Positions 1 to 64,000 of a DNA stretch of 64,000 bases are shown here, piece after piece (the first letter of the stretch is position 1; each line of letters begins with the position of its first letter). A program made the position numbers and the translations under genes. The notes below the pieces were generated by a model, which saw only the letters and a list, made by a program, of their open reading frames with translations, made no database searches and was not told where the DNA came from. The stretch is from a virus, in IMG/VR virus record IMGVR_UViG_3300042904_000196, positions 1 through 64,000 of that record; one strand, 5' to 3'.

Positions 1-2
1 CT

Positions 3-1097
3 GAAGCACGTATCCGTCAACGATTACCTGATGGTACGCTAACGTCGAACACGACATTTACCTTTACGAATGCTATAGACCATACTGTTCAACTCCAGTG
101 GAAAGAAAATCATGACTCTGTTCTAAGTGTCGATGGAACAGCTATCGCAACGAATGCGGCAGCTACATCTGACATGAGCAGAATCATCACGCAGAAATTC
201 CAGTTGTACCTTGACCAATATGGCGATGTTGATACCAGAATCTTTCGTGACATTCTCATTGTTCAGGCTGACCAGCCAGTTCTTACGGCTCCCACGATAG
301 CCTCAAACGGAACAACCCTAACGGCTACATTGTCGGAATCGGGTTGTACGGTCTACAACGAGGCCGGTGTCACGATCTACTCAGGTAGCTCTGGTACGAT
401 AAATGATGCCTCAATCTCTGGCACAACGCTCACGGCAACTACGGGCACGCAATGGTATCAGGGCGAAACCATCTATATTTCGTTTTCTGCTGGTGCCTTG
501 AAAGACAGTGACGGGAATGACTTCCCGGCAATGATCTTTTTGGTTACGAATAATTCGACTCAAACGAATTCCGTCACTTTAGCAAATGGTACATTTGCTC
601 TGACCGGTAATGCTGTACTACAGCAAAGGTCTGTACCGCTGAGTGATGGCTCCTATGCTTTGACAGGTAACACTGTCATACGTCAAAGGTCTAACACACT
701 TGGTAATGGTTCCTTTGCTCTAACCGGCAACGCTGTTCTGAAGTCGCGAGTCATATCATTGAGTGCAGGCTCTTATGTCCTAACAGGTAACACTGTTTTA
801 AGGTCAATCAGAAAGCCTCTAGCAACTGGCTCCTACACATTAACCGGTAACACGGTTAATGTGCCTTATGGTAGTACCGTTGCTTTGAATACCGAATCAT
901 TTGTCTTATCAGGATTGCCTGTTAAGTTGCGGCGTAAAAGTGTTTGTGCTTCAGGATCGTTTGCCTTAACCGGTAACGCTATCCTACGGCAAAGGAACGC
1001 TGTTGCTGCAAGCGGAACGTTTGCCTTAACCGGCAATGCTTTAACGTATGCTGGCGAATTAACTCGTGGTGGTGGCATGTGTCTTTTCTTGGAGTGA
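3..1097 (+). CDS. LTGN-repeat virion protein, C-terminal part
   Basis: The frame is already open at base 3, so this is the last 364 residues of a protein that starts upstream; the internal ATG at 174 has no convincing ribosome-binding site. The first ~190 residues are Ser/Thr-rich and probably beta structure. Then come eight copies of a 20-residue repeat with the core G-S-[YF]-x-L-T-G-N followed by a basic patch such as RQRS. The same repeat fills the C-terminal half of the gene at 2469, so the two are likely parts of the same tail or head-surface appendage. The function, fibre or decoration, is inferred from position and repeats. Confidence 0.75.
   Translation, partial: EARIRQRLPDGTLTSNTTFTFTNAIDHTVQLQWKENHDSVLSVDGTAIATNAAATSDMSRIITQKFQLYLDQYGDVDTRIFRDILIVQADQPVLTAPTIASNGTTLTATLSESGCTVYNEAGVTIYSGSSGTINDASISGTTLTATTGTQWYQGETIYISFSAGALKDSDGNDFPAMIFLVTNNSTQTNSVTLANGTFALTGNAVLQQRSVPLSDGSYALTGNTVIRQRSNTLGNGSFALTGNAVLKSRVISLSAGSYVLTGNTVLRSIRKPLATGSYTLTGNTVNVPYGSTVALNTESFVLSGLPVKLRRKSVCASGSFALTGNAILRQRNAVAASGTFALTGNALTYAGELTRGGGMCLFLE
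580..1062 (+). repeat. Eight in-frame ~60-bp repeats (LTGN unit)
   Basis: Eight diverged units of about 60 bp, each encoding G-[ST]-[YF]-x-L-[TS]-G-N or close variants. Nucleotide identity between units is partial and concentrated on the segment that codes LTGN. Confidence 0.85.
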
Positions 1098-1099
1098 AA

Positions 1100-1606
1100 A
1101 TGCTAATAACGCTTGATCTGGTAGCAATGACCGCTCTAAGAAAAGAACTCACCCGTCTTTCAACGGCTGGTGGTGTTCTGCTCAAGGAGCAGGCGTCTGT
1201 TGACTATCAAAAGACTCAGGACTTCATGGCTATCTTGCTTAAAGTCAACGATATGGCACGAACCCTGATTCCGCAACCAGCAATGGAAGGGGTAGCTTTT
1301 AAGGTTACACTTACTGCTAATGCTACGGATGGCTTGCCTACGGCCATCAAAATGAGAACCGAGTTTTCGGGACGACCTGACTTTTTGCTCGAAGCAAGCC
1401 TACCGGAGGGAGCACCAAGTAGAGGTCTGTGTGAAGACTTTGTTTTGCGTGGCATCGCTGCTGCTTACCCGGCATTCAATATTGCTGACGTTAATCAGGA
1501 CGGTATTGTAGACGCACTCGATTTGAATATTGTGGTGTCACATTGGCAAGAAGGCACTGTGGACCCCGCCAACACTCTGGTTCTGATTCCGGAATCAACG
1601 TCATGA
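1100..1606 (+). CDS. Virion protein with dockerin-like calcium motif
   Basis: 168 residues. I chose the ATG at 1100 because GGAG lies 5 nt before it; a GTG at 1079 in the same frame has no such site. Most of the protein is unrecognised. Near the C-terminus is D-V-N-Q-D-G-I-V-D-A-L-D-L, the EF-hand-like calcium loop and helix of dockerin type I repeats, here as one copy rather than the usual two. It could fold a small calcium-bound knob on a virion protein. The last codons (LIPES) are encoded by an exact copy of the dispersed palindrome. Confidence 0.7.
   Translation: MLITLDLVAMTALRKELTRLSTAGGVLLKEQASVDYQKTQDFMAILLKVNDMARTLIPQPAMEGVAFKVTLTANATDGLPTAIKMRTEFSGRPDFLLEASLPEGAPSRGLCEDFVLRGIAAAYPAFNIADVNQDGIVDALDLNIVVSHWQEGTVDPANTLVLIPESTS
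1584..1597. repeat. Palindrome, exact copy (codes LIPES)
   Basis: TGATTCCGGAATCA in the last codons of the dockerin-like gene, read as x-I-P-E-S. Confidence 0.95.
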
Positions 1607-1704
1607 TTATTGTCGTGTCTGTCGGTGTCCCTCTGTCCTATGCACTTTCTATTGCAAGGATTGGTGACACCCTGCGTCTTTTGGAAGGTGTCTATGAATG
1701 CTAA
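1603..1704 (+). CDS. Possible 33-residue hydrophobic small protein
   Basis: An ATG at 1603 overlaps the stop of the preceding gene (ATGA) and opens a 33-residue frame beginning MIIVVSVGVPLSYAL, hydrophobic at its N-terminus, that ends inside the start of the next gene. The overlap arrangement is typical here, but there is no strong ribosome-binding site. It may act only in translational coupling of the next gene. Confidence 0.3.
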   Translation: MIIVVSVGVPLSYALSIARIGDTLRLLEGVYEC

Positions 1705-1996
1705 GCAATATGGCACGATTTCTGATGCCTACAGAATCGTAGCCATCACGGTAACAACGACCGCCACCACGCTAATCAGTTTGCTGAGAACTGCCTCGGC
1801 ACAATTTGCGTTGGGACGTATCGTTAAGGTTAGGCTGAACCCTGCGGCCGGTGTCAGCATCGGCGATGGTCACAATAGTGCTTTCATGCTTTTTAGCACA
1901 GCACTTACCATCGAGTCGCTTGGTGTCGAAGAAGTTTTGCTGAAGTGTGCTGCGGGTACTGTTGTCGTTAATGTCGAAATCTTCACTCAGGAGTAA
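1694..1996 (+). CDS. Small virion protein, unknown function
   Basis: 100 residues starting MNAKQYGTISDAY. The start is the ATG at 1694, preceded by GGAAGG; a longer frame from a TTG at 1610 lacks a ribosome-binding site. The sequence is rich in Val, Thr and Ala with beta-strand character and no membrane segment. I do not recognise the family. Its place among fibre-type genes suggests a virion-surface or fibre-associated role. Confidence 0.65.
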   Translation: MNAKQYGTISDAYRIVAITVTTTATTLISLLRTASAQFALGRIVKVRLNPAAGVSIGDGHNSAFMLFSTALTIESLGVEEVLLKCAAGTVVVNVEIFTQE

Positions 1997-2001
1997 TTTG
2001 A

Positions 2002-2418
2002 ATGGCTGCTTTTACGAAATTCCAGAAGTTTGTGGAAGACCTTGCTGAAAAGGTCCACAACCTTGGCTCCGATACGTTGACGGTTGCTCTTTGTGCTGCC
2101 GCCAACGCTCCCGTTGCCACGAACAGCGTGCTGACTGACCTGACTCAGATCAGCTACACGAATCTTTCGTCCCGTGCTTTGACGATTGCAAGCTCGGCCC
2201 ACACTACGGGCACCTATAAGCTGACGGTCAACGATCTGACCCTTACGGCTTCGGGTGGTGCGGTTGCTACGTTCAGGTATGTGGTCATTTATAATGACAC
2301 GGCTGCCAGTGACCAGTTGATCTGTTTCTTCGATCTTGGCCAAGACATCACGTTGGCGAACGGCGAAAGCATTACACTTGACTTTGACGGCTCGGCAGGC
2401 TTACTTACTCTGGCTTAA
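2002..2418 (+). CDS. Conserved phage structural protein
   Basis: 138 residues. The opening (FTKFQKFVEDLAEKVHNLGS) resembles a small beta-rich protein often encoded next to tail-fibre or head-surface genes in siphophages; that family assignment is from memory. Residues 60-135 are alternating beta strands ending in a Gly/Asp-rich hairpin. The gene directly precedes a terminator and then the large LTGN-repeat gene. The exact role is unknown. Confidence 0.7.
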   Translation: MAAFTKFQKFVEDLAEKVHNLGSDTLTVALCAAANAPVATNSVLTDLTQISYTNLSSRALTIASSAHTTGTYKLTVNDLTLTASGGAVATFRYVVIYNDTAASDQLICFFDLGQDITLANGESITLDFDGSAGLLTLA

Positions 2419-2423
2419 TCAGA

Positions 2424-2445
2424 GGGGCCGCCCTAGGCCCCTTTT
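2424..2445 (+). terminator. Intrinsic terminator
   Basis: GGGGCC / GGCCCC stem with a 6-nt loop followed by TTTT, just after the stop at 2418. A palindrome copy (TGATTCTAGAATCA, 2445-2458) overlaps the end of the T run. Confidence 0.75.
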
Positions 2446-2468
2446 GATTCTAGAATCAGGAGTAAGCT

Positions 2469-5400
2469 ATGAGTGCAACAACCGTAACCTATAACTCTAG
2501 TGGCTCAGTCCAGTCTGGCACAGTGCCTGCGTGGGCCACAGAGTTATTCGTTGAGATTCTTGGCCCCGGCTGTGCTGGCGGTAGCGGTAGCTCTGGTGGT
2601 GGTAGCCGTGGCGGTGGCGGTGGTGCTGCTGGTACGTACCTTGCTCGTCTTTTGACACTCACGGCAAGTAGCACATACTATTGTAATGTTCCGGCTGGTG
2701 GTGCTGCTGGTGCCGTGAATACCAATGGTGGTATCCCTGCTAGTCCAGCATGGTTCAATACGTCGAACACGGCACCCGGCTATAATACCGATCCAACGAA
2801 CAATTTGGCCTGCCACGCCGATACAAATGGTGGTGGCCGCTCCGGAACAAACAGCGGTACAGGTGGAACTGGTCCTATATCGTCTGCTGTTACAACCATT
2901 ATTAACGACGGTAACGGAATCGTTCGGCACGGCGTGAATGGACAAACCCGACCGGCAAACACTCAAGGTGGTGCTGGTGGTTCAGGTGCTGGTCACGGTG
3001 GAGATGGCCTAACTGGAACATCAGGCACGGGCGTCGGTCCTGCCGGTGGTTTCATTGGTGCTGGAACCTTACAGGGTGGTGCAGGTGGTAGCGGTGGGGC
3101 CTCTGGTGTCGGTGGTAGTGCAGGCAACTTACCTTGTGCTGGTGGTGGTGCTGGTGGTGCTGCTGGCGGTCTTGGTGCGGCCGGTGCTAACGGTCGAATC
3201 TACGTCCACTACGAAAATGAACTTGCGTCCAATCGTGTCAGTTACCTTGCAAGTGGGACAGGTGCTAATGGAGCAGGTACATCGACAAGTGCATCTCTTG
3301 CTGTAACAGCAGGTAAATTCATTCTTGTTACGGTTTTTGCTAGGTTGTACAACTCAACAGGGACTCCTGTTGTCGGGACAATAAGCTGTTCCGATGGCGT
3401 GAATTCGTATACCGCTGAAACTCAAGTTGCGATTGTTTCAGGAACGACTCCATCATATAGTGTACGTACTTTTTGGGCTTTTGCTGCATCCACAACCACG
3501 TTGACGATTAGCGTTGACCATAATGGCTCCACATACAATCAAACTGCCCACACAACGGTTAGTGCCTACACATTCGATAATGTCCATGCCACGACACCGA
3601 TTCGCAACTCAGACCACACATTCGGTTCGGAAAGTACCCCAACAGATAATGCCGCCATTGATGGCGACATGTTGGTTCTGAACATTTTGAATCAAACTGC
3701 TACTGATGGTGCACGTTTCAAATTCCCGGCCAAGAAAACGAGCCTACGTTCTGCCTACCAAAATGTTACAGAAGATGGCACAGAACAAATCCGTTATGTA
3801 GACGGTAACACTGCTCCGAACGCATATGCCGGTGTATATGTTCTGACCCTTCAACCCGCAACGGCTGGTGCGTCCAATGAACCTATGGACCCCGGATCGT
3901 ACACCCTGACCGGCAACGCCATGATTCGGCAACGGTCTGTGGTGCTATCTGCAGGTTCCTTTGCTCTCACTGGTAACGCTGTATCAGCCATTCGCTCGTA
4001 CGCTTTGAGTGCTGGCTCCTTTGCTCTAACTGGTAATGCTCTACTCCTGCAACGGAGTGTTGTAGCCGTAAGCGGAGCCTATACACTTAGTGGCAACACG
4101 CTGCTTAGGGCGTACAGTACGCCGCACACAGCCGGTAGCTACACGCTAACCGGCAACAGTTTGCTAATCAGTCGCTCATCGACGCTGGCTGTTGGTACGT
4201 ATGCCTTAACAGGTAACGCATTATTAACTAGTCGCTCAGTTTTGCTTAGTGCTGGCTCCTTTACCTTAACAGGTAACGATGTCAGTGCCGTGCAAACCAT
4301 TCCAATGGTCGCTGGCAGTTACACTCTAACAGGTAACAGTCTGCTGGTCAGCCGATCTAGCAAGATTGATTCCGGAATCTTTACCCTAACCGGTAGTGAT
4401 TTGTCCCGAAGCTTGAGTAGGGTTTTCGCTGCAGGCTCCTATGTTCTGACAGGCAACACACTTGCAACGATCCGTGGACTACCGCTTAGTGCCGGTTCGT
4501 TTGCTCTTAGTGGCGGTGCATTAAGCCTTAAGATTCCACTCAGTGCCGGTTCCTACGTTCTCACGGGTAACGATTTAAGCGTCGGACAGACTGCCCCGAT
4601 GGACGCTGGAAGCTATACCCTGAGTGGTAGTACCTTACTGGTCAGCCGAAGCAGCAAAATTGATTCCGGAATCTTTACCCTAACCGGTAACGATTTGCAT
4701 AGGAATCTTAGTAGAGTATTTGCCTCGGGCTCCTATAGCCTTACAGGTAATACTCTGCTGGCTGCTCGCAGTGTGCCACAAGGCAGTGGCAGCTATGCTC
4801 TTACCGGCAACACGCTGCTTAGTCAGCGAAGTGTCGTACTAAGTGCTGGCTCCTTTGTCTTGACGGGTAACACGCTCAATGCCATCCGAAGCTATCCTCT
4901 TGAAAGTGGCTCTTATGCTTTGAGTGGCATAGCCTTAACGTTGCAACGTAGTGTGGTGCTTGCCTCCGGGTCATTTGTTCTTGCCGGTGGCGACCTTGAA
5001 CTTCTTGAAAGTGGCGTCCATGCCCTCGACGGTGGTTCCTTTGTTTTAAGTGGCAACAATCTAAGCCTCCAACGCACCAAGCTAATTGGTGCTGGCTCAT
5101 ATTCCCTAACCGGGAATCCTGTTTTGTTGCTACGCTCCGTTGCTCTGACATCTGGTAGTTTTGCTGTATCCGGTAATGCCCTCAATGTGACCACCTCAAA
5201 GGTGTGTAACACAGGCTCATACATCATGAGCGGTAACGCTCTGGTGTCGCAACGTGTGGTGGTCTTGGGCACCGGTAGTTACACGCTTACCGGCAACGCT
5301 ATGGACTTCCAAGCTGCCGGTAACGAAACTTTGGCCGCTGGCACGTTTGCTCTCACGGGCAATCCGCTGCTAAGCCAACGGACCGTGCTACTTAGTGCAG

Positions 5401-5807
5401 GCTCCTTTGCACTCACTGGTAACGCTGTATCGGCCATTCGCTCGTATACAATGAGTGCTGGCTCCTACACCTTAACCGGTAACGATCTGCTTAGGTCGTT
5501 CACTAAGGCCATCAGTGTTGGCAGTTACAGTCTAAACGGCAATGCTGTCGTTAAGCAATTGATCCTGCCGCTGAACGTCGGCAGTTATCTGTTGACAGGT
5601 TTCGACATGGTTGGTCAAACCACCCTTAGGTTTGATCTTGATTCCGGAATCTTTTCATTTACTGGTAGTCCCCTGCTAGTTCAACAGCAAAAGATTCTAA
5701 GTGCTGGCTCCTATGTTCTTAATGGGACCGGTGCGGATTTGATTGTATCTTCTAGTGTGTTGATTAGAATGCAATACTACAAGCGAAGACGGAGTGTAAA
5801 TGCTTGA
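2469..5807 (+). CDS. Giant Gly-rich and LTGN-repeat virion fibre protein
   Basis: 1112 residues, ATG with AGGAG upstream. Three parts: residues ~1-245, a glycine-rich domain (runs such as GGGSRGGGGG) of the type found at tips of phage fibres; ~250-470, a beta-sandwich-like domain; ~475-1095, 31 tandem copies of a 20-residue LTGN repeat related to those of the gene at 3-1097. The repeats suggest a long beta-structured rod or repeated display of one binding surface. Three repeats replace A-G-S-Y by D-S-G-I-F because the dispersed palindrome sits there (4367, 4661, 5639). Receptor or surface binding is inferred. The final codons overlap the next gene. Confidence 0.8.
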   Translation: MSATTVTYNSSGSVQSGTVPAWATELFVEILGPGCAGGSGSSGGGSRGGGGGAAGTYLARLLTLTASSTYYCNVPAGGAAGAVNTNGGIPASPAWFNTSNTAPGYNTDPTNNLACHADTNGGGRSGTNSGTGGTGPISSAVTTIINDGNGIVRHGVNGQTRPANTQGGAGGSGAGHGGDGLTGTSGTGVGPAGGFIGAGTLQGGAGGSGGASGVGGSAGNLPCAGGGAGGAAGGLGAAGANGRIYVHYENELASNRVSYLASGTGANGAGTSTSASLAVTAGKFILVTVFARLYNSTGTPVVGTISCSDGVNSYTAETQVAIVSGTTPSYSVRTFWAFAASTTTLTISVDHNGSTYNQTAHTTVSAYTFDNVHATTPIRNSDHTFGSESTPTDNAAIDGDMLVLNILNQTATDGARFKFPAKKTSLRSAYQNVTEDGTEQIRYVDGNTAPNAYAGVYVLTLQPATAGASNEPMDPGSYTLTGNAMIRQRSVVLSAGSFALTGNAVSAIRSYALSAGSFALTGNALLLQRSVVAVSGAYTLSGNTLLRAYSTPHTAGSYTLTGNSLLISRSSTLAVGTYALTGNALLTSRSVLLSAGSFTLTGNDVSAVQTIPMVAGSYTLTGNSLLVSRSSKIDSGIFTLTGSDLSRSLSRVFAAGSYVLTGNTLATIRGLPLSAGSFALSGGALSLKIPLSAGSYVLTGNDLSVGQTAPMDAGSYTLSGSTLLVSRSSKIDSGIFTLTGNDLHRNLSRVFASGSYSLTGNTLLAARSVPQGSGSYALTGNTLLSQRSVVLSAGSFVLTGNTLNAIRSYPLESGSYALSGIALTLQRSVVLASGSFVLAGGDLELLESGVHALDGGSFVLSGNNLSLQRTKLIGAGSYSLTGNPVLLLRSVALTSGSFAVSGNALNVTTSKVCNTGSYIMSGNALVSQRVVVLGTGSYTLTGNAMDFQAAGNETLAAGTFALTGNPLLSQRTVLLSAGSFALTGNAVSAIRSYTMSAGSYTLTGNDLLRSFTKAISVGSYSLNGNAVVKQLILPLNVGSYLLTGFDMVGQTTLRFDLDSGIFSFTGSPLLVQQQKILSAGSYVLNGTGADLIVSSSVLIRMQYYKRRRSVNA
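3891..5757 (+). repeat. 31 tandem 60-bp repeats (LTGN unit)
   Basis: Thirty-one units of 20 codons; a few have 18 or 22. Consensus [AS]-G-S-[YF]-x-L-[TS]-G-N-x-L, then three variable residues, R-S, and two to four more. Some units are near copies (units 8-9 and 13-14 both carry RSSKIDSGIFTLTG), which points to segmental duplication by recombination. Confidence 0.9.
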
Positions 5808-6612
5808 CCTAAAAATCTCCGTTGAGGCACAAGTTGTTGTCGGACCATTTATCTCTTCGACAGATGGTAAGACTCTTCTATGTACTGAAAACGGAAGCGC
5901 TTTGACCTCTCAAAGCGGGACGCTAATTAAGAATGGCAGTTATGCAGCTTTCACTCCTACGTCGTGGGTAGAAATCGGTACAAGTACCGGTATGTACAAT
6001 GTAGGATTGGCAGCTACCGACACTGATACGCTTGGCACGCTACAGTTGGAATTCAGCGAATCTGGCTACCTGTCAGTGTGGCAGAACTTCAACGTTGTGA
6101 CCCTTGCGTACTACAATCTGAAGTATACAACGATCCTTGCTCAACAGTCCGTTGGCAATATCTATGAATCGACGACATATGCTGATGTCGTCTTTGCTTC
6201 GCTTTACTTTGAGAGTAGACTGCATACTACAGCTTGGGACGAAGCCTCCCCGGAGGATAGGTCAAAAGCCTTGTCGATGGCAACTCGTCACATTGACAGA
6301 CTTTCCTTCACAGGTTGCAAAACCGATGAAGACCAAGCAAATGAATTTCCACGCGATGATGAGGTTACACCCGAAGATATCCGCATTGCTTGTTGCGAAG
6401 AGGCGTTAGCCATCCTCGATGGCGTTGACGTTGATCGTGAACTCGAAAATGCTGGAGTTATATCGGAGGGGTTTTCAGGAGTGCGGACTACCTACGACCG
6501 CACTTCGGTTCCGGAACATATTGGAAACGGTATTGCATCTGCCTCCGCTTGGAGGTACTTGAAACCGTATCTGAGAGATTCCAAGAGCTTAACAATCAGT
6601 AGGGTTTCCTAA
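5800..6612 (+). CDS. Putative head-tail connector / neck protein
   Basis: 270 residues; the ATG overlaps the end of the preceding gene and has GGAG 5 nt upstream. Residues ~1-105 look like a phage beta-sandwich domain of the W-x-E-x-G-x-G-x-Y type. Residues ~125-215 carry Y-A-D, A-W-D-E-A, A-x-R-H-I-D-R-L, G-C-K, and a C-C-E-E-A-L-A-I-L helix. That pattern matches the helical adaptor often annotated as 'DnaT-like ssDNA-binding', which in phages behaves as a head-tail connector. It sits immediately before scaffold and capsid genes, which supports a head role. Confidence 0.7.
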   Translation: MLDLKISVEAQVVVGPFISSTDGKTLLCTENGSALTSQSGTLIKNGSYAAFTPTSWVEIGTSTGMYNVGLAATDTDTLGTLQLEFSESGYLSVWQNFNVVTLAYYNLKYTTILAQQSVGNIYESTTYADVVFASLYFESRLHTTAWDEASPEDRSKALSMATRHIDRLSFTGCKTDEDQANEFPRDDEVTPEDIRIACCEEALAILDGVDVDRELENAGVISEGFSGVRTTYDRTSVPEHIGNGIASASAWRYLKPYLRDSKSLTISRVS

Positions 6613-6621
6613 GAGGTTCTA

Positions 6622-7386
6622 ATGAACACTTTGATTCCGGCATCAGACTACCATATGTTTGTCGCTTCCTACTTTGAAGATCCCCCTGTCGATCCGCCCG
6701 TCGATCCGCCCGTTACGAAGACATTCACACAGGACGATGTAAATAAGTTCCTTGCCGCCGAGAAACGCAAGTTTCAGTCGCAAGTGGACACTTTGCAGAA
6801 AGCTGTGACGGATGCCAAAGCAAAGGGTGAGAGTGCTGCGGCCCTCGAAGCGGAGCTTGAAACGATTCGTTCTACGCTTCGGACGAAGGAAGAACAGGCA
6901 GAGCATGATCGCACACACCTTGTTAATGAACACAAACAGAAGTTGGCTGATACCGAGAAGGAACGCGATACATGGAAGGCCATGTATACTGAATCGACCA
7001 TCGAACGGTCGCTACTCGACGCAGGCGTAGCGACTAAGGCACATTCTCCCACACAGATTGTGAAGATGCTGCGGAGTCAAACCGAGCTTAGTGAAGAGAT
7101 CGGCTCTGACGGGAAAAAGACTGGCAAGCTAGTGCCTATTGTCAAGATCGAACTTCCCGACAAAGAAGGTAAGGTTCAAGAACTTCGTCTCGATCCGAAA
7201 GCCGCTGTCAAGCGGATGTCTGAGCTTGAAGATTTTGCAAACCTGTTCACATCCCCCGCAACCGGCGGCGTGGGCGGCAGACCAAATAAGCCGGGGACCA
7301 AAACTGACCTCGCGGAGATTGCAAAAGACCCGAAGAAGTATCGGGAACTCCGTGCGGCCGGCAAACTCCCTTTCCAAGGAAAGTAA
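6622..7386 (+). CDS. Capsid scaffolding protein
   Basis: 254 residues, highly charged. A Pro/Asp-rich N-terminus (DPPVDPP repeated) is followed by QDDVNKFLAAEKRKF and a long coiled coil (~residues 35-125), then a conserved helical domain and a basic C-terminus (KLPFQGK). This is the usual architecture of phage scaffold or minor-head scaffold proteins, and the coat protein gene starts 2 nt downstream. It probably directs procapsid assembly and is lost on maturation. A palindrome copy (6632) overlaps codons 4-8 (LIPAS). Confidence 0.85.
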   Translation: MNTLIPASDYHMFVASYFEDPPVDPPVDPPVTKTFTQDDVNKFLAAEKRKFQSQVDTLQKAVTDAKAKGESAAALEAELETIRSTLRTKEEQAEHDRTHLVNEHKQKLADTEKERDTWKAMYTESTIERSLLDAGVATKAHSPTQIVKMLRSQTELSEEIGSDGKKTGKLVPIVKIELPDKEGKVQELRLDPKAAVKRMSELEDFANLFTSPATGGVGGRPNKPGTKTDLAEIAKDPKKYRELRAAGKLPFQGK

Positions 7387-7387
7387 A

Positions 7388-8818
7388 ATGAAGGTTTTTC
7401 TTACCCCTGTTTCGCAGTATTTCTATGACGCCACCGAGAACACCAACACTGACGAGCCCCTGATTCCGGAACTTTGGAGTCAGGAAACTCTCGCGTTGCT
7501 GGAAGAGAACATGGTTCTCGGCAACCTCGTCCACCGTGATTTCGAGAACGAGTTCGCTCGTTTCGGCGAAATCGTGAACACGCGGCGTGTGAATGATTTT
7601 GACATCAAGCGTAAGATCGACGGTGAAAGCACCGCGAATCAGGACGCTGGCGTTGAGAACATTCCGGTTGCTCTGAATCAGCACGTGTACATCAAGTTCA
7701 CCATCCACGATGAAGAGTTGACCAAGAGCATGACGGACCTGATCCGTCTGCACCTCGCTCCGGCGGCTCTCGGTATGGCTCGCGGTATTGACCGTATCAT
7801 CGGTGGCCGCTTGGCCCAGTTCGCGATTAGCGAACAGATCGCTGGCAAGCTCGGTACGGCTCCCGATAAGAGCACCCTCTTGGCGGCACGTAACGTACTG
7901 AATAAGCGTGCGGTGCCGAGCAATGACCGTGCCATGCTGCTCACGCCTGATTCTGAAACCGATCTGCTTGAGCTTGAAGCCTTTACCAAGGTGAATGAGG
8001 CCGGTACGAATACCGCTCTCATTGAAGCCCTGCTTGGTCGCAAGTTCCAGTGGAACACTTACATGGGTCAGAACACCCCGTATGTGACCATCGGAACCGA
8101 TATTGCTTCCACGACCCTGACTGCGGCTGATGCGGCTGGTGCAACGGTCATTTCGGTGACCGCGGCTACGAGCATGACGGTTGGTGCGTTCCTCACTGTG
8201 GCGGGCGATATGACGCCGCAGATGATTACCGCTATCAGCACCCTTGACATCACCATCTACCCCGGCCTGAAGTCTGCCGTGTCGAATGGTGCGGCTGTCA
8301 CGACCTATGTGGCATACGCTGTCAATCAGGCTACGACCTCCACGGCGGCTGGTGGCACGGCCTCGGTTGCTGGTTACCGTGCTGGCTGGCACAAGGAAAT
8401 CATCTTCGATGGCGGCACCAAGGTGCCCGAAGTCGGTACCATTGTGACGTTCGGCATTGCTGCCAATACGGCTGATTTGGCTGCCGCTCTCGCGAAGTAC
8501 ATCGTGATTCAGGCTACCTCCACCACGATTCTTCTGGATCGTCCGCTGGAAGTCGCCATCGCCAATGATGCCAAGGTCAACTTCGGCCCCATTGGTCAGT
8601 ACAACTTCGGCTTCCGCCGCAATGCCCTTGCGTTGGTGTGCCGCCCTCTGCTGCTCCCCCGTACCCGAGTGATTTCGGGTTCGGCTTCGTACAACGGGCT
8701 CTCCCTGCGTACGATGATCGATTACGACTCCGATGTGCAGGCACACAAGGTCACCATTGACTGCTTGCTCGGTACGGCGGTTCTTGAAGAGAACGCCGGT
8801 ATCGTAATGCTTGGATAA
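7388..8818 (+). CDS. Major capsid protein, P22 coat-like
   Basis: 476 residues. The true start is the ATG at 7388, with AAGGAAAG just upstream; the frame is open further 5' but overlaps the scaffold gene. The N-terminal half (LIPELWSQETLALLEENMVL, then RDFENEF, RVNDFDIK and a long LAPAALGMARGIDR helix) matches the P22 gp5 branch of HK97-fold coat proteins. Residues ~240-390 look like an inserted beta domain (alternating Thr/Val/Ala strands). Codon use is strongly biased (AAG, CGT, CTC/CTG), as expected for the most abundant virion protein. A terminator follows. Confidence 0.9.
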   Translation: MKVFLTPVSQYFYDATENTNTDEPLIPELWSQETLALLEENMVLGNLVHRDFENEFARFGEIVNTRRVNDFDIKRKIDGESTANQDAGVENIPVALNQHVYIKFTIHDEELTKSMTDLIRLHLAPAALGMARGIDRIIGGRLAQFAISEQIAGKLGTAPDKSTLLAARNVLNKRAVPSNDRAMLLTPDSETDLLELEAFTKVNEAGTNTALIEALLGRKFQWNTYMGQNTPYVTIGTDIASTTLTAADAAGATVISVTAATSMTVGAFLTVAGDMTPQMITAISTLDITIYPGLKSAVSNGAAVTTYVAYAVNQATTSTAAGGTASVAGYRAGWHKEIIFDGGTKVPEVGTIVTFGIAANTADLAAALAKYIVIQATSTTILLDRPLEVAIANDAKVNFGPIGQYNFGFRRNALALVCRPLLLPRTRVISGSASYNGLSLRTMIDYDSDVQAHKVTIDCLLGTAVLEENAGIVMLG

Positions 8819-8830
8819 TCACTCCCTTGG

Positions 8831-8873
8831 CCGGGAGATTGGTTTTGATTTTGGAATCAATCTCCCGGTTTTT
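8831..8873 (+). terminator. Terminator with palindrome at its apex
   Basis: An 11-bp stem, CCGGGAGATTG (8831-8841) with CAATCTCCCGG (8858-8868), is followed by TTTTT. The palindrome variant TGATTTTGGAATCA (8846-8859) occupies the loop and enters the stem. It ends the capsid transcript. Confidence 0.85.
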
Positions 8874-8884
8874 AGGAGGGCCTT

Positions 8885-9220
8885 ATGTTCAAAATCATCC
8901 GAGGTAAAATCGTTTTCACCCTTACTGTTGGTATGATAGCATCTGGTTTGACTGCTGGTGCGGGTTATGTTGGTACCCGAGGCTGGAACTGGCATAACGA
9001 AAAAGATGCCGCGGATGTTGAGACGAAGCAGTGGCAAGTGATTCGCGACCAACATATCATCGGTGTTAAGGACGAATTGACTGCTTTCAAAACAGGTGTC
9101 AAAAGCGATCTCAGCGAAATCAAAGCAGGTGTTAATCAGACTAATAGCCGTTTGGACCAGTTGATGATGCAGCTTATTGTGCCGCATCGTTTGGCTGACC
9201 ATCCGACTAGAGGAGACTAA
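8885..9220 (+). CDS. Small membrane-anchored coiled-coil protein
   Basis: 111 residues with a strong AGGAGGG 5 nt before the ATG. Residues ~10-31 (VFTLTVGMIASGLTAGAGYV) form one membrane segment, followed by a charged, probably helical tail with heptad spacing. Topology is likely N-in. It resembles holins or membrane anchors only in layout; no family is recognised. Its location between capsid and neck genes is unusual for a lysis gene. Confidence 0.65.
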   Translation: MFKIIRGKIVFTLTVGMIASGLTAGAGYVGTRGWNWHNEKDAADVETKQWQVIRDQHIIGVKDELTAFKTGVKSDLSEIKAGVNQTNSRLDQLMMQLIVPHRLADHPTRGD

Positions 9221-9221
9221 C

Positions 9222-9695
9222 GTGAACGGCCTTCGCTTTGTGCAGAACGTTCTCTACAAGCTGAAACAGAGATACGGTCTTGCGATTGATGTCTACAATG
9301 TTACTGCTACAACGGCAGAGACAGGGATAACGACGCGAACACTAGCGAAGGTGGCTGTAAAACGTGCCCTCGTCCTAGAGTCCGCAAACAATCAGAAAGT
9401 CGCCCACGACTTGGCTTTCAGCTTGGCAAAAGTTATGGGTGGTCTGTTAGACATCTCTGATCGACGATTCATCGTAGATCGCAAGGATCTTGGTGCCTTT
9501 ATTATAGTGCCTGCTACCACGTATATTGTTTTTAAGCAACGAAAGTTTGAAGTCAAAGAAATCTCTGAGATTGAAAACTCTTCGTGCTTCAGTGTTGTGG
9601 CTCGCGAAACCAAGAATGAACCCTTCGGGCAGATTTTTGATTTCAGAATCACTCATGTCATTAGCTTGAATCAGGAGGTAGCAAATGAGTCCTGA
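9222..9695 (+). CDS. Putative head-completion protein
   Basis: 157 residues. The start is GTG at 9222 with AGAGGAG upstream; an in-frame TTG at 9177 would overlap the previous gene. It begins VNGLRFVQNVLYKLKQRYG, then a mixed alpha/beta body. The gene order capsid, (membrane protein), this gene, the next gene, tail tube is where siphophages encode head-closure and tail-completion proteins. Role is inferred from order only. A palindrome variant encodes FDFRI near the C-terminus. Confidence 0.55.
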   Translation: MNGLRFVQNVLYKLKQRYGLAIDVYNVTATTAETGITTRTLAKVAVKRALVLESANNQKVAHDLAFSLAKVMGGLLDISDRRFIVDRKDLGAFIIVPATTYIVFKQRKFEVKEISEIENSSCFSVVARETKNEPFGQIFDFRITHVISLNQEVANES

Positions 9696-10149
9696 TTGGG
9701 CACGTTGGGTGTATGCTTCCATAGTTAAGTATTACAAAGCTGTTTCGCAAGAGATTGGTGTTCCCCTCTATGTTGAGGGTAACGATCAATTCACTTCGAC
9801 GCTTCAGGAATACTTTGAACTGCGGATATCGGGTCCTAATGTGAAAGCACAGAGCAAAGGCGATTATCTACTTCACGTAGACATCAACCTGCTTGTTAGT
9901 GTTTCAAAATCAATTCCAAACTCGTTCAGGGTTCATGAAATTGGTGGCCTGCTACAATCCAAAGTGGTTGACATCCCGGTCTACATGATCGGCTCTGATG
10001 AAGACGACGATGGTGAAACGCTTGTTTTCTGTTTGAAATTACGGCAAGAGTATCCTATCAAATGGGTATACCTAGGACGCACAGAGTCTGCCACGGGTGT
10101 CTTGCAAGGTGTTGTTGATAGTCGTTATAAGTCCGAGGTTTCAACGTAA
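9685..10149 (+). CDS. Putative tail terminator / tail-completion protein
   Basis: 154 residues, ATG inside the end of the previous gene with AGGAGG upstream. An N-terminal helix (SPDWARWVYASIVKYYKAV) is followed by beta strands and an acidic D-E-D-D-D loop. Size and place, immediately upstream of the tail tube gene, fit tail terminator proteins that cap the tube. No diagnostic motif is visible, so this is a positional call. Confidence 0.55.
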   Translation: MSPDWARWVYASIVKYYKAVSQEIGVPLYVEGNDQFTSTLQEYFELRISGPNVKAQSKGDYLLHVDINLLVSVSKSIPNSFRVHEIGGLLQSKVVDIPVYMIGSDEDDDGETLVFCLKLRQEYPIKWVYLGRTESATGVLQGVVDSRYKSEVST

Positions 10150-10160
10150 AGGGGCCTTAA

Positions 10161-10667
10161 ATGGCTGTTATTGACCTCAAAAACACAACCCTCAATATCA
10201 ACGATGGAACGTCTCCCACCCCGGAGACGATTGAAGTCAAGATTGGTGAGGGCAATATGACGTATTCCGAAAAGCGGAATATGGAATATATCCGTGATCG
10301 TGGCGTCCTTGACACCGTTCGTGAAGGCGATGAGGAACCCGTCGAAGTCAAGTTTGACTTCACGTGGGAATACATCACTTCCGATACTGGTGCGACCGTT
10401 CCGACGGTCGAGGAAGCGCTCAAGAAAACGGGTGAAGCGGCTGCATGGGTTTCGTCTGCAACGGATGATGCCTGTGCACCGTATGCTGTTGATATTGTGG
10501 TTCTCTATGAACCCACGTGTGCTGGTGCTGGAATCACCAACGAAATCGAAACCATTACACTGGTTGAGTTCCGTTGGGAAAGCATCGAACACGATCTTCG
10601 CGGTGGTCAGATTTCCGTCACTGGAAACTGCAATACGACGCTTGCACAGGTTGTTCGGTCTACGTAA
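10161..10667 (+). CDS. Major tail tube protein
   Basis: 168 residues with AAAGGGG upstream. The sequence opens MAVIDLKNTTLNINDG, then IEVKIGEGN-x-T-Y-S-E-K-x-N-x-E-Y and V-x-F-D-F-T-W-E-Y. This pattern is typical of a siphophage tail-tube family that polymerises around the tape measure. It is followed by a strong terminator and then the tail chaperone, the standard siphophage order. Confidence 0.85.
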   Translation: MAVIDLKNTTLNINDGTSPTPETIEVKIGEGNMTYSEKRNMEYIRDRGVLDTVREGDEEPVEVKFDFTWEYITSDTGATVPTVEEALKKTGEAAAWVSSATDDACAPYAVDIVVLYEPTCAGAGITNEIETITLVEFRWESIEHDLRGGQISVTGNCNTTLAQVVRST

Positions 10668-10673
10668 TCAGAT

Positions 10674-10703
10674 GGGGCGATCCTTCGGGGTCGCCCCTTT
10701 CTT
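10674..10703 (+). terminator. Intrinsic terminator after tail tube gene
   Basis: GGGGCGA / TCGCCCC stem extended by TCC/GGG, small loop, then TTTCTTC. It probably lets the tube gene be expressed at higher level than the downstream tail genes. Confidence 0.85.
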
Positions 10704-10718
10704 CTCAAAGGGTAAGTG

Positions 10719-11252
10719 ATGAAAATTAAAGGTAAAGAAATCAAGTCGTCCAATATCGAGTTTGTTGTCCTACCGCGAAACGACGGCGACATTGTGTTCG
10801 AGTGCCATGCGGTCTTGGACTACAAGCCTTTCGATCTTATGTGTCCCGAGCCGAAGCCTCCCTTTAAGATGCTTCCCGGTGGTCAGAAGCTTATTAACGT
10901 TGAGGATGCCAAGTACAAGGAAAAGCTTTCGGCCATCAATCTTAGGAAGATCAGTTGGATGGTTCTGAAATCTTTGGAACCCACTGGTATCGAGTGGGAC
11001 ACGGTCAAAATGGATGACCCCGAAACGTGGGGCAACTACATTGCTGACCTACAGAAATCAGGTTTCTCTGAGGTTGAAATCAATCGCATTGTCATGGGTG
11101 TCATGGCTGCGTGTTCTCTGGACGAGGCCAAGATTGAAGAGGCTCGTCAGCGTTTTTTGACTTCTCGCCGGGATACGGCAGAAAATTCGTCTATCCAAAT
11201 GGACGCACAGCAGAATACTCCGTCTGGCGAGTCTGCGAACGTTTCGGCCTAA
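10719..11252 (+). CDS. Tail assembly chaperone, short form (G-like)
   Basis: 177 residues from the ATG at 10719 (a GTG directly before it is in frame). It has the layout of lambda gpG-type chaperones: a small N-terminal domain, a helical middle (WMVLKSLEPTGIEWDTVKMD) and a short polar tail ending NVSA. Translation normally stops at 11252; ribosomes that slip at 11153-11159 make the longer form. The two products are expected to bind the tape measure during tail assembly and are absent from the virion. Confidence 0.8.
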   Translation: MKIKGKEIKSSNIEFVVLPRNDGDIVFECHAVLDYKPFDLMCPEPKPPFKMLPGGQKLINVEDAKYKEKLSAINLRKISWMVLKSLEPTGIEWDTVKMDDPETWGNYIADLQKSGFSEVEINRIVMGVMAACSLDEAKIEEARQRFLTSRRDTAENSSIQMDAQQNTPSGESANVSA

Positions 11253-11386
11253 GACCGCCAAACGTTAAAGAAACGTTCGATGAGTGCGATGTTATGACAC
11301 GGGCTGCCCTCTTAGCTTATGAGGTAATCCGTGAGCATGAAGAATATACAGAAACTGCTCTTGTAGCAGGTGCTAAGATGGCCTGA
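10719..11386 (+). CDS. Tail assembly chaperone, -1 frameshift form (GT-like)
   Basis: After the slip at 11153-11159 the -1 frame stays open to a TGA at 11384-11386 and encodes a ~75-residue extension. The extension contains RFGLRPPNVKETFDECDVMT followed by R-A-A-L-L-A-Y-E-x-I-R-E-H-E-E. This is the conserved T-domain of siphophage GT chaperones, which recruits the tail tube protein. The frame has no start of its own with a ribosome-binding site, so frameshifting is the natural way to express it. Its stop codon lies inside the terminator stem. Confidence 0.85.
11153..11159 (+). other. Programmed -1 frameshift slippery site TTTTTTG
   Basis: In the G frame the codons read cgT TTT TTG, a perfect X-XXY-YYZ heptamer. 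Slipping by -1 joins the G frame to the open T frame. It is the only good heptamer I see in the stretch where both frames are open. Confidence 0.85.
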
Positions 11387-11415
11387 TTGATTCCCGAATC
11401 AATCAGGCCATTTTT
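11379..11415 (+). terminator. Terminator built around the palindrome
   Basis: A perfect 15-bp stem (11379-11393 with 11396-11410) closes on a 2-nt CC loop, followed by TTTTT. Its tip is the palindrome variant TGATTCCCGAATCA. The stem also contains the stop codon of the frameshift product. Confidence 0.9.
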
Positions 11416-11426
11416 GGAGGTAGCTA

Positions 11427-12011
11427 ATGGATGATTTCAAAGTTGTATTTGAAATCCCTGACCTGCGAGGGCTTGAAGAGGAACTGCGGCGTGAAGCCAA
11501 AGAAGTATGGCTTTGGGCCATTGAGCAGGTGATACGTAATATTGTGCAGGATGCCCCGGACGGTATTCCTGTATTCACTGGACGCACAAAACAGACTCTC
11601 CAAGCGGCTATCGATGAACTGGTTGCTTTGGGTGGTGATGATATTCCTCTGACGTATATGTATAATCCGAACTACACCTTCACGTTTCTTATGAATCGTA
11701 AGGCGTATAAGGATTCTGTATATGGTCCGCCAGAGGATGCTGAGCTTAGATTTGATAACGATATCTTTTTGACATCGTTCACGTTGAACATACCTGATGA
11801 AGTCTTCGATGTTCAAAACATCGTAGGTGATTCCGGGCACAAAAACCCGCAACGATATGAGCCTTGGGACTTGTTGACGCAAGCCCGGCTAGATATTATT
11901 GACGAGCTTAAAGATCGTCTTGTTGCTTTGTATAAAAAGAGGGTACGTTCGCGGCTCAAGATACGTGTACGTGACACTCGTTCACCACTTCGCAGGTCTT
12001 ATGAGGAATAA
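11427..12011 (+). CDS. Unknown phage protein before tape measure
   Basis: 194 residues, GGAGG upstream of the ATG. It begins MDDFKVVFEIPDLRGLEEEL with an amphipathic helix, contains G-I-P-V-F-T-G-R-T near residue 50, and ends in a basic helix (KKRVRSRLKIRVR). The G-x-T-G-R-T motif after an N-terminal helix recalls HK97 gp10-like tail-completion proteins, but the match is weak. It lies between the chaperone and the tape measure, so a tail assembly role is likely. Confidence 0.6.
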   Translation: MDDFKVVFEIPDLRGLEEELRREAKEVWLWAIEQVIRNIVQDAPDGIPVFTGRTKQTLQAAIDELVALGGDDIPLTYMYNPNYTFTFLMNRKAYKDSVYGPPEDAELRFDNDIFLTSFTLNIPDEVFDVQNIVGDSGHKNPQRYEPWDLLTQARLDIIDELKDRLVALYKKRVRSRLKIRVRDTRSPLRRSYEE

Positions 12012-12013
12012 CG

Positions 12014-15000
12014 ATGGCTGACCTAACACTTACAGGAGACAGTCGAAGTGCTGTCAGAGCTATAGCGGAAATCCGTCTTGCTATCTCACGTGCAACGGCA
12101 GGTAGCCTGACCATGGCGAAGGCTATGCGGGACGCTACAGCAGACATCAGGCGAATGAGCCGAAGCGGTGCCGTGCTAAATACGCTCGGTGCCTCAGCCG
12201 ACAGATTGGCTGAAAAGATTCGGAAATCAACTGCCGAGTACAAGCTTCAGGCTAAGGAGATTGCAAACACCGCTCGAAGTATTCGCACGACACTTAATCG
12301 TTCGAGTGCAAAAGTCAGTTTCCTACCTGATGCGGGACAAAAAGGCCAAATCACGACTCTGATTGATAATGTCCGCGTCAAGATGGATGAACTGGGACTA
12401 AAAGCTGCTCCGGTTAAGCGGCTGTTCAGTGAACTGTTCGCAGGTCAAACGCCTACGAAAATGACCGATGAAATGAGGAAGATTGAGCCACTCCTCAGCA
12501 GAATCGTGAATCTGCAAACTGGCTACATTAACAAACAGAAACAATCCATTGAAGTTGGCAAAAAGCTTGTGCAGACGACCAAGGATCGTTTGGATGCCGA
12601 AGCCAAAGCGTCCCTCGGTGAACGCCGCGGTAGAATCTTTGCTGAAGCATCCAGCCCGAACCAGTCGAAGATTTTCGCTGCAAGAGCAACTGATACTGAA
12701 GTCGGCAAGCTTAATCGTGCTAACTTGGCAATTGCTGAAGCAAACAGGAAAGCACAGTTAAGTACACGGCAACTAACGCAGCTTCAGAATGATTATGTAA
12801 GTGGTGTGAAACGTTCCTTCAGTGCTGCTGAAGCTATCATGCTGCCGCATATCGAGCGACGTATAAATGCTATTCGAAGATTGGGTAACGAGCATGTTAA
12901 GGCTGAAGCCAAAGCCGCTGCCGCTGCCGCCGCTGCTGCCCGAAAAATTGCCACCAGTTATGAAGCCGCCAATAATCACTTGAATAATCTTGTGCTTAGC
13001 TGGCGATCCATTATTAGGTTAGCGTCTATTCAGACATTGCACCTTGCCTTCGGTCGTTTGGTTAGTACGGCATTTGAAGCCTCAAGAGCTTTGGCCCAGT
13101 TACAGACTCAAATTGCCCTCATTCAATCGATTTCGCAAGATGCCCAGCTATCGCAGGAACAGTGGTCTGACTCCATTTTGGCTCTTTCAAGCAATAAGGG
13201 TTTTGACGCTGTTGAAGTTGCTGCTGCCACCTATGAAGCAATCTCGAATCAGGTGACCCGTGGTGCTGAAGCTGTGACCTTCATGGGTCAGGCACTTGAC
13301 TTTGCACGTGCTACAGGCTCGTCTACGACGGACGCTGTCAACTTGCTGTCTTCGGCTATTAACTCGTTCGGTAAATCGTCTGCTGACGCTGAACAGTTGG
13401 CCTCCGAGTTGTTTGCTGTTATTGACTTGGGCCGTGTCAAGGCTGAAGACTTGGCAAATACTTATGGCCGTGTGGCTCCTGCTGCAAAGCAATTAGGTCT
13501 TTCCACGGCGGAGTTTGGTGCATCCATTGCTGTCTTGACCCGAATCGGTGTCAAGCCGCGTGAAGTGCTTACACAGATTTCTGGTATCGTCACTAAGTTG
13601 ATTGCCCCTACCGAAGAAATGACTGAACTTTTCGGTGAGTGGGGTGTTGCTTCCGGTGAAGCTGCTGTCAGAACGTTTGGATTCTTGGGTGTGTTGCAGA
13701 AATTGCAAATCGCTGCGGAATCCGGCGATAGCCGTTTGACGGAATTGGCACAACTCTTTAACGAAGTGCGTGGCTTGCGTGGTGCAGCGTTCCTTTCTTC
13801 CGATCAGGGTATTAAGGAATTTAGTGATACCCTTAGTCAGATTACGGGACGCATTGAAAATTATAAGGAAGCTGTTCGCGTTACCTCGGAGTCAAACGCT
13901 GCTGTTCTGAAAAAGTCAACAGAAGAATTCAAGAACTATGTCTTGAAGAATATTGTTGAACCGATTCAGAATTTCATTGTCGGTATGATCCGTAACGGTA
14001 CAACGTTAACGAGTCTTTTCGTTTCGTTGCGTGCTGCTATACTTCCTTTGCTCACATCATATGCTGCTTGGCGTATTGCTATCATATTGGCTAATGGTGG
14101 TTTGGCTAGAGCTATTCAGTTAGTTCGGACGCGGACACAATTGGCTTTGCTTGAAACCCAAGTATTGTCCAAGAATATTGTTGTCCAGAAAAAAGCAGAA
14201 CAGGCTTTAGCAGATTATGCTAGAGCCGGTGCCGTTTTCAAAAGTCTTGGTATCGGTGTTGCAATATCCGTTATTACGGCGGCTTGGGTTACGTATGCCC
14301 AAGTGCAAGCAGAGATTGCCGAATCTGAAAGAGCCCGTGCCGAAGTTATTAAGCGTTTAACGGCTGTCGAAAACCAGCAGGCAATTCGCCAGCAACAGAT
14401 TCTTGAGAAATTGTCTGGTGCGTTCAGGAAAGCGCTAGATGCTCGCTATCAGGCTTTGCGTCAATATGCTGCTGCGGTTTCTCGTTTGGCTGGCACCATA
14501 GAATCTAATCTTGCTGAGGCACTCGAAGACGCCATTGATCGCTCAAAAGACAGCATGAAAGATTTTGTGAGTGATCTGGACAAGAGTATCACTGATATTG
14601 GTTCCAGAATCAAAGAGCTGAATTCGGAAATTGATAAGGCCACCAAGAACCGTGCTAAGAGCGGTGAGACATTCCAGAAGCGTATCTTTGACCAGCTTCT
14701 GAAAAATGTTGAGAAGGAAGATGATCCGGCTAAAACGATTAAGCTTATCGAAGAACGCAAGAAACAACTTGAGGCAGCCGCCAAGCTTGCACAAGCTAAC
14801 ATTGTACAACCTAATGGCACTATCAATGAAGATGCCCATGAGGTTGTTGTTAAGAATCTTGAAGAGGCAGCAAATCTCCAAGAGCGTATCGCTGATATTA
14901 TGCGTGAGACTGGTGATGATACCGGTTTGAGGAAATTACTTTCCCCGGCAGGTGAATTTGCTCGCATACAGAAACTCTTGAACCAGTATCAAGATGACTA

Positions 15001-16297
15001 CATTGCTAAGTTGAAACGTGCTGAACAGCTTGAGCAAGCTAAGCTTGACAGGCAGAAACAGGCTGTCGAGGCTGTCAAGGAACAGTTCAAAGTTCTTGAG
15101 AAAATCAATTCCAAGACGCCTGAAACCTCGGAAGATCGTCGGCAACAAATTAATGCCACGATGGATCAAGTCGGTACCATATTGCGGACTTTGGTTGGTG
15201 CAGGTATTGATCTAAATACTGCAACAAAGCTATTTTCTACGTTTGAAGATCAGCTTAGGACGCAAGGTCAAGCTCTTGTTACTGCTCGTCAATCTGAGAA
15301 GTTGTCTGGTACGCAGAAAGATATCGATGCTCTGGAAGCAGACAAACAGGCAGAAGCTAAAAAGCTTCTAGACATACAGTCTAACACTGTGGCCGAATCG
15401 AAAAAAGCATTCGGTGAGATTTCATCGTTTGCTGATGCTTTCTCGGTTTCGAGTCTTTTGAATGTAAGTGTGTCTGCGGCTAAAGAGGCTTTTGGCCGTG
15501 CAGAAGCTAAGGGTCTCCCGAAAAGATTCTTTGAAGGCGGGGACGTTGACGTAGATCAGCTTTTACAGAATCTGCGAACGGCTACAGCCACGGCTGCCAT
15601 AGAGCCCTCGGCCGGTAACCTGTCGGCTGTCGATGCTTCGTTAAAGAATTTTGCTATACTGGTTGATAGCTTCACTGAAGCATCGCCTCAAAATGCTGAT
15701 TTTGTAACCATGATGCAACAAGTTAGCACGTTACAAAATCAATTGAATAAGGTTTTTGCAGGGACAGCGGCAGCAAAAACAGCCGAAACTGCTTTGCAAA
15801 ATATAACTACAAACTTGGCTGCTCAACAGCAATCTTTCACAGCACAAATTGCTACTTTGGATAAGCTGTCTCAAGCTGAAATCAAACATGCTCAAGATCG
15901 CCAAAGAATGATTCAAGCTTTGGATCAGGCAAATAATTATCTACGTAGCATCGCTGGGCTTCCCAAGAAAGCTGCTGGCGGCTGGATATCTGGTGGCATC
16001 CCCGGTCGCGATAGCGTACCTATCCTTGCTCAGCAAGGTGAGTTTGTTGTCAATGCACGGGCTGCTCAACGTAATGCTGCTTTGCTCACGGCCCTGAACA
16101 GTGGTCGTGGATTCCGGGGATATGCTCAGGGTGGATTTGTTTCACCTAAGGGCGGTAGCTCGTCGTCTTCTGTGTCGTTTGATTTTAGTGGTATGGCGAT
16201 ATCCGTTCAGGGCGGTTCTAGTGACCGCGAAACGGCTATGAACATCGGTCGTATCCTTGAGCGTGAAGTACGCCGTGGCACGATTAAGTTAAATTAA
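12014..16297 (+). CDS. Tail tape measure protein
   Basis: 1427 residues, the longest gene here. Residues ~1-330 are helical and basic. Residues ~345-560 match the TP901-type tape measure core (WSDSILALSSNKGFDAVEVA, then T-Y-E-A-I-S-N-Q-V-T and A-P-A-A-K-Q-L-G-L-S). Hydrophobic segments lie near ~680-700 and ~745-765. A long coiled-coil region runs to ~1310, and a Gly-rich C-terminus ends GTIKLN. Length sets tail length; at the usual ~1.5 Å per residue this would be a tail of roughly 210 nm. Almost no palindromes occur within this gene. Confidence 0.92.
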   Translation: MADLTLTGDSRSAVRAIAEIRLAISRATAGSLTMAKAMRDATADIRRMSRSGAVLNTLGASADRLAEKIRKSTAEYKLQAKEIANTARSIRTTLNRSSAKVSFLPDAGQKGQITTLIDNVRVKMDELGLKAAPVKRLFSELFAGQTPTKMTDEMRKIEPLLSRIVNLQTGYINKQKQSIEVGKKLVQTTKDRLDAEAKASLGERRGRIFAEASSPNQSKIFAARATDTEVGKLNRANLAIAEANRKAQLSTRQLTQLQNDYVSGVKRSFSAAEAIMLPHIERRINAIRRLGNEHVKAEAKAAAAAAAAARKIATSYEAANNHLNNLVLSWRSIIRLASIQTLHLAFGRLVSTAFEASRALAQLQTQIALIQSISQDAQLSQEQWSDSILALSSNKGFDAVEVAAATYEAISNQVTRGAEAVTFMGQALDFARATGSSTTDAVNLLSSAINSFGKSSADAEQLASELFAVIDLGRVKAEDLANTYGRVAPAAKQLGLSTAEFGASIAVLTRIGVKPREVLTQISGIVTKLIAPTEEMTELFGEWGVASGEAAVRTFGFLGVLQKLQIAAESGDSRLTELAQLFNEVRGLRGAAFLSSDQGIKEFSDTLSQITGRIENYKEAVRVTSESNAAVLKKSTEEFKNYVLKNIVEPIQNFIVGMIRNGTTLTSLFVSLRAAILPLLTSYAAWRIAIILANGGLARAIQLVRTRTQLALLETQVLSKNIVVQKKAEQALADYARAGAVFKSLGIGVAISVITAAWVTYAQVQAEIAESERARAEVIKRLTAVENQQAIRQQQILEKLSGAFRKALDARYQALRQYAAAVSRLAGTIESNLAEALEDAIDRSKDSMKDFVSDLDKSITDIGSRIKELNSEIDKATKNRAKSGETFQKRIFDQLLKNVEKEDDPAKTIKLIEERKKQLEAAAKLAQANIVQPNGTINEDAHEVVVKNLEEAANLQERIADIMRETGDDTGLRKLLSPAGEFARIQKLLNQYQDDYIAKLKRAEQLEQAKLDRQKQAVEAVKEQFKVLEKINSKTPETSEDRRQQINATMDQVGTILRTLVGAGIDLNTATKLFSTFEDQLRTQGQALVTARQSEKLSGTQKDIDALEADKQAEAKKLLDIQSNTVAESKKAFGEISSFADAFSVSSLLNVSVSAAKEAFGRAEAKGLPKRFFEGGDVDVDQLLQNLRTATATAAIEPSAGNLSAVDASLKNFAILVDSFTEASPQNADFVTMMQQVSTLQNQLNKVFAGTAAAKTAETALQNITTNLAAQQQSFTAQIATLDKLSQAEIKHAQDRQRMIQALDQANNYLRSIAGLPKKAAGGWISGGIPGRDSVPILAQQGEFVVNARAAQRNAALLTALNSGRGFRGYAQGGFVSPKGGSSSSSVSFDFSGMAISVQGGSSDRETAMNIGRILEREVRRGTIKLN

Positions 16298-16307
16298 GGA
16301 GATTCCC

Positions 16308-16802
16308 TTGAAACGTTTCAAAGTCATGCATAATGTCGAAGTCACCAATGTCGGTTCCGATGGTAAGGTGAAGTGGAAGGAAACTGTCCACAACGAAATC
16401 ACCACGGTCGGATTTAACAAGCTTCTGGATGTTATGTTCGGTGCCGTTACAGCCATCAGTGCATGGTTCTGTGGCCTTGTGAACAACAGCGGTTTTGTTG
16501 GTTTCGCCGTAGGCGATACTATGGCGTCCCATGCAGGGTGGACGGAGTTCACTGACTATACCGGTGAACGCCAAGAATGGACGGTCGGAACAGCGGCTGC
16601 TGCAAGCATTACGAATGCAGCGGCTATGGCGTTCCCGATCACCGGAACGGGAACCCTGAAAGGTATTATGATTACCAGTGAGGAAGACAACTCTCTTTCC
16701 ACGGGTACGCTTTGGTCTACGGCAGCCTTTAGTTCGGCTCAAGCTGTAGGCAGCGGCGATACTGTGAATGTGACGTACACTGTTACGGCGTCTGAAGTCT
16801 AA
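16308..16802 (+). CDS. Minor virion protein
   Basis: 164 residues. The start is TTG at 16308, 6 nt after AAGGAG. It opens KRFKVMHNVEVTNVGSDGKV, then F-N-K-L-L-D-V-M-F-G, and ends in beta strands. This 'N-terminal strand pair, then helix F-N-x-L-L' layout is common in small phage proteins near tail-tip or fibre genes. The next ATG overlaps its stop (TAATG). Confidence 0.6.
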   Translation: MKRFKVMHNVEVTNVGSDGKVKWKETVHNEITTVGFNKLLDVMFGAVTAISAWFCGLVNNSGFVGFAVGDTMASHAGWTEFTDYTGERQEWTVGTAAAASITNAAAMAFPITGTGTLKGIMITSEEDNSLSTGTLWSTAAFSSAQAVGSGDTVNVTYTVTASEV

Positions 16803-17233
16803 TGGCTATTTACGACCTCAGCGTATCTCATACGCTGGGCTTGGAGGGAACACCCTCTCGGGTGTTCTCCTTCAATATTACTCACGGGCTCGGAATGTCG
16901 GGACCTCTCATTAAAGGGGTCCCGACTTCCGCGGCTAGTAACCTAGGTCTTTCCGGTGTTGCCCTCATGGTTAATGCCGGTCTGATTCTGGAATCATTTT
17001 TGGGCATAGCACACTCTGTCACAAGAACTGTGACAGCCGCCCGAGCCCTTGTAAGTCTTTTAGGGCTGGGTCACACGGTGTCTGTGTACAAATTACCGTA
17101 TGTTGAAACAGACTTCATTGATGCCTCAGCTACGTTCGAGATTGATGTAATTTCTCAAACGTGGGTTACGCTGCACTTTGGCGAGTGGTCGCTGCTTACG
17201 ATGGCTGAATGGCAAGCCCTAGAAATGGAGTAA
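16802..17233 (+). CDS. Small tail-region protein with LGLxH repeats
   Basis: 143 residues, translationally coupled to the preceding gene (TAATG). It contains four loose repeats of the form L-G-[LM]-x-[HG] (SHTLGL, THGLGM, SNLGL, GLGHTV). The C-terminus ends WSLLTMAEWQALEME. No family is recognised. A palindrome variant encodes LILES. Confidence 0.55.
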   Translation: MAIYDLSVSHTLGLEGTPSRVFSFNITHGLGMSGPLIKGVPTSAASNLGLSGVALMVNAGLILESFLGIAHSVTRTVTAARALVSLLGLGHTVSVYKLPYVETDFIDASATFEIDVISQTWVTLHFGEWSLLTMAEWQALEME

Positions 17234-17236
17234 GCT

Positions 17237-17575
17237 ATGGCTTTCGTTTTGAAGAATCCAGATTTCGGCAGTAGCCTTTCCCTTGTGACAAATACTATCA
17301 CAAGGAACACTGCCGGAGGAAAGCTTAACCAAGCTCGCGGTGTCGCATGGTTCAAGGCTCGCGTGTATGAGTGGCAGTTCACTCTCCAGAAGACACCCCT
17401 CGATGCTTTCCTTGCATTTGCTATAGAGAATGCCGGGAAGCTTGTTCAGATAACCGACGAGTACGGCATTAACCGTAATGGTGTTATTCACTCTTTGATA
17501 CGTTATCAGCAGATCAGTCGCGGACCCTGCCCCATGTACAAGCTGTCTTTTACGTTTGAGGGGGTAGCCGAATGA
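17237..17575 (+). CDS. Minor tail protein candidate
   Basis: 112 residues (MAFVLKNPDFGSSLSLVT). The body holds an F-x-x-x-V-Y-E-W-Q-F-T-L strand-turn-strand segment. It overlaps the next gene by 4 nt and lies directly upstream of the tail-tip genes. The pair 17237/17572 has the size and position of the small distal-tail proteins of siphophages, but I see no diagnostic motif. Confidence 0.55.
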   Translation: MAFVLKNPDFGSSLSLVTNTITRNTAGGKLNQARGVAWFKARVYEWQFTLQKTPLDAFLAFAIENAGKLVQITDEYGINRNGVIHSLIRYQQISRGPCPMYKLSFTFEGVAE

Positions 17576-17922
17576 TCGTTCTTGAATTTGCTAATGAATC
17601 GGTCGTCCTTCGGGAGGTCGGTTTTCCCGCCCGTACCCTAGATATTAAGGTGGACATAAAGCGTTCAATGGATGGTCAAATTAGAACCACCAAACAAACG
17701 CCCGTGACAACCTCCCATGAGCAAGAAATTGTTTTCCTCTCCAAGGTGAACATGGACGCTTTTATCGAGTTCATCTTCGATAGTATGGGAGGGACGATCA
17801 AATATACCGACGGTGATAGTGTTGTGTGGTATGTAAAAATTACGAGCGAGCCAGCACAGATTGTTGATGCTGCCCGTAGCCGTAGAACGTGCACCTTACA
17901 GATGGTGAGTGTCGATGGTTAG
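17572..17922 (+). CDS. Minor tail protein candidate
   Basis: 116 residues. Segments such as IKRSMDGQIRTTKQTPVTTS and FLSKVNMDAFIEFIFDSMGG suggest two beta sheets around one helix. Similar in size and layout to the gene just upstream; the two could be related distal-tail components. ATGA overlap with the upstream gene; its stop overlaps the start of the large tail-tip gene. Confidence 0.55.
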   Translation: MIVLEFANESVVLREVGFPARTLDIKVDIKRSMDGQIRTTKQTPVTTSHEQEIVFLSKVNMDAFIEFIFDSMGGTIKYTDGDSVVWYVKITSEPAQIVDAARSRRTCTLQMVSVDG

Positions 17923-20900
17923 ATTCAATTTGCCGGGTGAAGCCATAGCACTCCGTGCACAGGAACCCATGATCCTTGTGCAGGTCAACTGGCCGGGTGC
18001 CGGTCAACGTTTCTACGCTGACCGAGATTATGGTGTTTGGAAAGGTCGTGTAATCAATTTCAGCGGCATTGTTTCCGAGAAGACTCGGGACAGTTCCGGT
18101 AACGTTTCGCAGTGCAACATCATTTTGGATGATTTTGATTCCGAAATCAAAGTGATCGTTGATCTGGTTTCGACGGAAGGTGCTGAAGCTTACATCTACC
18201 ACCAGTACAAAGATGGTTCGCAGAATGAGCTTTTCCGTGGTAGAGTCACAAACCTAACGTGGGACGAGGGCCAGCGTCAAGCTTCCTTTGAGGTTGTTTC
18301 GGTTATCGAAAGTCTTCAGGTTGGCTTCATGGCAACCGAAGACGATACCCTTGACCCGAACAACGAAGTGGCTATCGGTAAGCAGTGGCCGCTTGTCTTT
18401 GGAAAAGTGGCTCATGTCCCTGCTGTCCTAGCTCAGACATGCCCGCGTGGTAAGCTTCAGGATGCCATTCATCTAACGCCGACACTGTCTAAAATCTATC
18501 AGATGGTTGGCGGTGGAACGTCCACGACGGATTATCCGAAAGGGGTTGAGCTTCTCAAGGAAACGGATGTTGCTCGTATCGTCGATGCTCCCATGGTTGA
18601 AGGAAGTGTCGAGGTCACCGAGTTAAAGAAATTCCGCGTCAAAGAGAGTAAGCGGTTCCGCCACAACACCGACATTATTTTGTCCATTGGTGGTGTGCTG
18701 TTCGGTGGCAAGTTTCTAATCTCTGATAATACTCATGCGGACTACGATGTCTTCACAGTTGCTATGCCCAACCTGCCGAAGTTCTACGATGTGCTTTTTG
18801 CTGCTCGCCAAGTTGGGAAAGACTACGATAATCCCAAGGTAGCTTGGCTCAAAGATTCCAATATCGATTTGAGCGGTTGCTATGTGTACGTGAAGTACAC
18901 GCAGACATACCGCGATCCCGAAACCCACACCGTTAAAAGTCGGGAAATGATCGATGAAAATATCTGTGTCCGGCAAGAGGGGCTCAAGTGCTGGTTCAAG
19001 TATCCCTTCAAGATGAAGACATGTCCCGGTGCTCTTGAATCTGAAATCAATCCTGAGTGGGGATTGCCTACGCAGAACAGTTCACTGGTGGCTGTCTACA
19101 ACATCGCTCGCAATGGCATGGTCATTGAGATTGAAGCTTTCGTTAACGAAATGAAAGAACGCCTCGAAGGGCTCCGCAAGGATATCCGCACAAATGAGGC
19201 CGGAATCAAATCGCCCTATTCCCCGCTGCTCAGACAGCTTGACATGATGCAGTTTGTGAAGAATGCTTTCTGGTCTGCTCACGCGGGCTCGCTGGTTATC
19301 GAATGGGTTCCCGTAACAGGTGACATTTACGTTGCTAACGCTACGGAGTCCGACGAGGTTCACGCCGTGCACGCTTTGCGAACCATGCCCAATGGCGAGC
19401 AAGTCCTTACGGCTGTGCCTAAGTCGTTCTACACCGTGAACACCAGCCGTAACGTGAACGTTGAAGAACCCTTCACATGCACAACGATAGAGTTCAATCG
19501 TCCGCTTGACAGTTATGACTTGAACTTCGATGCCAGTGAAATCTTCGTTACGCTTACATCGTCCGTTGGAAGTAACACGGCCAACATCATCCGTTGGCTT
19601 ATTGAAACCTATACAGGCTATGATGTCGATGAAATCTCCTTTGATGCTGTCGAAGCTATGGTGGAACAGTATCCATCGAACTTTGCATACTTCAATAACG
19701 TTGACGCTCTGTCACTCATTAAGGAGATTGCTTGGCAGGCTCGCTGTGCCATTATAACGGATAATGAGTTTGTCAAAATTCGTTACCTTAGTGCTGTCCC
19801 GGTAACACAAGGTTTGATTACGGAATCAAATGTGGAGTTTGGCAACCTTGAGTTGTCTACGACACCGGTTGATTTTATCTATACCCAGTTGAAGGCGAAT
19901 TACCAGACATCCTACGATCCGACCGTGGTGTTTCCGCTTAGACTGATTTACAGTAACAACATCGATTTGTATGGGCTCCGAGAGCAAGAGGTCGATTTCT
20001 ACATCTACAATCACCCCGCTTTGATTCGGAAATCAATGCAGTTTTGGGGTGTAAGGCTATCGAATTCGTGGCGGTTCCTGAGGTTGAAGAGTTTCACGAA
20101 CCTAATGAACCTCGAAGTCTTTGATGCTGTTACGGCCACATTCTTCACAGGCATCGTGCCGGGTTCCAACACGCTGGGCACTATTGAAGCTACACGCTTT
20201 GACCCTGTGAATACGAGCGTCGATTTGACGGTATGGCTGTCCGCTATCGCTGGAACAACAAACCAGCACGCATACGCTTGGCTCGATGAAGGTCTTGACG
20301 AAGAGTATGTGAATGAAGCGGATAAGTACACTGAAACAGATGTATGTCTCTTTTATACGATTGACAAGTTGGACATCAACGAAACTATGCGTGAGTTTCG
20401 TAAGATGGAAATGGGCTCCTACTCACTTGGTAAAATTGTCGGAGTCGATTCTGTCCGTCCAACTCGAAAGCGTGTTCTGGTGTATAACCGCGGGCCATTC
20501 CGCCCACCGCAACCCGTGAAGTATGTATGGATGTGGGATACTACCCCACACCATGACCTGAAGATTGGTGATTGGGTACAGTGTCAATCAGGCCAAGACG
20601 GTATTGATTACACAACCAAATACGAACTGCCCGTTCACCTTGCTAAGGTGGTTTCGTATGGTGCCGGTAAGTATACCCTTGAACTGGTACGCCCCTACGA
20701 TGGGCCTAACAATGTTTGGCCGTGGCGTGTCGAAGAGAATGCACGCGGCTCTGAGGCTTCGGCTCCTGCTGAAACCATCGAAGCATATAACCTTGCTGAA
20801 ATCGGTAAGGAAAATGCTGGTGAACTTGAACCGGACACATTGGTTGCTGTCCACCACGCTGCGAACGATACGCAGACGGACAACGATCCGGGTTTCTGGT

Positions 20901-21295
20901 GGTTCAGTAGCGGTGGCTCGGGTGGAGGTACAACGCATTTTTACGGGCGTGTGGTAAGTGCCACACTCGTACCCGGCCACAACGCTAAGTGGAAATACAC
21001 CCTCACTAAAATTGATAAAGATGGGTGGCTTGAAGATGGGGCATCCGTTGATCTTGTAGGTGAACACGCTCAAACGTTCACTAACTGTTACAATATTTGG
21101 GAAGCCAATAACCCGTCCGTAGGTTACGGGGCTATGGGCTGTGGAATGTACATTAGCTCGGCACAGTTTGCTGCCGATGAAAAGATGTTACCGGTTGTTG
21201 TTAATACCATTGTTGAAGTGCGTATAACAACCGACTGTAATGATGTTGTGCGTTGGAATTTCACTGGCATGAATCGGCCTCCGGAGTGTTCATAA
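17915..21295 (+). CDS. Large tail-tip / tail hub protein
   Basis: 1126 residues from the ATG at 17915 (GGTGAG upstream; a GTG at 17909 is in frame). The opening (VRFNLPGEAIALRAQEP) and the central region (L-I-K-E-I-A-W-Q-A-R-C-A-I-I-T-D-N-E) read like the phage central-hub or 'tail-associated' scaffold that forms the baseplate under the tube. The C-terminal ~180 residues carry a Gly-rich linker (SSGGSGGGTTHFYG) and a beta domain that resembles fibre-type modules. The assignment rests on size, place after the tape measure, and pattern. Confidence 0.7.
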   Translation: MVRFNLPGEAIALRAQEPMILVQVNWPGAGQRFYADRDYGVWKGRVINFSGIVSEKTRDSSGNVSQCNIILDDFDSEIKVIVDLVSTEGAEAYIYHQYKDGSQNELFRGRVTNLTWDEGQRQASFEVVSVIESLQVGFMATEDDTLDPNNEVAIGKQWPLVFGKVAHVPAVLAQTCPRGKLQDAIHLTPTLSKIYQMVGGGTSTTDYPKGVELLKETDVARIVDAPMVEGSVEVTELKKFRVKESKRFRHNTDIILSIGGVLFGGKFLISDNTHADYDVFTVAMPNLPKFYDVLFAARQVGKDYDNPKVAWLKDSNIDLSGCYVYVKYTQTYRDPETHTVKSREMIDENICVRQEGLKCWFKYPFKMKTCPGALESEINPEWGLPTQNSSLVAVYNIARNGMVIEIEAFVNEMKERLEGLRKDIRTNEAGIKSPYSPLLRQLDMMQFVKNAFWSAHAGSLVIEWVPVTGDIYVANATESDEVHAVHALRTMPNGEQVLTAVPKSFYTVNTSRNVNVEEPFTCTTIEFNRPLDSYDLNFDASEIFVTLTSSVGSNTANIIRWLIETYTGYDVDEISFDAVEAMVEQYPSNFAYFNNVDALSLIKEIAWQARCAIITDNEFVKIRYLSAVPVTQGLITESNVEFGNLELSTTPVDFIYTQLKANYQTSYDPTVVFPLRLIYSNNIDLYGLREQEVDFYIYNHPALIRKSMQFWGVRLSNSWRFLRLKSFTNLMNLEVFDAVTATFFTGIVPGSNTLGTIEATRFDPVNTSVDLTVWLSAIAGTTNQHAYAWLDEGLDEEYVNEADKYTETDVCLFYTIDKLDINETMREFRKMEMGSYSLGKIVGVDSVRPTRKRVLVYNRGPFRPPQPVKYVWMWDTTPHHDLKIGDWVQCQSGQDGIDYTTKYELPVHLAKVVSYGAGKYTLELVRPYDGPNNVWPWRVEENARGSEASAPAETIEAYNLAEIGKENAGELEPDTLVAVHHAANDTQTDNDPGFWWFSSGGSGGGTTHFYGRVVSATLVPGHNAKWKYTLTKIDKDGWLEDGASVDLVGEHAQTFTNCYNIWEANNPSVGYGAMGCGMYISSAQFAADEKMLPVVVNTIVEVRITTDCNDVVRWNFTGMNRPPECS

Positions 21296-23841
21296 TGCGT
21301 TGCCTATGCAGGTACATTTTGGCTACAAACTGTGATGGACCCGGTAGTCCGCCAACAGTCTATGTAACACTCAAAGCCCTTGAGGGTATTGTTACGGAGA
21401 AGTGGTTCGGCCTTCAAACGAAGGATGGATTCTGGTGCTACAGCATCGATCCTTCCGATCCTTCGGTATGCGAAACACCGGCCAATGCTGTAATCATTCG
21501 GACCTTAGGAAGTGTTACGCTGTATGACGACTGTGACTGTGCTCTCGGTGATCCCCATGCTTACCCTCGCGGGTATGTGATACCGGGACAGAAAACAGGC
21601 GATCCGATTTTAGGTGGTACGGGCGGTACCCCGGTTCCGGGAAACACTGGAAACGATGGAACCGGGGTGCCTGCACTGGGTATTGAAGGTACACCTTGCG
21701 ATGATACCTTGGACAATCCCCCGGAAGTGTGGGGTGTCATCCTTGGAACGACCACAGGATCGGTGGTCTACAGGGTTGGTCGTTGGTGTTACTCGTTTGA
21801 CTTAACCGATACGCCGACGACGATCCCCGGAACGGCCATGAAAATCTGGCTCACCAACAACGATCAGACATGTGAAGAATGTGTTTTCGGTATCCCGGTC
21901 GAGTATTGCGGACGTGGCGGAGCAAGCAATGTCCCGCTCTTTGTTCACATTCCCGACGCACCTGCAACGGAAATGTTCTTTGTCTATAACGGGGCCTGTG
22001 TCCGGTTTGATCCGGACCGGGCTCCCGAGGTTGTACCCGCTACGGGTCGCTTTGTGACTCCGAGGGACGAGTACACCGATTGTGAGGATTGTGATTCCGG
22101 AATCATTTCGACTCCTTGCTCAGGCCAAGATAGTAACTATCCTAAGCTATGGGTACGGGAGCCGTATATTCCTTTGGAAGATTGTGTTGACCGGGTTAGT
22201 GGTTACTTAATGCATTTTAATGCCGAGGGTACACGGGTTGCAAAACCCGCTAACTATGTCGATTACATTCCCCGAAGAGACTTTGAGACATGCGACGATG
22301 CTCGTTGCGGTGTAAAACGCAAAGGCAAAGGGAAGCAGTGGTACATCTGTCCGACGTTTGCAGGTAAGGAATACGTTAAGAATTTTTGGTCCATCGAGGA
22401 AGATATTCCTGATTTGGATACAGCGTATTTCAGGGTCATTAACAACGTCCCTTACTACATGCCTGCCGGACCCTTGCACGAGTTGCCGAATGATGCCAGA
22501 ATCATTGCGGTGATTGCAGAGTACGAAGATTGTATTGAAGCCATCGACGACGGGAGTAACTTTCCAACCGATCCTGATGACGATGATGATAATGATAGAC
22601 CTGACGACGATCAGGACGGTGATCCTGATGCCGATGAAGACGAGGATGAAGATGGTACACCGGATGGGCCTCCCGGTGGTCCGGGTACCGGCGGTGAAAA
22701 CAACGGCGGTGAAGACGATTCTGATGATGGCAATGAAACGCCTAATTCGTATTGTCAAGAACATAAGATAGCGTGCTACAATAAAACACGCGATTGTTTC
22801 GATGGAAGTATCCTCAATTGCAGGATGCCAAACATCAAACGTGGTTCCGTTGCACACCTGAACAACGATGAATGTTTTGAATCCATTGCCCATAACGGTG
22901 ATCTGTTGCCGAGTTGCTTCGATGCCGGGCAACCACTTGAGGGCCTCGCGGTTGCTTATACGGCTTCGTCGTGTACATCGTGCAAGCCACCCAAGAGGTG
23001 CTATACGTCGTGGAGGTTCCAGTGTGACCCGCCCACCATGACGTACCTTGCAACATACTGTAGCGATAGTGACCTTAGCACAGACTGGGTTCCAGATGGC
23101 GACGATTTCATTAAGTTCGTTCAGGGTGGAGTATGTAACTTAACGTCGCATTGTCAGACACCTTCGTCTGATCCGCCTTTGGCTCCGCCTGCGAACCCGA
23201 CACATCTGTGCCCGAAAGATTGCTATGTGCAGTGGAAGTACGATTGCCAAACTGAGGCCATAACGGTTGTCAGCAAAACGTGCACGGCAACAGATTTGAC
23301 TAGTGACTGGACCCTCGTAGGTGAACACTTCTACAAGACCGTAAAGGGTGCAACGTGCAGCGTTGACGGAGACTGTGTCGATGGCACGACTCCGAGTCCG
23401 CCTGTTTCGGTTGTCGGGTGTGCAAACTGTGCATGTCCGGGTGCGGTGTTCATGGAAGACATTACGATCAGCCCGGATGGATCGGTTGAATACTTCAATG
23501 GTGGTGCCCCGCTACCTGCGGGCAATTATCGATTGTGTTATTTGAGCGGTGGTTACTTTCATACGCCCTCAGGTGAATATACCCTTGGCGATGAAACTGA
23601 TTTTGAAACAACCTCAGCGTTCTTCCCTGCGGCTGGTACGCGAAGCTGGGGCGGTAGTTTCGGCAGTAACCACGCATCGATGGCTGCTCTTGAAGCCTAT
23701 CACCGTGACCCGGCTAACATACCGTGTGAATGTTTCGTTGGAGATGATTCCGGAATCGGTTATATGCAGTTTGTTTTGGCCAATGGCGATTATGCAGACT
23801 ACTCAGGTACCTGCGTGTTCAGATTGTGGAGTTGCGACTAA
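21295..23841 (+). CDS. Cysteine-rich tail-tip protein with Asp-rich linker
   Basis: 848 residues; ATG at 21295 overlaps the previous stop (TAATG) and has GGAG upstream. It is very rich in cysteine with repeated C-x2-C pairs (DDCDCALGD, CEECVFG, CEDCDSG, CTSCKPPKRCY, CANCAC), suggesting metal or disulfide knots. Several segments share W-C-Y-S-[FI]-D. Residues ~425-485 form an acidic linker dominated by D, E, G and P with D-x-D-x-D-G runs that could bind calcium. It is coupled to the tail hub, so a receptor-contact or tip role is inferred. I know no exact family. Confidence 0.65.
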   Translation: MRCLCRYILATNCDGPGSPPTVYVTLKALEGIVTEKWFGLQTKDGFWCYSIDPSDPSVCETPANAVIIRTLGSVTLYDDCDCALGDPHAYPRGYVIPGQKTGDPILGGTGGTPVPGNTGNDGTGVPALGIEGTPCDDTLDNPPEVWGVILGTTTGSVVYRVGRWCYSFDLTDTPTTIPGTAMKIWLTNNDQTCEECVFGIPVEYCGRGGASNVPLFVHIPDAPATEMFFVYNGACVRFDPDRAPEVVPATGRFVTPRDEYTDCEDCDSGIISTPCSGQDSNYPKLWVREPYIPLEDCVDRVSGYLMHFNAEGTRVAKPANYVDYIPRRDFETCDDARCGVKRKGKGKQWYICPTFAGKEYVKNFWSIEEDIPDLDTAYFRVINNVPYYMPAGPLHELPNDARIIAVIAEYEDCIEAIDDGSNFPTDPDDDDDNDRPDDDQDGDPDADEDEDEDGTPDGPPGGPGTGGENNGGEDDSDDGNETPNSYCQEHKIACYNKTRDCFDGSILNCRMPNIKRGSVAHLNNDECFESIAHNGDLLPSCFDAGQPLEGLAVAYTASSCTSCKPPKRCYTSWRFQCDPPTMTYLATYCSDSDLSTDWVPDGDDFIKFVQGGVCNLTSHCQTPSSDPPLAPPANPTHLCPKDCYVQWKYDCQTEAITVVSKTCTATDLTSDWTLVGEHFYKTVKGATCSVDGDCVDGTTPSPPVSVVGCANCACPGAVFMEDITISPDGSVEYFNGGAPLPAGNYRLCYLSGGYFHTPSGEYTLGDETDFETTSAFFPAAGTRSWGGSFGSNHASMAALEAYHRDPANIPCECFVGDDSGIGYMQFVLANGDYADYSGTCVFRLWSCD
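22092..22105. repeat. Palindrome, exact copy (codes DSGI)
   Basis: Exact TGATTCCGGAATCA in the cysteine-rich gene, read C-D-S-G-I-I. Confidence 0.95.
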
Positions 23842-24443
23842 TGCTTATCAAAGAGGATTATCTAAAGGACATGTGGGGTAAGCTTTGGCGTGCCAAACAT
23901 ACTCCACTATCTGAGCGTGATGGCTTTGTTGAGTTCTCCGATAGCTACGAGCCAGCGGCGAAGCTGGTTGGTCTAAAGGTTGATCCGCTGCCTGCGGACG
24001 CCTTGCAGGTGCCCCTAGACAAACTGCAAGAAACGGCTAAGGTAAGTAGGAAAGGCTACCTTAATACCATCATCAAAAAGGCCATCAAAGTAACCGATAC
24101 GTATGTTATACTCCGTGAAAAGGATTACCACGAACTGAGCAAACAGTTCGGTATACCCGTGGGTACACGACCCAAGATCGGCGTAGGTGGAGCCATGAAA
24201 GCTGCCTATGCCATAGCGACCTCGAAGGTTGTACCTCTTGAAGTCTACGATGAGCGGCAAGCGGTTTGTCGCGAATGTTCCTATGCACGGAAAGATGATT
24301 CCGGAATCTTTTGCGGTGTTTGTGGCTGTGCTGTTTTGCGTGAGAAGAAAGCCATTGTTAATCTGGCTAAGTACGAAGAAAACTTACCCCACTGGGGGTG
24401 CAAGCACCCTGAACGAAGTAAGGGTAAAGGCTGGCTACGATGA
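23841..24443 (+). CDS. Tail-region protein with C4 zinc ribbon
   Basis: 200 residues; ATG at 23841 overlaps the previous stop. The first ~130 residues are helical and unrecognised. Residues ~146-165 form a zinc ribbon: C-R-E-C, about a dozen residues, then C-G-V-C-G-C, with a further C-K-H-P near the end. A palindrome variant encodes D-D-S-G-I-F inside the loop between the zinc pairs, a place that tolerates insertion. Confidence 0.6.
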   Translation: MLIKEDYLKDMWGKLWRAKHTPLSERDGFVEFSDSYEPAAKLVGLKVDPLPADALQVPLDKLQETAKVSRKGYLNTIIKKAIKVTDTYVILREKDYHELSKQFGIPVGTRPKIGVGGAMKAAYAIATSKVVPLEVYDERQAVCRECSYARKDDSGIFCGVCGCAVLREKKAIVNLAKYEENLPHWGCKHPERSKGKGWLR

Positions 24444-25225
24444 AAGCTATACTGCTCATTGTGTGTCTGTTACTGGGCGGTTGTTCACAGGCGGCCAAGA
24501 AAGAATTCTTGGCAACCATGAATCAACTGACTATTGCTAAGCGTGAAGTGCCCAAGGTTGTGGAATCTATCAAAACAGGTCAGAAAGCTGTTAATGAAAT
24601 TCCTAACCTGATAAAATCTATTGATCCGGTTATCCGCTCCAGTGTTGAGTCCAAGATCAATGAGGCGAATGTCTCATTTGATGCGGGAATCAAAGCCAGT
24701 GAGGATCTGCGGTTAGCCATTGACGAGGCTATTGTTTCTTCAGGTAACGATGCTAAGGTCATTGAGGGGCATGTAGCTACCATTGTGAAGCAGAAAGAAG
24801 CCTTACAAAATGATACGTTAAAACGTAACATCGAGAAAGGCTCCTACGTTGCCCTCTTTGCCGGGATTGTTTTGATTATTGCGGGGTTCGTACTCATTAC
24901 GCGACTAGGACCCATTGCAGGCTGGCTTAGAGACATCGGGTTTGTGCTATTCGGTGCCGGGCTCTTTGGAGCTATGCTTGCCTACTACTTCGTTGAGATA
25001 CGTTTGCTGTTACTCGGCATAACACTATGCGTCGTGGTAATAGCTTTGATTCTGGTATCAATTAAGGTGTTTCATTATAAGAGGGCCGGATATTCGATTG
25101 TTGGTTCCGTAGAAAAGCTTTTCAATGAGGGCTTTCTACAGAAGACACCTGATGTGCTTGCTACGCTTAAAAAGTCGCAGAACAAAGCTGCGGCCAAGTT
25201 AGTCGACCGCTTTCAAGGCAAATAA
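24440..25225 (+). CDS. Lipoprotein with three membrane segments
   Basis: 261 residues. The N-terminus (MKAILLIVCLLLGGCSQAAK) is a lipoprotein signal peptide with lipobox LGGC, so Cys15 is probably acylated. A helical stretch follows, with repeated Val/Ile/Lys. Hydrophobic segments at ~135-152, ~163-182 and ~185-206 look like three membrane helices, followed by a basic cytoplasmic tail. A lipid anchor plus several helices is unusual. Superinfection exclusion or lysis-related roles are possible but unsupported. Last gene of the structural operon. Confidence 0.65.
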   Translation: MKAILLIVCLLLGGCSQAAKKEFLATMNQLTIAKREVPKVVESIKTGQKAVNEIPNLIKSIDPVIRSSVESKINEANVSFDAGIKASEDLRLAIDEAIVSSGNDAKVIEGHVATIVKQKEALQNDTLKRNIEKGSYVALFAGIVLIIAGFVLITRLGPIAGWLRDIGFVLFGAGLFGAMLAYYFVEIRLLLLGITLCVVVIALILVSIKVFHYKRAGYSIVGSVEKLFNEGFLQKTPDVLATLKKSQNKAAAKLVDRFQGK

Positions 25226-25264
25226 AAAAGGCCCCGGATACCGTAAGGTGTCCGGGGCCTTTTG
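25226..25264. terminator. Bidirectional terminator between convergent operons
   Basis: AAAAGGCCCCGGATACC, GTAA loop, GGTGTCCGGGGCCTTTT: a long stem flanked by A and T runs, so it works on both strands. It separates the + strand virion operon from the - strand replication operon. Confidence 0.93.
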
Positions 25265-25266
25265 CG

Positions 25267-25389
25267 TTATAGGAAGATCGTTAGGAAGTAGGCGACACCG
25301 CCTATGCACGTGAAAAGCAACACAAGATAAATCAGCGTCAATATCCACTCAAAGAACGAGGATTCATTGTCGTCGTCATAGTCGATCAT
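25267..25389 (-). CDS. 40-residue small membrane protein
   Basis: Reads MIDYDDDNESSFFEWILTL, then one hydrophobic helix (IYLVLLFTCIGGVAYFLTIFL) to the stop. The ATG overlaps the stop of the upstream gene (ATGA), the usual coupling in this operon. An acidic N-terminus plus a single helix fits an inner-membrane peptide. Possible roles include lysis timing or exclusion; nothing is diagnostic. Confidence 0.6.
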   Translation of the reverse strand: MIDYDDDNESSFFEWILTLIYLVLLFTCIGGVAYFLTIFL

Positions 25390-25616
25390 TCAAAATCCTT
25401 ATGCACGATACGCGGGAAGATAGCTTGCTCCTGCAAGATAGCAATAGATATCCCAAGCCACTGCTTCGGGATAAGTTGTTCCTGCGGAAAAAACGAGCGA
25501 ATCTTACCGTAGAGACTTTGCGTCCAAACCTCAAGAATCATAATAAATAGTGGTGCACGGTATTCACCCTGCTCTGATTCCGCAATCATTCGAGCTTGTG
25601 CCCACGTAATCATCAA
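25386..25616 (-). CDS. Small protein, unknown function
   Basis: 76 residues, MMITWAQARMIAESEQGEY, helical at the N-terminus, and ending HKDFE. It is coupled by 4-nt overlaps on both sides. A palindrome variant (25575) encodes M-I-A-E-S. No family recognised. Confidence 0.6.
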   Translation of the reverse strand: MMITWAQARMIAESEQGEYRAPLFIMILEVWTQSLYGKIRSFFPQEQLIPKQWLGISIAILQEQAIFPRIVHKDFE

Positions 25617-26239
25617 TTACCCATATACATGGTTAGCATTTTCTTATACACAGCAATAGTCGTCAAACAGTCACCCAAGGCATCGTGCGATTTGGGATTA
25701 TCGATGGAAAGCTGCGAAGCAAGGTATTTCAAATTCACCTTGGGGAAGGGGGGTGCAACTTCCAAAAAGGATGCACGATCATTTAGATACAGAGCAGCAC
25801 ACATGGTATCGCGGTAGTGGTAATCGATGCGATGGCTGTACGACTCTTCACCAAGCCAGTCAACCAAGAAATTCTTGTCGAACTGGTAGTTCTGTCCGAG
25901 CGGAGTAATTTTCTTATTGTGGGCCAACTGCAAAGAATCACACCACTCATCGAACATGTCCGCCAGCTTATACGGCTCGACACCATGCTGCATGATGTCA
26001 GCCAAGGTGCGATTGTTCACTCCCAAGGCTTTCGGATCGGCGTTCTCAGGTCGCTTCGGTTTGATGTCGTAGACAAACGGCATAATAAGCTTATCACCGA
26101 TCATCTTTAAGACGTTCAGGTTGCTATCCAAAGGAACGATAGCCACCTGAATAATGTCGTGGTACCCGGCAACGAGGCCAGTCGTTTCAGTATCAATGGC
26201 ACACAGGAGATTGCCATTGAGATGTTTCATCCTATCCAT
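25613..26239 (-). CDS. DEDDh 3'-5' exonuclease (DnaQ/RNase T-like)
   Basis: 208 residues from the ATG at 26239, which overlaps the upstream stop; a TTG at 26251 is the alternative. Motif ExoI is A-I-D-T-E-T-T-G-L, ExoII is G-Q-N-Y-Q-F-D-K-N-F, and ExoIII is S-H-D-A-L-G-D, with His five residues before the last Asp (DEDDh). It probably acts as a stand-alone proofreading or end-trimming exonuclease for the phage polymerase or RNA. Part of the - strand replication operon. Confidence 0.88.
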   Translation of the reverse strand: MDRMKHLNGNLLCAIDTETTGLVAGYHDIIQVAIVPLDSNLNVLKMIGDKLIMPFVYDIKPKRPENADPKALGVNNRTLADIMQHGVEPYKLADMFDEWCDSLQLAHNKKITPLGQNYQFDKNFLVDWLGEESYSHRIDYHYRDTMCAALYLNDRASFLEVAPPFPKVNLKYLASQLSIDNPKSHDALGDCLTTIAVYKKMLTMYMGN

Positions 26240-26795
26240 GATAGTGTCCAATCTGCTTCAAAATTTCCATAAGGTTGTTGTAAAGATCACGCAGCGTACC
26301 ATTATTCTTGACAATGAAATCCCAAGGTGCATCCTCAGGAATTTCATGGTCCACACTTAGTCCTGTTCTTAGGGGAGCGGAATCCCTGTCAATGCGTATC
26401 AAAACGCCCTTGCGTTGCTTGACAGTGTTGAACTCTTCCATGAAACGGGTGTCACTGAACAGGATGATTCCGGAATCATTTAGCCCATGGAGAGCAGACC
26501 GGGCAAATGTCTCCGTATGAATTTGTCTACAGTGGTGCGTACCGAAGACGATCCAGAGTTCAACGACATTCATGTTGAGTGCTGGGATAATCTTTTTCCG
26601 TTCCTCGGGGTTCTTCTCATAGTAGTCAGCACTCTGAACACCGGCCCAACCATACAGCTTGTGGCAAGCATCCTTCAAAGGTGATGCCCATGCTGTCTTG
26701 ATACTGGGGATGTTCTTGGAACGGAAGTACGTGAGAAGCAATTCACACGCGGCGTCTTTGCCGGTGCGACTTCGTTGTCCGAAAGCAATAATCAT
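26232..26795 (-). CDS. Deoxynucleoside monophosphate kinase
   Basis: 187 residues. The P-loop is G-Q-R-S-R-T-G-K-D-A-A, with Asp after Gly-Lys as in phage T4 gp1-type dNMP kinases. An R-F-M-E-E-F segment and a polar C-terminal lid follow. It would phosphorylate dNMPs for phage DNA synthesis, alongside dUTPase, ribonucleotide reductase and thymidylate synthase. An exact palindrome sits in the middle of the gene (NDSGII). Confidence 0.82.
   Translation of the reverse strand: MIIAFGQRSRTGKDAACELLLTYFRSKNIPSIKTAWASPLKDACHKLYGWAGVQSADYYEKNPEERKKIIPALNMNVVELWIVFGTHHCRQIHTETFARSALHGLNDSGIILFSDTRFMEEFNTVKQRKGVLIRIDRDSAPLRTGLSVDHEIPEDAPWDFIVKNNGTLRDLYNNLMEILKQIGHYHG
26465..26478. repeat. Palindrome, exact copy in dNMP kinase gene
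   Basis: TGATTCCGGAATCA; on the - strand gene it codes N-D-S-G-I-I, before the L-F-S-D-T-R strand. Confidence 0.95.
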
Positions 26796-26803
26796 GTTAT
26801 CCT

Positions 26804-27241
26804 TTACTTGCCTGTGCTACCGAAACCGCCTTCGCCGCGTCCGGTTACAGTCAGTGTTTCCAATTCCGAAACATCACCAACACAATGCGGGATAAGCACC
26901 ATTTGTGCCACCCGATCACCGGGTATTAGGTAAGCCGTTTGGATGCCGCAATGCCACAAAGCAAGTTTCACCTCGCCACGGTAATCACTATCAACGATAT
27001 TGCTACTGCGTAGCATGATGCCTTGCTTGGTAGCCATACCACTCCGGGGAGCGATTAGGCCAAAATAACCTTTAGGGATTGCAACAGCGATCCCGGTGGA
27101 GGCCATTTTGAATTCGCCCGGATTCATAGTAACGTCTTCGTCCAAGTAAAGATCGTACCCGGCGGCTTCCGGGGTTCCTCTCGTGGGTAGCTTAGCCGTT
27201 TCCGTTAGTCGCTTCACGTAGAGTACCAATTGACCAACCAT
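26804..27241 (-). CDS. dut: dUTPase
   Basis: 145 residues from the ATG at 27241, with GAGG upstream. All trimeric dUTPase motifs are present in order: A-G-Y-D-L-Y; A-P-R-S-G-M-A; V-D-S-D-Y-R-G-E; G-D-R-V-A-Q-M-V; and the C-terminal G-R-G-E-G-G-F-G-S-T-G. It hydrolyses dUTP to dUMP, keeping uracil out of DNA and feeding the thymidylate synthase at 46668. The start lies inside the upstream 70-residue gene. Confidence 0.95.
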   Translation of the reverse strand: MVGQLVLYVKRLTETAKLPTRGTPEAAGYDLYLDEDVTMNPGEFKMASTGIAVAIPKGYFGLIAPRSGMATKQGIMLRSSNIVDSDYRGEVKLALWHCGIQTAYLIPGDRVAQMVLIPHCVGDVSELETLTVTGRGEGGFGSTGK

Positions 27242-27404
27242 TTTGTTCCTCTTTGATTCTGAAATCATTATTGAGTTTTGGAATGTTGACCCCGATGAAC
27301 TTACCGGGCTCGTATTCAATATAACGCATATTACCAAGCTCAAGGGCGTACATAAGAATTTTCTTGTCGCCGTCTTTCAGAGATTTGAGAATTTCTCTTA
27401 ACAT
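27192..27404 (-). CDS. Small protein, unknown function
   Basis: 70 residues (MLREILKSLKDGDKKILMYA), ATG at 27404 overlapping the stop of the primase-helicase gene (TAATG), so translation is coupled. The last ~50 nt overlap the dUTPase gene. A palindrome variant encodes N-D-F-R-I-K. No family recognised. Confidence 0.6.
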   Translation of the reverse strand: MLREILKSLKDGDKKILMYALELGNMRYIEYEPGKFIGVNIPKLNNDFRIKEEQNGWSIGTLREATNGNG

Positions 27405-30100
27405 TATTCTGCACCCGGACGCAGCCAACCCAACTTATCGACAACCCAAGGCTTGCCAGCAGGAGTCTCTGCTTTGAAGCTTATGTTGCCGATGTAGTTT
27501 TGGCCTCCATCGAAGGTCGCCTTACCGTAGGGGTATTGTGGCGGTAAGGATTCCTTAATCTTTTTGCGGGTCCATGCCGGTACGTCTTCCGGTTCAAGGG
27601 TAAGCACAAAGCGTTCTGAAAATTCCAAGAACGAGATACTAGCTCCCTTGATTGGGAAACAGTTTTCATCAATAAAGCGTTCAAGCTCTGTCCTGTTGCC
27701 TGCTTGAACCTGAAACTTCATATCGGACATGATAACAGGCAAATTCAATCTATCATTGCTCTTGGGCAACTCTAATCGTAACAAGTCGGCCAAAAGGTCC
27801 GGGGCTTCCTTTTCAAGGAGAGGAAAAAGGTCTTTCTTAGGAATCAAATTGAGCATATCCAGTGGAGGCACATGCAACATCGTTATCCGGGTGTCGCCGG
27901 GGAAGATTGGACAGTACCGGTGGTCATTCGCACATTGCACCCAGTGGGTACAATTGGGAACATGAAAGGGGGCCTGATACATGTGTCTAACGTTGAGATG
28001 CTTACTGGTGACCCAGTCTTTGATTCGGTTGTAAGCAACCTTATTTCCCTGAAGGTCGGTTTCTTCAACAACACATAGGACCGCATGTTGCAACTCTCCG
28101 TTGAAGCCGCTTGAATTCGTAAGAGCCAAGTCCGCACGCTGATATCCACTTGTGACGAGAAGTGCAATAGCTTCGTGAAAAGATGACTTTCCAGTATTTT
28201 GCTCGCCATAGAAAAAGAGATATGGGAGCGGTTCAAGAGGTTCTTTGAGAAGTGAAGCGAGCCAACATTTAAGATAATCCGCTCCGGTGGCAAGTCCGTT
28301 AGCTTGGCACCAAGGGTGAGATTTGATTGCGGAATCAATTGACTGTCCGCAATGCTGAAAGATACGGGACCATGTGGGGTAGGAGTAACTGTCTTTACCC
28401 ACAGAAGGGAGGAAGCGTAACTGAGCTGCGTTTCGATTCCATTTTCTATCTCCGGGGTACTCGGGTTGAAAAGGCCGATTAACGAGTTGCCAGCAACGCA
28501 TAACGGAAGCACCGAGAATATCCTTAATTTGCCCGGCGTCTTTTCCCATGTAGTTGAGGGCATCCTTAACATTGTCTTTAGACTCGTTATGCCATTCTCC
28601 GGTTTTATTGAGATACCATCCAAAGTCTTCTCCTTTTTCGGTAACCACGTGACGGAGCAAGTCGTCGGTATTTTCTACCTCGGACTCGGTACTCGGGGTG
28701 ACACTCATACGTTCTATACGTGACCAAAAACCTTTCTTCTCAAGGTAGCCTTCCATCTCTGATGGGGCATCCTTGTCGGAGGCTTCGATCTTAAAAATCA
28801 AACGGCCATCTTTGTGCTGGCTCAACATAGCGGATCGGTGTTCCAACTTTTTGGGATAGGGAATCTTGACGCCTAGGGCTTTAGCGGCTTGCTCGGCTTT
28901 GGTGACGGAGGGGAACACAAAATTGCCCTTTTCATCCTCGACGCCTGAAAACGATCTGCAAGCGGTTCGGAAGTCGGGGTCAACATTATAAAGACACCGG
29001 GTCCATCCAGAAGTGTCCTGATCCCATGTGGTAGCTTCGGCCACACCACGAGTATGACGCCGGATTGACCATCCGCCCTTACGCAACGGGAAAGCGAAAC
29101 AGTTCTGGTCTGATCCTCGCTCGGTTCCTTGGGCAAGGGTGTCAAAGATTCCTCGCAAGCCGAGTTCACTGTGTGCCCGCTTGAGGTCGGCTGTATGACA
29201 GACGAGCATGTTCCGGTCACTGTCCCACCAGAAAAGGCAGTTTTCTTTTTGAAGCCAGACAATAAGAGCCTTATGTTCTTCATCGCGTTGGAGAATCGTT
29301 TGCTGACCACAGACAAGATCAAAGTCAGTCACCTCTTTATCATTTGATTCCGGCATCAAAGATGTCGTTGCACGCTTACGCTTATTGGTAACAACGCCAA
29401 TATGGTCTTTCCAGTTAAGCGGAACCTGCGTCAAAGGGACGCCTTCCTTAATAACTTTCAGACCTTCGGGGTTGTTCAGCATCTTGCGATGCCACACCCA
29501 CATATTGCCGCCGCACGTATCCACCTTAGCGAGGAAGTCGTAGCCCGTTAAAGCGCTCAGGTGCCCCAAAATTGATCGGGCAAGGGCTGCGTGCTCAGTG
29601 TGATTACTCGTTGGTACAGGAGGATCGAGGGTGACATATAGATGTAGCCCTTTACCACCTGTAGATCGTCTGACCGTGATCCATGGAATTGATGTGACGG
29701 CAGACTGAACGGCACCCAATTCTTCCGTGGTGAGCTTTTTCTCGTGTTTGTCAGAATGGCCTGTAATAGCGTCGAAGTCGTAAGCCACCCAACGGGAAGC
29801 GCGTTCTCGCCAATTCCAGCCAGTGAGTCCGATACCTTCAACATGCTTCTCCAAATCGAATTTGATTTCGGAATCAGTATACTCAGGTTCGCTGGCCGCG
29901 TTCCAAGGGATTCTGAAAGCCTTCCACGTGGTGAGCCCGTCAGAGTATCCCCGCCACACGCGGCCATTAAATTCACCTGTGACCATTTCTCCGTTATCTT
30001 GTGCGACATTCACCTGACATTCCATACCTAGATTGTATGCGTCTGCCAACGGTGAATAGTGTTTCAGGAAGCGTTGTACAGCTTCACTACGTGTAGGCAT
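27404..30100 (-). CDS. Primase-helicase (AEP primase + SF3-type helicase)
   Basis: 898 residues. The N-terminal third has archaeo-eukaryotic primase features: V-A-Y-D-F-D (metal-binding DxD, ~residues 105-110) and R-R-S-T-G-G-K-G-L-H-L-Y. The C-terminal third has a helicase core with Walker A F-Y-G-E-Q-N-T-G-K-S-S (~634-642), an acidic C-V-V-E-E-T-D Walker B, and a C-A-N-D-H-R-Y sensor. The combination makes primers and unwinds the replication fork. It is followed by dUTPase and dNMP kinase in one operon. Palindrome copies lie at 28324, 29345 and 29863. Confidence 0.9.
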   Translation of the reverse strand: MPTRSEAVQRFLKHYSPLADAYNLGMECQVNVAQDNGEMVTGEFNGRVWRGYSDGLTTWKAFRIPWNAASEPEYTDSEIKFDLEKHVEGIGLTGWNWRERASRWVAYDFDAITGHSDKHEKKLTTEELGAVQSAVTSIPWITVRRSTGGKGLHLYVTLDPPVPTSNHTEHAALARSILGHLSALTGYDFLAKVDTCGGNMWVWHRKMLNNPEGLKVIKEGVPLTQVPLNWKDHIGVVTNKRKRATTSLMPESNDKEVTDFDLVCGQQTILQRDEEHKALIVWLQKENCLFWWDSDRNMLVCHTADLKRAHSELGLRGIFDTLAQGTERGSDQNCFAFPLRKGGWSIRRHTRGVAEATTWDQDTSGWTRCLYNVDPDFRTACRSFSGVEDEKGNFVFPSVTKAEQAAKALGVKIPYPKKLEHRSAMLSQHKDGRLIFKIEASDKDAPSEMEGYLEKKGFWSRIERMSVTPSTESEVENTDDLLRHVVTEKGEDFGWYLNKTGEWHNESKDNVKDALNYMGKDAGQIKDILGASVMRCWQLVNRPFQPEYPGDRKWNRNAAQLRFLPSVGKDSYSYPTWSRIFQHCGQSIDSAIKSHPWCQANGLATGADYLKCWLASLLKEPLEPLPYLFFYGEQNTGKSSFHEAIALLVTSGYQRADLALTNSSGFNGELQHAVLCVVEETDLQGNKVAYNRIKDWVTSKHLNVRHMYQAPFHVPNCTHWVQCANDHRYCPIFPGDTRITMLHVPPLDMLNLIPKKDLFPLLEKEAPDLLADLLRLELPKSNDRLNLPVIMSDMKFQVQAGNRTELERFIDENCFPIKGASISFLEFSERFVLTLEPEDVPAWTRKKIKESLPPQYPYGKATFDGGQNYIGNISFKAETPAGKPWVVDKLGWLRPGAE

Positions 30101-30441
30101 TAATTTTTCACCTTAAAAGTGTGTCCGTTCCTCAAATAGATATCACAAATGCGGGCAGCCCATGCACCCGCTATCGCGGCACGCTCAAAAGCCGAGTGCC
30201 CATGGTAAATCGAGATGAGCCATTCGGGTAATGTGATTCTGGAATCAATATGCCCGGAAATCATATAGCCAGCGTAGGCTTCCAAGGTACGCAGACTGTA
30301 GGTGTTACGGTCGTGGTCCAGCGTATAACCCTGCATAATCTGCTTAAAGTGCTCATATGTGATGAGCGTGATGCCCGATAGCCCATCTGTTGACGATAAT
30401 TGGTTGAAAACAGCTCTCTTCTCAGTCATTCGTTTTGCCAT
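30100..30441 (-). CDS. Unknown protein, first gene of - strand operon
   Basis: 113 residues; its stop overlaps the primase start (TAATG). The sequence is helical with a conserved-looking S-G-H-I-D-S-R-I-T-L-P-E-W in the middle; H-I-D-S-R-I comes from a palindrome copy at 30234. Another palindrome (30445) lies just upstream of the start, a possible operator. The promoter-proximal position suggests an early regulatory or replication-accessory role. No family recognised. Confidence 0.6.
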   Translation of the reverse strand: MAKRMTEKRAVFNQLSSTDGLSGITLITYEHFKQIMQGYTLDHDRNTYSLRTLEAYAGYMISGHIDSRITLPEWLISIYHGHSAFERAAIAGAWAARICDIYLRNGHTFKVKN

Positions 30442-30481
30442 AAGTGATTCCCGGAATCAAAAGTAACCTTTGAAACGCATA

Positions 30482-30539
30482 AAATTCGCATTTGTCAATC
30501 TTCGGTTGACGGAATCAAATCAAATTCGCATTTGTCAAT
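30482..30539. repeat. 18-bp direct repeat, 40-bp period
   Basis: AAATTCGCATTTGTCAAT occurs at 30482-30499 and again at 30522-30539. It could be an iteron pair or tandem operator. Confidence 0.9.
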
Positions 30540-30550
30540 TGCGAAATTGC

Positions 30551-30564
30551 GGAATCGAATCAAA
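30551..30564 (-). repeat. Second motif GGAATCGAATCAAA
   Basis: Part of an 18-bp string TTGCGGAATCGAATCAAA (30547-30564) that recurs exactly at 45666-45683. The reverse complement TTTGATTCGATTCC is found at 30883-30896 and 45779-45792. It is a tandem arrangement of the same GAATC half-site. Confidence 0.85.
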
Positions 30565-30850
30565 CAGTTCAGTACAGCTTGGCCCTTCACCTATACTACG
30601 CTCAAAAGGTGCCTTTTTGCCGCGAAAATCCATAATTCGTAATTATAAAATTAAATTCCCCTTACTCTAACCATATTTTCTTTTTTTTTTTTTTTTTCTA
30701 AAAACATAATATAGGTATAATGTCGAGATTCACAATTGGGGAGATTGACACGTGCGAATTTGGCCCTCGCGCGCGTGTTCCTTATAGGTGGCGGTTTTCC
30801 GGAAAATTCTTTTGACCCTATTGGCACGTCAGAGGCTTTTGAGCGTACTA

Positions 30851-30856
30851 TATAAT
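30851..30856 (+). promoter_or_regulatory. -10-like hexamer TATAAT for the + strand operon
   Basis: Perfect TATAAT ~90 nt before the ParB-like gene. No matching -35 at normal spacing, so it may be an activator-dependent promoter or an AT-rich coincidence. Confidence 0.35.
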
Positions 30857-30911
30857 GCTAGGGGACTATACTGATTGTACTATTTGATTCGATTCCTTCA
30901 CTTCTCCGGAT

Positions 30912-30925
30912 TGATTCCGGAATCA
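30912..30925. repeat. Palindrome, exact copy in ParB-1 leader
   Basis: Exact TGATTCCGGAATCA 20 nt before the ATG of the first ParB-like gene, next to the second motif (30883-30896). A candidate autoregulatory site. Confidence 0.95.
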
Positions 30926-30945
30926 GCCCAACGGAGTTACTTTTC

Positions 30946-31908
30946 ATGTCCGAAACCACCAACCTCATTAATGTTCCTGTTGACAGCATCATTGAAAGCG
31001 AATCTTCCTTGCGTCCCGTGCAACGCGACACCGAAGCCTATCAGGGGCTTGTGGCGTCGATGCGTGAGAAGGGTTTCATCGGGTCCATCAGCGTGCGTCC
31101 CGTGAAGACCATCGTTGACGGTGTCACCGTTGACCGTTACGAAATCCTTGACGGTCTGCACCGCTGGAATGCCGCTCGTGATACTGGAATCAAAACGATC
31201 CCTTGCTTCGTCAAGCAGATGGACAAGGCAGACGTTCTTGAGTGGCAGATGATGGCGAACTATCACAAGGTTGATACGAAGCCCGCCGCGTATGCCCAGC
31301 AGCTTCAGAAGCTCATTGTTCTGAATCCCGCCCTGACCCTGAACGAAATCGCCACGAAGCTCGGTATGAGCACGGCGACCATCATGCAGCGTCTTGACCT
31401 GCTCAAGCTTTCTGATTCGATTCAGAAGCTTGTCGATGATGGCAAGATCACCCTGACCAATGCCCACACCCTGAGCAAGCTTCCCGAAGAGGAACAGGCT
31501 GGCTTTGTTGATTTTGCGGTCGGCAAGTCCCCGAAGGAATTCGCGGAGCTTGTCAACAATCGCAAGAAGGAAATCAACGAGGCTCGCAAGGCGGGCAAGG
31601 TTGCCGGTCCCCCGGTGTTTGCTCCCATCTCGATCCTGCGTAAGAAGGATGAACTCGAAACCGAGTTGAACAATCCCATCGTGGTTATGTCCCTCATTGA
31701 AGAGAGCGGCGTCAACACGATCAAGGGTGCGGTTCAGATGGCGATTTCGTATGCCCTTAGCCTCGATCCCCGTACCATTGCCACGAAAAAGGCGGAGTGG
31801 GAGCAGCGTGAGAAGGATAAGGCAGCCGACGCCGAGAAGCGGAAGACTGAACGTGAGGCCAAGAAAATCAAGGATGCACAGGAATTCCTTGCCAAGGCCG
31901 GTGTCTAA
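30946..31908 (+). CDS. ParB-like DNA-binding protein 1
   Basis: 320 residues. Residues ~8-95 form the ParB/Srx N-terminal domain with box II variant E-I-L-D-G-L-H-R-W-N-A-A. A helix-turn-helix follows (L-T-L-N-E-I-A-T-K-L-G-M-S-T-A-T-I-M-Q-R, ~125-145), then a charged coiled-coil C-terminus (KKAEWEQREKDKAADAEKR). ParB proteins bind ~14-16 bp palindromes, load as CTP clamps and spread. Codon use is as strongly biased as that of the major capsid gene, suggesting an abundant protein. It has an exact palindrome in its leader. No ParA is seen nearby. Confidence 0.82.
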   Translation: MSETTNLINVPVDSIIESESSLRPVQRDTEAYQGLVASMREKGFIGSISVRPVKTIVDGVTVDRYEILDGLHRWNAARDTGIKTIPCFVKQMDKADVLEWQMMANYHKVDTKPAAYAQQLQKLIVLNPALTLNEIATKLGMSTATIMQRLDLLKLSDSIQKLVDDGKITLTNAHTLSKLPEEEQAGFVDFAVGKSPKEFAELVNNRKKEINEARKAGKVAGPPVFAPISILRKKDELETELNNPIVVMSLIEESGVNTIKGAVQMAISYALSLDPRTIATKKAEWEQREKDKAADAEKRKTEREAKKIKDAQEFLAKAGV

Positions 31909-31914
31909 TCTGCG

Positions 31915-31950
31915 GCCCCGGACAGCGATGTCCGGGGCCTATTTTACCTA
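31915..31950 (+). terminator. Intrinsic terminator after ParB-1
   Basis: GCCCCGGACA / TGTCCGGGGC stem with GCGA loop, then a T-rich tract. A palindrome copy starts immediately after, at 31954. Confidence 0.88.
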
Positions 31951-31988
31951 TTTTGATTCTGGAATCATTTCATCTCTAAGGAAATCAC

Positions 31989-32633
31989 ATGACTGACATT
32001 GCTCTCGTTGACCTCGGTGCCCTCGGTTTGCCTAACTCTGAAGAATTTGCTCTTGTTTCGACTGCTGGTGGAGCCTATCTGCCACGCCTCCAACTCGGTG
32101 GCTCGACATCGGACGCCGTGAAGCAACGCAAAGTGCAGATGGGCAACCACTATCTCGTTGAGAACGATACGCCTACCGATTTGGGGAGTTCCGTTGATGT
32201 TATCGTGTTGGGCTGGATGTCCAAAGCTTTGGACGTTTCTGGTGCCAAGCCGATTTCAAATTTCGATGTCCACAGCGAAGGGTTCAAGAAAATTCAGGCT
32301 AAGTCTGCTGTCAAGGATAGCAACTGCATGTATGGCCCGAGCTATCTGGTGTACATTCCTTCGGTCGGCAAGTTCGCGGAGTATTTCATGTCGTCCAAGA
32401 CGGCACGGAAAGAATCCAAGAATATGCAAGCCCGACTGGGGATGGCCGCTACCCTTAGCTCTGAACTGATTGAAACCACGGAATATTCATGGTTTGGTCC
32501 GATTATTCGGCCGTGTTCGACGCCCATTACTCCCCCGAGCAGTGCGGACATCGTATCGGCCAATGAGAAGTTCCAAGCACAGAAGCAACAGGTTGTGGAA
32601 ACCGTTGCACCTGCCTCTGACCGCAAACGCTAA
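31989..32633 (+). CDS. Conserved phage protein, unknown function
   Basis: 214 residues with TAAGGAA upstream. It has the pattern P-R-L-Q-L, then D-V-I-V-L-G-W-x-x-K-A-L-D, N-C-M-Y-G-P-S-Y-L-V-Y-I-P-S and F-x-S-S-K-T-A-R-K-E. I associate this with a conserved phage family of unknown function in replication modules; that link is from memory. It sits alone between two terminators next to ParB-1 and could be a DNA-associated protein such as a single-strand binder. Confidence 0.6.
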   Translation: MTDIALVDLGALGLPNSEEFALVSTAGGAYLPRLQLGGSTSDAVKQRKVQMGNHYLVENDTPTDLGSSVDVIVLGWMSKALDVSGAKPISNFDVHSEGFKKIQAKSAVKDSNCMYGPSYLVYIPSVGKFAEYFMSSKTARKESKNMQARLGMAATLSSELIETTEYSWFGPIIRPCSTPITPPSSADIVSANEKFQAQKQQVVETVAPASDRKR

Positions 32634-32642
32634 TCACCTTGT

Positions 32643-32675
32643 CGGTAGCCGCTTAACCAGCGGCTACCGGCATTT
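32643..32675 (+). terminator. Intrinsic terminator
   Basis: CGGTAGCCGC (32643-32652) pairs perfectly with GCGGCTACCG (32660-32669), followed by GCATTTT. Confidence 0.85.
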
Positions 32676-32686
32676 TAGGAGAAATC

Positions 32687-33037
32687 ATGCTTTCTGACCT
32701 TATCGGCAAGACATTCACTAAGATTGAGAATTTGGGTGATCGCCTTATCTTCCATACTGATTCCGGAATCAAGTACGAAATGTACCATGAGCAAGACTGT
32801 TGTGAGCAAGTCTCCCTAGAAGATATCGCGGGCGATTTGGACGACCTGATCGGTGTGCCCATTGTGAGGGCCGAAGAATCGTGTAAGGAAGACCCGGCTG
32901 GCCCGGATAGCTGTAGCATGTGGACGTTTTACCTGTTTGCTACGTCCAAAGGTTACGTAACCTTGAGGTGGTACGGCCACTCTAACGGTTACTATGGCGT
33001 GGGTGTTAGTCTTAAAAGGATGGAGTATGGAACCTGA
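32687..33037 (+). CDS. Conserved phage protein (DUF7448-like)
   Basis: 116 residues, TAGGAG upstream. The C-terminal half (W-T-F-Y-L-F-A-T-S-K-G-Y-V-T-L-R-W-Y-G, then S-N-G-Y-Y) is a recognisable conserved motif of a small phage/bacterial family of unknown function. The N-terminal part contains H-T-D-S-G-I-K-Y-E-M, where D-S-G-I is coded by an exact palindrome. Confidence 0.7.
   Translation: MLSDLIGKTFTKIENLGDRLIFHTDSGIKYEMYHEQDCCEQVSLEDIAGDLDDLIGVPIVRAEESCKEDPAGPDSCSMWTFYLFATSKGYVTLRWYGHSNGYYGVGVSLKRMEYGT
32758..32771. repeat. Palindrome, exact copy (codes DSGI)
   Basis: Exact TGATTCCGGAATCA in the DUF7448-like gene, read T-D-S-G-I-K. Confidence 0.95.
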
Positions 33038-33551
33038 TGTCGTTTTACTAAGCGTGCCTAATGTGGACTGGCCTGCCCTGATACGATTGACAAATCTAGC
33101 GGTCAACCCACCTATACGCCGCTTAGACGCCATGCAGGTTGCCCCCGGTAACGTAAAAAGCTTCCTTTTGATTCTGGCATCAATCGCCCATCCAAGGGTA
33201 CAGAATCCCGTGGAGCTACTTAGGAAGAGTGAGATGCTCCGGGGACACGTAGGTTTTACCTTTGGAGTAAGCTGTTCACTTGAAACATACGAAGGGTTAC
33301 TCAACATAAGCCACCCACCGTTGACCAGCACCGATTCTGTTAATGGTGGTAAGCTTTGTATTATGACCGGTTCCTTACAGGACTGGTACCACTTCTCGCT
33401 ATCAGCATGTACCCACGATAATTGTTACGAAATCCGCAAGATAGGTTCCAAGGTAGTGTTCTTCCTAGAGAGTGCGGGTTTCGGTGTCATATGGAACGGC
33501 TTACGTAAAACAGGGCTACCGGATACATCATTCATTTTGGAGTCGGCATGA
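33027..33551 (+). CDS. Unknown protein, faintly ThyX-like
   Basis: 174 residues from the ATG at 33027, with GGATGGAG upstream, overlapping the previous gene. The segment S-L-Q-D-W-Y-H-F-x-L-x-A-C-x-H-D-N-C-Y-E-I-R recalls the helix and E-I-R of flavin-dependent thymidylate synthase, but the R-H-R-x7-S signature is missing. A true ThyA is encoded at 46668, so this might be a degenerate or repurposed relative. The family call is weak. Confidence 0.5.
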   Translation: MEPDVVLLSVPNVDWPALIRLTNLAVNPPIRRLDAMQVAPGNVKSFLLILASIAHPRVQNPVELLRKSEMLRGHVGFTFGVSCSLETYEGLLNISHPPLTSTDSVNGGKLCIMTGSLQDWYHFSLSACTHDNCYEIRKIGSKVVFFLESAGFGVIWNGLRKTGLPDTSFILESA

Positions 33552-35605
33552 TTAAGGTTGTCAAGCTAACAGTTGGAAATCAACGCAAGGAGGGCAAGCT
33601 CCACTTTATCGACGGTCGCATTTATATGGACTTCGGTTATTGGCCTGCCCTGAACGACGAAATCAAATCGGGGTTCGAGGGGAGGAAGTACCATGGCTAC
33701 GATGAGAACAACCCCAAGAAATGGTGGTCATTCCCAATTTCTCAGCGGAACCTTTTTGCACTTTCGTACCTGCTCGGGCAGAATCCTTACAAAGTGTATG
33801 AAATGCCATTTGTTCCTTTTGAGCCTACACGCAAGGTGTACAAGCATCAGAAGGAAATGTCACAACACTGGCTGACCGTCAAAAAGGCTATATGGGCCGT
33901 GGAGATGGGTGCCGGTAAAACTCTTGCAGCCCTCGAAGCTTCGGAACACATTTTTGATTCCGAAATCAAATCGAAGACCTATCACAAAGGTATGTTCTTT
34001 TGGGTCGCTCCGCGTTCAGCTTTGATGAGCGTTGAGATTGAGTTCGAGAAGTGGAAGTCACCGATACGTCCAACATTCTTAACCTACGAAGGCTTGGTGA
34101 AGCTTACCAAGAATTGGATATCTGGTGAACCCGCTCCTAGGGTTGTTGTGTTCGATGAATCATCCTACCTTAAAACTCATTCCGCACAACGTTCCAGTGC
34201 CGCACAGTTTCTCGCTGATGCTGTCCGCAGTGAACACAAGGAGAACGGTCATATTCTCCTGATGTCAGGCACACCAGCACCCAAGAGCCCGAAAGACTGG
34301 TGGAACCAGTGCGAGGTCGCTTGTCCCGGTTATCTGAAAGAGCCGGACATCTTTAAGTTCGAGAAACGGCTTGCCATCATCGATGAAAAGGAAAACCCCG
34401 TCACAGGTGGCAAGTATCCGCACCTTGTAGCATGGAGAGATTCCACGGAACGTTGCAACATCTGCGGCGAGATGAATACCCATCCTGTGCACACCCCGCC
34501 CAAGGATGATTATGCTGCTCTTGTGGAGAACAAAAACTATCATGTTTTTGAAGCTTGCAAGAATGAAGTGGCCGACCTGTACGAGCGTATGCGTGGCCTT
34601 GTCATGGTGAAGTTCAAGAAAGATTGTCTTGACCTGCCTGACAAGCGTTACGAGCTTATCCGGGTTACACCTACACCCTCTACACTGCGTGCCGCGAAGC
34701 TTATCGCTAAGACGCAACCAACGGCTATCCGTGTTCTCACAATGCTTAGGGAGTTATCCGATGGGTTCCAGTACGCGGACACCGTTAGCGGAAGCCACGA
34801 TTGTCCTACATGTAACGGTACCGGGCAAGCAACACTTTATGTCGATAGTGAAGGCAATCCCATCACTAACGAGACAGCAAACGAAGATGTTGCTACGTGC
34901 ATTGACAAAATTACCTGCGGCTGGTCTGGTCTCCTTTCTGATTCTGGAATCAATCAAGGAGAACGATGCTGCCCTAACTGCGGGTCTCCTGTCCATCTTA
35001 CGACAGTCTCACAAGTTAGAAATGTCCAAGGCACATGCCCGGAGTGCAATGGCGAAAAGACTGTCCCAACAATTGTCCGCTCCACGAAGGAAGTCGAGTC
35101 GCCAAAAGACGCGGTCTTCAAAGACCTCTTAGACCGGCACAGTGACGTTGGACGTTTCGTTACATTCGGTGGCTTTACAGGCACCATTGATCGCCTTGTA
35201 CGCATCGCCCTTAGTGAACAGTGGAACGTGATCCGTGTGGATGGTCGCGGCTGGCACACGTTCGCAGTGGGCGGAGGCTGTATGACGGGTAAGCCTTTGG
35301 ATATATTCCAGAATCAACTGGAGAAATATCCTAGGGTAGTCTTCATCGCTCACCCCAAGACTGCTTCAACAGGCCTGACGCTCACCGCTTCGCCCGGAAT
35401 CTTGTATTACAGTAATGACTTCAATGCCCAAGACCGGATTCAGTCTGAAGATCGTATCCACAGACCGGGCATGGACCTGAATCGTGGTGCTACGATTTAC
35501 GATATTGTGCATCTGCCAACAGATGAGTTAATTTTGAATAATCTGAAGAAGAAACGTGAACTCCAATCGATATCCCTTGGAGAGTTCCAAGCTGTTTTAG
35601 GTTAG
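33548..35605 (+). CDS. SNF2-family helicase with zinc-finger insertion
   Basis: 685 residues; ATGA overlap with the previous gene. Walker A is M-G-A-G-K-T-L-A (~120-127), the DExx box is V-F-D-E-S-S-Y-L (~201-208), then L-M-S-G-T-P-A-P, and in the C-terminal lobe T-G-L-T-L-T and D-R-I-Q-S-E-D-R-I-H-R-P-G. Between the lobes is a cysteine-rich stretch (C-P-T-C-N-G-T-G, C-P-N-C-G, C-P-E-C-N-G) like DnaJ zinc fingers. It is probably a DNA translocase for replication or recombination. The same C-N-G type zinc pair recurs in the DNA polymerase. Confidence 0.88.
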   Translation: MIKVVKLTVGNQRKEGKLHFIDGRIYMDFGYWPALNDEIKSGFEGRKYHGYDENNPKKWWSFPISQRNLFALSYLLGQNPYKVYEMPFVPFEPTRKVYKHQKEMSQHWLTVKKAIWAVEMGAGKTLAALEASEHIFDSEIKSKTYHKGMFFWVAPRSALMSVEIEFEKWKSPIRPTFLTYEGLVKLTKNWISGEPAPRVVVFDESSYLKTHSAQRSSAAQFLADAVRSEHKENGHILLMSGTPAPKSPKDWWNQCEVACPGYLKEPDIFKFEKRLAIIDEKENPVTGGKYPHLVAWRDSTERCNICGEMNTHPVHTPPKDDYAALVENKNYHVFEACKNEVADLYERMRGLVMVKFKKDCLDLPDKRYELIRVTPTPSTLRAAKLIAKTQPTAIRVLTMLRELSDGFQYADTVSGSHDCPTCNGTGQATLYVDSEGNPITNETANEDVATCIDKITCGWSGLLSDSGINQGERCCPNCGSPVHLTTVSQVRNVQGTCPECNGEKTVPTIVRSTKEVESPKDAVFKDLLDRHSDVGRFVTFGGFTGTIDRLVRIALSEQWNVIRVDGRGWHTFAVGGGCMTGKPLDIFQNQLEKYPRVVFIAHPKTASTGLTLTASPGILYYSNDFNAQDRIQSEDRIHRPGMDLNRGATIYDIVHLPTDELILNNLKKKRELQSISLGEFQAVLG

Positions 35606-35614
35606 GGTGAATAC

Positions 35615-36133
35615 ATGCGAAACAACGTGACCTACTTCGCCTACAAAATGACCAAAAGATACCGTGGAACGGTTATCGAGCGTGAAGACTTCGAGCAGGA
35701 AGGCCAGATGGCCCTCCTTAAATCGAAAGAAAAATTTGATCCTGAGCGTGAAGCTACGCTTGAGACGTTTGCACAGCGGCGTGTGAAGGGTGCCATGTTG
35801 GACCTGTTACGTCGCTGGGACCATATCAAACGGCATCAGCGAGCCAAGTCCAAGCTTTCGGGTGAAACACTTCCTACCGTGAGTGTTCTACGGGAGGACG
35901 ATGAAGTCCCCGGTGACGAGGATATTATTGTTAATGATTTTGATATCATGTTACGCGGCCTCAAACGGGACGAGAAACTTGCTGTCAAATTACACTTCAT
36001 AGAAAACATGAACCACGCTGAGGTAGCCAAAGTTATTGGCTGTTCACCGTGCGGAGCATTTTTCATTTTCAAGCAGGCTATGCGATTTTTGAAGGAACGT
36101 TATGCACCTAGCACCGATAGACAGCCTCAATAA
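35615..36133 (+). CDS. Sigma-70 family factor 1
   Basis: 172 residues. Region 2 (~15-72) includes F-E-Q-E-G-Q-M-A-L-L-K-S-x-E-K-F-D-P and F-A-x-R-R-V-K-G-A-M-L-D-L-L-R-R, as in FliA/SigB-type sigma factors. Region 4 (~112-160) has H-A-E-V-A-K-V-I-G-C-S, then F-K-Q-A-M-R-F-L. Region 1 and most of region 3 are missing, giving a small sigma likely to redirect host RNA polymerase to middle or late phage promoters. A second sigma is encoded at 56536. Confidence 0.85.
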   Translation: MRNNVTYFAYKMTKRYRGTVIEREDFEQEGQMALLKSKEKFDPEREATLETFAQRRVKGAMLDLLRRWDHIKRHQRAKSKLSGETLPTVSVLREDDEVPGDEDIIVNDFDIMLRGLKRDEKLAVKLHFIENMNHAEVAKVIGCSPCGAFFIFKQAMRFLKERYAPSTDRQPQ

Positions 36134-44648: not shown

Positions 44649-45290
44649 ATGCGTGTAGTAACGGGATGCAACCACAAGCTTGAATGGCTGCTCGATCCAT
44701 GGATATTCTTTTTTAGGAAGTTCAACCCAACCATGCCTTTTACATTTGCTGACTTTGGCCTCACCATTGAAGGAAAGGAAAAGGTCGAGGCAGCGGGTGG
44801 CGTTATCGTGAATCCCGGTGCCCCTAAGGGTACCCACGTGTATGACCTGCTTATGCTGAAGCCTGTAGCCATGCTTATGATACCGGGTGATAGTGGCCTG
44901 TGGCTGGACATTGATGCACAGGTCCATGGGGACGTTAGTGCTTATGACAAGTTCAAGTTTGCTGCACAACTCAACACAGGCACGTGGAACAGCGGCATAT
45001 TCAAGTACGTTAAGCATCCCGTGATGGATCTGTGGGCAAACCTTAACCGTAAGGATGGTGAGCACGATGAGCATGTCTTCCTCCGAGCAACCAAGCAGCA
45101 CCCCGTGTACGTGCACAGACTTAACTGGCGATGGGCGGGTAATTGGAAGAACATCCACCGAAATGGATCGCTTTGCACGCATTGGCTCGGCAAATCAGGG
45201 AAGCTGTACTTCCGAAAGCTATATGATTCAGCCAAACAGGTGGTCGTGTATGCCGACAGCCCTAGCGATCCTACTGGGTTCAACATTTGA
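44649..45290 (+). CDS. Putative glycosyltransferase (GT-A-like)
   Basis: 213 residues. The centre holds G-L-W-L-D-I-D-A-Q, a D-x-D metal/nucleotide-sugar motif after a hydrophobic strand, and T-W-N-S-G-I-F-K-Y further on, as in GT-A transferases of the family 8 type. It could glycosylate phage DNA, a virion protein or host surface; nothing in the sequence decides. The stop TGA (45288) is the start of a palindrome copy. Confidence 0.6.
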   Translation: MRVVTGCNHKLEWLLDPWIFFFRKFNPTMPFTFADFGLTIEGKEKVEAAGGVIVNPGAPKGTHVYDLLMLKPVAMLMIPGDSGLWLDIDAQVHGDVSAYDKFKFAAQLNTGTWNSGIFKYVKHPVMDLWANLNRKDGEHDEHVFLRATKQHPVYVHRLNWRWAGNWKNIHRNGSLCTHWLGKSGKLYFRKLYDSAKQVVVYADSPSDPTGFNI

Positions 45291-45663
45291 TTCCGTAATC
45301 AAAGCTATCGGGCATGATGGTTCCGATATCGTCCAACCTGAACTGCCTGAGCCTGATGGCAGGCGTGGCTTCCACCCCCAAGAGCTGATTAAGGCTGCCT
45401 ACGATCATGGGTTCCACATGGTATGGGTTGAAGCCCAGCCAATATTCTTTCATGGTGGAAAGCTGATGCCGGTTAAGGTAGACCACCTGCATAGAGTGTT
45501 TGATAAGACCCGCGGAATCGTGCTCGCTATCCGTGACGGTAAGCGTCACGCCTTTGCCAAGATTGATTCTCGAATCATTAACCCCACATTTGGGAAGGTC
45601 TGGTCGCTTCACGACTGGACCATCGAACACTATCTGTATATGATTCCCGGCATCAAAACGTGA
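45223..45663 (+). CDS. Papain-like cysteine peptidase (C39-like)
   Basis: 146 residues from the ATG at 45223, overlapping the glycosyltransferase gene by 68 nt. The start of the fold is N-R-W-S-C-M-P-T-A-L-A-I-L-L-G (Cys-helix of C39-type peptidases, Cys ~7). The expected His is in G-K-R-H-A-F-A-K, and an Asp in L-H-D-W-T. Phages use such small cysteine peptidases in lysis, head processing or host takeover. Palindrome copies code F-D-S-V-I-K and I-D-S-R-I. Confidence 0.65.
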   Translation: MIQPNRWSCMPTALAILLGSTFDSVIKAIGHDGSDIVQPELPEPDGRRGFHPQELIKAAYDHGFHMVWVEAQPIFFHGGKLMPVKVDHLHRVFDKTRGIVLAIRDGKRHAFAKIDSRIINPTFGKVWSLHDWTIEHYLYMIPGIKT

Positions 45664-45669
45664 TTTTGC

Positions 45670-45683
45670 GGAATCGAATCAAA
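45670..45683 (-). repeat. Second motif GGAATCGAATCAAA, second locus
   Basis: Part of the 18-bp string TTGCGGAATCGAATCAAA shared with 30547-30564. The inverse TTTGATTCGATTCC lies 109 nt downstream at 45779-45792. Confidence 0.85.
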
Positions 45684-45944
45684 TTCGACCATCAAAATAT
45701 TTTGGAAAGTGACTTGCGAAACCATATAGAAGGTGGTAACCTACTGGTGGGGAACGGAGCGGTGATTCGGGAATCAAATTTGATTCGATTCCTGAGTTAT
45801 TCGTTTTGATTCCCGGCATCAATGTTCTTTGACAATTGAGAGTAAGATTGGAACCGAAACCTAGCCTAGGCTAGGATAGGGAAGTCCCCCATACCTGTGA
45901 TATGGTGGTAGAATGAGAATGAAAATCGCCGTGACCCGCAAGGT

Positions 45945-45958
45945 TGATTCCGGAATCA
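45945..45958. repeat. Palindrome, exact copy in gene-free region
   Basis: Exact TGATTCCGGAATCA, outside any convincing coding sequence. Confidence 0.95.
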
Positions 45959-46122
45959 TACCGTCGTGATGACGTTAATGAAGTCTGGAAAAGATACGGT
46001 TTGAAGTCATAAGTGCACCATGCAGTGATTGCTGGGAAGCACGCCAGATGGATAACACGTGGTAGCGAAAAGTAAAATGCTTCTATCGAGCCCTTGCACA
46101 GGATTGGAACAGGGATGCAACC

Positions 46123-46136
46123 TGATTCCGGAATCA
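46123..46136. repeat. Palindrome, exact copy in gene-free region
   Basis: Exact TGATTCCGGAATCA, 178 nt after the previous exact copy. Confidence 0.95.
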
Positions 46137-46366
46137 ACGTTAGTAACAGGTTTCAATCGAGTAACTAATCAAACGTGAAGTAAAGCGGTGTGACATGGCT
46201 TAACGAGCCCCCGGCAAACGCTGCACCCCGAAGGGTGGCACATTGTGATACACGTTTGGCTACCAAGGTAATGAGTAGCCTGAAGATGATGTTACGTTGT
46301 GAGCAACCCGTTGGGTTGTGTGTGGTTTGCAACCACAGATCGCAGAATTTGATTCGCAGAATCAAA

Positions 46367-46434
46367 GAGCACGTAGTTCTCGGAGATAACTCCCCTAACG
46401 GGGAACGGTGCGGGTTCGACTCCCGCCGTGTTCT
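46367..46434 (+). tRNA. tRNA-like element with shortened anticodon arm
   Basis: The acceptor stem GAGCACG pairs with CGTGTTC (one G-T). The T arm is perfect (GCGGG-TTCGACT-CCCGC). A 3-bp D stem GTT/AAC closes a loop with GG. Where a 17-nt anticodon arm and variable loop belong there are only 18 nt, folding as CCCC-TAAC-GGGG. That is 3-4 nt too short for a normal anticodon loop, so no anticodon can be read. CCA is not encoded. It may be a decayed tRNA, a processing signal for upstream RNA, or the 3' end of the RNA candidate. Confidence 0.45.
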
Positions 46435-46460
46435 TTTCCCTCTTTTTAATGGAGATTATT

Positions 46461-46658
46461 ATGCTTAAGCAATGTCCGGTATGTAAGGAACTAGTGTCCT
46501 ACCTCCAGCCGATCCATGATGCTCGTGGCATCTACGTTGACTGCACATGCGGTAGTGAGGCGTGTGAGAAGGCGATCATGTCCAAATACCGTTCAGATAT
46601 TTTCATTGATGCCAACTATGAAACAGACGAACAGATAGACGAAGACCGACCCTTTTAA
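46461..46658 (+). CDS. Small zinc-binding protein
   Basis: 65 residues from the ATG at 46461, preceded by GGAG. Two cysteine pairs (C-P-V-C-K at the start; C-T-C-G-S-E-A-C in the middle) suggest one zinc site; the acidic C-terminus ends DEQIDEDRPF. It lies directly upstream of the thymidylate synthase gene. No family recognised. Confidence 0.65.
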   Translation: MLKQCPVCKELVSYLQPIHDARGIYVDCTCGSEACEKAIMSKYRSDIFIDANYETDEQIDEDRPF

Positions 46659-46667
46659 GGAGTCCAC

Positions 46668-47537
46668 ATGTATTTGATGGAACCGTATGATGATGCCCTT
46701 GCTAAGATTCTTACTGAAGGAGTAATAACACCCACCAGAGCCGGACCGACACTTATGATTCCGGGAATCAGTTGCACCTATGACCTAAGCACGGGTCACC
46801 TGCCGTTGCTAACGGGCCGGAAGATGTTTCCCAAGTCAGTGTTCGCGGAACTGCTTTGGTTCCTCTCGGGCAGCACCATGAATCAGGCCCTTGAAGCCTT
46901 GGGCTGCAAGTTTTGGGGCCGGTGGTGCAACGAAGAGGACCCACGGTACATTGCCTTATGTAAGAGGTACGGGTATCCCAACGGCGACTTTGGCCCCATC
47001 TACGGGTTTCAGTTGCGTCACTTCGGTGCCACGTATGTCAACGGTTTGAGCAACTACCACGGGCAAGGCTTCGACCAGTTGATCTACATGCTGGACCTCC
47101 TTGAACATGATCCGCATAGTAGGCGGAACCTGTTCAGCTTGTGGAATCCCGCACAGTTACCCATGATGGCGTTGCCGCCGTGCCACTACACCTATCAGGT
47201 GTTGGTGGACGGGAACAAGACCTTGCATGGTGTGCTGACGCAACGCAGTTGTGACTTCCCGGTGGGTGTGCCTGCTAATGTGCAGTTCTATAGCACCTTG
47301 ACACGCCTCTTTGCCCGCCATGTTGGGTACAAGGTTGGCACCTTCACCCACAACACCGTGGATGCTCACATTTACGTGAATCAGGTGGACGCCGTGGAAG
47401 AGTACCTTGCAAGGCCCAAGCCCGGTTCGCCGTTCTTTGACCTTGGCAATGATAAGTTCTTCGGTACGACCATGGACAATTTTCAGGTGTTTGACTACAA
47501 CCCCGAACCCGTCATTGTGATGCCGGTATCAATTTGA
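46668..47537 (+). CDS. thyA: Thymidylate synthase
   Basis: 289 residues, AAGGAG upstream. Catalytic loop A-L-P-P-C-H-Y (Cys ~171), then Q-R-S-C-D-F-P-V-G-V-P-A-N and a late D-A-H-I-Y-V-N-Q. It converts dUMP to dTMP with methylene-tetrahydrofolate. The substrate comes from the dUTPase at 26804. A palindrome variant with one extra base (46756) encodes M-I-P-G-I-S; the last codons (VMPVS) come from another variant. Confidence 0.96.
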   Translation: MYLMEPYDDALAKILTEGVITPTRAGPTLMIPGISCTYDLSTGHLPLLTGRKMFPKSVFAELLWFLSGSTMNQALEALGCKFWGRWCNEEDPRYIALCKRYGYPNGDFGPIYGFQLRHFGATYVNGLSNYHGQGFDQLIYMLDLLEHDPHSRRNLFSLWNPAQLPMMALPPCHYTYQVLVDGNKTLHGVLTQRSCDFPVGVPANVQFYSTLTRLFARHVGYKVGTFTHNTVDAHIYVNQVDAVEEYLARPKPGSPFFDLGNDKFFGTTMDNFQVFDYNPEPVIVMPVSI

Positions 47538-47541
47538 ACCA

Positions 47542-47626
47542 GTCAGAGGGAACGACGCGCCCCCGTTAGGGCCGGGTAGAAAACGTCCCGGGTAATAGAG
47601 AGATGCGGGCCCTCTGACCTTTTTTA
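47542..47626 (+). terminator. Long-stem terminator after thyA
   Basis: GTCAGAGGG (47542-47550) pairs with CCCTCTGAC (47610-47618), followed by a run of T. Between them further GC-rich inverted segments fold, giving a branched structure. Confidence 0.75.
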
Positions 47627-47660
47627 CTGTCTTTTTACTGTTTCTTTTTAAGGAGTGACC

Positions 47661-47900
47661 ATGAGGAACATCTACTACAGGGGCGAACTGTACCAGTGCC
47701 CCAACCACCTCGTCAAGGTGCTTATTTGGGATCTTGAGAAAGGTACCGAGGTAGGCACGGCCATCCGGCGACACTGCAAATGCGTCGGATCGTGCATGAA
47801 CTTCACTGACGCTGACCGTCAGGCTGCCGTTGAAGATTTGATGGCAGAATCAGATGACACCGTTTCGTTGGACGACGACCGTACCCAACACCCCTCGTAA
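47661..47900 (+). CDS. Small protein with Cys-x-Cys motif
   Basis: 79 residues from the ATG at 47661, with AAGGAG 6 nt upstream. It opens MRNIYYRGELYQCPNHLVKV and contains H-C-K-C-V-G-S-C; the C-terminal third is acidic. Possible metal binding; no family recognised. Confidence 0.55.
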   Translation: MRNIYYRGELYQCPNHLVKVLIWDLEKGTEVGTAIRRHCKCVGSCMNFTDADRQAAVEDLMAESDDTVSLDDDRTQHPS

Positions 47901-47909
47901 GGTAGTACC

Positions 47910-48221
47910 ATGGCAGCCAAATTTGTAACGTTTCAGTATGCTTGCATCAACCCTAAGTGTCCCGAGAGGGTATTTTATGGAGCCTATGCCCTCGAAGCGG
48001 ACTACTGGGAAGCTTTCACCAAGCTATGCAACGGTGAGCCCGAGGTTGTTCTTCCGGGCGGTGCCAAGGTAACCTTGGTAGAGCACCACAACTGTTTCCC
48101 TGATGTCGTTGGTGTGGGACATTTCTGTGGTTTCAGGACATCCTTCGTAGCACCCTACAAGAACACTTACACGCCCGACGACATCAAACCCTACAAAACG
48201 GACCCAAGCAAGGAGAGCTAA
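47910..48221 (+). CDS. Unknown protein
   Basis: 103 residues, start at ATG 47910 after GGTAG. It begins MAAKFVTFQYACINPKCPER, with C-I-N-P-K-C as one cysteine pair and H-N-C ... H-F-C-G-F as another, possibly one zinc ribbon. No family recognised. Confidence 0.55.
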   Translation: MAAKFVTFQYACINPKCPERVFYGAYALEADYWEAFTKLCNGEPEVVLPGGAKVTLVEHHNCFPDVVGVGHFCGFRTSFVAPYKNTYTPDDIKPYKTDPSKES

Positions 48222-48222
48222 G

Positions 48223-48750
48223 ATGGTTAGTGTTGGTGACCCCGTAATCGTTCGTGGTTTCAAAGGTATCGTCAAGCGTATCCGCGATGAGCGTGTGACG
48301 ATCCAGCCTGACGGACGCAAGAAACCAGAGTTTGTCAACATTCACGAGGTCAAGCTTGACTACAGCAAAAAGCTTGACACCGAGCTTGACAAGATTTGGG
48401 TTCTGAGGCGTTTTGATTCCGGTATCAAAACGTACTACGACGGCTCGGTCTTTAGGTCGTCGATTGGGGACGCCAAGCACTACAGTCACCGGGGTGCGTT
48501 ACAGGTTGCCAAACGCCTTGAGGCGAAGACAGTCAAGCTGACGCACGCATTGAATCCCTTGTCCGACACGGAGGTAAGCAAGCTCGCGGAAGAGATTCAA
48601 AAGGTCCATGCTTCGTTAGCCGAGAACATGGCCTTAGAAGAATTGGCTAACCAAGAACATCGAACCCTTATCGCGTCGTTGATGAAAGAGCGGGCAGAGA
48701 TTAAGGAAGCTCTGCAAAACCTTAACTTGCGAATGGAGACCATTACCTAG
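48223..48750 (+). CDS. Unknown protein with KOW-like start and coiled-coil end
   Basis: 175 residues, AAGGAG upstream. The first ~45 residues (MVSVGDPVIVRGFKGIVKRI) look like a small SH3/KOW barrel that often binds nucleic acid. The C-terminal ~60 residues are a Leu/Glu-rich coiled coil. A palindrome variant codes F-D-S-G-I-K between the two parts. Confidence 0.55.
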   Translation: MVSVGDPVIVRGFKGIVKRIRDERVTIQPDGRKKPEFVNIHEVKLDYSKKLDTELDKIWVLRRFDSGIKTYYDGSVFRSSIGDAKHYSHRGALQVAKRLEAKTVKLTHALNPLSDTEVSKLAEEIQKVHASLAENMALEELANQEHRTLIASLMKERAEIKEALQNLNLRMETIT

Positions 48751-48761
48751 TAGGTAGCCAA

Positions 48762-48983
48762 ATGAACGTACATACTGCATGTGACCAATCGCGTGATGAG
48801 CTTCAGAAGCTGGAGCGAGACGCCAAGGGCCGCTTAGTTGTCGCCGTAAGGGTAGGCAACAAGTGGCAAGACTCCCCAACAAAGGTAGACACCGCCGACG
48901 AAGCCGTGGCACTAGGTGCCCGGATCTTCTCTAACTGGCCCGACGTTAATGCGTTTCGTGTGAAACGGCGTCGTGGCACATAA
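48762..48983 (+). CDS. Small unknown protein
   Basis: 73 residues (MNVHTACDQSRDELQKLERD), ending in a basic FRVKRRRGT. Followed by a terminator. No family recognised. Confidence 0.5.
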   Translation: MNVHTACDQSRDELQKLERDAKGRLVVAVRVGNKWQDSPTKVDTADEAVALGARIFSNWPDVNAFRVKRRRGT

Positions 48984-49054
48984 TAATGGCACATAATAAT
49001 GAGCCATGGGGCGTGCTTCCACAGATTCGTTTGAATCCTGATCTGAGAGCACTA

Positions 49055-49090
49055 ACGGGCACCTTCGCGGTGCCCGTCCCCATTATTTTT
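49055..49090 (+). terminator. Intrinsic terminator
   Basis: ACGGGCACC / GGTGCCCGT stem, TTCGC loop, then CCCCATTATTTTT. Confidence 0.85.
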
Positions 49091-49101
49091 GGAGCATGAA
49101 A

Positions 49102-49653
49102 ATGATTCCAGTATCAGATTACCGTACAGACAAGCTGATGAGCGACTACGAACGCCGCCGCGACACCGTGAAGAAAACGAGCTTCGCGATACCTTGCATG
49201 GAAGCCTTGAACCTCCTAGGTAGGTACGGGCCTCTGCTTGAAGTCGGAGCAGGTACGGGTTACTGGGCCAACCTGCTGCGGCTCAGGGGCGTGGACATCT
49301 ATCCCACGGAGCCTGTTCAGGTGGGTAACAAGTACGGCTTCGAAAAAGCGTACCTGCCCATGGAACAGTTGACTGGCGTTGAAGCCGTTAACAGGTACCG
49401 AGACAGAAATCTGTTCATGTGCTGGCCCTCGTATCTGGCAACGTGGCCGTATCATACGCTGAAGTGGTTCAAGCGATTGTCCACCATGAACCATGTCATT
49501 TACATTGGCGAGGGCCGGGGTGGGTGTTGTGCGGACTACAATTTCTTCCACATGCTCGAATACGACTTTACAGTTAAGGAAGAATTGGACATTCCTACGT
49601 GGGACTATATTCACGACTCCCTTACGGTCTATGAGAGGAAGGTGCTTCGGTGA
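49102..49653 (+). CDS. Class I SAM-dependent methyltransferase
   Basis: 183 residues. I prefer the ATG at 49102 (GGAG 7 nt upstream) over the one at 49096. Motif I is L-L-E-V-G-A-G-T-G-Y-W (~40-50), followed by G-V-D-I-Y-P-T-E-P. No N-P-P-Y/DPPY DNA-methylase tetrapeptide is seen, so the substrate may be a small molecule, protein or lipid. The start codon is part of a palindrome variant (TGATTCCAGTATCA, 49103-49116). Confidence 0.7.
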   Translation: MIPVSDYRTDKLMSDYERRRDTVKKTSFAIPCMEALNLLGRYGPLLEVGAGTGYWANLLRLRGVDIYPTEPVQVGNKYGFEKAYLPMEQLTGVEAVNRYRDRNLFMCWPSYLATWPYHTLKWFKRLSTMNHVIYIGEGRGGCCADYNFFHMLEYDFTVKEELDIPTWDYIHDSLTVYERKVLR

Positions 49654-50042
49654 AGATTACCTATCAACAGCTAGATCAGTTCGGTGCCTGCTCCGACGCC
49701 TTGGATACTTTTCAAGAGATTTTCGGTAGTGAGGCCGAGATTACCCTTGAAAATTGTCGCAAGGCATATGATGCTGGCCTAAGCCTGACTTGGCTTATTC
49801 AAAAATTCCAAGAGCCTTTGACGACATATTGGTCAGTGTCTCACAGTGCCTATGTAGCGTACAACGAGGCCATTACGGGGCATATTAACGACTACTACAA
49901 GGCAATCGGCAATCACGAGAACGCAAACAAAGCATCGGAGAAATACTACGCGGCTACGGCTCCTTTTAGGGCCGCTTTGCATGAGGCCAAGACTCAGGCT
50001 GCTTATGCTACTTTGATTCGGGTATCAAAGGAGCTACCATGA
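49650..50042 (+). CDS. MKIT-family protein, paralogue 1 of 3
   Basis: 130 residues, first of three tandem related genes joined by ATGA overlaps. Shared N-terminal block: M-K-I-T-Y-x-Q-L, then G-A-C-x-x-A-L-x-x-F-x-x-I-F-G, then an acidic V-E-V-T-like strand, E-N-C and a helix. The rest is helical and diverged. The N-terminal block is seen in many phage and bacterial proteins of unknown role. A palindrome variant codes L-I-R-V-S near the end. Confidence 0.65.
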   Translation: MKITYQQLDQFGACSDALDTFQEIFGSEAEITLENCRKAYDAGLSLTWLIQKFQEPLTTYWSVSHSAYVAYNEAITGHINDYYKAIGNHENANKASEKYYAATAPFRAALHEAKTQAAYATLIRVSKELP

Positions 50043-50392
50043 AGGTGACGTTGCGAATGCTGCTTGACATGGATGCCTGTCTCAACGCCTTGGGAAACTT
50101 CGAGCGTATCTTCGGCGACGAGGTCGAAGTTACACCCGAAAGTTGCCTAATAGCTGTTCAGGAAGGCTTAGACGTTGTGTGGTTCATGAAAAGTATTAAT
50201 CGTTTGCGGGCAAGACGCTATTTGCACCAAATTAACCGAGCCTTAATAGCCTGCGACGATATTATCGACAAGCACCACAGACGTTGGGCCGTTGGCGACA
50301 TAGACGCCACCACGTACTATATGGCGTCAACCAAGGCACATGAAACGTACCAAGAGGCTAAGGCACAGTTTCTTTACGAGGCTCTACAATGA
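50039..50392 (+). CDS. MKIT-family protein, paralogue 2 of 3
   Basis: 117 residues, MKVTLRMLLDMDACLNALGN, then F-G-D-E-V-E-V-T-P-E-S-C. The most diverged of the three: Gly of G-A-C is replaced by Asp, and the C-terminal helices are more basic (RLRARRYLHQ). Confidence 0.65.
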   Translation: MKVTLRMLLDMDACLNALGNFERIFGDEVEVTPESCLIAVQEGLDVVWFMKSINRLRARRYLHQINRALIACDDIIDKHHRRWAVGDIDATTYYMASTKAHETYQEAKAQFLYEALQ

Positions 50393-50763
50393 AGATTACC
50401 TATGACCAGTTGAGGGCACTTGGGGCGTGTGCTTCGGCCCTGTACATCTTCCGCAACATCTTTGGTGAGGAAGTCGAGGTCACCCCTGAAAATTGTCTCA
50501 AGGCATTTGAAGCTGAACTAGCCCTAGGGTGGATCGTTACAAAGCTTTCACCACGTAAAGATCAATACTATGAAGATGTCGATAAGGCTAAAAAGGTGTA
50601 TGATCTTGCCACGGAAAAACCCCTAGAGGATTACATGGATACGATGCGGGTAACCGGTAATGCACGTAAGGCCGTGGATGAATACTACGTAACCATGACA
50701 CCTGCTAGGCTTACATATAAAGAGGCTTTGATTCTGGCCGCTTACAATGCTTTGAAGGATTAA
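50389..50763 (+). CDS. MKIT-family protein, paralogue 3 of 3
   Basis: 124 residues, MKITYDQLRALGACASALYI, then F-G-E-E-V-E-V-T-P-E-N-C. Closest to paralogue 1 in its first 45 residues. The C-terminal half is acidic and helical (LEDYMDTMRVTGNARKAVDE). Confidence 0.65.
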   Translation: MKITYDQLRALGACASALYIFRNIFGEEVEVTPENCLKAFEAELALGWIVTKLSPRKDQYYEDVDKAKKVYDLATEKPLEDYMDTMRVTGNARKAVDEYYVTMTPARLTYKEALILAAYNALKD

Positions 50764-50765
50764 CC

Positions 50766-50963
50766 ATGATGTTTGCTGCACTTATGTTGGGTATAGATGG
50801 TTATGCTGTTTTCTTATTCACGTGTGAGGGTAAAAAGTTCGACCTGAAACTGATCGAAAAAACCTTAGCCAAGGAACCCTACACACGGCTCGTCGGTCTT
50901 TTACATGTTGAAAATTGCCCGCCCGGAACGGATGCCCTCCCACGGATACCGGAGATACCATGA
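50766..50963 (+). CDS. Small hydrophobic-start protein
   Basis: 65 residues (MMFAALMLGIDGYAVFLFTC), then a charged middle and Pro-rich end (DALPRIPEIP). The first 20 residues could be a membrane segment or a hydrophobic core. Coupled to the next gene by ATGA. Confidence 0.5.
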   Translation: MMFAALMLGIDGYAVFLFTCEGKKFDLKLIEKTLAKEPYTRLVGLLHVENCPPGTDALPRIPEIP

Positions 50964-51784
50964 AATTCGACGCACTATGCAAGGTCGTAGAGAGCAACCA
51001 CCTAGAAAATCAGGAGGGTCTTTTAAGACACACCAAGCTCTTCCTGTTTCCACTGAACAGTAAGCAACTCCCCCAGTCCTACACCCCGGACCAAGTGTCG
51101 CTCTTCGAGGAACAGTTCTTCCTGCCATTCAGGAACGTGACCATCGAAGATGAAACCGGCTGTACAATGCTGATCGATTCCACCGAAAACCAGAGTGGCA
51201 TCGATGGACTACGTTACTTTGTGGATTTTGTTCTCCTAGACAGCAAGACTGATTCCGGAATCAATGACTACGGAATCTGGTCCCTGTGCTTTGGCCGGGT
51301 GAAGGGCTTCAGGATCAGTGATGTGTCCCTCTGGACGCACATCGAAATCGATAGGTGCCTAGGCGGTAGCTTGCGAACGGGTGAAGTGGCCAACATCGAC
51401 AAACATGACGAGGTCATGCAGCAAGCGGCTGTGCGTAACGTGCAAACGGCTTATCAGGAGATTATGTACTTCAACACCCCTGATAGGTTCATCGTACAGT
51501 CAACCCCTCGCAGGGTGCGTGACCCTTTAACAAGCGCCAAGATTCCTCGGGCACAGGACAGGCCCAACTATATTTTGCTTTATCCAAAGCAAATTCGTGA
51601 GCGCTTCGGTATACAGGGGGATGGGGTTAATGCACCGCATCCTGTACGGAGGCACTTTCGTACCCTGAGAAGTGACTATTACACCAACAAACAAGGGCAG
51701 CGTGTCGCTGTCAAAGGATACTGGACCGGAGACACTGAAAAGGTCGTTGACGGTAGGCACTACAAAATTCTTTTAGATAGGTGA
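50960..51784 (+). CDS. Unknown conserved-looking phage protein
   Basis: 274 residues from the ATG at 50960. The C-terminal region (H-P-V-R-R-H-F-R-T-L-R-S-x-Y-Y-T-x-K, then V-V-D-G-R-x-Y-K-I-L-L-D) is a pattern I associate with phage proteins of unknown function. The middle is mixed alpha/beta. An exact palindrome codes T-D-S-G-I-N. Confidence 0.6.
   Translation: MKFDALCKVVESNHLENQEGLLRHTKLFLFPLNSKQLPQSYTPDQVSLFEEQFFLPFRNVTIEDETGCTMLIDSTENQSGIDGLRYFVDFVLLDSKTDSGINDYGIWSLCFGRVKGFRISDVSLWTHIEIDRCLGGSLRTGEVANIDKHDEVMQQAAVRNVQTAYQEIMYFNTPDRFIVQSTPRRVRDPLTSAKIPRAQDRPNYILLYPKQIRERFGIQGDGVNAPHPVRRHFRTLRSDYYTNKQGQRVAVKGYWTGDTEKVVDGRHYKILLDR
51250..51263. repeat. Palindrome, exact copy (codes DSGI)
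   Basis: Exact copy in the 50960 gene, read T-D-S-G-I-N. Confidence 0.95.
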
Positions 51785-51787
51785 GTT

Positions 51788-52432
51788 ATGATTCCGGAAT
51801 CACTTTGGAGAAAACGGGCTGAGGAAGCTGAAGCGGCACTCGCGACGCTGCGGGCGCTGATGCCGGAGGTGCGGAATTTCGTACAGATGGTTTTTGAGTG
51901 GGAAGAGCCTGTCCCGTCAGGTCTTCATGGCTCAGTTTGGAAAAAGAAGTACGGGTGTCATGCGAATGAGCTTGCCGCAAATCTTATAGGCAAAGCCGCC
52001 ACTACACTCCTCGCCAAGCTGCCTGCAGAGGACAAATCGGAGTATGCGACGACTGCGGCTAAATGCCACTCGCACGAACACCCGGCGGGGTGCGGATGCC
52101 ACGATGGGCCGCCAGAGGTCAAGCCCGCGACTGCCGAGCCGAAGCGGGTGCGGGAGTGGCGGTTTGACCATAAAGACTTTTGGGCGGAATACCGATTCGA
52201 TGGCACGCAGGTGTGGTATCAGGAAAGCATAAATCCGATCTGGAAAAAAGTCTTTACAACGATTGAACAAATTGAACAAACGAAATGCTACCGCGAAACC
52301 ACCGTCGCGGGCAACGTGCCGGAGCGGCAGCAATTCGTGGTTGAAGTGTGCGATTCATATGAGCTAGGTGCCTTCCATGTGAAGACATCCATCGGTCCTA
52401 AATGGCTTCGTTTTGTTGCGAGGAAACCATGA
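51788..52432 (+). CDS. Paralogue A of a phage-specific pair
   Basis: 214 residues. The ATG is fused to an exact palindrome, so the protein starts M-I-P-E-S. It shares with the gene at 54634: M-x-x-F-V-Q-M-V-x-x-W-E, G-L-H-G-S-x-W-K-x-K-Y-G-C, L-A-A, a W-R-[FY] strand with W-A-E-Y-R, and C-Y-R-E-T-T. Between the blocks is a His/Cys-rich patch (CHSHEHPAGCGCHDG), a possible metal site. Base use is more GC-rich than the neighbours, a sign of recent transfer. Confidence 0.6.
   Translation: MIPESLWRKRAEEAEAALATLRALMPEVRNFVQMVFEWEEPVPSGLHGSVWKKKYGCHANELAANLIGKAATTLLAKLPAEDKSEYATTAAKCHSHEHPAGCGCHDGPPEVKPATAEPKRVREWRFDHKDFWAEYRFDGTQVWYQESINPIWKKVFTTIEQIEQTKCYRETTVAGNVPERQQFVVEVCDSYELGAFHVKTSIGPKWLRFVARKP
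51789..51802. repeat. Palindrome, exact copy containing a start codon
   Basis: The TG of the ATG at 51788 is the first two bases of the exact palindrome. The ribosome site must therefore lie in GTGAGTT upstream. Confidence 0.95.
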
Positions 52433-52626
52433 AGATGTACTGCAAACTCGTTCTCAGTGTCGAGGTCCATATTCCTGAAGATATGGACCACGAGGAAATT
52501 GAACATTACATTCAGGATGTTCTTAGTTCAGAAAAGAAGGCTGTTGCCAATTATGCGAAGGCTGTACTTCCAGCCGGGCTCCCCGGCGAGTGTTCTATTC
52601 AGAATCCCAGATGGGACATCGAGTAG
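52429..52626 (+). CDS. Small acidic protein
   Basis: 65 residues, MKMYCKLVLSVEVHIPEDMD, then E-E-I-E-H-Y-I-Q-D-V-L. ATGA overlap. A beta-strand plus helix arrangement; no family recognised. Confidence 0.5.
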   Translation: MKMYCKLVLSVEVHIPEDMDHEEIEHYIQDVLSSEKKAVANYAKAVLPAGLPGECSIQNPRWDIE

Positions 52627-52634
52627 GTGAAACC

Positions 52635-52865
52635 ATGATACTTGTTCTCTATGAAACAACGGACGATGATAACGATGAAATTTTTGTAAGGAGTGATATA
52701 ACCGATCTTGTTAGTAGTTTCACCCGTGAGGCAGCCATCAACGCTGTCCAGAATCATCTCAAGGAAAAGGATATCGAAGGCGAATTTTTGATCGTTGAAA
52801 CTGTTGCCACCATTCACGCGGCACGTGTTACATTGCTCAAGGTTACTGTAAAGGATTCAGAATGA
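52635..52865 (+). CDS. Small acidic protein
   Basis: 76 residues from the ATG at 52635, GGTGAA upstream. It begins MILVLYETTDDDNDEIFVRS and has a helix T-R-E-A-A-I-N-A-V-Q-N-H-L. Overlaps the ATPase gene by 4 nt. Confidence 0.5.
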   Translation: MILVLYETTDDDNDEIFVRSDITDLVSSFTREAAINAVQNHLKEKDIEGEFLIVETVATIHAARVTLLKVTVKDSE

Positions 52866-54148
52866 TCGTCGTTTCTAACAAAGGTGAAATCCCCCTACAT
52901 GGTGTTCGCTTGCTTGGTCAGAGCCGCAAGCGGGCTGACCAGATCGGCCAGTTCGGTACCGGGCTCAAGGAAACCATTGCCTTGTGTTTGAGGAAGAACT
53001 ACACCATCGAAATCCTTTCGGGTTCTGATACCAGAATCAAATTCAGTATTCAGGACATCGATGGACAGAACGAAGTCTGCTTCATGCTTGTCGGTAAGGG
53101 AACCAAGAGTTTCCCGTCGGATACGTGGCACGGCATGGGCTTCAGCCCGGACCTAGGTAAGAGGGACTGGAACAGCGACTGGCAAATCCTGAGGGAAATC
53201 ATCTGCAACGCCTACGACGAAGGCGAACTTTTCTTCGGGGATGATTCCCCCTGCGAAGGAAAAACCAAGGTTATCTTGCGTGGCCCTGAAGCGGAAATGA
53301 AAACCATTGATCGTAAGCTGCGGTTCATGCAAGGCGGCTGGAACCCAAGGGAAACCATCATTAAGAAAATGTTCTCGGACAGAATGAACATTTTCTGCAA
53401 GGGAGTCTTCGTTCAGGAAGTGTCGATGGCTTCCATGTTTGATTACAGCATCAAAGACCTCAAAATGACGGAGTCACGCAGCGTTGACCCGTACACCGCT
53501 TATTGTGGTATGTCGCACATCCTTTCCAAGTGCGACGACGAAATCATCCAACGGCAAATCTTGAAGGCTGTTGCCGACCATGACAAGGTTGCCGAGGTTA
53601 GTCGTCTTACGTCATACATGGACTTTGACGTATCGTGGAAGCGTACCTTCGATCTTATGCATGGACCCAAGGGTGTCATATGCAACGTTGCCCAAGAGGT
53701 CAGTCGCCTCTCAGAGCGTGGGTATACCCCGGTGTACATTAAGGCTTACGAGTGGTTCGATGCACTGGTCAAGCTCGGTGTTAAGCGTGCCAATGATGTC
53801 TTAGTAACTTCGCAGGAAGACGGGCTCGACTTCATTGATCCGCCCACGGAAACCAAAGACACCTTCGAGAAGCTCTACCACAGGCTAGTTATCAATCGTC
53901 TCGTGAACAACAAGAGCCGCCCCAAGCTCAAGGTGTTCACGCAAACCGGCTCTGAAGAAAGCGTCACGATAAACGGGTTCTATAAGGATGGAACTGTTCA
54001 CGTGAACCAACGCATTTTGGGGAGTCGCGAGGAACGTGTGACCATCCTTGAGGAAATCTGCCACCATGTGACGGGTGCCAATGATTGTACCCGAGACTTT
54101 CAGAACTGGACCCTCGACGCCTTGGAAACCTTTTTAGGTGTAAAATGA
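52862..54148 (+). CDS. GHKL-type ATP-binding protein
   Basis: 428 residues. Near the N-terminus is Q-I-G-Q-F-G-T-G-L-K-E-T-I-A (~28-41), the ATP-lid glycine box of GHKL ATPases (Hsp90, MutL, MORC, histidine kinases); a clear N-box Asn is harder to place. The middle is helical and unrecognised. Near the C-terminus is E-E-I-C-H-H-V-T-G-A-N-D, close to the H-E-x-x-H zinc-peptidase helix but with the first His and Glu shifted. A chaperone-like or regulatory role is possible. Palindrome variants at 53026 and 53440. Confidence 0.6.
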   Translation: MIVVSNKGEIPLHGVRLLGQSRKRADQIGQFGTGLKETIALCLRKNYTIEILSGSDTRIKFSIQDIDGQNEVCFMLVGKGTKSFPSDTWHGMGFSPDLGKRDWNSDWQILREIICNAYDEGELFFGDDSPCEGKTKVILRGPEAEMKTIDRKLRFMQGGWNPRETIIKKMFSDRMNIFCKGVFVQEVSMASMFDYSIKDLKMTESRSVDPYTAYCGMSHILSKCDDEIIQRQILKAVADHDKVAEVSRLTSYMDFDVSWKRTFDLMHGPKGVICNVAQEVSRLSERGYTPVYIKAYEWFDALVKLGVKRANDVLVTSQEDGLDFIDPPTETKDTFEKLYHRLVINRLVNNKSRPKLKVFTQTGSEESVTINGFYKDGTVHVNQRILGSREERVTILEEICHHVTGANDCTRDFQNWTLDALETFLGVK

Positions 54149-54540
54149 CTTACTCAGAACGTGTGAGCAACTTACTGGCAACGGACCCGGAAGTGCTTCG
54201 GTCAGCCATGTTGAACGCGGAGTACAACACATTCATCAGTGGCTGTGCCGATAAGGACGATAGCAAGCGGGTGCCCTACATCGGGTGGTACTGGCGGGAC
54301 GTTGACTGGTCCGACCTTGAACATATCCCCGTGGCGAGTTGCGGGGAGTTCATCGGTTTCATTATGAACAATAAGTGGGGCTACGAGCAGCGTTACCTCA
54401 CTAAGGATGAAGCCGTTAAAGTGGTGGAAATCATCGACAAAGCCATGGAAAACAAGGGCGGGTTACTTAGCAATATTATTGCTGAACGTGACAAGCACCT
54501 GAAGGAACTTTGGGATTACATGCAAACGCTTGTAATCTAA
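54145..54540 (+). CDS. Unknown protein
   Basis: 131 residues from the ATG at 54145 (ATGA overlap). A tryptophan-rich central patch (YIGWYWRDVDWSDLEHIPVA) followed by a helical end. No family recognised. Followed by a terminator. Confidence 0.55.
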   Translation: MTYSERVSNLLATDPEVLRSAMLNAEYNTFISGCADKDDSKRVPYIGWYWRDVDWSDLEHIPVASCGEFIGFIMNNKWGYEQRYLTKDEAVKVVEIIDKAMENKGGLLSNIIAERDKHLKELWDYMQTLVI

Positions 54541-54569
54541 CTTGGACCGGAGCTGGCACCGGTGCTCAC

Positions 54570-54602
54570 GGGGCTCTAGGTGAAGGAGCCCCACTTGCTT
54601 TT
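54570..54602 (+). terminator. Intrinsic terminator
   Basis: GGGGCTC / GAGCCCC stem with a 9-nt loop and a T-rich end; a palindrome variant (54602-54615) follows at once. Confidence 0.75.
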
Positions 54603-54633
54603 GATTCTGGAATCTTTTACTAAGGAAATGACA

Positions 54634-55521
54634 ATGTTCAAGAAAGACGACGCTGTTCTGGTTCGTGGTACCGTTATTGAGTACGATGGAAACGATAAGA
54701 CGGTCCGTGTTCGCTTCTCACCTAACACGTTCTGGTTTCCTGAGGTGGACGTTTTTAGCCGGGATGCTACGACCTTCTTCAATGAAGTCGATGACCTTAG
54801 AGTCAAGCTGAAGGCCGAAACCAAGGAGGTTGCCGACCTGCGGGCAAGATTGGCCGAGGCAATTGCTGAACGTGACGAGGCACGTGAGATCGTGCGACAC
54901 GCCAACAATTCCCTGTTCGGGTCCGACGGTTACTTTGTTCTCGCCAACAATATGCGTGCCGTGTCCAATGCCATTGAGGATTTGAAGCAACGCAGCAATG
55001 CGACGTATCGGGAACAGATGGCCGAGATGCGGCGGTTCGTACAGATGGTGTGGGATTGGGAAGCCCCTATCGCACAAGGCGGACTTCACGGCTCCACATG
55101 GAAAGCGAAGTACGGTTGCGGCGAAAATGATCTTGCCGCAGACCGTATAAGCAAAATCGCCAAGGCATACCTTGACCGGTTGCCCCCTGCGGAGCAGGTA
55201 CCTGCGGAGCAGGTACCTGCGGAGCAGGAGCGGTCATGGCGGTACAAGGAGGATAACGGATACTGGGCCGAGTACCGCACGAAAGACAAACGCATACAGC
55301 GGCGTAGCGAAAACCTGTCTGAGTGGTACTTCGATGATTCCTTAACGGTGGAGAGGCTGGAGCAACTTGTTCGTCTTAACCCGTGTTACCGCGAAACCAC
55401 CTTGAAGGCCAACCCGCTTCCCGAAAACGTGCCGCTGACGCTGCACGGTCCTGCTTCCCTCAAAGGGAAGAGGGTGCGGCTGTGGTGTGATGGTGCGGCT
55501 TTTGAAGCCGAGGTGGGTTGA
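54634..55521 (+). CDS. Paralogue B of a phage-specific pair
   Basis: 295 residues from the ATG at 54634. It adds an N-terminal ~45-residue barrel-like part (MFKKDDAVLVRGTVIEYDGN) and a coiled coil to the domain shared with the gene at 51788 (F-V-Q-M-V-W-D-W-E, G-L-H-G-S-T-W-K-A-K-Y-G-C, W-A-E-Y-R, C-Y-R-E-T-T). Between the two halves lies P-A-E-Q-V repeated three times. The stop TGA (55519) begins a palindrome copy. Confidence 0.6.
   Translation: MFKKDDAVLVRGTVIEYDGNDKTVRVRFSPNTFWFPEVDVFSRDATTFFNEVDDLRVKLKAETKEVADLRARLAEAIAERDEAREIVRHANNSLFGSDGYFVLANNMRAVSNAIEDLKQRSNATYREQMAEMRRFVQMVWDWEAPIAQGGLHGSTWKAKYGCGENDLAADRISKIAKAYLDRLPPAEQVPAEQVPAEQERSWRYKEDNGYWAEYRTKDKRIQRRSENLSEWYFDDSLTVERLEQLVRLNPCYRETTLKANPLPENVPLTLHGPASLKGKRVRLWCDGAAFEAEVG
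55186..55230 (+). repeat. Three tandem 15-bp repeats (PAEQV)
   Basis: CCTGCGGAGCAGGTA at 55186 and 55201, and CCTGCGGAGCAGGAG at 55216. Each unit contains the inverted repeat CCTGC-GGA-GCAGG. A likely slippage hot spot. Confidence 0.95.
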
Positions 55522-55650
55522 TTCTGGAATCTAAGGAGATGAAGATGCACTGGCCGTAGCGAATAGACATTTCCTCCGCATAGTCAATGTGCCCGTAGGA
55601 GACATTTCTGAGGTGTACCATGACTTGAAACAACTTTACTGCTTGTACTG
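55522..55650 (+). other. Gap with no convincing gene
   Basis: Contains AAGGAG and ATGs that open only very short frames (such as M-H-W-P). A longer frame ending YHDLKQLYCLY lacks a start with a ribosome site. It may be the remains of a gene. Confidence 0.4.
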
Positions 55651-55684
55651 AGGCCCTTGGGGGTTCCAAGGGCCTACCCCTTTT
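55651..55684 (+). terminator. Intrinsic terminator
   Basis: AGGCCCTTGG pairs perfectly with CCAAGGGCCT over a 5-nt loop, then ACCCCTTTT. Confidence 0.85.
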
Positions 55685-55699
55685 AAGAAGGAAACAAGG

Positions 55700-55936
55700 A
55701 TGTTAACTCTTATAGCCCCCGAACATATCAAAGGCTTCACAGCCCTAAAGACTCACTTTCACATGAATCGCCCTTTCCGCATACAAGGCGACACGAAGCT
55801 GGTGCGTAAAATCTCGCTCAAGAGAGGGACGCACGTTACACTCGTTGCGAAGCTTGGAATGACCTCTTACCCGATTTCTAAAAAGAGGAACCACATGTCC
55901 ACCACGGAACAACGGAGTGTCGAGCTTGTCGTCTGA
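55700..55936 (+). CDS. Small basic protein
   Basis: 78 residues, start ATG 55700 preceded by GAAGGAAA. It begins MLTLIAPEHIKGFTALKTHF and continues with a basic middle. Its end overlaps the phosphoribosyltransferase gene. No family recognised. Confidence 0.5.
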   Translation: MLTLIAPEHIKGFTALKTHFHMNRPFRIQGDTKLVRKISLKRGTHVTLVAKLGMTSYPISKKRNHMSTTEQRSVELVV

Positions 55937-56336
55937 CTACCTTACCAAGGCTTTGATTAATCCCCGCGGCATCGTCAATAGCATCACAAAAGCAATGAAA
56001 GTGAGGCCATCGTACATTGCATGTACGGGAATCAGCGGACTGCTTATAGCATCTAACGTATCATACAAAACGGGCATACCACTGGTCATAGTGCGTAATG
56101 GCACTACGTCAAAGCACGCACAAACAAAGGTTGAAACCGTCGTTCCCTTGGACGGTGATTACGCCATCATTGATGATCTGGTATGCTCTGGTGAAACCGT
56201 GGCAGGCATTGTGGATGCTTTGCCCGGAACATGTAAGTGGCTTTACCTCTGGAACGCTAGTCACATTGACGGAGGCAATGTACCGGATGAAAGATTCCGG
56301 AATCAGTTCAGCACAATAAGCATCATCGAATTATAA
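55917..56336 (+). CDS. Phosphoribosyltransferase-like protein
   Basis: 139 residues from GTG at 55917 (CGGA just before); a TTG at 55926 is the alternative. The PRPP-binding signature is Y-A-I-I-D-D-L-V-C-S-G-E-T-V (~81-94), with a hydrophobic strand and two acidic residues before S-G-E-T. It might salvage a base or modify a nucleotide. Palindrome copy 56292 (R-F-R-N-Q) is one of only two in the reading frame where a T at position 1 would be a stop. Confidence 0.72.
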   Translation: MSSLSSDYLTKALINPRGIVNSITKAMKVRPSYIACTGISGLLIASNVSYKTGIPLVIVRNGTTSKHAQTKVETVVPLDGDYAIIDDLVCSGETVAGIVDALPGTCKWLYLWNASHIDGGNVPDERFRNQFSTISIIEL

Positions 56337-56351
56337 TTAAAAGGAGGAAGT

Positions 56352-56546
56352 ATGCTGGTAAAACGCATGGAACAACTCATTCAAGATGTCCGGCGATTGC
56401 GAGCCCAATACCATTCTCCGCAAGAGATTGTGAAGATTGTTATTGGTGAACACAATCTCCGGCGTCCGGATGGGACAGTACCGTCATGGGTAGCCGCGGT
56501 GGTTATACACGCCATCGAAGAAAACGAAGGAATCAGTGAATCTTAA
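56352..56546 (+). CDS. Small helical protein
   Basis: 64 residues with an excellent AAAAGGAGG upstream. MLVKRMEQLIQDVRRLRAQY is followed by S-P-Q-E-I-V-K-I-V-I and a C-terminal A-V-V-I-H-A-I-E-E-N. It overlaps the sigma factor gene. Possibly a small regulator; no family recognised. Confidence 0.6.
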   Translation: MLVKRMEQLIQDVRRLRAQYHSPQEIVKIVIGEHNLRRPDGTVPSWVAAVVIHAIEENEGISES

Positions 56547-57162
56547 AGGCCGTAGGATACGTGCCACAAGCTACAAACACTGCTTAAAGGTGGCACCTCC
56601 CCGTGAAAAAGATATCCTTAACCTGACGAAGCGTCTTCGTAACGGAGACTGTTCCGTTATTCATCGTATCGTGGTAGGTCACATGGCGATTGCGATGCAG
56701 ATTGTTGGCAGATATGTGACTGTTAAAGGGAGATTTGACGACGAATGGGTGTCAGTAGCATTTCTGGCAGTCGTTCAGGCTGTTAAGCGTGCCCAACATA
56801 CGCTTATTAACGACAACATTACACCGTATATAATTTCAGCAGTACACTCGGCTCTCAGTGAGTTCATGGCGGAGGATAGGGTTATACCTATTCCTTATAG
56901 CACCCTGAGACGCAATAAGCTTCAACCTCCAACCATAACCAACAAAGGTGATGCTGAAATCTTTTCCCACGAAAAACAGATCGTTGCTCGCGAATTGCTG
57001 GAGAGTGCTTGCATAACTCCCGTGGATCGCAAGATCATCGATATGCGTGTTCGTGGATATACTGATAGTGACATTGCTAAAGCGATTGGAATTTCTAGAC
57101 AGTACGTCCAAACGATACGTGCAAAGCTAGAGAAACGAATCAAGGAACTGTATGAACTGTAA
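56536..57162 (+). CDS. Sigma-70 family factor 2
   Basis: 208 residues from GTG at 56536. Region 2-like part (~42-112) with H-M-A-I-A-M-Q-I-V-G-R-Y-V-x-V-K-G, D-E-W-V-S-V-A-F-L-A-V-V-Q-A and Y-I-I-S-A-V-H-S-A-L-S-E-F-M. Region 4-like C-terminus (~165-205) has I-I-D-M-R-V-R-G-Y-T-D-S-D-I-A-K-A-I-G-I-S-R-Q-Y-V. Different from the sigma at 35615, so the phage has two. It may drive a late-gene set. Confidence 0.78.
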   Translation: MNLKGRRIRATSYKHCLKVAPPREKDILNLTKRLRNGDCSVIHRIVVGHMAIAMQIVGRYVTVKGRFDDEWVSVAFLAVVQAVKRAQHTLINDNITPYIISAVHSALSEFMAEDRVIPIPYSTLRRNKLQPPTITNKGDAEIFSHEKQIVARELLESACITPVDRKIIDMRVRGYTDSDIAKAIGISRQYVQTIRAKLEKRIKELYEL

Positions 57163-57183
57163 CACCACCATCAAGAGGATAAT

Positions 57184-57642
57184 ATGTCGTCTACCGATTG
57201 GAAACGGGATTTTAACAAAGCAATCAACACGCCCCCGAACGAGGGGGTTCACCTTAAAACCCTCGATGGATCGCCTGCCAAGATCATCATTGAGTTGCAC
57301 GACGGCAAGGAGCCTTTCATGTATGGGCTTATCTATGTGCCATCGTTGGTTGGTACGCCTGTTGGCTGGTACGCCCGAGGCATTGCGGACAAAAGCACCT
57401 ATGGCTGGAAAGCCATTCTGCTACCCAAGGCCCGCCATGCCATTCTTAGGAAGCATGGCTTGAACAGTGTGCAGGTGCCTGTGTACGGGCTCAAGGTGGT
57501 CAGACCTTCCCGCGAGGGTAAGAGCCTGCTGGTAGAACTTTTGAAGGAGCCGGTTAAGGTCATTGTACCGCTGAAAGATTCCGGAATCAAAGTGGAGGGA
57601 ACAGCTACAGGCCCATTGGAGCCCATCAAGGAGGTCGTGTGA
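57184..57642 (+). CDS. Unknown protein
   Basis: 152 residues, start ATG 57184 (GAGGATA upstream). Starts MSSTDWKRDFNKAINTPPNE. Mixed alpha/beta with several Val/Lys strands. Palindrome copy 57576 codes K-D-S-G-I-K; its first base is A. No family recognised. Confidence 0.55.
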   Translation: MSSTDWKRDFNKAINTPPNEGVHLKTLDGSPAKIIIELHDGKEPFMYGLIYVPSLVGTPVGWYARGIADKSTYGWKAILLPKARHAILRKHGLNSVQVPVYGLKVVRPSREGKSLLVELLKEPVKVIVPLKDSGIKVEGTATGPLEPIKEVV

Positions 57643-57785
57643 AAACAATGATAGTTGCGGCGATTTGGATAGCGTATCTCCTTATACTGCACAAGTATTG
57701 GGGAATGCCTGATATACTGATGTTTGGTGGCGTCTTTATGGGGATCATGTTCATCATTTACAGGGCTATAAATGACAATTCGTGA
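57639..57785 (+). CDS. 48-residue membrane protein
   Basis: GTG at 57639 with AAGGAGG upstream, overlapping the previous stop. It encodes MKTMIVAAIWIAYLLILHKY, then G-M-P-D and a second hydrophobic helix F-G-G-V-F-M-G-I-M-F-I-I-Y: two membrane segments and a short polar tail. Membrane peptide of unknown role. Confidence 0.65.
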   Translation: MKTMIVAAIWIAYLLILHKYWGMPDILMFGGVFMGIMFIIYRAINDNS

Positions 57786-57891
57786 ACGGTTCAAACAAGA
57801 GGCAGAACTTCGTGCTTGGAAGGCTTTCCGTAGGCATGGAGAAAAATCGTACCAGTTTCGGAAAGCCATGAAATCGAGGTGGATTAAGTGA
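57772..57891 (+). CDS. 39-residue basic protein
   Basis: ATG at 57772 inside the end of the previous gene. MTIRERFKQEAELRAWKAFR then R-H-G-E-K-S-Y-Q-F-R-K-A-M-K-S-R-W-I-K: 12 Lys/Arg in 39 residues, amphipathic. Probably binds nucleic acid or an acidic partner; weak evidence. Confidence 0.45.
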   Translation: MTIRERFKQEAELRAWKAFRRHGEKSYQFRKAMKSRWIK

Positions 57892-58013
57892 GTAAGCCAC
57901 GGACACACAAACAGAAAGCCAAGCACGAGAAATCCCGGGGACCCCGCCCCAAGGAAATCGGCAAGGCCAGTCAGAACGGCGTAACCAAGGGTGTTCTTTA
58001 CTTCGGTAGGTAA
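57888..58013 (+). CDS. 41-residue basic protein
   Basis: GTG at 57888 overlapping the previous stop by 4 nt. MSKPRTHKQKAKHEKSRGPR then P-K-E-I-G-K. Disordered, basic, Gly-rich. Third of a run of three very small genes. Confidence 0.45.
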   Translation: MSKPRTHKQKAKHEKSRGPRPKEIGKASQNGVTKGVLYFGR

Positions 58014-58014
58014 C

Positions 58015-58215
58015 ATGTTGGACTACAGTGTCAAACTAAGTGACTGCCCCTTGGGGGTTCCGCTGGTCACCGAGGATCAGCGACTGTCCCAAGAGGTGAT
58101 TAACAAGATCAGCGAACTTATACATAAGGAGGTTAGAAAGGATTCCGGCGTTTGGTTCTACACTGTTGAATTGAAAATCTCTACTACGAGGGCTCTCAAT
58201 GCGAAAGATCACTAA
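58015..58215 (+). CDS. Small unknown protein
   Basis: 66 residues from the ATG at 58015 (GGTAGG upstream). MLDYSVKLSDCPLGVPLVTE, then a helix and a beta strand. Partly overlaps the next gene. No family recognised. Confidence 0.5.
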   Translation: MLDYSVKLSDCPLGVPLVTEDQRLSQEVINKISELIHKEVRKDSGVWFYTVELKISTTRALNAKDH

Positions 58216-58714
58216 TGCAACCGCGGCAAGGCTTCTGAAAGAGTACGACAACAGCAAAATCTTCCACGTTACGTTCATCAAGCGTACCAACGGAGAGATT
58301 CGCGAAATGACCTGCCGGAAAGGGGTGAGCAAGTACGTCAAGGGTACGGCTGCCTTTGATCCCAAGCAGGTGGAAGAGGACCACCATATTTTGCATGTCT
58401 TTGATGTTGAGTTGTTCAACCAGAAGTGTGCCGAGGCCCCCGGCAAGCTTACCGAGGATGCCAAGATCGACATTGGCGTCACCTGCTACAGGTCCATCAA
58501 TCTGGATTGCATCATCGCTCTCCGGATGGATGGCAAGGAGTATATTACGAACAACCTGCCGGTGAAGGATTTCACCTGCCAGTGGCCCGATGGCAAGCTG
58601 GTTATCCAGAGGTACATCAAGGGCCGCACGGAGCAGGAGGTCCGGGCGAACTTCAAACGTGTCAGTGGTCTGGACCGCATCCCAAGAGGTCTTGTGATTC
58701 GGGAATCAAAATGA
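58199..58714 (+). CDS. Unknown phage protein
   Basis: 171 residues. The first 50 residues hold F-H-V-T-F-I-K-R-T-N-G-E-I-R-E-M-T-C-R-K-G-V, a short motif I associate with phage hypothetical proteins (small barrel). The C-terminus is basic and ends LVIRESK, the last residues from a palindrome variant (58695). Confidence 0.55.
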   Translation: MRKITNATAARLLKEYDNSKIFHVTFIKRTNGEIREMTCRKGVSKYVKGTAAFDPKQVEEDHHILHVFDVELFNQKCAEAPGKLTEDAKIDIGVTCYRSINLDCIIALRMDGKEYITNNLPVKDFTCQWPDGKLVIQRYIKGRTEQEVRANFKRVSGLDRIPRGLVIRESK

Positions 58715-58932
58715 CCGAATCCTTTGAGAACTACCGCCTCAAAGACAAGGAGACGCTCCAATGGGTAACCGTTGGAGCGTCTCTTGAGGCCCAGACGACC
58801 ATAGGTAAGTACAGGATACGTAACGGGTGCTTGTACTTCACCTCAAAAGAAACTCCCGTTGAAGTCCGTATTGGCAGATTCAAAGACCCTAAAGCAAAGG
58901 CACGGTCGCATTTCCTAAATGATGCCGTGTAA
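58711..58932 (+). CDS. Small unknown protein
   Basis: 73 residues, ATGA overlap (58711). MTESFENYRLKDKETLQWVT; beta-rich. Its end overlaps the helicase gene start. No family recognised. Confidence 0.5.
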   Translation: MTESFENYRLKDKETLQWVTVGASLEAQTTIGKYRIRNGCLYFTSKETPVEVRIGRFKDPKAKARSHFLNDAV

Positions 58933-60373
58933 CTCTATGGAACCTAGTGTGTATCAGAAAGCGATTCTTGACTGGCCCACAAAGCGGACCGGTAACCTTA
59001 TCGTTAACGCCTTAGCGGGCAGCGGAAAGACGAAGACCCTAGAGCTTCTTACGCAGAGTGAGGGGCTCGTTGGCAAGCCGACACGTGCCATGTCATTCAA
59101 CAAATCCATCGCAGAGGAACTGGCCCGCAGGCTGCCGTCATGGGTGGAATCGACCACGATGCACAGCTTTGGTTTCGGCATCATTCGGAAGCATGGCTGG
59201 GTGAAGGTGAACGCACAGAAGCTTGAGAACATCTTGAAGTTCGATGTGTACGACTTCAAGAATGACTCTCAAATGACCAAGAGGGAGTGCTACAGTATCC
59301 AGCACTTCGTGCTTAGGATGTGTTCCCTTTTGAAGAGTCATCTTCACACCAAAGACAAGCTTCCAAAGAACGTGGTTGAGATGGCCCTCAACTACGGTAT
59401 CGATTTGCCTAAGGACGTGGAGCTGGCACAGGAGAAGCTCCAAGCTGTCTGGCAAATCGGCAGATCGCGTTTGAAGGTTATTGATTACGACGACATGATA
59501 TATGTCCCCCTAGCAATGGACATGTTGATTCCGAAATCAATGTGGGCTTTAGTGGATGAAGTCCAAGACCTTAACCCCGCACAGATTGCCCTTGCCACCA
59601 AGATGGGTGAAAGGGCGATATGTGTAGGCGACGTGCATCAGGCCATCTATGGCTTCCGTGGGGCAGATGCCCGAGCCATGGAAACGCTTCAGGCGGAGCT
59701 AAAGGCTGACTCGCTGCCACTGAACATCTGTTACAGATGCTCGAAGGCAGTGATTCATGCGGCACAAGGGATCGTGCCAGAGATTGAGGCTTCGCCTACA
59801 GCGAATGAGGGTTCAGTCACATCCATCCGATCCGAGGAACTCATTAGGGTGACTAAGGATGGTGATTTCGTGCTGTGCCGCACGGCAGCACCATTGATTC
59901 AGCACTGTTTGCGGTTCATTGCCAAGGGCAAGAAAGCAACGGTGCTGGGCAAGGAAATCGGTGAGGGACTGATTGGGCTCATAGAGACATTAGACTGTAA
60001 CAATGTGGAGGAACTCTTGATGGAGCTTGCCGACTACGAGCAAGCTGAAACCGAGCGTCTCAAGAAACGTGAAGACAGGATTGTTGAGCTTAACGACACT
60101 TGCGAGGTGATACGTGCCTTGTGTGAAGACGCTCTGAGCATCAGGCATGTCGTTGAGAAAATCAATTCACTTTTTTCTAAGGAGCGAGGTCCGGGCGTAA
60201 CGTTCTCTACCATACACAAGAGCAAGGGCTTGGAGTCAGACAATGTGTACATACTTTGTCCTGAACTTCTGCCGCATCCACGGGTTAAGGTCGAGTGGAT
60301 GGTTGCTCAGGAAATGAACTTGAAGTATGTTGCGATTACACGTGCAAAGAGAAACCTTTTTTGGGTGGAATAA
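58919..60373 (+). CDS. UvrD/Rep-type superfamily 1 helicase
   Basis: 484 residues (start ATG 58919; 58937 also possible). Walker A is N-A-L-A-G-S-G-K-T-K-T (~30-40), motif II is L-V-D-E-V-Q-D-L-N (~211-219), motif III G-D-x-H-Q-A-I-Y-G-F-R-G-A-D, motif IV I-C-Y-R-C-S, motif V T-I-H-K-S-K-G-L-E and motif VI Y-V-A-I-T-R-A-K. A compact helicase without the large 1B/2B insertions of UvrD, probably for recombination or repair. Palindrome 59526 codes L-I-P-K-S. Confidence 0.9.
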   Translation: MMPCNSMEPSVYQKAILDWPTKRTGNLIVNALAGSGKTKTLELLTQSEGLVGKPTRAMSFNKSIAEELARRLPSWVESTTMHSFGFGIIRKHGWVKVNAQKLENILKFDVYDFKNDSQMTKRECYSIQHFVLRMCSLLKSHLHTKDKLPKNVVEMALNYGIDLPKDVELAQEKLQAVWQIGRSRLKVIDYDDMIYVPLAMDMLIPKSMWALVDEVQDLNPAQIALATKMGERAICVGDVHQAIYGFRGADARAMETLQAELKADSLPLNICYRCSKAVIHAAQGIVPEIEASPTANEGSVTSIRSEELIRVTKDGDFVLCRTAAPLIQHCLRFIAKGKKATVLGKEIGEGLIGLIETLDCNNVEELLMELADYEQAETERLKKREDRIVELNDTCEVIRALCEDALSIRHVVEKINSLFSKERGPGVTFSTIHKSKGLESDNVYILCPELLPHPRVKVEWMVAQEMNLKYVAITRAKRNLFWVE

Positions 60374-60375
60374 CC

Positions 60376-60720
60376 ATGAAAAATTTGCTTGAGGCCATGC
60401 TCGGACAGACCGCTAACTTCGATCAGGTGCTGTTCGACATCATGCATCTCCTGCCGAAGATGACTGATTCCAGAATCAATTTAATCCGTGAGATATACGC
60501 CAAGGCCGTTACCCCCGAGGAAAGTAAGGGGGACATTGAATCGTTCAATAGGTTGCTGGAATTGACGCTGGACTACATGAAGGCGGCTAGGGTCATTTAC
60601 ATGATCCCCTTGAAGGCGTCCGAGGTCGTGGGGACCGTGGAAGACGAGCCCGGACACTTCGTGTACACCATGAAGGATGGCAGCACCAAGTGTTCCTGCG
60701 GACACCGCCTTGAAACTTAA
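60376..60720 (+). CDS. Unknown protein with C-terminal zinc-like motif
   Basis: 114 residues from the ATG at 60376. Helical; ends K-C-S-C-G-H-R-L-E-T, a half zinc site. A palindrome variant codes T-D-S-R-I. No family recognised. Confidence 0.5.
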   Translation: MKNLLEAMLGQTANFDQVLFDIMHLLPKMTDSRINLIREIYAKAVTPEESKGDIESFNRLLELTLDYMKAARVIYMIPLKASEVVGTVEDEPGHFVYTMKDGSTKCSCGHRLET

Positions 60721-60949
60721 ATACGTCCGGTTGGCCAGCGGTGAGGTTAGATTCTGCTACATCGAGGAGGATCACTCATCGCTGGTCAACGCCGGGGAGC
60801 GTGCTGTTTCTGCTGGTATAGTGATTCGGGAATCAAATGGATGGATATTGTGGTGTCAGGGTTCTGTCACCTGTAAGCTTTTACCGCATGAATGTTTGAA
60901 TGATGATGAAGCGATCAGTAACTACCTTGGACCGAGGAAGAACAAATGA
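60710..60949 (+). CDS. Small unknown protein
   Basis: 79 residues from TTG at 60710, overlapping the previous gene by 11 nt; an ATG at 60677 is in frame but overlaps more. Beta-rich (KYVRLASGEVRFCYIEED). Palindrome 60822 codes V-I-R-E-S. ATGA overlap with the next gene. Confidence 0.5.
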   Translation: MKLKYVRLASGEVRFCYIEEDHSSLVNAGERAVSAGIVIRESNGWILWCQGSVTCKLLPHECLNDDEAISNYLGPRKNK

Positions 60950-61122
60950 AATGGCTTAAAGTCAGTGCTATACTGACTGTAATCTTTGTGGTTGGTGCAT
61001 TGATTGTGCCTGCAGGACACGCGAAACAGTGGGACACCGTTGTCGTAGTTACTGGGTTGTTGTACTTTGGGTTTTTGCTTATTGATGCTCTTTTCGGGGA
61101 TGACGACGATGGTAACTTTTGA
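60946..61122 (+). CDS. 58-residue membrane protein
   Basis: ATGA overlap start (60946). MKWLKVSAILTVIFVVGALI is a first membrane helix; V-V-V-V-T-G-L-L-Y-F-G-F-L-L-I is a second; the end is acidic (GDDDDGNF). Small inner-membrane protein. Confidence 0.65.
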   Translation: MKWLKVSAILTVIFVVGALIVPAGHAKQWDTVVVVTGLLYFGFLLIDALFGDDDDGNF

Positions 61123-61399
61123 AGAAAGAAAGCCACAGTGCTGGGTCGTTCTCGGCACGGTCAGGCATGGACGGGTCAAGTGGAACCCCGACATTGAGCG
61201 GTACATATTCTTGCCTGACAGCAGGTATTTGCGTGCCAGTGAGTTGCGTGAGATTATCGAATTCATGGACAAGCAACAGGCCCTCGCAGAGTGTGGCAAG
61301 GTTCGGTGTTCAGAGTGTGACAAGCTTTTTGACTATTCTCTAACTGTAGGAGGAGGTTTCGATGGACCCATCACGTGCAAGCCGTGCTTCGGACTATAA
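61109..61399 (+). CDS. Small zinc-finger protein
   Basis: 96 residues from the ATG at 61109, GGGGA 8 nt upstream. It contains C-S-E-C-D-K-L-F-D-Y and ends I-T-C-K-P-C-F-G, a C4 zinc ribbon. Starts inside the previous gene and overlaps the next one. Confidence 0.58.
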   Translation: MVTFEERKPQCWVVLGTVRHGRVKWNPDIERYIFLPDSRYLRASELREIIEFMDKQQALAECGKVRCSECDKLFDYSLTVGGGFDGPITCKPCFGL

Positions 61400-61721
61400 G
61401 TGTCTTGAACTCTGGTGCAAGTTTTTGGGCTCACAGGGCTACTACATTCAACAGGAGCAGGAGCGGGCAGCCCGCGACGGGGCTCCCTTGAATGCCATTT
61501 ACAAGCAGGGTGAGGCTTGGGTAACAACGTTTGACTGTATCAATTTTGATTTGGCCCGTCGTATCGAAGACAAGGCTAAGATCGTTGTGCCCCCTAAGCT
61601 TAAAATACTTAGGGATGAGTATACCTATCGCGAGAAGCTTCTCGCTAAGGAACATGCTGATAGTATAAGGGCCTTGGGCCAGTTCTTTGAAAATTACCTG
61701 AAGGAGGCGTTAAGTGAGTAA
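61362..61721 (+). CDS. Unknown protein
   Basis: 119 residues with AGGAGGAGG upstream of the ATG at 61362. Helical; C-terminal E-K-L-L-A-K-E-H-A-D-S-I-R-A-L-G. Directly before the ligase gene. No family recognised. Confidence 0.55.
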   Translation: MDPSRASRASDYKCLELWCKFLGSQGYYIQQEQERAARDGAPLNAIYKQGEAWVTTFDCINFDLARRIEDKAKIVVPPKLKILRDEYTYREKLLAKEHADSIRALGQFFENYLKEALSE

Positions 61722-62754
61722 GCGTGATTTTGTGATGCTTGCAAAGGCATACAGCGAAGATAAGCACAACGTGTTCAAGTGGCTCATGTCCGAGAAACTG
61801 GATGGGTTACGTGCCATATGGGACGGGGGAATATCGGCAGGGAAGAGCCTACTTGAGGTGCCTTACAGCAACAAGAGCATGATCCATCGCTTCGCTCAAA
61901 CACCTATTTGTACGGGGCTCTGGTCGAGGTACGGTAACGTTATCCATGCTCCCAAGGATTGGGTAGCTACGCTGCCCAAGGGGATATTCTTGGACGGTGA
62001 GCTTTACATGGGTCCGGGCAAGTTTCAGGAAACCAGTTCGATAACACGATCCTTCGAGGCTGACTGGACTAAGGTAGAGTATCGGGTCTTTGACAGTCCA
62101 CCACCTGAATTGATTCTGGAATCAGGTGTCATTCGGAGCAATGGTGGCGGAGCCTTTACGGTGCCACCTGCGGCCTTGCCTTGGGCTTTAGAAAGGGGCG
62201 TGAAACGTCTGTTTGCAATAGGTGCTCCGTTTCTGGAAAGGCTTAGTGTGCTCAAAGGCTTGGTCAAGGTGCATGAGCAGACCATCGTGGATAACAACGT
62301 GGATGCCTTCATGGAGCAGGTTTTGCTCAGTGGGGGTGAAGGTGTCATTTTTAAATCGAACAGCCCCTACGTCTGTAAGCGTTCCGATAGGATGCTGAAG
62401 TACAAGCCCTTCTCTGACGACGAGGGAACGGTCAGCGGGTACACGACCGGGCGTGAAACCGAGAGGGGCAGTAAGCTGCTCGGTATGATGGGTTCCTTGG
62501 AGGTACTCTGGAAAGGTAAGGTGTTTGAAATCAGTGGCTTTACGGAGGCTGAACGCTCGTTGCGGACGGTGGGCGACAAAGATGGTGTTAAGGCCCTTTC
62601 GTGGGCTATGGAGAATCCCGAGAGCAAGGTGCCTGACTGGATCGAGGCAAGCGAATTCCCTAGGGGATCGCGGGTGACATTTACCTATCGGGAACTGTCC
62701 GATGATGGTATACCCAAGGAGGCAAGGTATCTGCGTAAGCGTGATAGCGAGTAA
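61714..62754 (+). CDS. ATP-dependent DNA ligase
   Basis: 346 residues from GTG at 61714 (AAGGAGG upstream). Motif I is M-S-E-K-L-D-G-L-R-A (adenylated Lys ~28), motif III F-L-D-G-E-L-Y (~92-98), motif IV G-G-E-G-V-I-F-K (~208-215) and motif V L-K-Y-K-P. An OB-type domain follows. Joins nicks in replicating phage DNA. Palindrome 62111 codes L-I-L-E-S. Confidence 0.93.
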   Translation: MSKRDFVMLAKAYSEDKHNVFKWLMSEKLDGLRAIWDGGISAGKSLLEVPYSNKSMIHRFAQTPICTGLWSRYGNVIHAPKDWVATLPKGIFLDGELYMGPGKFQETSSITRSFEADWTKVEYRVFDSPPPELILESGVIRSNGGGAFTVPPAALPWALERGVKRLFAIGAPFLERLSVLKGLVKVHEQTIVDNNVDAFMEQVLLSGGEGVIFKSNSPYVCKRSDRMLKYKPFSDDEGTVSGYTTGRETERGSKLLGMMGSLEVLWKGKVFEISGFTEAERSLRTVGDKDGVKALSWAMENPESKVPDWIEASEFPRGSRVTFTYRELSDDGIPKEARYLRKRDSE

Positions 62755-62775
62755 CTTATTTATTTTGGAGATAGC

Positions 62776-62952
62776 ATGAAACCTATTTCGATGTTTTTCA
62801 GTGTGCTGGCTGCACTTTGTGTGTTCGGGCTCCTGTGTGTCGGTATCTGGACCTACATGGAAGAGAAGCGCTCTATCCGTGAGGCTCAGAAACAGCAACA
62901 GGAGGCTGTCGATAGACTCTTTTGGTACAACAGAGAGAATCGTAACAGATGA
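62776..62952 (+). CDS. 58-residue membrane protein, spanin-like layout
   Basis: ATG at 62776 with TTTTGGAG upstream. MKPISMFFSVLAALCVFGLL starts one membrane helix (~5-27), then a helical charged tail (EEKRSIREAQKQQQEAVDRL). Its stop overlaps the start of a lipoprotein gene (ATGA). Small TM protein plus adjacent lipoprotein is the layout of two-component spanins, but the partner here is a hydrolase-like protein. Confidence 0.55.
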   Translation: MKPISMFFSVLAALCVFGLLCVGIWTYMEEKRSIREAQKQQQEAVDRLFWYNRENRNR

Positions 62953-63512
62953 AGAATATGCCATGGTTAGTAATGATAGTGTTAATAGGTATTTTCACTT
63001 CGTGTAAACGGGAACCGGTACCGGTGCCTCAGGACGAGACACCGGTACTTTGTTTGTATGTTAGCGGTTTGGGTGCGGACCACCTTGGGAAGGTGTACGA
63101 CCATCTGGTTCAACGCGAGCCTCTTTGGGGGCACGTTCGGTTCGCTGGTAGGGATAATTATCAGACGGATGTTAGAGACTATGTGCTTAAAAGTAGGCAC
63201 AAGAGGCTGGTAGTGATTTGCCACTCTTGGGGTTCGGCTCGGAGTGTGGAGGATTTGAAAGGGGTACCTGTGGACCTGTTGGTCCTCTACGATCCTGTTG
63301 GCTTCGACCAAGGAGCCTTGGTGGTTCCGGAATCAATCAAGCGAACAATTGTCTTTCCTAGGGAGAGAAACAGGTGGTTGGTTCCTTTTACGGCCCCTAT
63401 ACGGAGCAGCAAGCTGGGTCAAGAGATTGTCACCATAATGCTTCCGGGTGGGCACAGTGATGGTACGCTGAATGAAATGAGCTTTGGTTACATTCAATTG
63501 GAGAATAAATGA
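62949..63512 (+). CDS. Lipoprotein with alpha/beta-hydrolase fold
   Basis: 187 residues. The signal peptide (LVMIVLIGIFTSC) ends in a Cys lipobox-like site. The mature part has V-V-I-C-H-S-W-G-S-A (nucleophile elbow, G-x-S-x-G variant with C-H-S-W-G), D-P-V-G as a possible acid position and G-G-H-S near the end as a possible His. A secreted esterase or lipase is inferred. Palindrome 63322 codes V-V-P-E-S. Confidence 0.65.
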   Translation: MKNMPWLVMIVLIGIFTSCKREPVPVPQDETPVLCLYVSGLGADHLGKVYDHLVQREPLWGHVRFAGRDNYQTDVRDYVLKSRHKRLVVICHSWGSARSVEDLKGVPVDLLVLYDPVGFDQGALVVPESIKRTIVFPRERNRWLVPFTAPIRSSKLGQEIVTIMLPGGHSDGTLNEMSFGYIQLENK

Positions 63513-64000
63513 GTTATCTAAGAAAACTGCAAAGAGTCTGTAACGTTACCTACAGGGGTGAGTGGCTCATCAACGGTAAGCCCTTAGCGCATGGGGATAA
63601 TGCTAAGGTGTTTGATGTTGCTGGTATATTGGTGAGTAACCGGGGAGCGGCTCTGGAGTTTTTGAAACAGAAACTCTGCGAGGAAGGGTTAGCCGTCATG
63701 ATACGCTCCGCGGTGCCGTTGGTTTGGGAGGGTGAATGGATCATTGATGGCAAGAAGCTTGAGGATTATAACTTCTGGAACAGGCTCTTTGCTGTAACCG
63801 GTATTCCGGTGCCTCCCTTTCAAACGAGAGACACGATGCTTGCGTGGGTGAAGAGTAGACTGGGCGACTATTATGATACACTCCCCTATGACGAAGTTAC
63901 CATTAAGGTGTTGAGGGAGTTCAAGGTCCCGCAAAGCCTGATTGAAATGAACAATATGTGGAAGACCAAGGAGGGTCAACTGATTCCGGTATCAAAACTG
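63509..64000 (+). CDS. Unknown protein, N-terminal part (continues beyond window)
   Basis: ATGA overlap start at 63509; the frame is open to the window edge (164 residues seen). Starts MSYLRKLQRVCNVTYRGEWL. It has two similar W-L/W-I-x-G-K segments (GEWLINGKPL and GEWIIDGKKL), which suggests an internal repeat. The last codons (LIPVS) come from a palindrome variant. Confidence 0.6.
   Translation, partial: MSYLRKLQRVCNVTYRGEWLINGKPLAHGDNAKVFDVAGILVSNRGAALEFLKQKLCEEGLAVMIRSAVPLVWEGEWIIDGKKLEDYNFWNRLFAVTGIPVPPFQTRDTMLAWVKSRLGDYYDTLPYDEVTIKVLREFKVPQSLIEMNNMWKTKEGQLIPVSKL

Follow-up and report, generated by a model that had tools for sequence, protein, structure and literature searches.

Mobile elements often encode ParB-fold proteins that lack a ParA partner, mostly with no assigned purpose. 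The genome of an uncultured virus of bacteria (a 74,484-bp record, whose first 64 kb constitute the window analysed here) raises the question of what such proteins may do in a phage: a 14-bp palindrome, TGATTCCGGAATCA, recurs throughout it, and two of its genes, parB-A and parB-B, encode ParB-family proteins (Table 1). Are the palindromes maintained by selection, which protein reads them, and what would the phage gain from them? The record also encodes a GpA-type terminase, a major head protein, DNA polymerase A, a sigma factor, a helicase, and a primase/helicase-like protein; genes were called with a simple codon-usage script, so start positions are approximate. ParB-A and ParB-B both exceed the Pfam cut-offs for ParB_N followed by HTH_ParB, the domain order of the ParB/Noc/KorB family, and parB-B is located upstream of DNA polymerase A.

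Abundance and spacing of the palindrome

The window contains 13 exact copies of the palindrome, the number given in the initial annotation, and the whole record contains 16. When up to three mismatches are allowed, the window holds 83 copies, whereas dinucleotide shuffles average 3.2 (maximum 11), which confirms the initial observation; the reported occurrence of the near-copies on both strands is meaningless for a palindrome. Over the whole record, 16, 39, 23 and 18 copies have zero, one, two and three mismatches, respectively. Among the 78 copies with at most two mismatches, G2 and C13 are invariant, and a weak T/A-rich flank surrounds the copies. A control that had been proposed at the outset, in which synonymous codons are permuted while proteins and codon usage are kept (coding DNA only), gives 0.025 exact copies and 0.59 copies with at most one mismatch, compared with 10 and 42 observed in coding DNA. 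Non-coding or partly coding DNA, about 11% of positions, holds 19 of the 78 copies. A 15-bp variant, TGATTCnnnGAATCA, is present five times with at most one mismatch (0.24 expected). An Rfam scan of the window gave no match.

The sites, roughly one per 0.9 kb, are also spaced more evenly than random: the coefficient of variation is 0.64–0.67 (0.64 for copies with at most two mismatches), and none of 5000 simulations was equally even. The widest gap between copies with at most three mismatches is 2,384 bp, and from the first copy to the last every point lies within about 1.2 kb of some such site.

Table 1. Positions of the palindromes and associated genes in the window
Feature	Position	Strand	Remarks
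Exact palindrome	1584..1597		
Exact palindrome	22092..22105		
Exact palindrome	26465..26478		
Exact palindrome, putative autoregulatory operator	30912..30925		about 20 bp 5' of the parB-A start codon
Exact palindrome	32758..32771		
Exact palindrome	36815..36828		
Exact palindrome	39764..39777		
Exact palindrome	42743..42756		
Exact palindrome	44609..44622		
Exact palindrome	45945..45958		within the 45.6–46.8 kb cluster
Exact palindrome	46123..46136		within the 45.6–46.8 kb cluster
Exact palindrome	51250..51263		
Exact palindrome	51789..51802		
Other copies, 1–3 mismatches	spread over 1584..63994		
15-bp version, TGATTCCCGGAATCA	30445..30459		shortly before the leftward operon (genes 30441..27404)
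Site cluster	45564..46770		partly in the non-coding stretch 45664–46460
parB-A, orphan ParB-family protein, 320 aa	30946..31908	+	Pfam ParB_N 4e-12, HTH_ParB 3e-11
parB-B, second ParB-family protein, 279 aa	37816..38655	+	Pfam HTH_ParB 1e-11, ParB_N 1e-7
Gene 31, primase/helicase-like, leftward operon	27404..30100	-	DUF5906 1.5e-14; PHROG DNA primase 2e-14
Gene 34, conserved	31989..32633	+	directly 3' of parB-A

Within the cluster listed in Table 1, 14-bp sites start at 45564, 45763, 45945 and 46123, and 15-bp sites at 45641, 45807, 46350 and 46756; the locus could be an origin or a centromere-like locus. This cluster, together with the ParB family membership of the two proteins, is what speaks for the palindromes being a centromere-like label, or a packaging or identity label, by which the genome would be segregated or selectively packaged. 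We consider such a role quite improbable: the sites are even over the whole genome rather than gathered at a single locus, and no ParA-type ATPase was found with the PF13614 profile in G000 (G001 has one sub-threshold match). A tRNA-like match lacking a readable anticodon (46366–46435) adjoins the cluster.

Related phages and their own palindromes

Relatives were gathered via PolA and then via ParB-A and ParB-B alignments; a search with the single parB-A sequence gave no match. PolA retrieved 13 virus contigs whose PolA is 44–53% identical, and parB-A and a second ParB gene are kept in all 13, with HTH_ParB proteins at both loci. The exact TGATTCCGGAATCA is absent from the first-read stretches of these contigs, many of which carry an enriched palindrome of their own. 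The ParB alignments added further loci, giving 114 contig groups, of which 103 exceed 8 kb, and a de novo scan of each group with all 5-base half-sites and spacers detected a strong lineage-specific palindrome in roughly half (about 46); the contigs are mostly fragments, such that many motif calls are based on about 20 kb. These palindromes have a common architecture, with cores of 13, 14 or 15 bp and parS-like half-sites (TGATTC, TGATTT, TGATTG, TGATTA, TGATG, TGATC, TGATAC, TGATAT, TGAGTT, TGTTA, AGTTTA, TAGTTT, and ACTCTA), and a density similar to that in this phage, about one per kilobase. In all 47 groups compared (including L110, whose motif was judged a GC artefact and excluded), the count at the motif's own spacer exceeds that at every same-phase spacer, with a median of 9-fold; the enrichment is therefore tied to a single spacer and not to codon phase. 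Roughly one in two groups that have parB-A, including long ones such as G009 and G011, showed no clear palindrome; G009, G011, L134, L139 and L144 have both parB-A and parB-B and no clear genome-wide palindrome.

Among named phages that have ParB-like genes, VarioGold, Yong-DA, Dmitri and MT835476 show no comparable GAT-type palindrome, and their GC-rich CG patterns look like codon-phase effects left in by the Markov null. A tblastn search with PolA against 50,697 phage records gave no match, and hence no named phage of the group was found among those records. Nothing matched in a near-identity DNA search with 24 kb of the phage, and a search of genome contigs returned three weak matches and no clue to the host.

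In pairs of contigs with a common motif and 70–87% identity, the sites usually occur at matching positions of the alignment. In the three best cases, 24 of 28 sites (L137/L138), 22 of 27 (L199/L202) and 16 of 22 (G007/G008) are in place, and core identity exceeds that of the flanks (0.979 versus 0.865, 0.957 versus 0.834, and 0.932 versus 0.722, respectively). Retention is poor in some other pairs: two of nine sites in L216/L226, none of four in G004/L166, and none of five in G002/L166, where the core lengths differ. Because positions are kept and bases are conserved above the flanks in related pairs, the sites are under selection; the palindromes are genome-wide and selected. The expectation that relatives would keep the sites thus holds for close relatives, and elsewhere the exact word is often absent, replaced by a palindrome of the same architecture and similar density.

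The replacement of the word bears on a restriction-modification or methylation signal, which the two GANTC-type words within the palindrome (GATTC and GAATC) might suggest. In relatives the word is swapped for GATG, GTTA, TGATAC or CTCTA, which largely contradicts this reading, and GATTC/GAATC occurs 327 times in the record, far above the number used by the palindromes; we regard such a signal as almost certainly not the explanation.

The protein that reads the sites

Site placement relative to genes differs sharply between the two ParB loci. For parB-A, 32 of 46 groups have a site between -150 and +10 of the start (8.9 expected), compared with 9 of 41 for parB-B (7.7 expected). When 13 gene families were scanned with starts set by homology, parB-A ranked first (35 of 46 groups, P=1e-16), followed by its neighbours, the divergent gene 31 (P=2e-8) and the downstream gene 34 (P=2e-6); pooled-count P values are optimistic, as contig groups are not independent. 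Gene 31 diverges from parB-A in every one of 99 contigs, and gene 34, for which neither Pfam nor PHROG gave a match, runs in the same direction as parB-A in all 97; in the relatives the divergent parB-A/primase region holds 130 sites where 40 are expected. Between gene 32 and parB-A of this phage there is also a 40-bp direct repeat (30482–30564; 2.1 copies) with GGAATC half-sites inside.

ParB-A is the leading candidate for binding the palindromes, chiefly because sites placed in this way are what an autoregulator would be expected to have. The results support the initial annotation in so far as the palindromes are binding sites kept by selection over the whole genome and probably recognised by a helix-turn-helix protein of the phage, with ParB-A as the likely protein. 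They do not support the HIP1 or uptake-sequence mechanism raised there, because the word differs from one relative to the next and its copies are concentrated at the promoter of parB-A.

The relationship of ParB-A to known ParB proteins is evident in both sequence and fold, which match ParB, Noc and KorB in the PDB. Its AlphaFold model (mean pLDDT 82) has ParB, Noc and KorB chains as top structure matches, with whole-chain TM-scores that are low to modest (0.2–0.5), taken to reflect predicted differences in domain arrangement. The first strand of the model spans residues 5–11 with no helix before it, in the N-terminal part where Noc has its membrane-binding amphipathic helix. ParB-A aligns to Caulobacter crescentus ParB (CcParB); among the positions that vary in its recognition helix is the counterpart of R173, a residue with a known role in specificity (PMC7383237). 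Residues E102, R103, E135 and R139, which mutant effects show to be needed in CcParB (PMC8367383), read L, H, A and K in the aligned ParB-A; the CTP motifs GERR and ENxxR read GLHR and (A/T)NxHK in ParB-A, and GFRR/GYRR and ENLxR in ParB-B. A CTP-driven clamp is therefore doubtful for ParB-A, since residues that CcParB needs for CTP binding or hydrolysis are lost; ParB-A bound stably at many sites, or cooperating with ParB-B, would also fit.

Could ParB-B, or a mixed ParB-A/ParB-B complex, bind the palindromes instead, with ParB-B supplying a working CTP switch? ParB-B retains canonical-looking GxRR and ENxxR motifs, most of its members have R at the CcParB R173 position, and motif distance correlates at least equally well with its helix: partial Mantel values for covariation of motif and recognition helix are 0.37 for ParB-B and 0.26 for ParB-A, the signal for ParB-A is gone without L130/L131, and the two proteins are not separated by this analysis. 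The recognition helix of ParB-B, however, is near constant (SRGWVQ[VI]R) although the phages' words differ (GATG, GATC, GATTG, and GATTT), and its start lacks the enrichment of sites, so we think a ParB-B reader unlikely. Among 572 columns in a per-column association, the top one is N172 of ParB-A, next to ParB specificity residue 201 in the alignment. The ACTCTA clade (L131 and L184) is the sole strong-motif clade in which N172 is changed, to H, making this substitution a candidate specificity change; the association carries little weight, as it depends mainly on that clade.

Proposed role and known systems

We consider it probable that the orphan ParB-A recognises the palindromes as its cognate sites, and that these function across the genome much as Noc sites and KorB operators do. 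In a ParB-A dimer, each helix-turn-helix would contact one parS-like half-site (TGATTC in this phage), the outer ends of the two half-sites being 13–15 bp apart across the family. Through the sites at the divergent early promoter region, ParB-A would be able to regulate its own gene and probably the leftward primase operon, while the further, evenly spread sites may turn the whole phage genome into a loading platform. KorB slides up to 1.5 kb (PMC11790492), and the maximum distance to a site in this phage is within that range. ParB-A could in this way cover the genome, and so organise the DNA or damp transcription along it; we infer both its spreading or sliding and the purpose of such coverage. 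In 32 of 39 groups the gaps between sites are more regular than chance would give, which points to coverage of the genome rather than of promoters alone.

Several known systems resemble this one in part. ParABS systems share the ParB fold and a similar half-site (TGTTTC in parS, TGATTC here); by comparison, no ParA was found here, tens of sites lie over the genome, the core is shorter, and the resemblance of TGATTCCGGAATCA to parS, TGTTTCACGTGAAACA, is limited to the half-site. Noc and KorB are closest in family and layout, and the stoperators of Cluster A mycobacteriophages are closest in phage setting. Noc of Bacillus (PMC7383237, PMC4331003) is likewise a ParB_N and HTH_ParB orphan without its own ParA and has palindromes (NBS) scattered across the replicon; here the setting is viral, there is about one site per kb, sites are concentrated at the protein's own promoter, CTP motifs are degenerate, and the sites have 13–15 bp cores in place of the 16-bp NBS, TATTTCCCGGGAAATA. 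KorB of plasmid RK2 (PMC11790492) is a transcription-linked member of the ParB family with several OB sites per replicon in an autoregulation-like placement; its partner is KorA, with OA operators. The present case has tens of evenly spread sites, in a phage with no integrase found, and CTP binding is uncertain.

Cluster A stoperators, to which the palindrome had also been likened, are dispersed phage sites with a drifting consensus, present also at the repressor's own locus (PMC6550527, PMC9283540), and as a functional analogy the comparison stands. They are, however, asymmetric 13-bp sites oriented with transcription, number up to about 30 per genome, and belong to temperate phages whose repressor is unrelated to ParB (PMC6550527, PMC9283540), whereas the sites here are palindromes and neither an integrase (PF00589, 11 contigs) nor a ParA (PF13614, G000) was found. 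The same comparison bears on silencing by a repressor that blocks transcription elongation genome-wide from dispersed sites, for which the autoregulatory placement and a consensus differing between relatives, as in Cluster A (PMC6550527), both speak. The palindromic form of the sites and a ParB-like candidate binder count against it, as does the lack of an evident lysogenic state to maintain, with no match to the integrase profile in the 11 contigs (this record included), which may be incomplete. We judge stoperator-like silencing somewhat unlikely as a separate explanation; if ParB-A is the silencer, it overlaps with the ParB-A reading preferred here.

Lineage-specific sites together with a ParB-like protein suggest that the virus has a means of its own for coating, organising or silencing its DNA. 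More tentatively, with belief nearly balanced and leaning slightly against, we propose that this widespread, uncultured phage group makes its own sequence-specific chromatin, in which an orphan ParB-type protein with an altered nucleotide pocket occupies even sites whose sequence and half-site spacing shift from lineage to lineage. If so, the lineages would together form a series of naturally evolved changes in protein-DNA specificity, and related phages might be mutually incompatible. Passages of a survey of orphan and phage ParB-like proteins (PMC12704722) describe phage ParB-fold proteins without ParA whose function is open and mention no genome-wide site sets; here likely sites are identified. 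A literature search covering few subscription papers found no phage ParB with genome-wide sites, and in that literature the initial impression that the palindrome had not been described holds. In dozens of lineages, with words that differ, genome sequences thus reveal the likely targets of a ParA-less ParB-fold protein. This permits direct tests of the way in which the DNA specificity and half-site spacing of a ParB-type protein shift in nature, and of whether a virus covers its whole genome with one.

Some further features of the phage were observed. A third ParB-like protein, beyond the window (record 66851–68053; L005:3852-5054), has a weak ParB_N match and no HTH_ParB match. A sigma-70-like protein is encoded at 35615–36133, and a second protein (56536–57162) has weak matches to sigma region 4 or helix-turn-helix domains. 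Three neighbouring similar genes of 117–130 aa (49650–50763) are, by eye, apparent tandem paralogues, and a 1112-aa protein (2469–5807) contains many degenerate AGSFALTGN-type repeats, similar to a repeat in the first gene.
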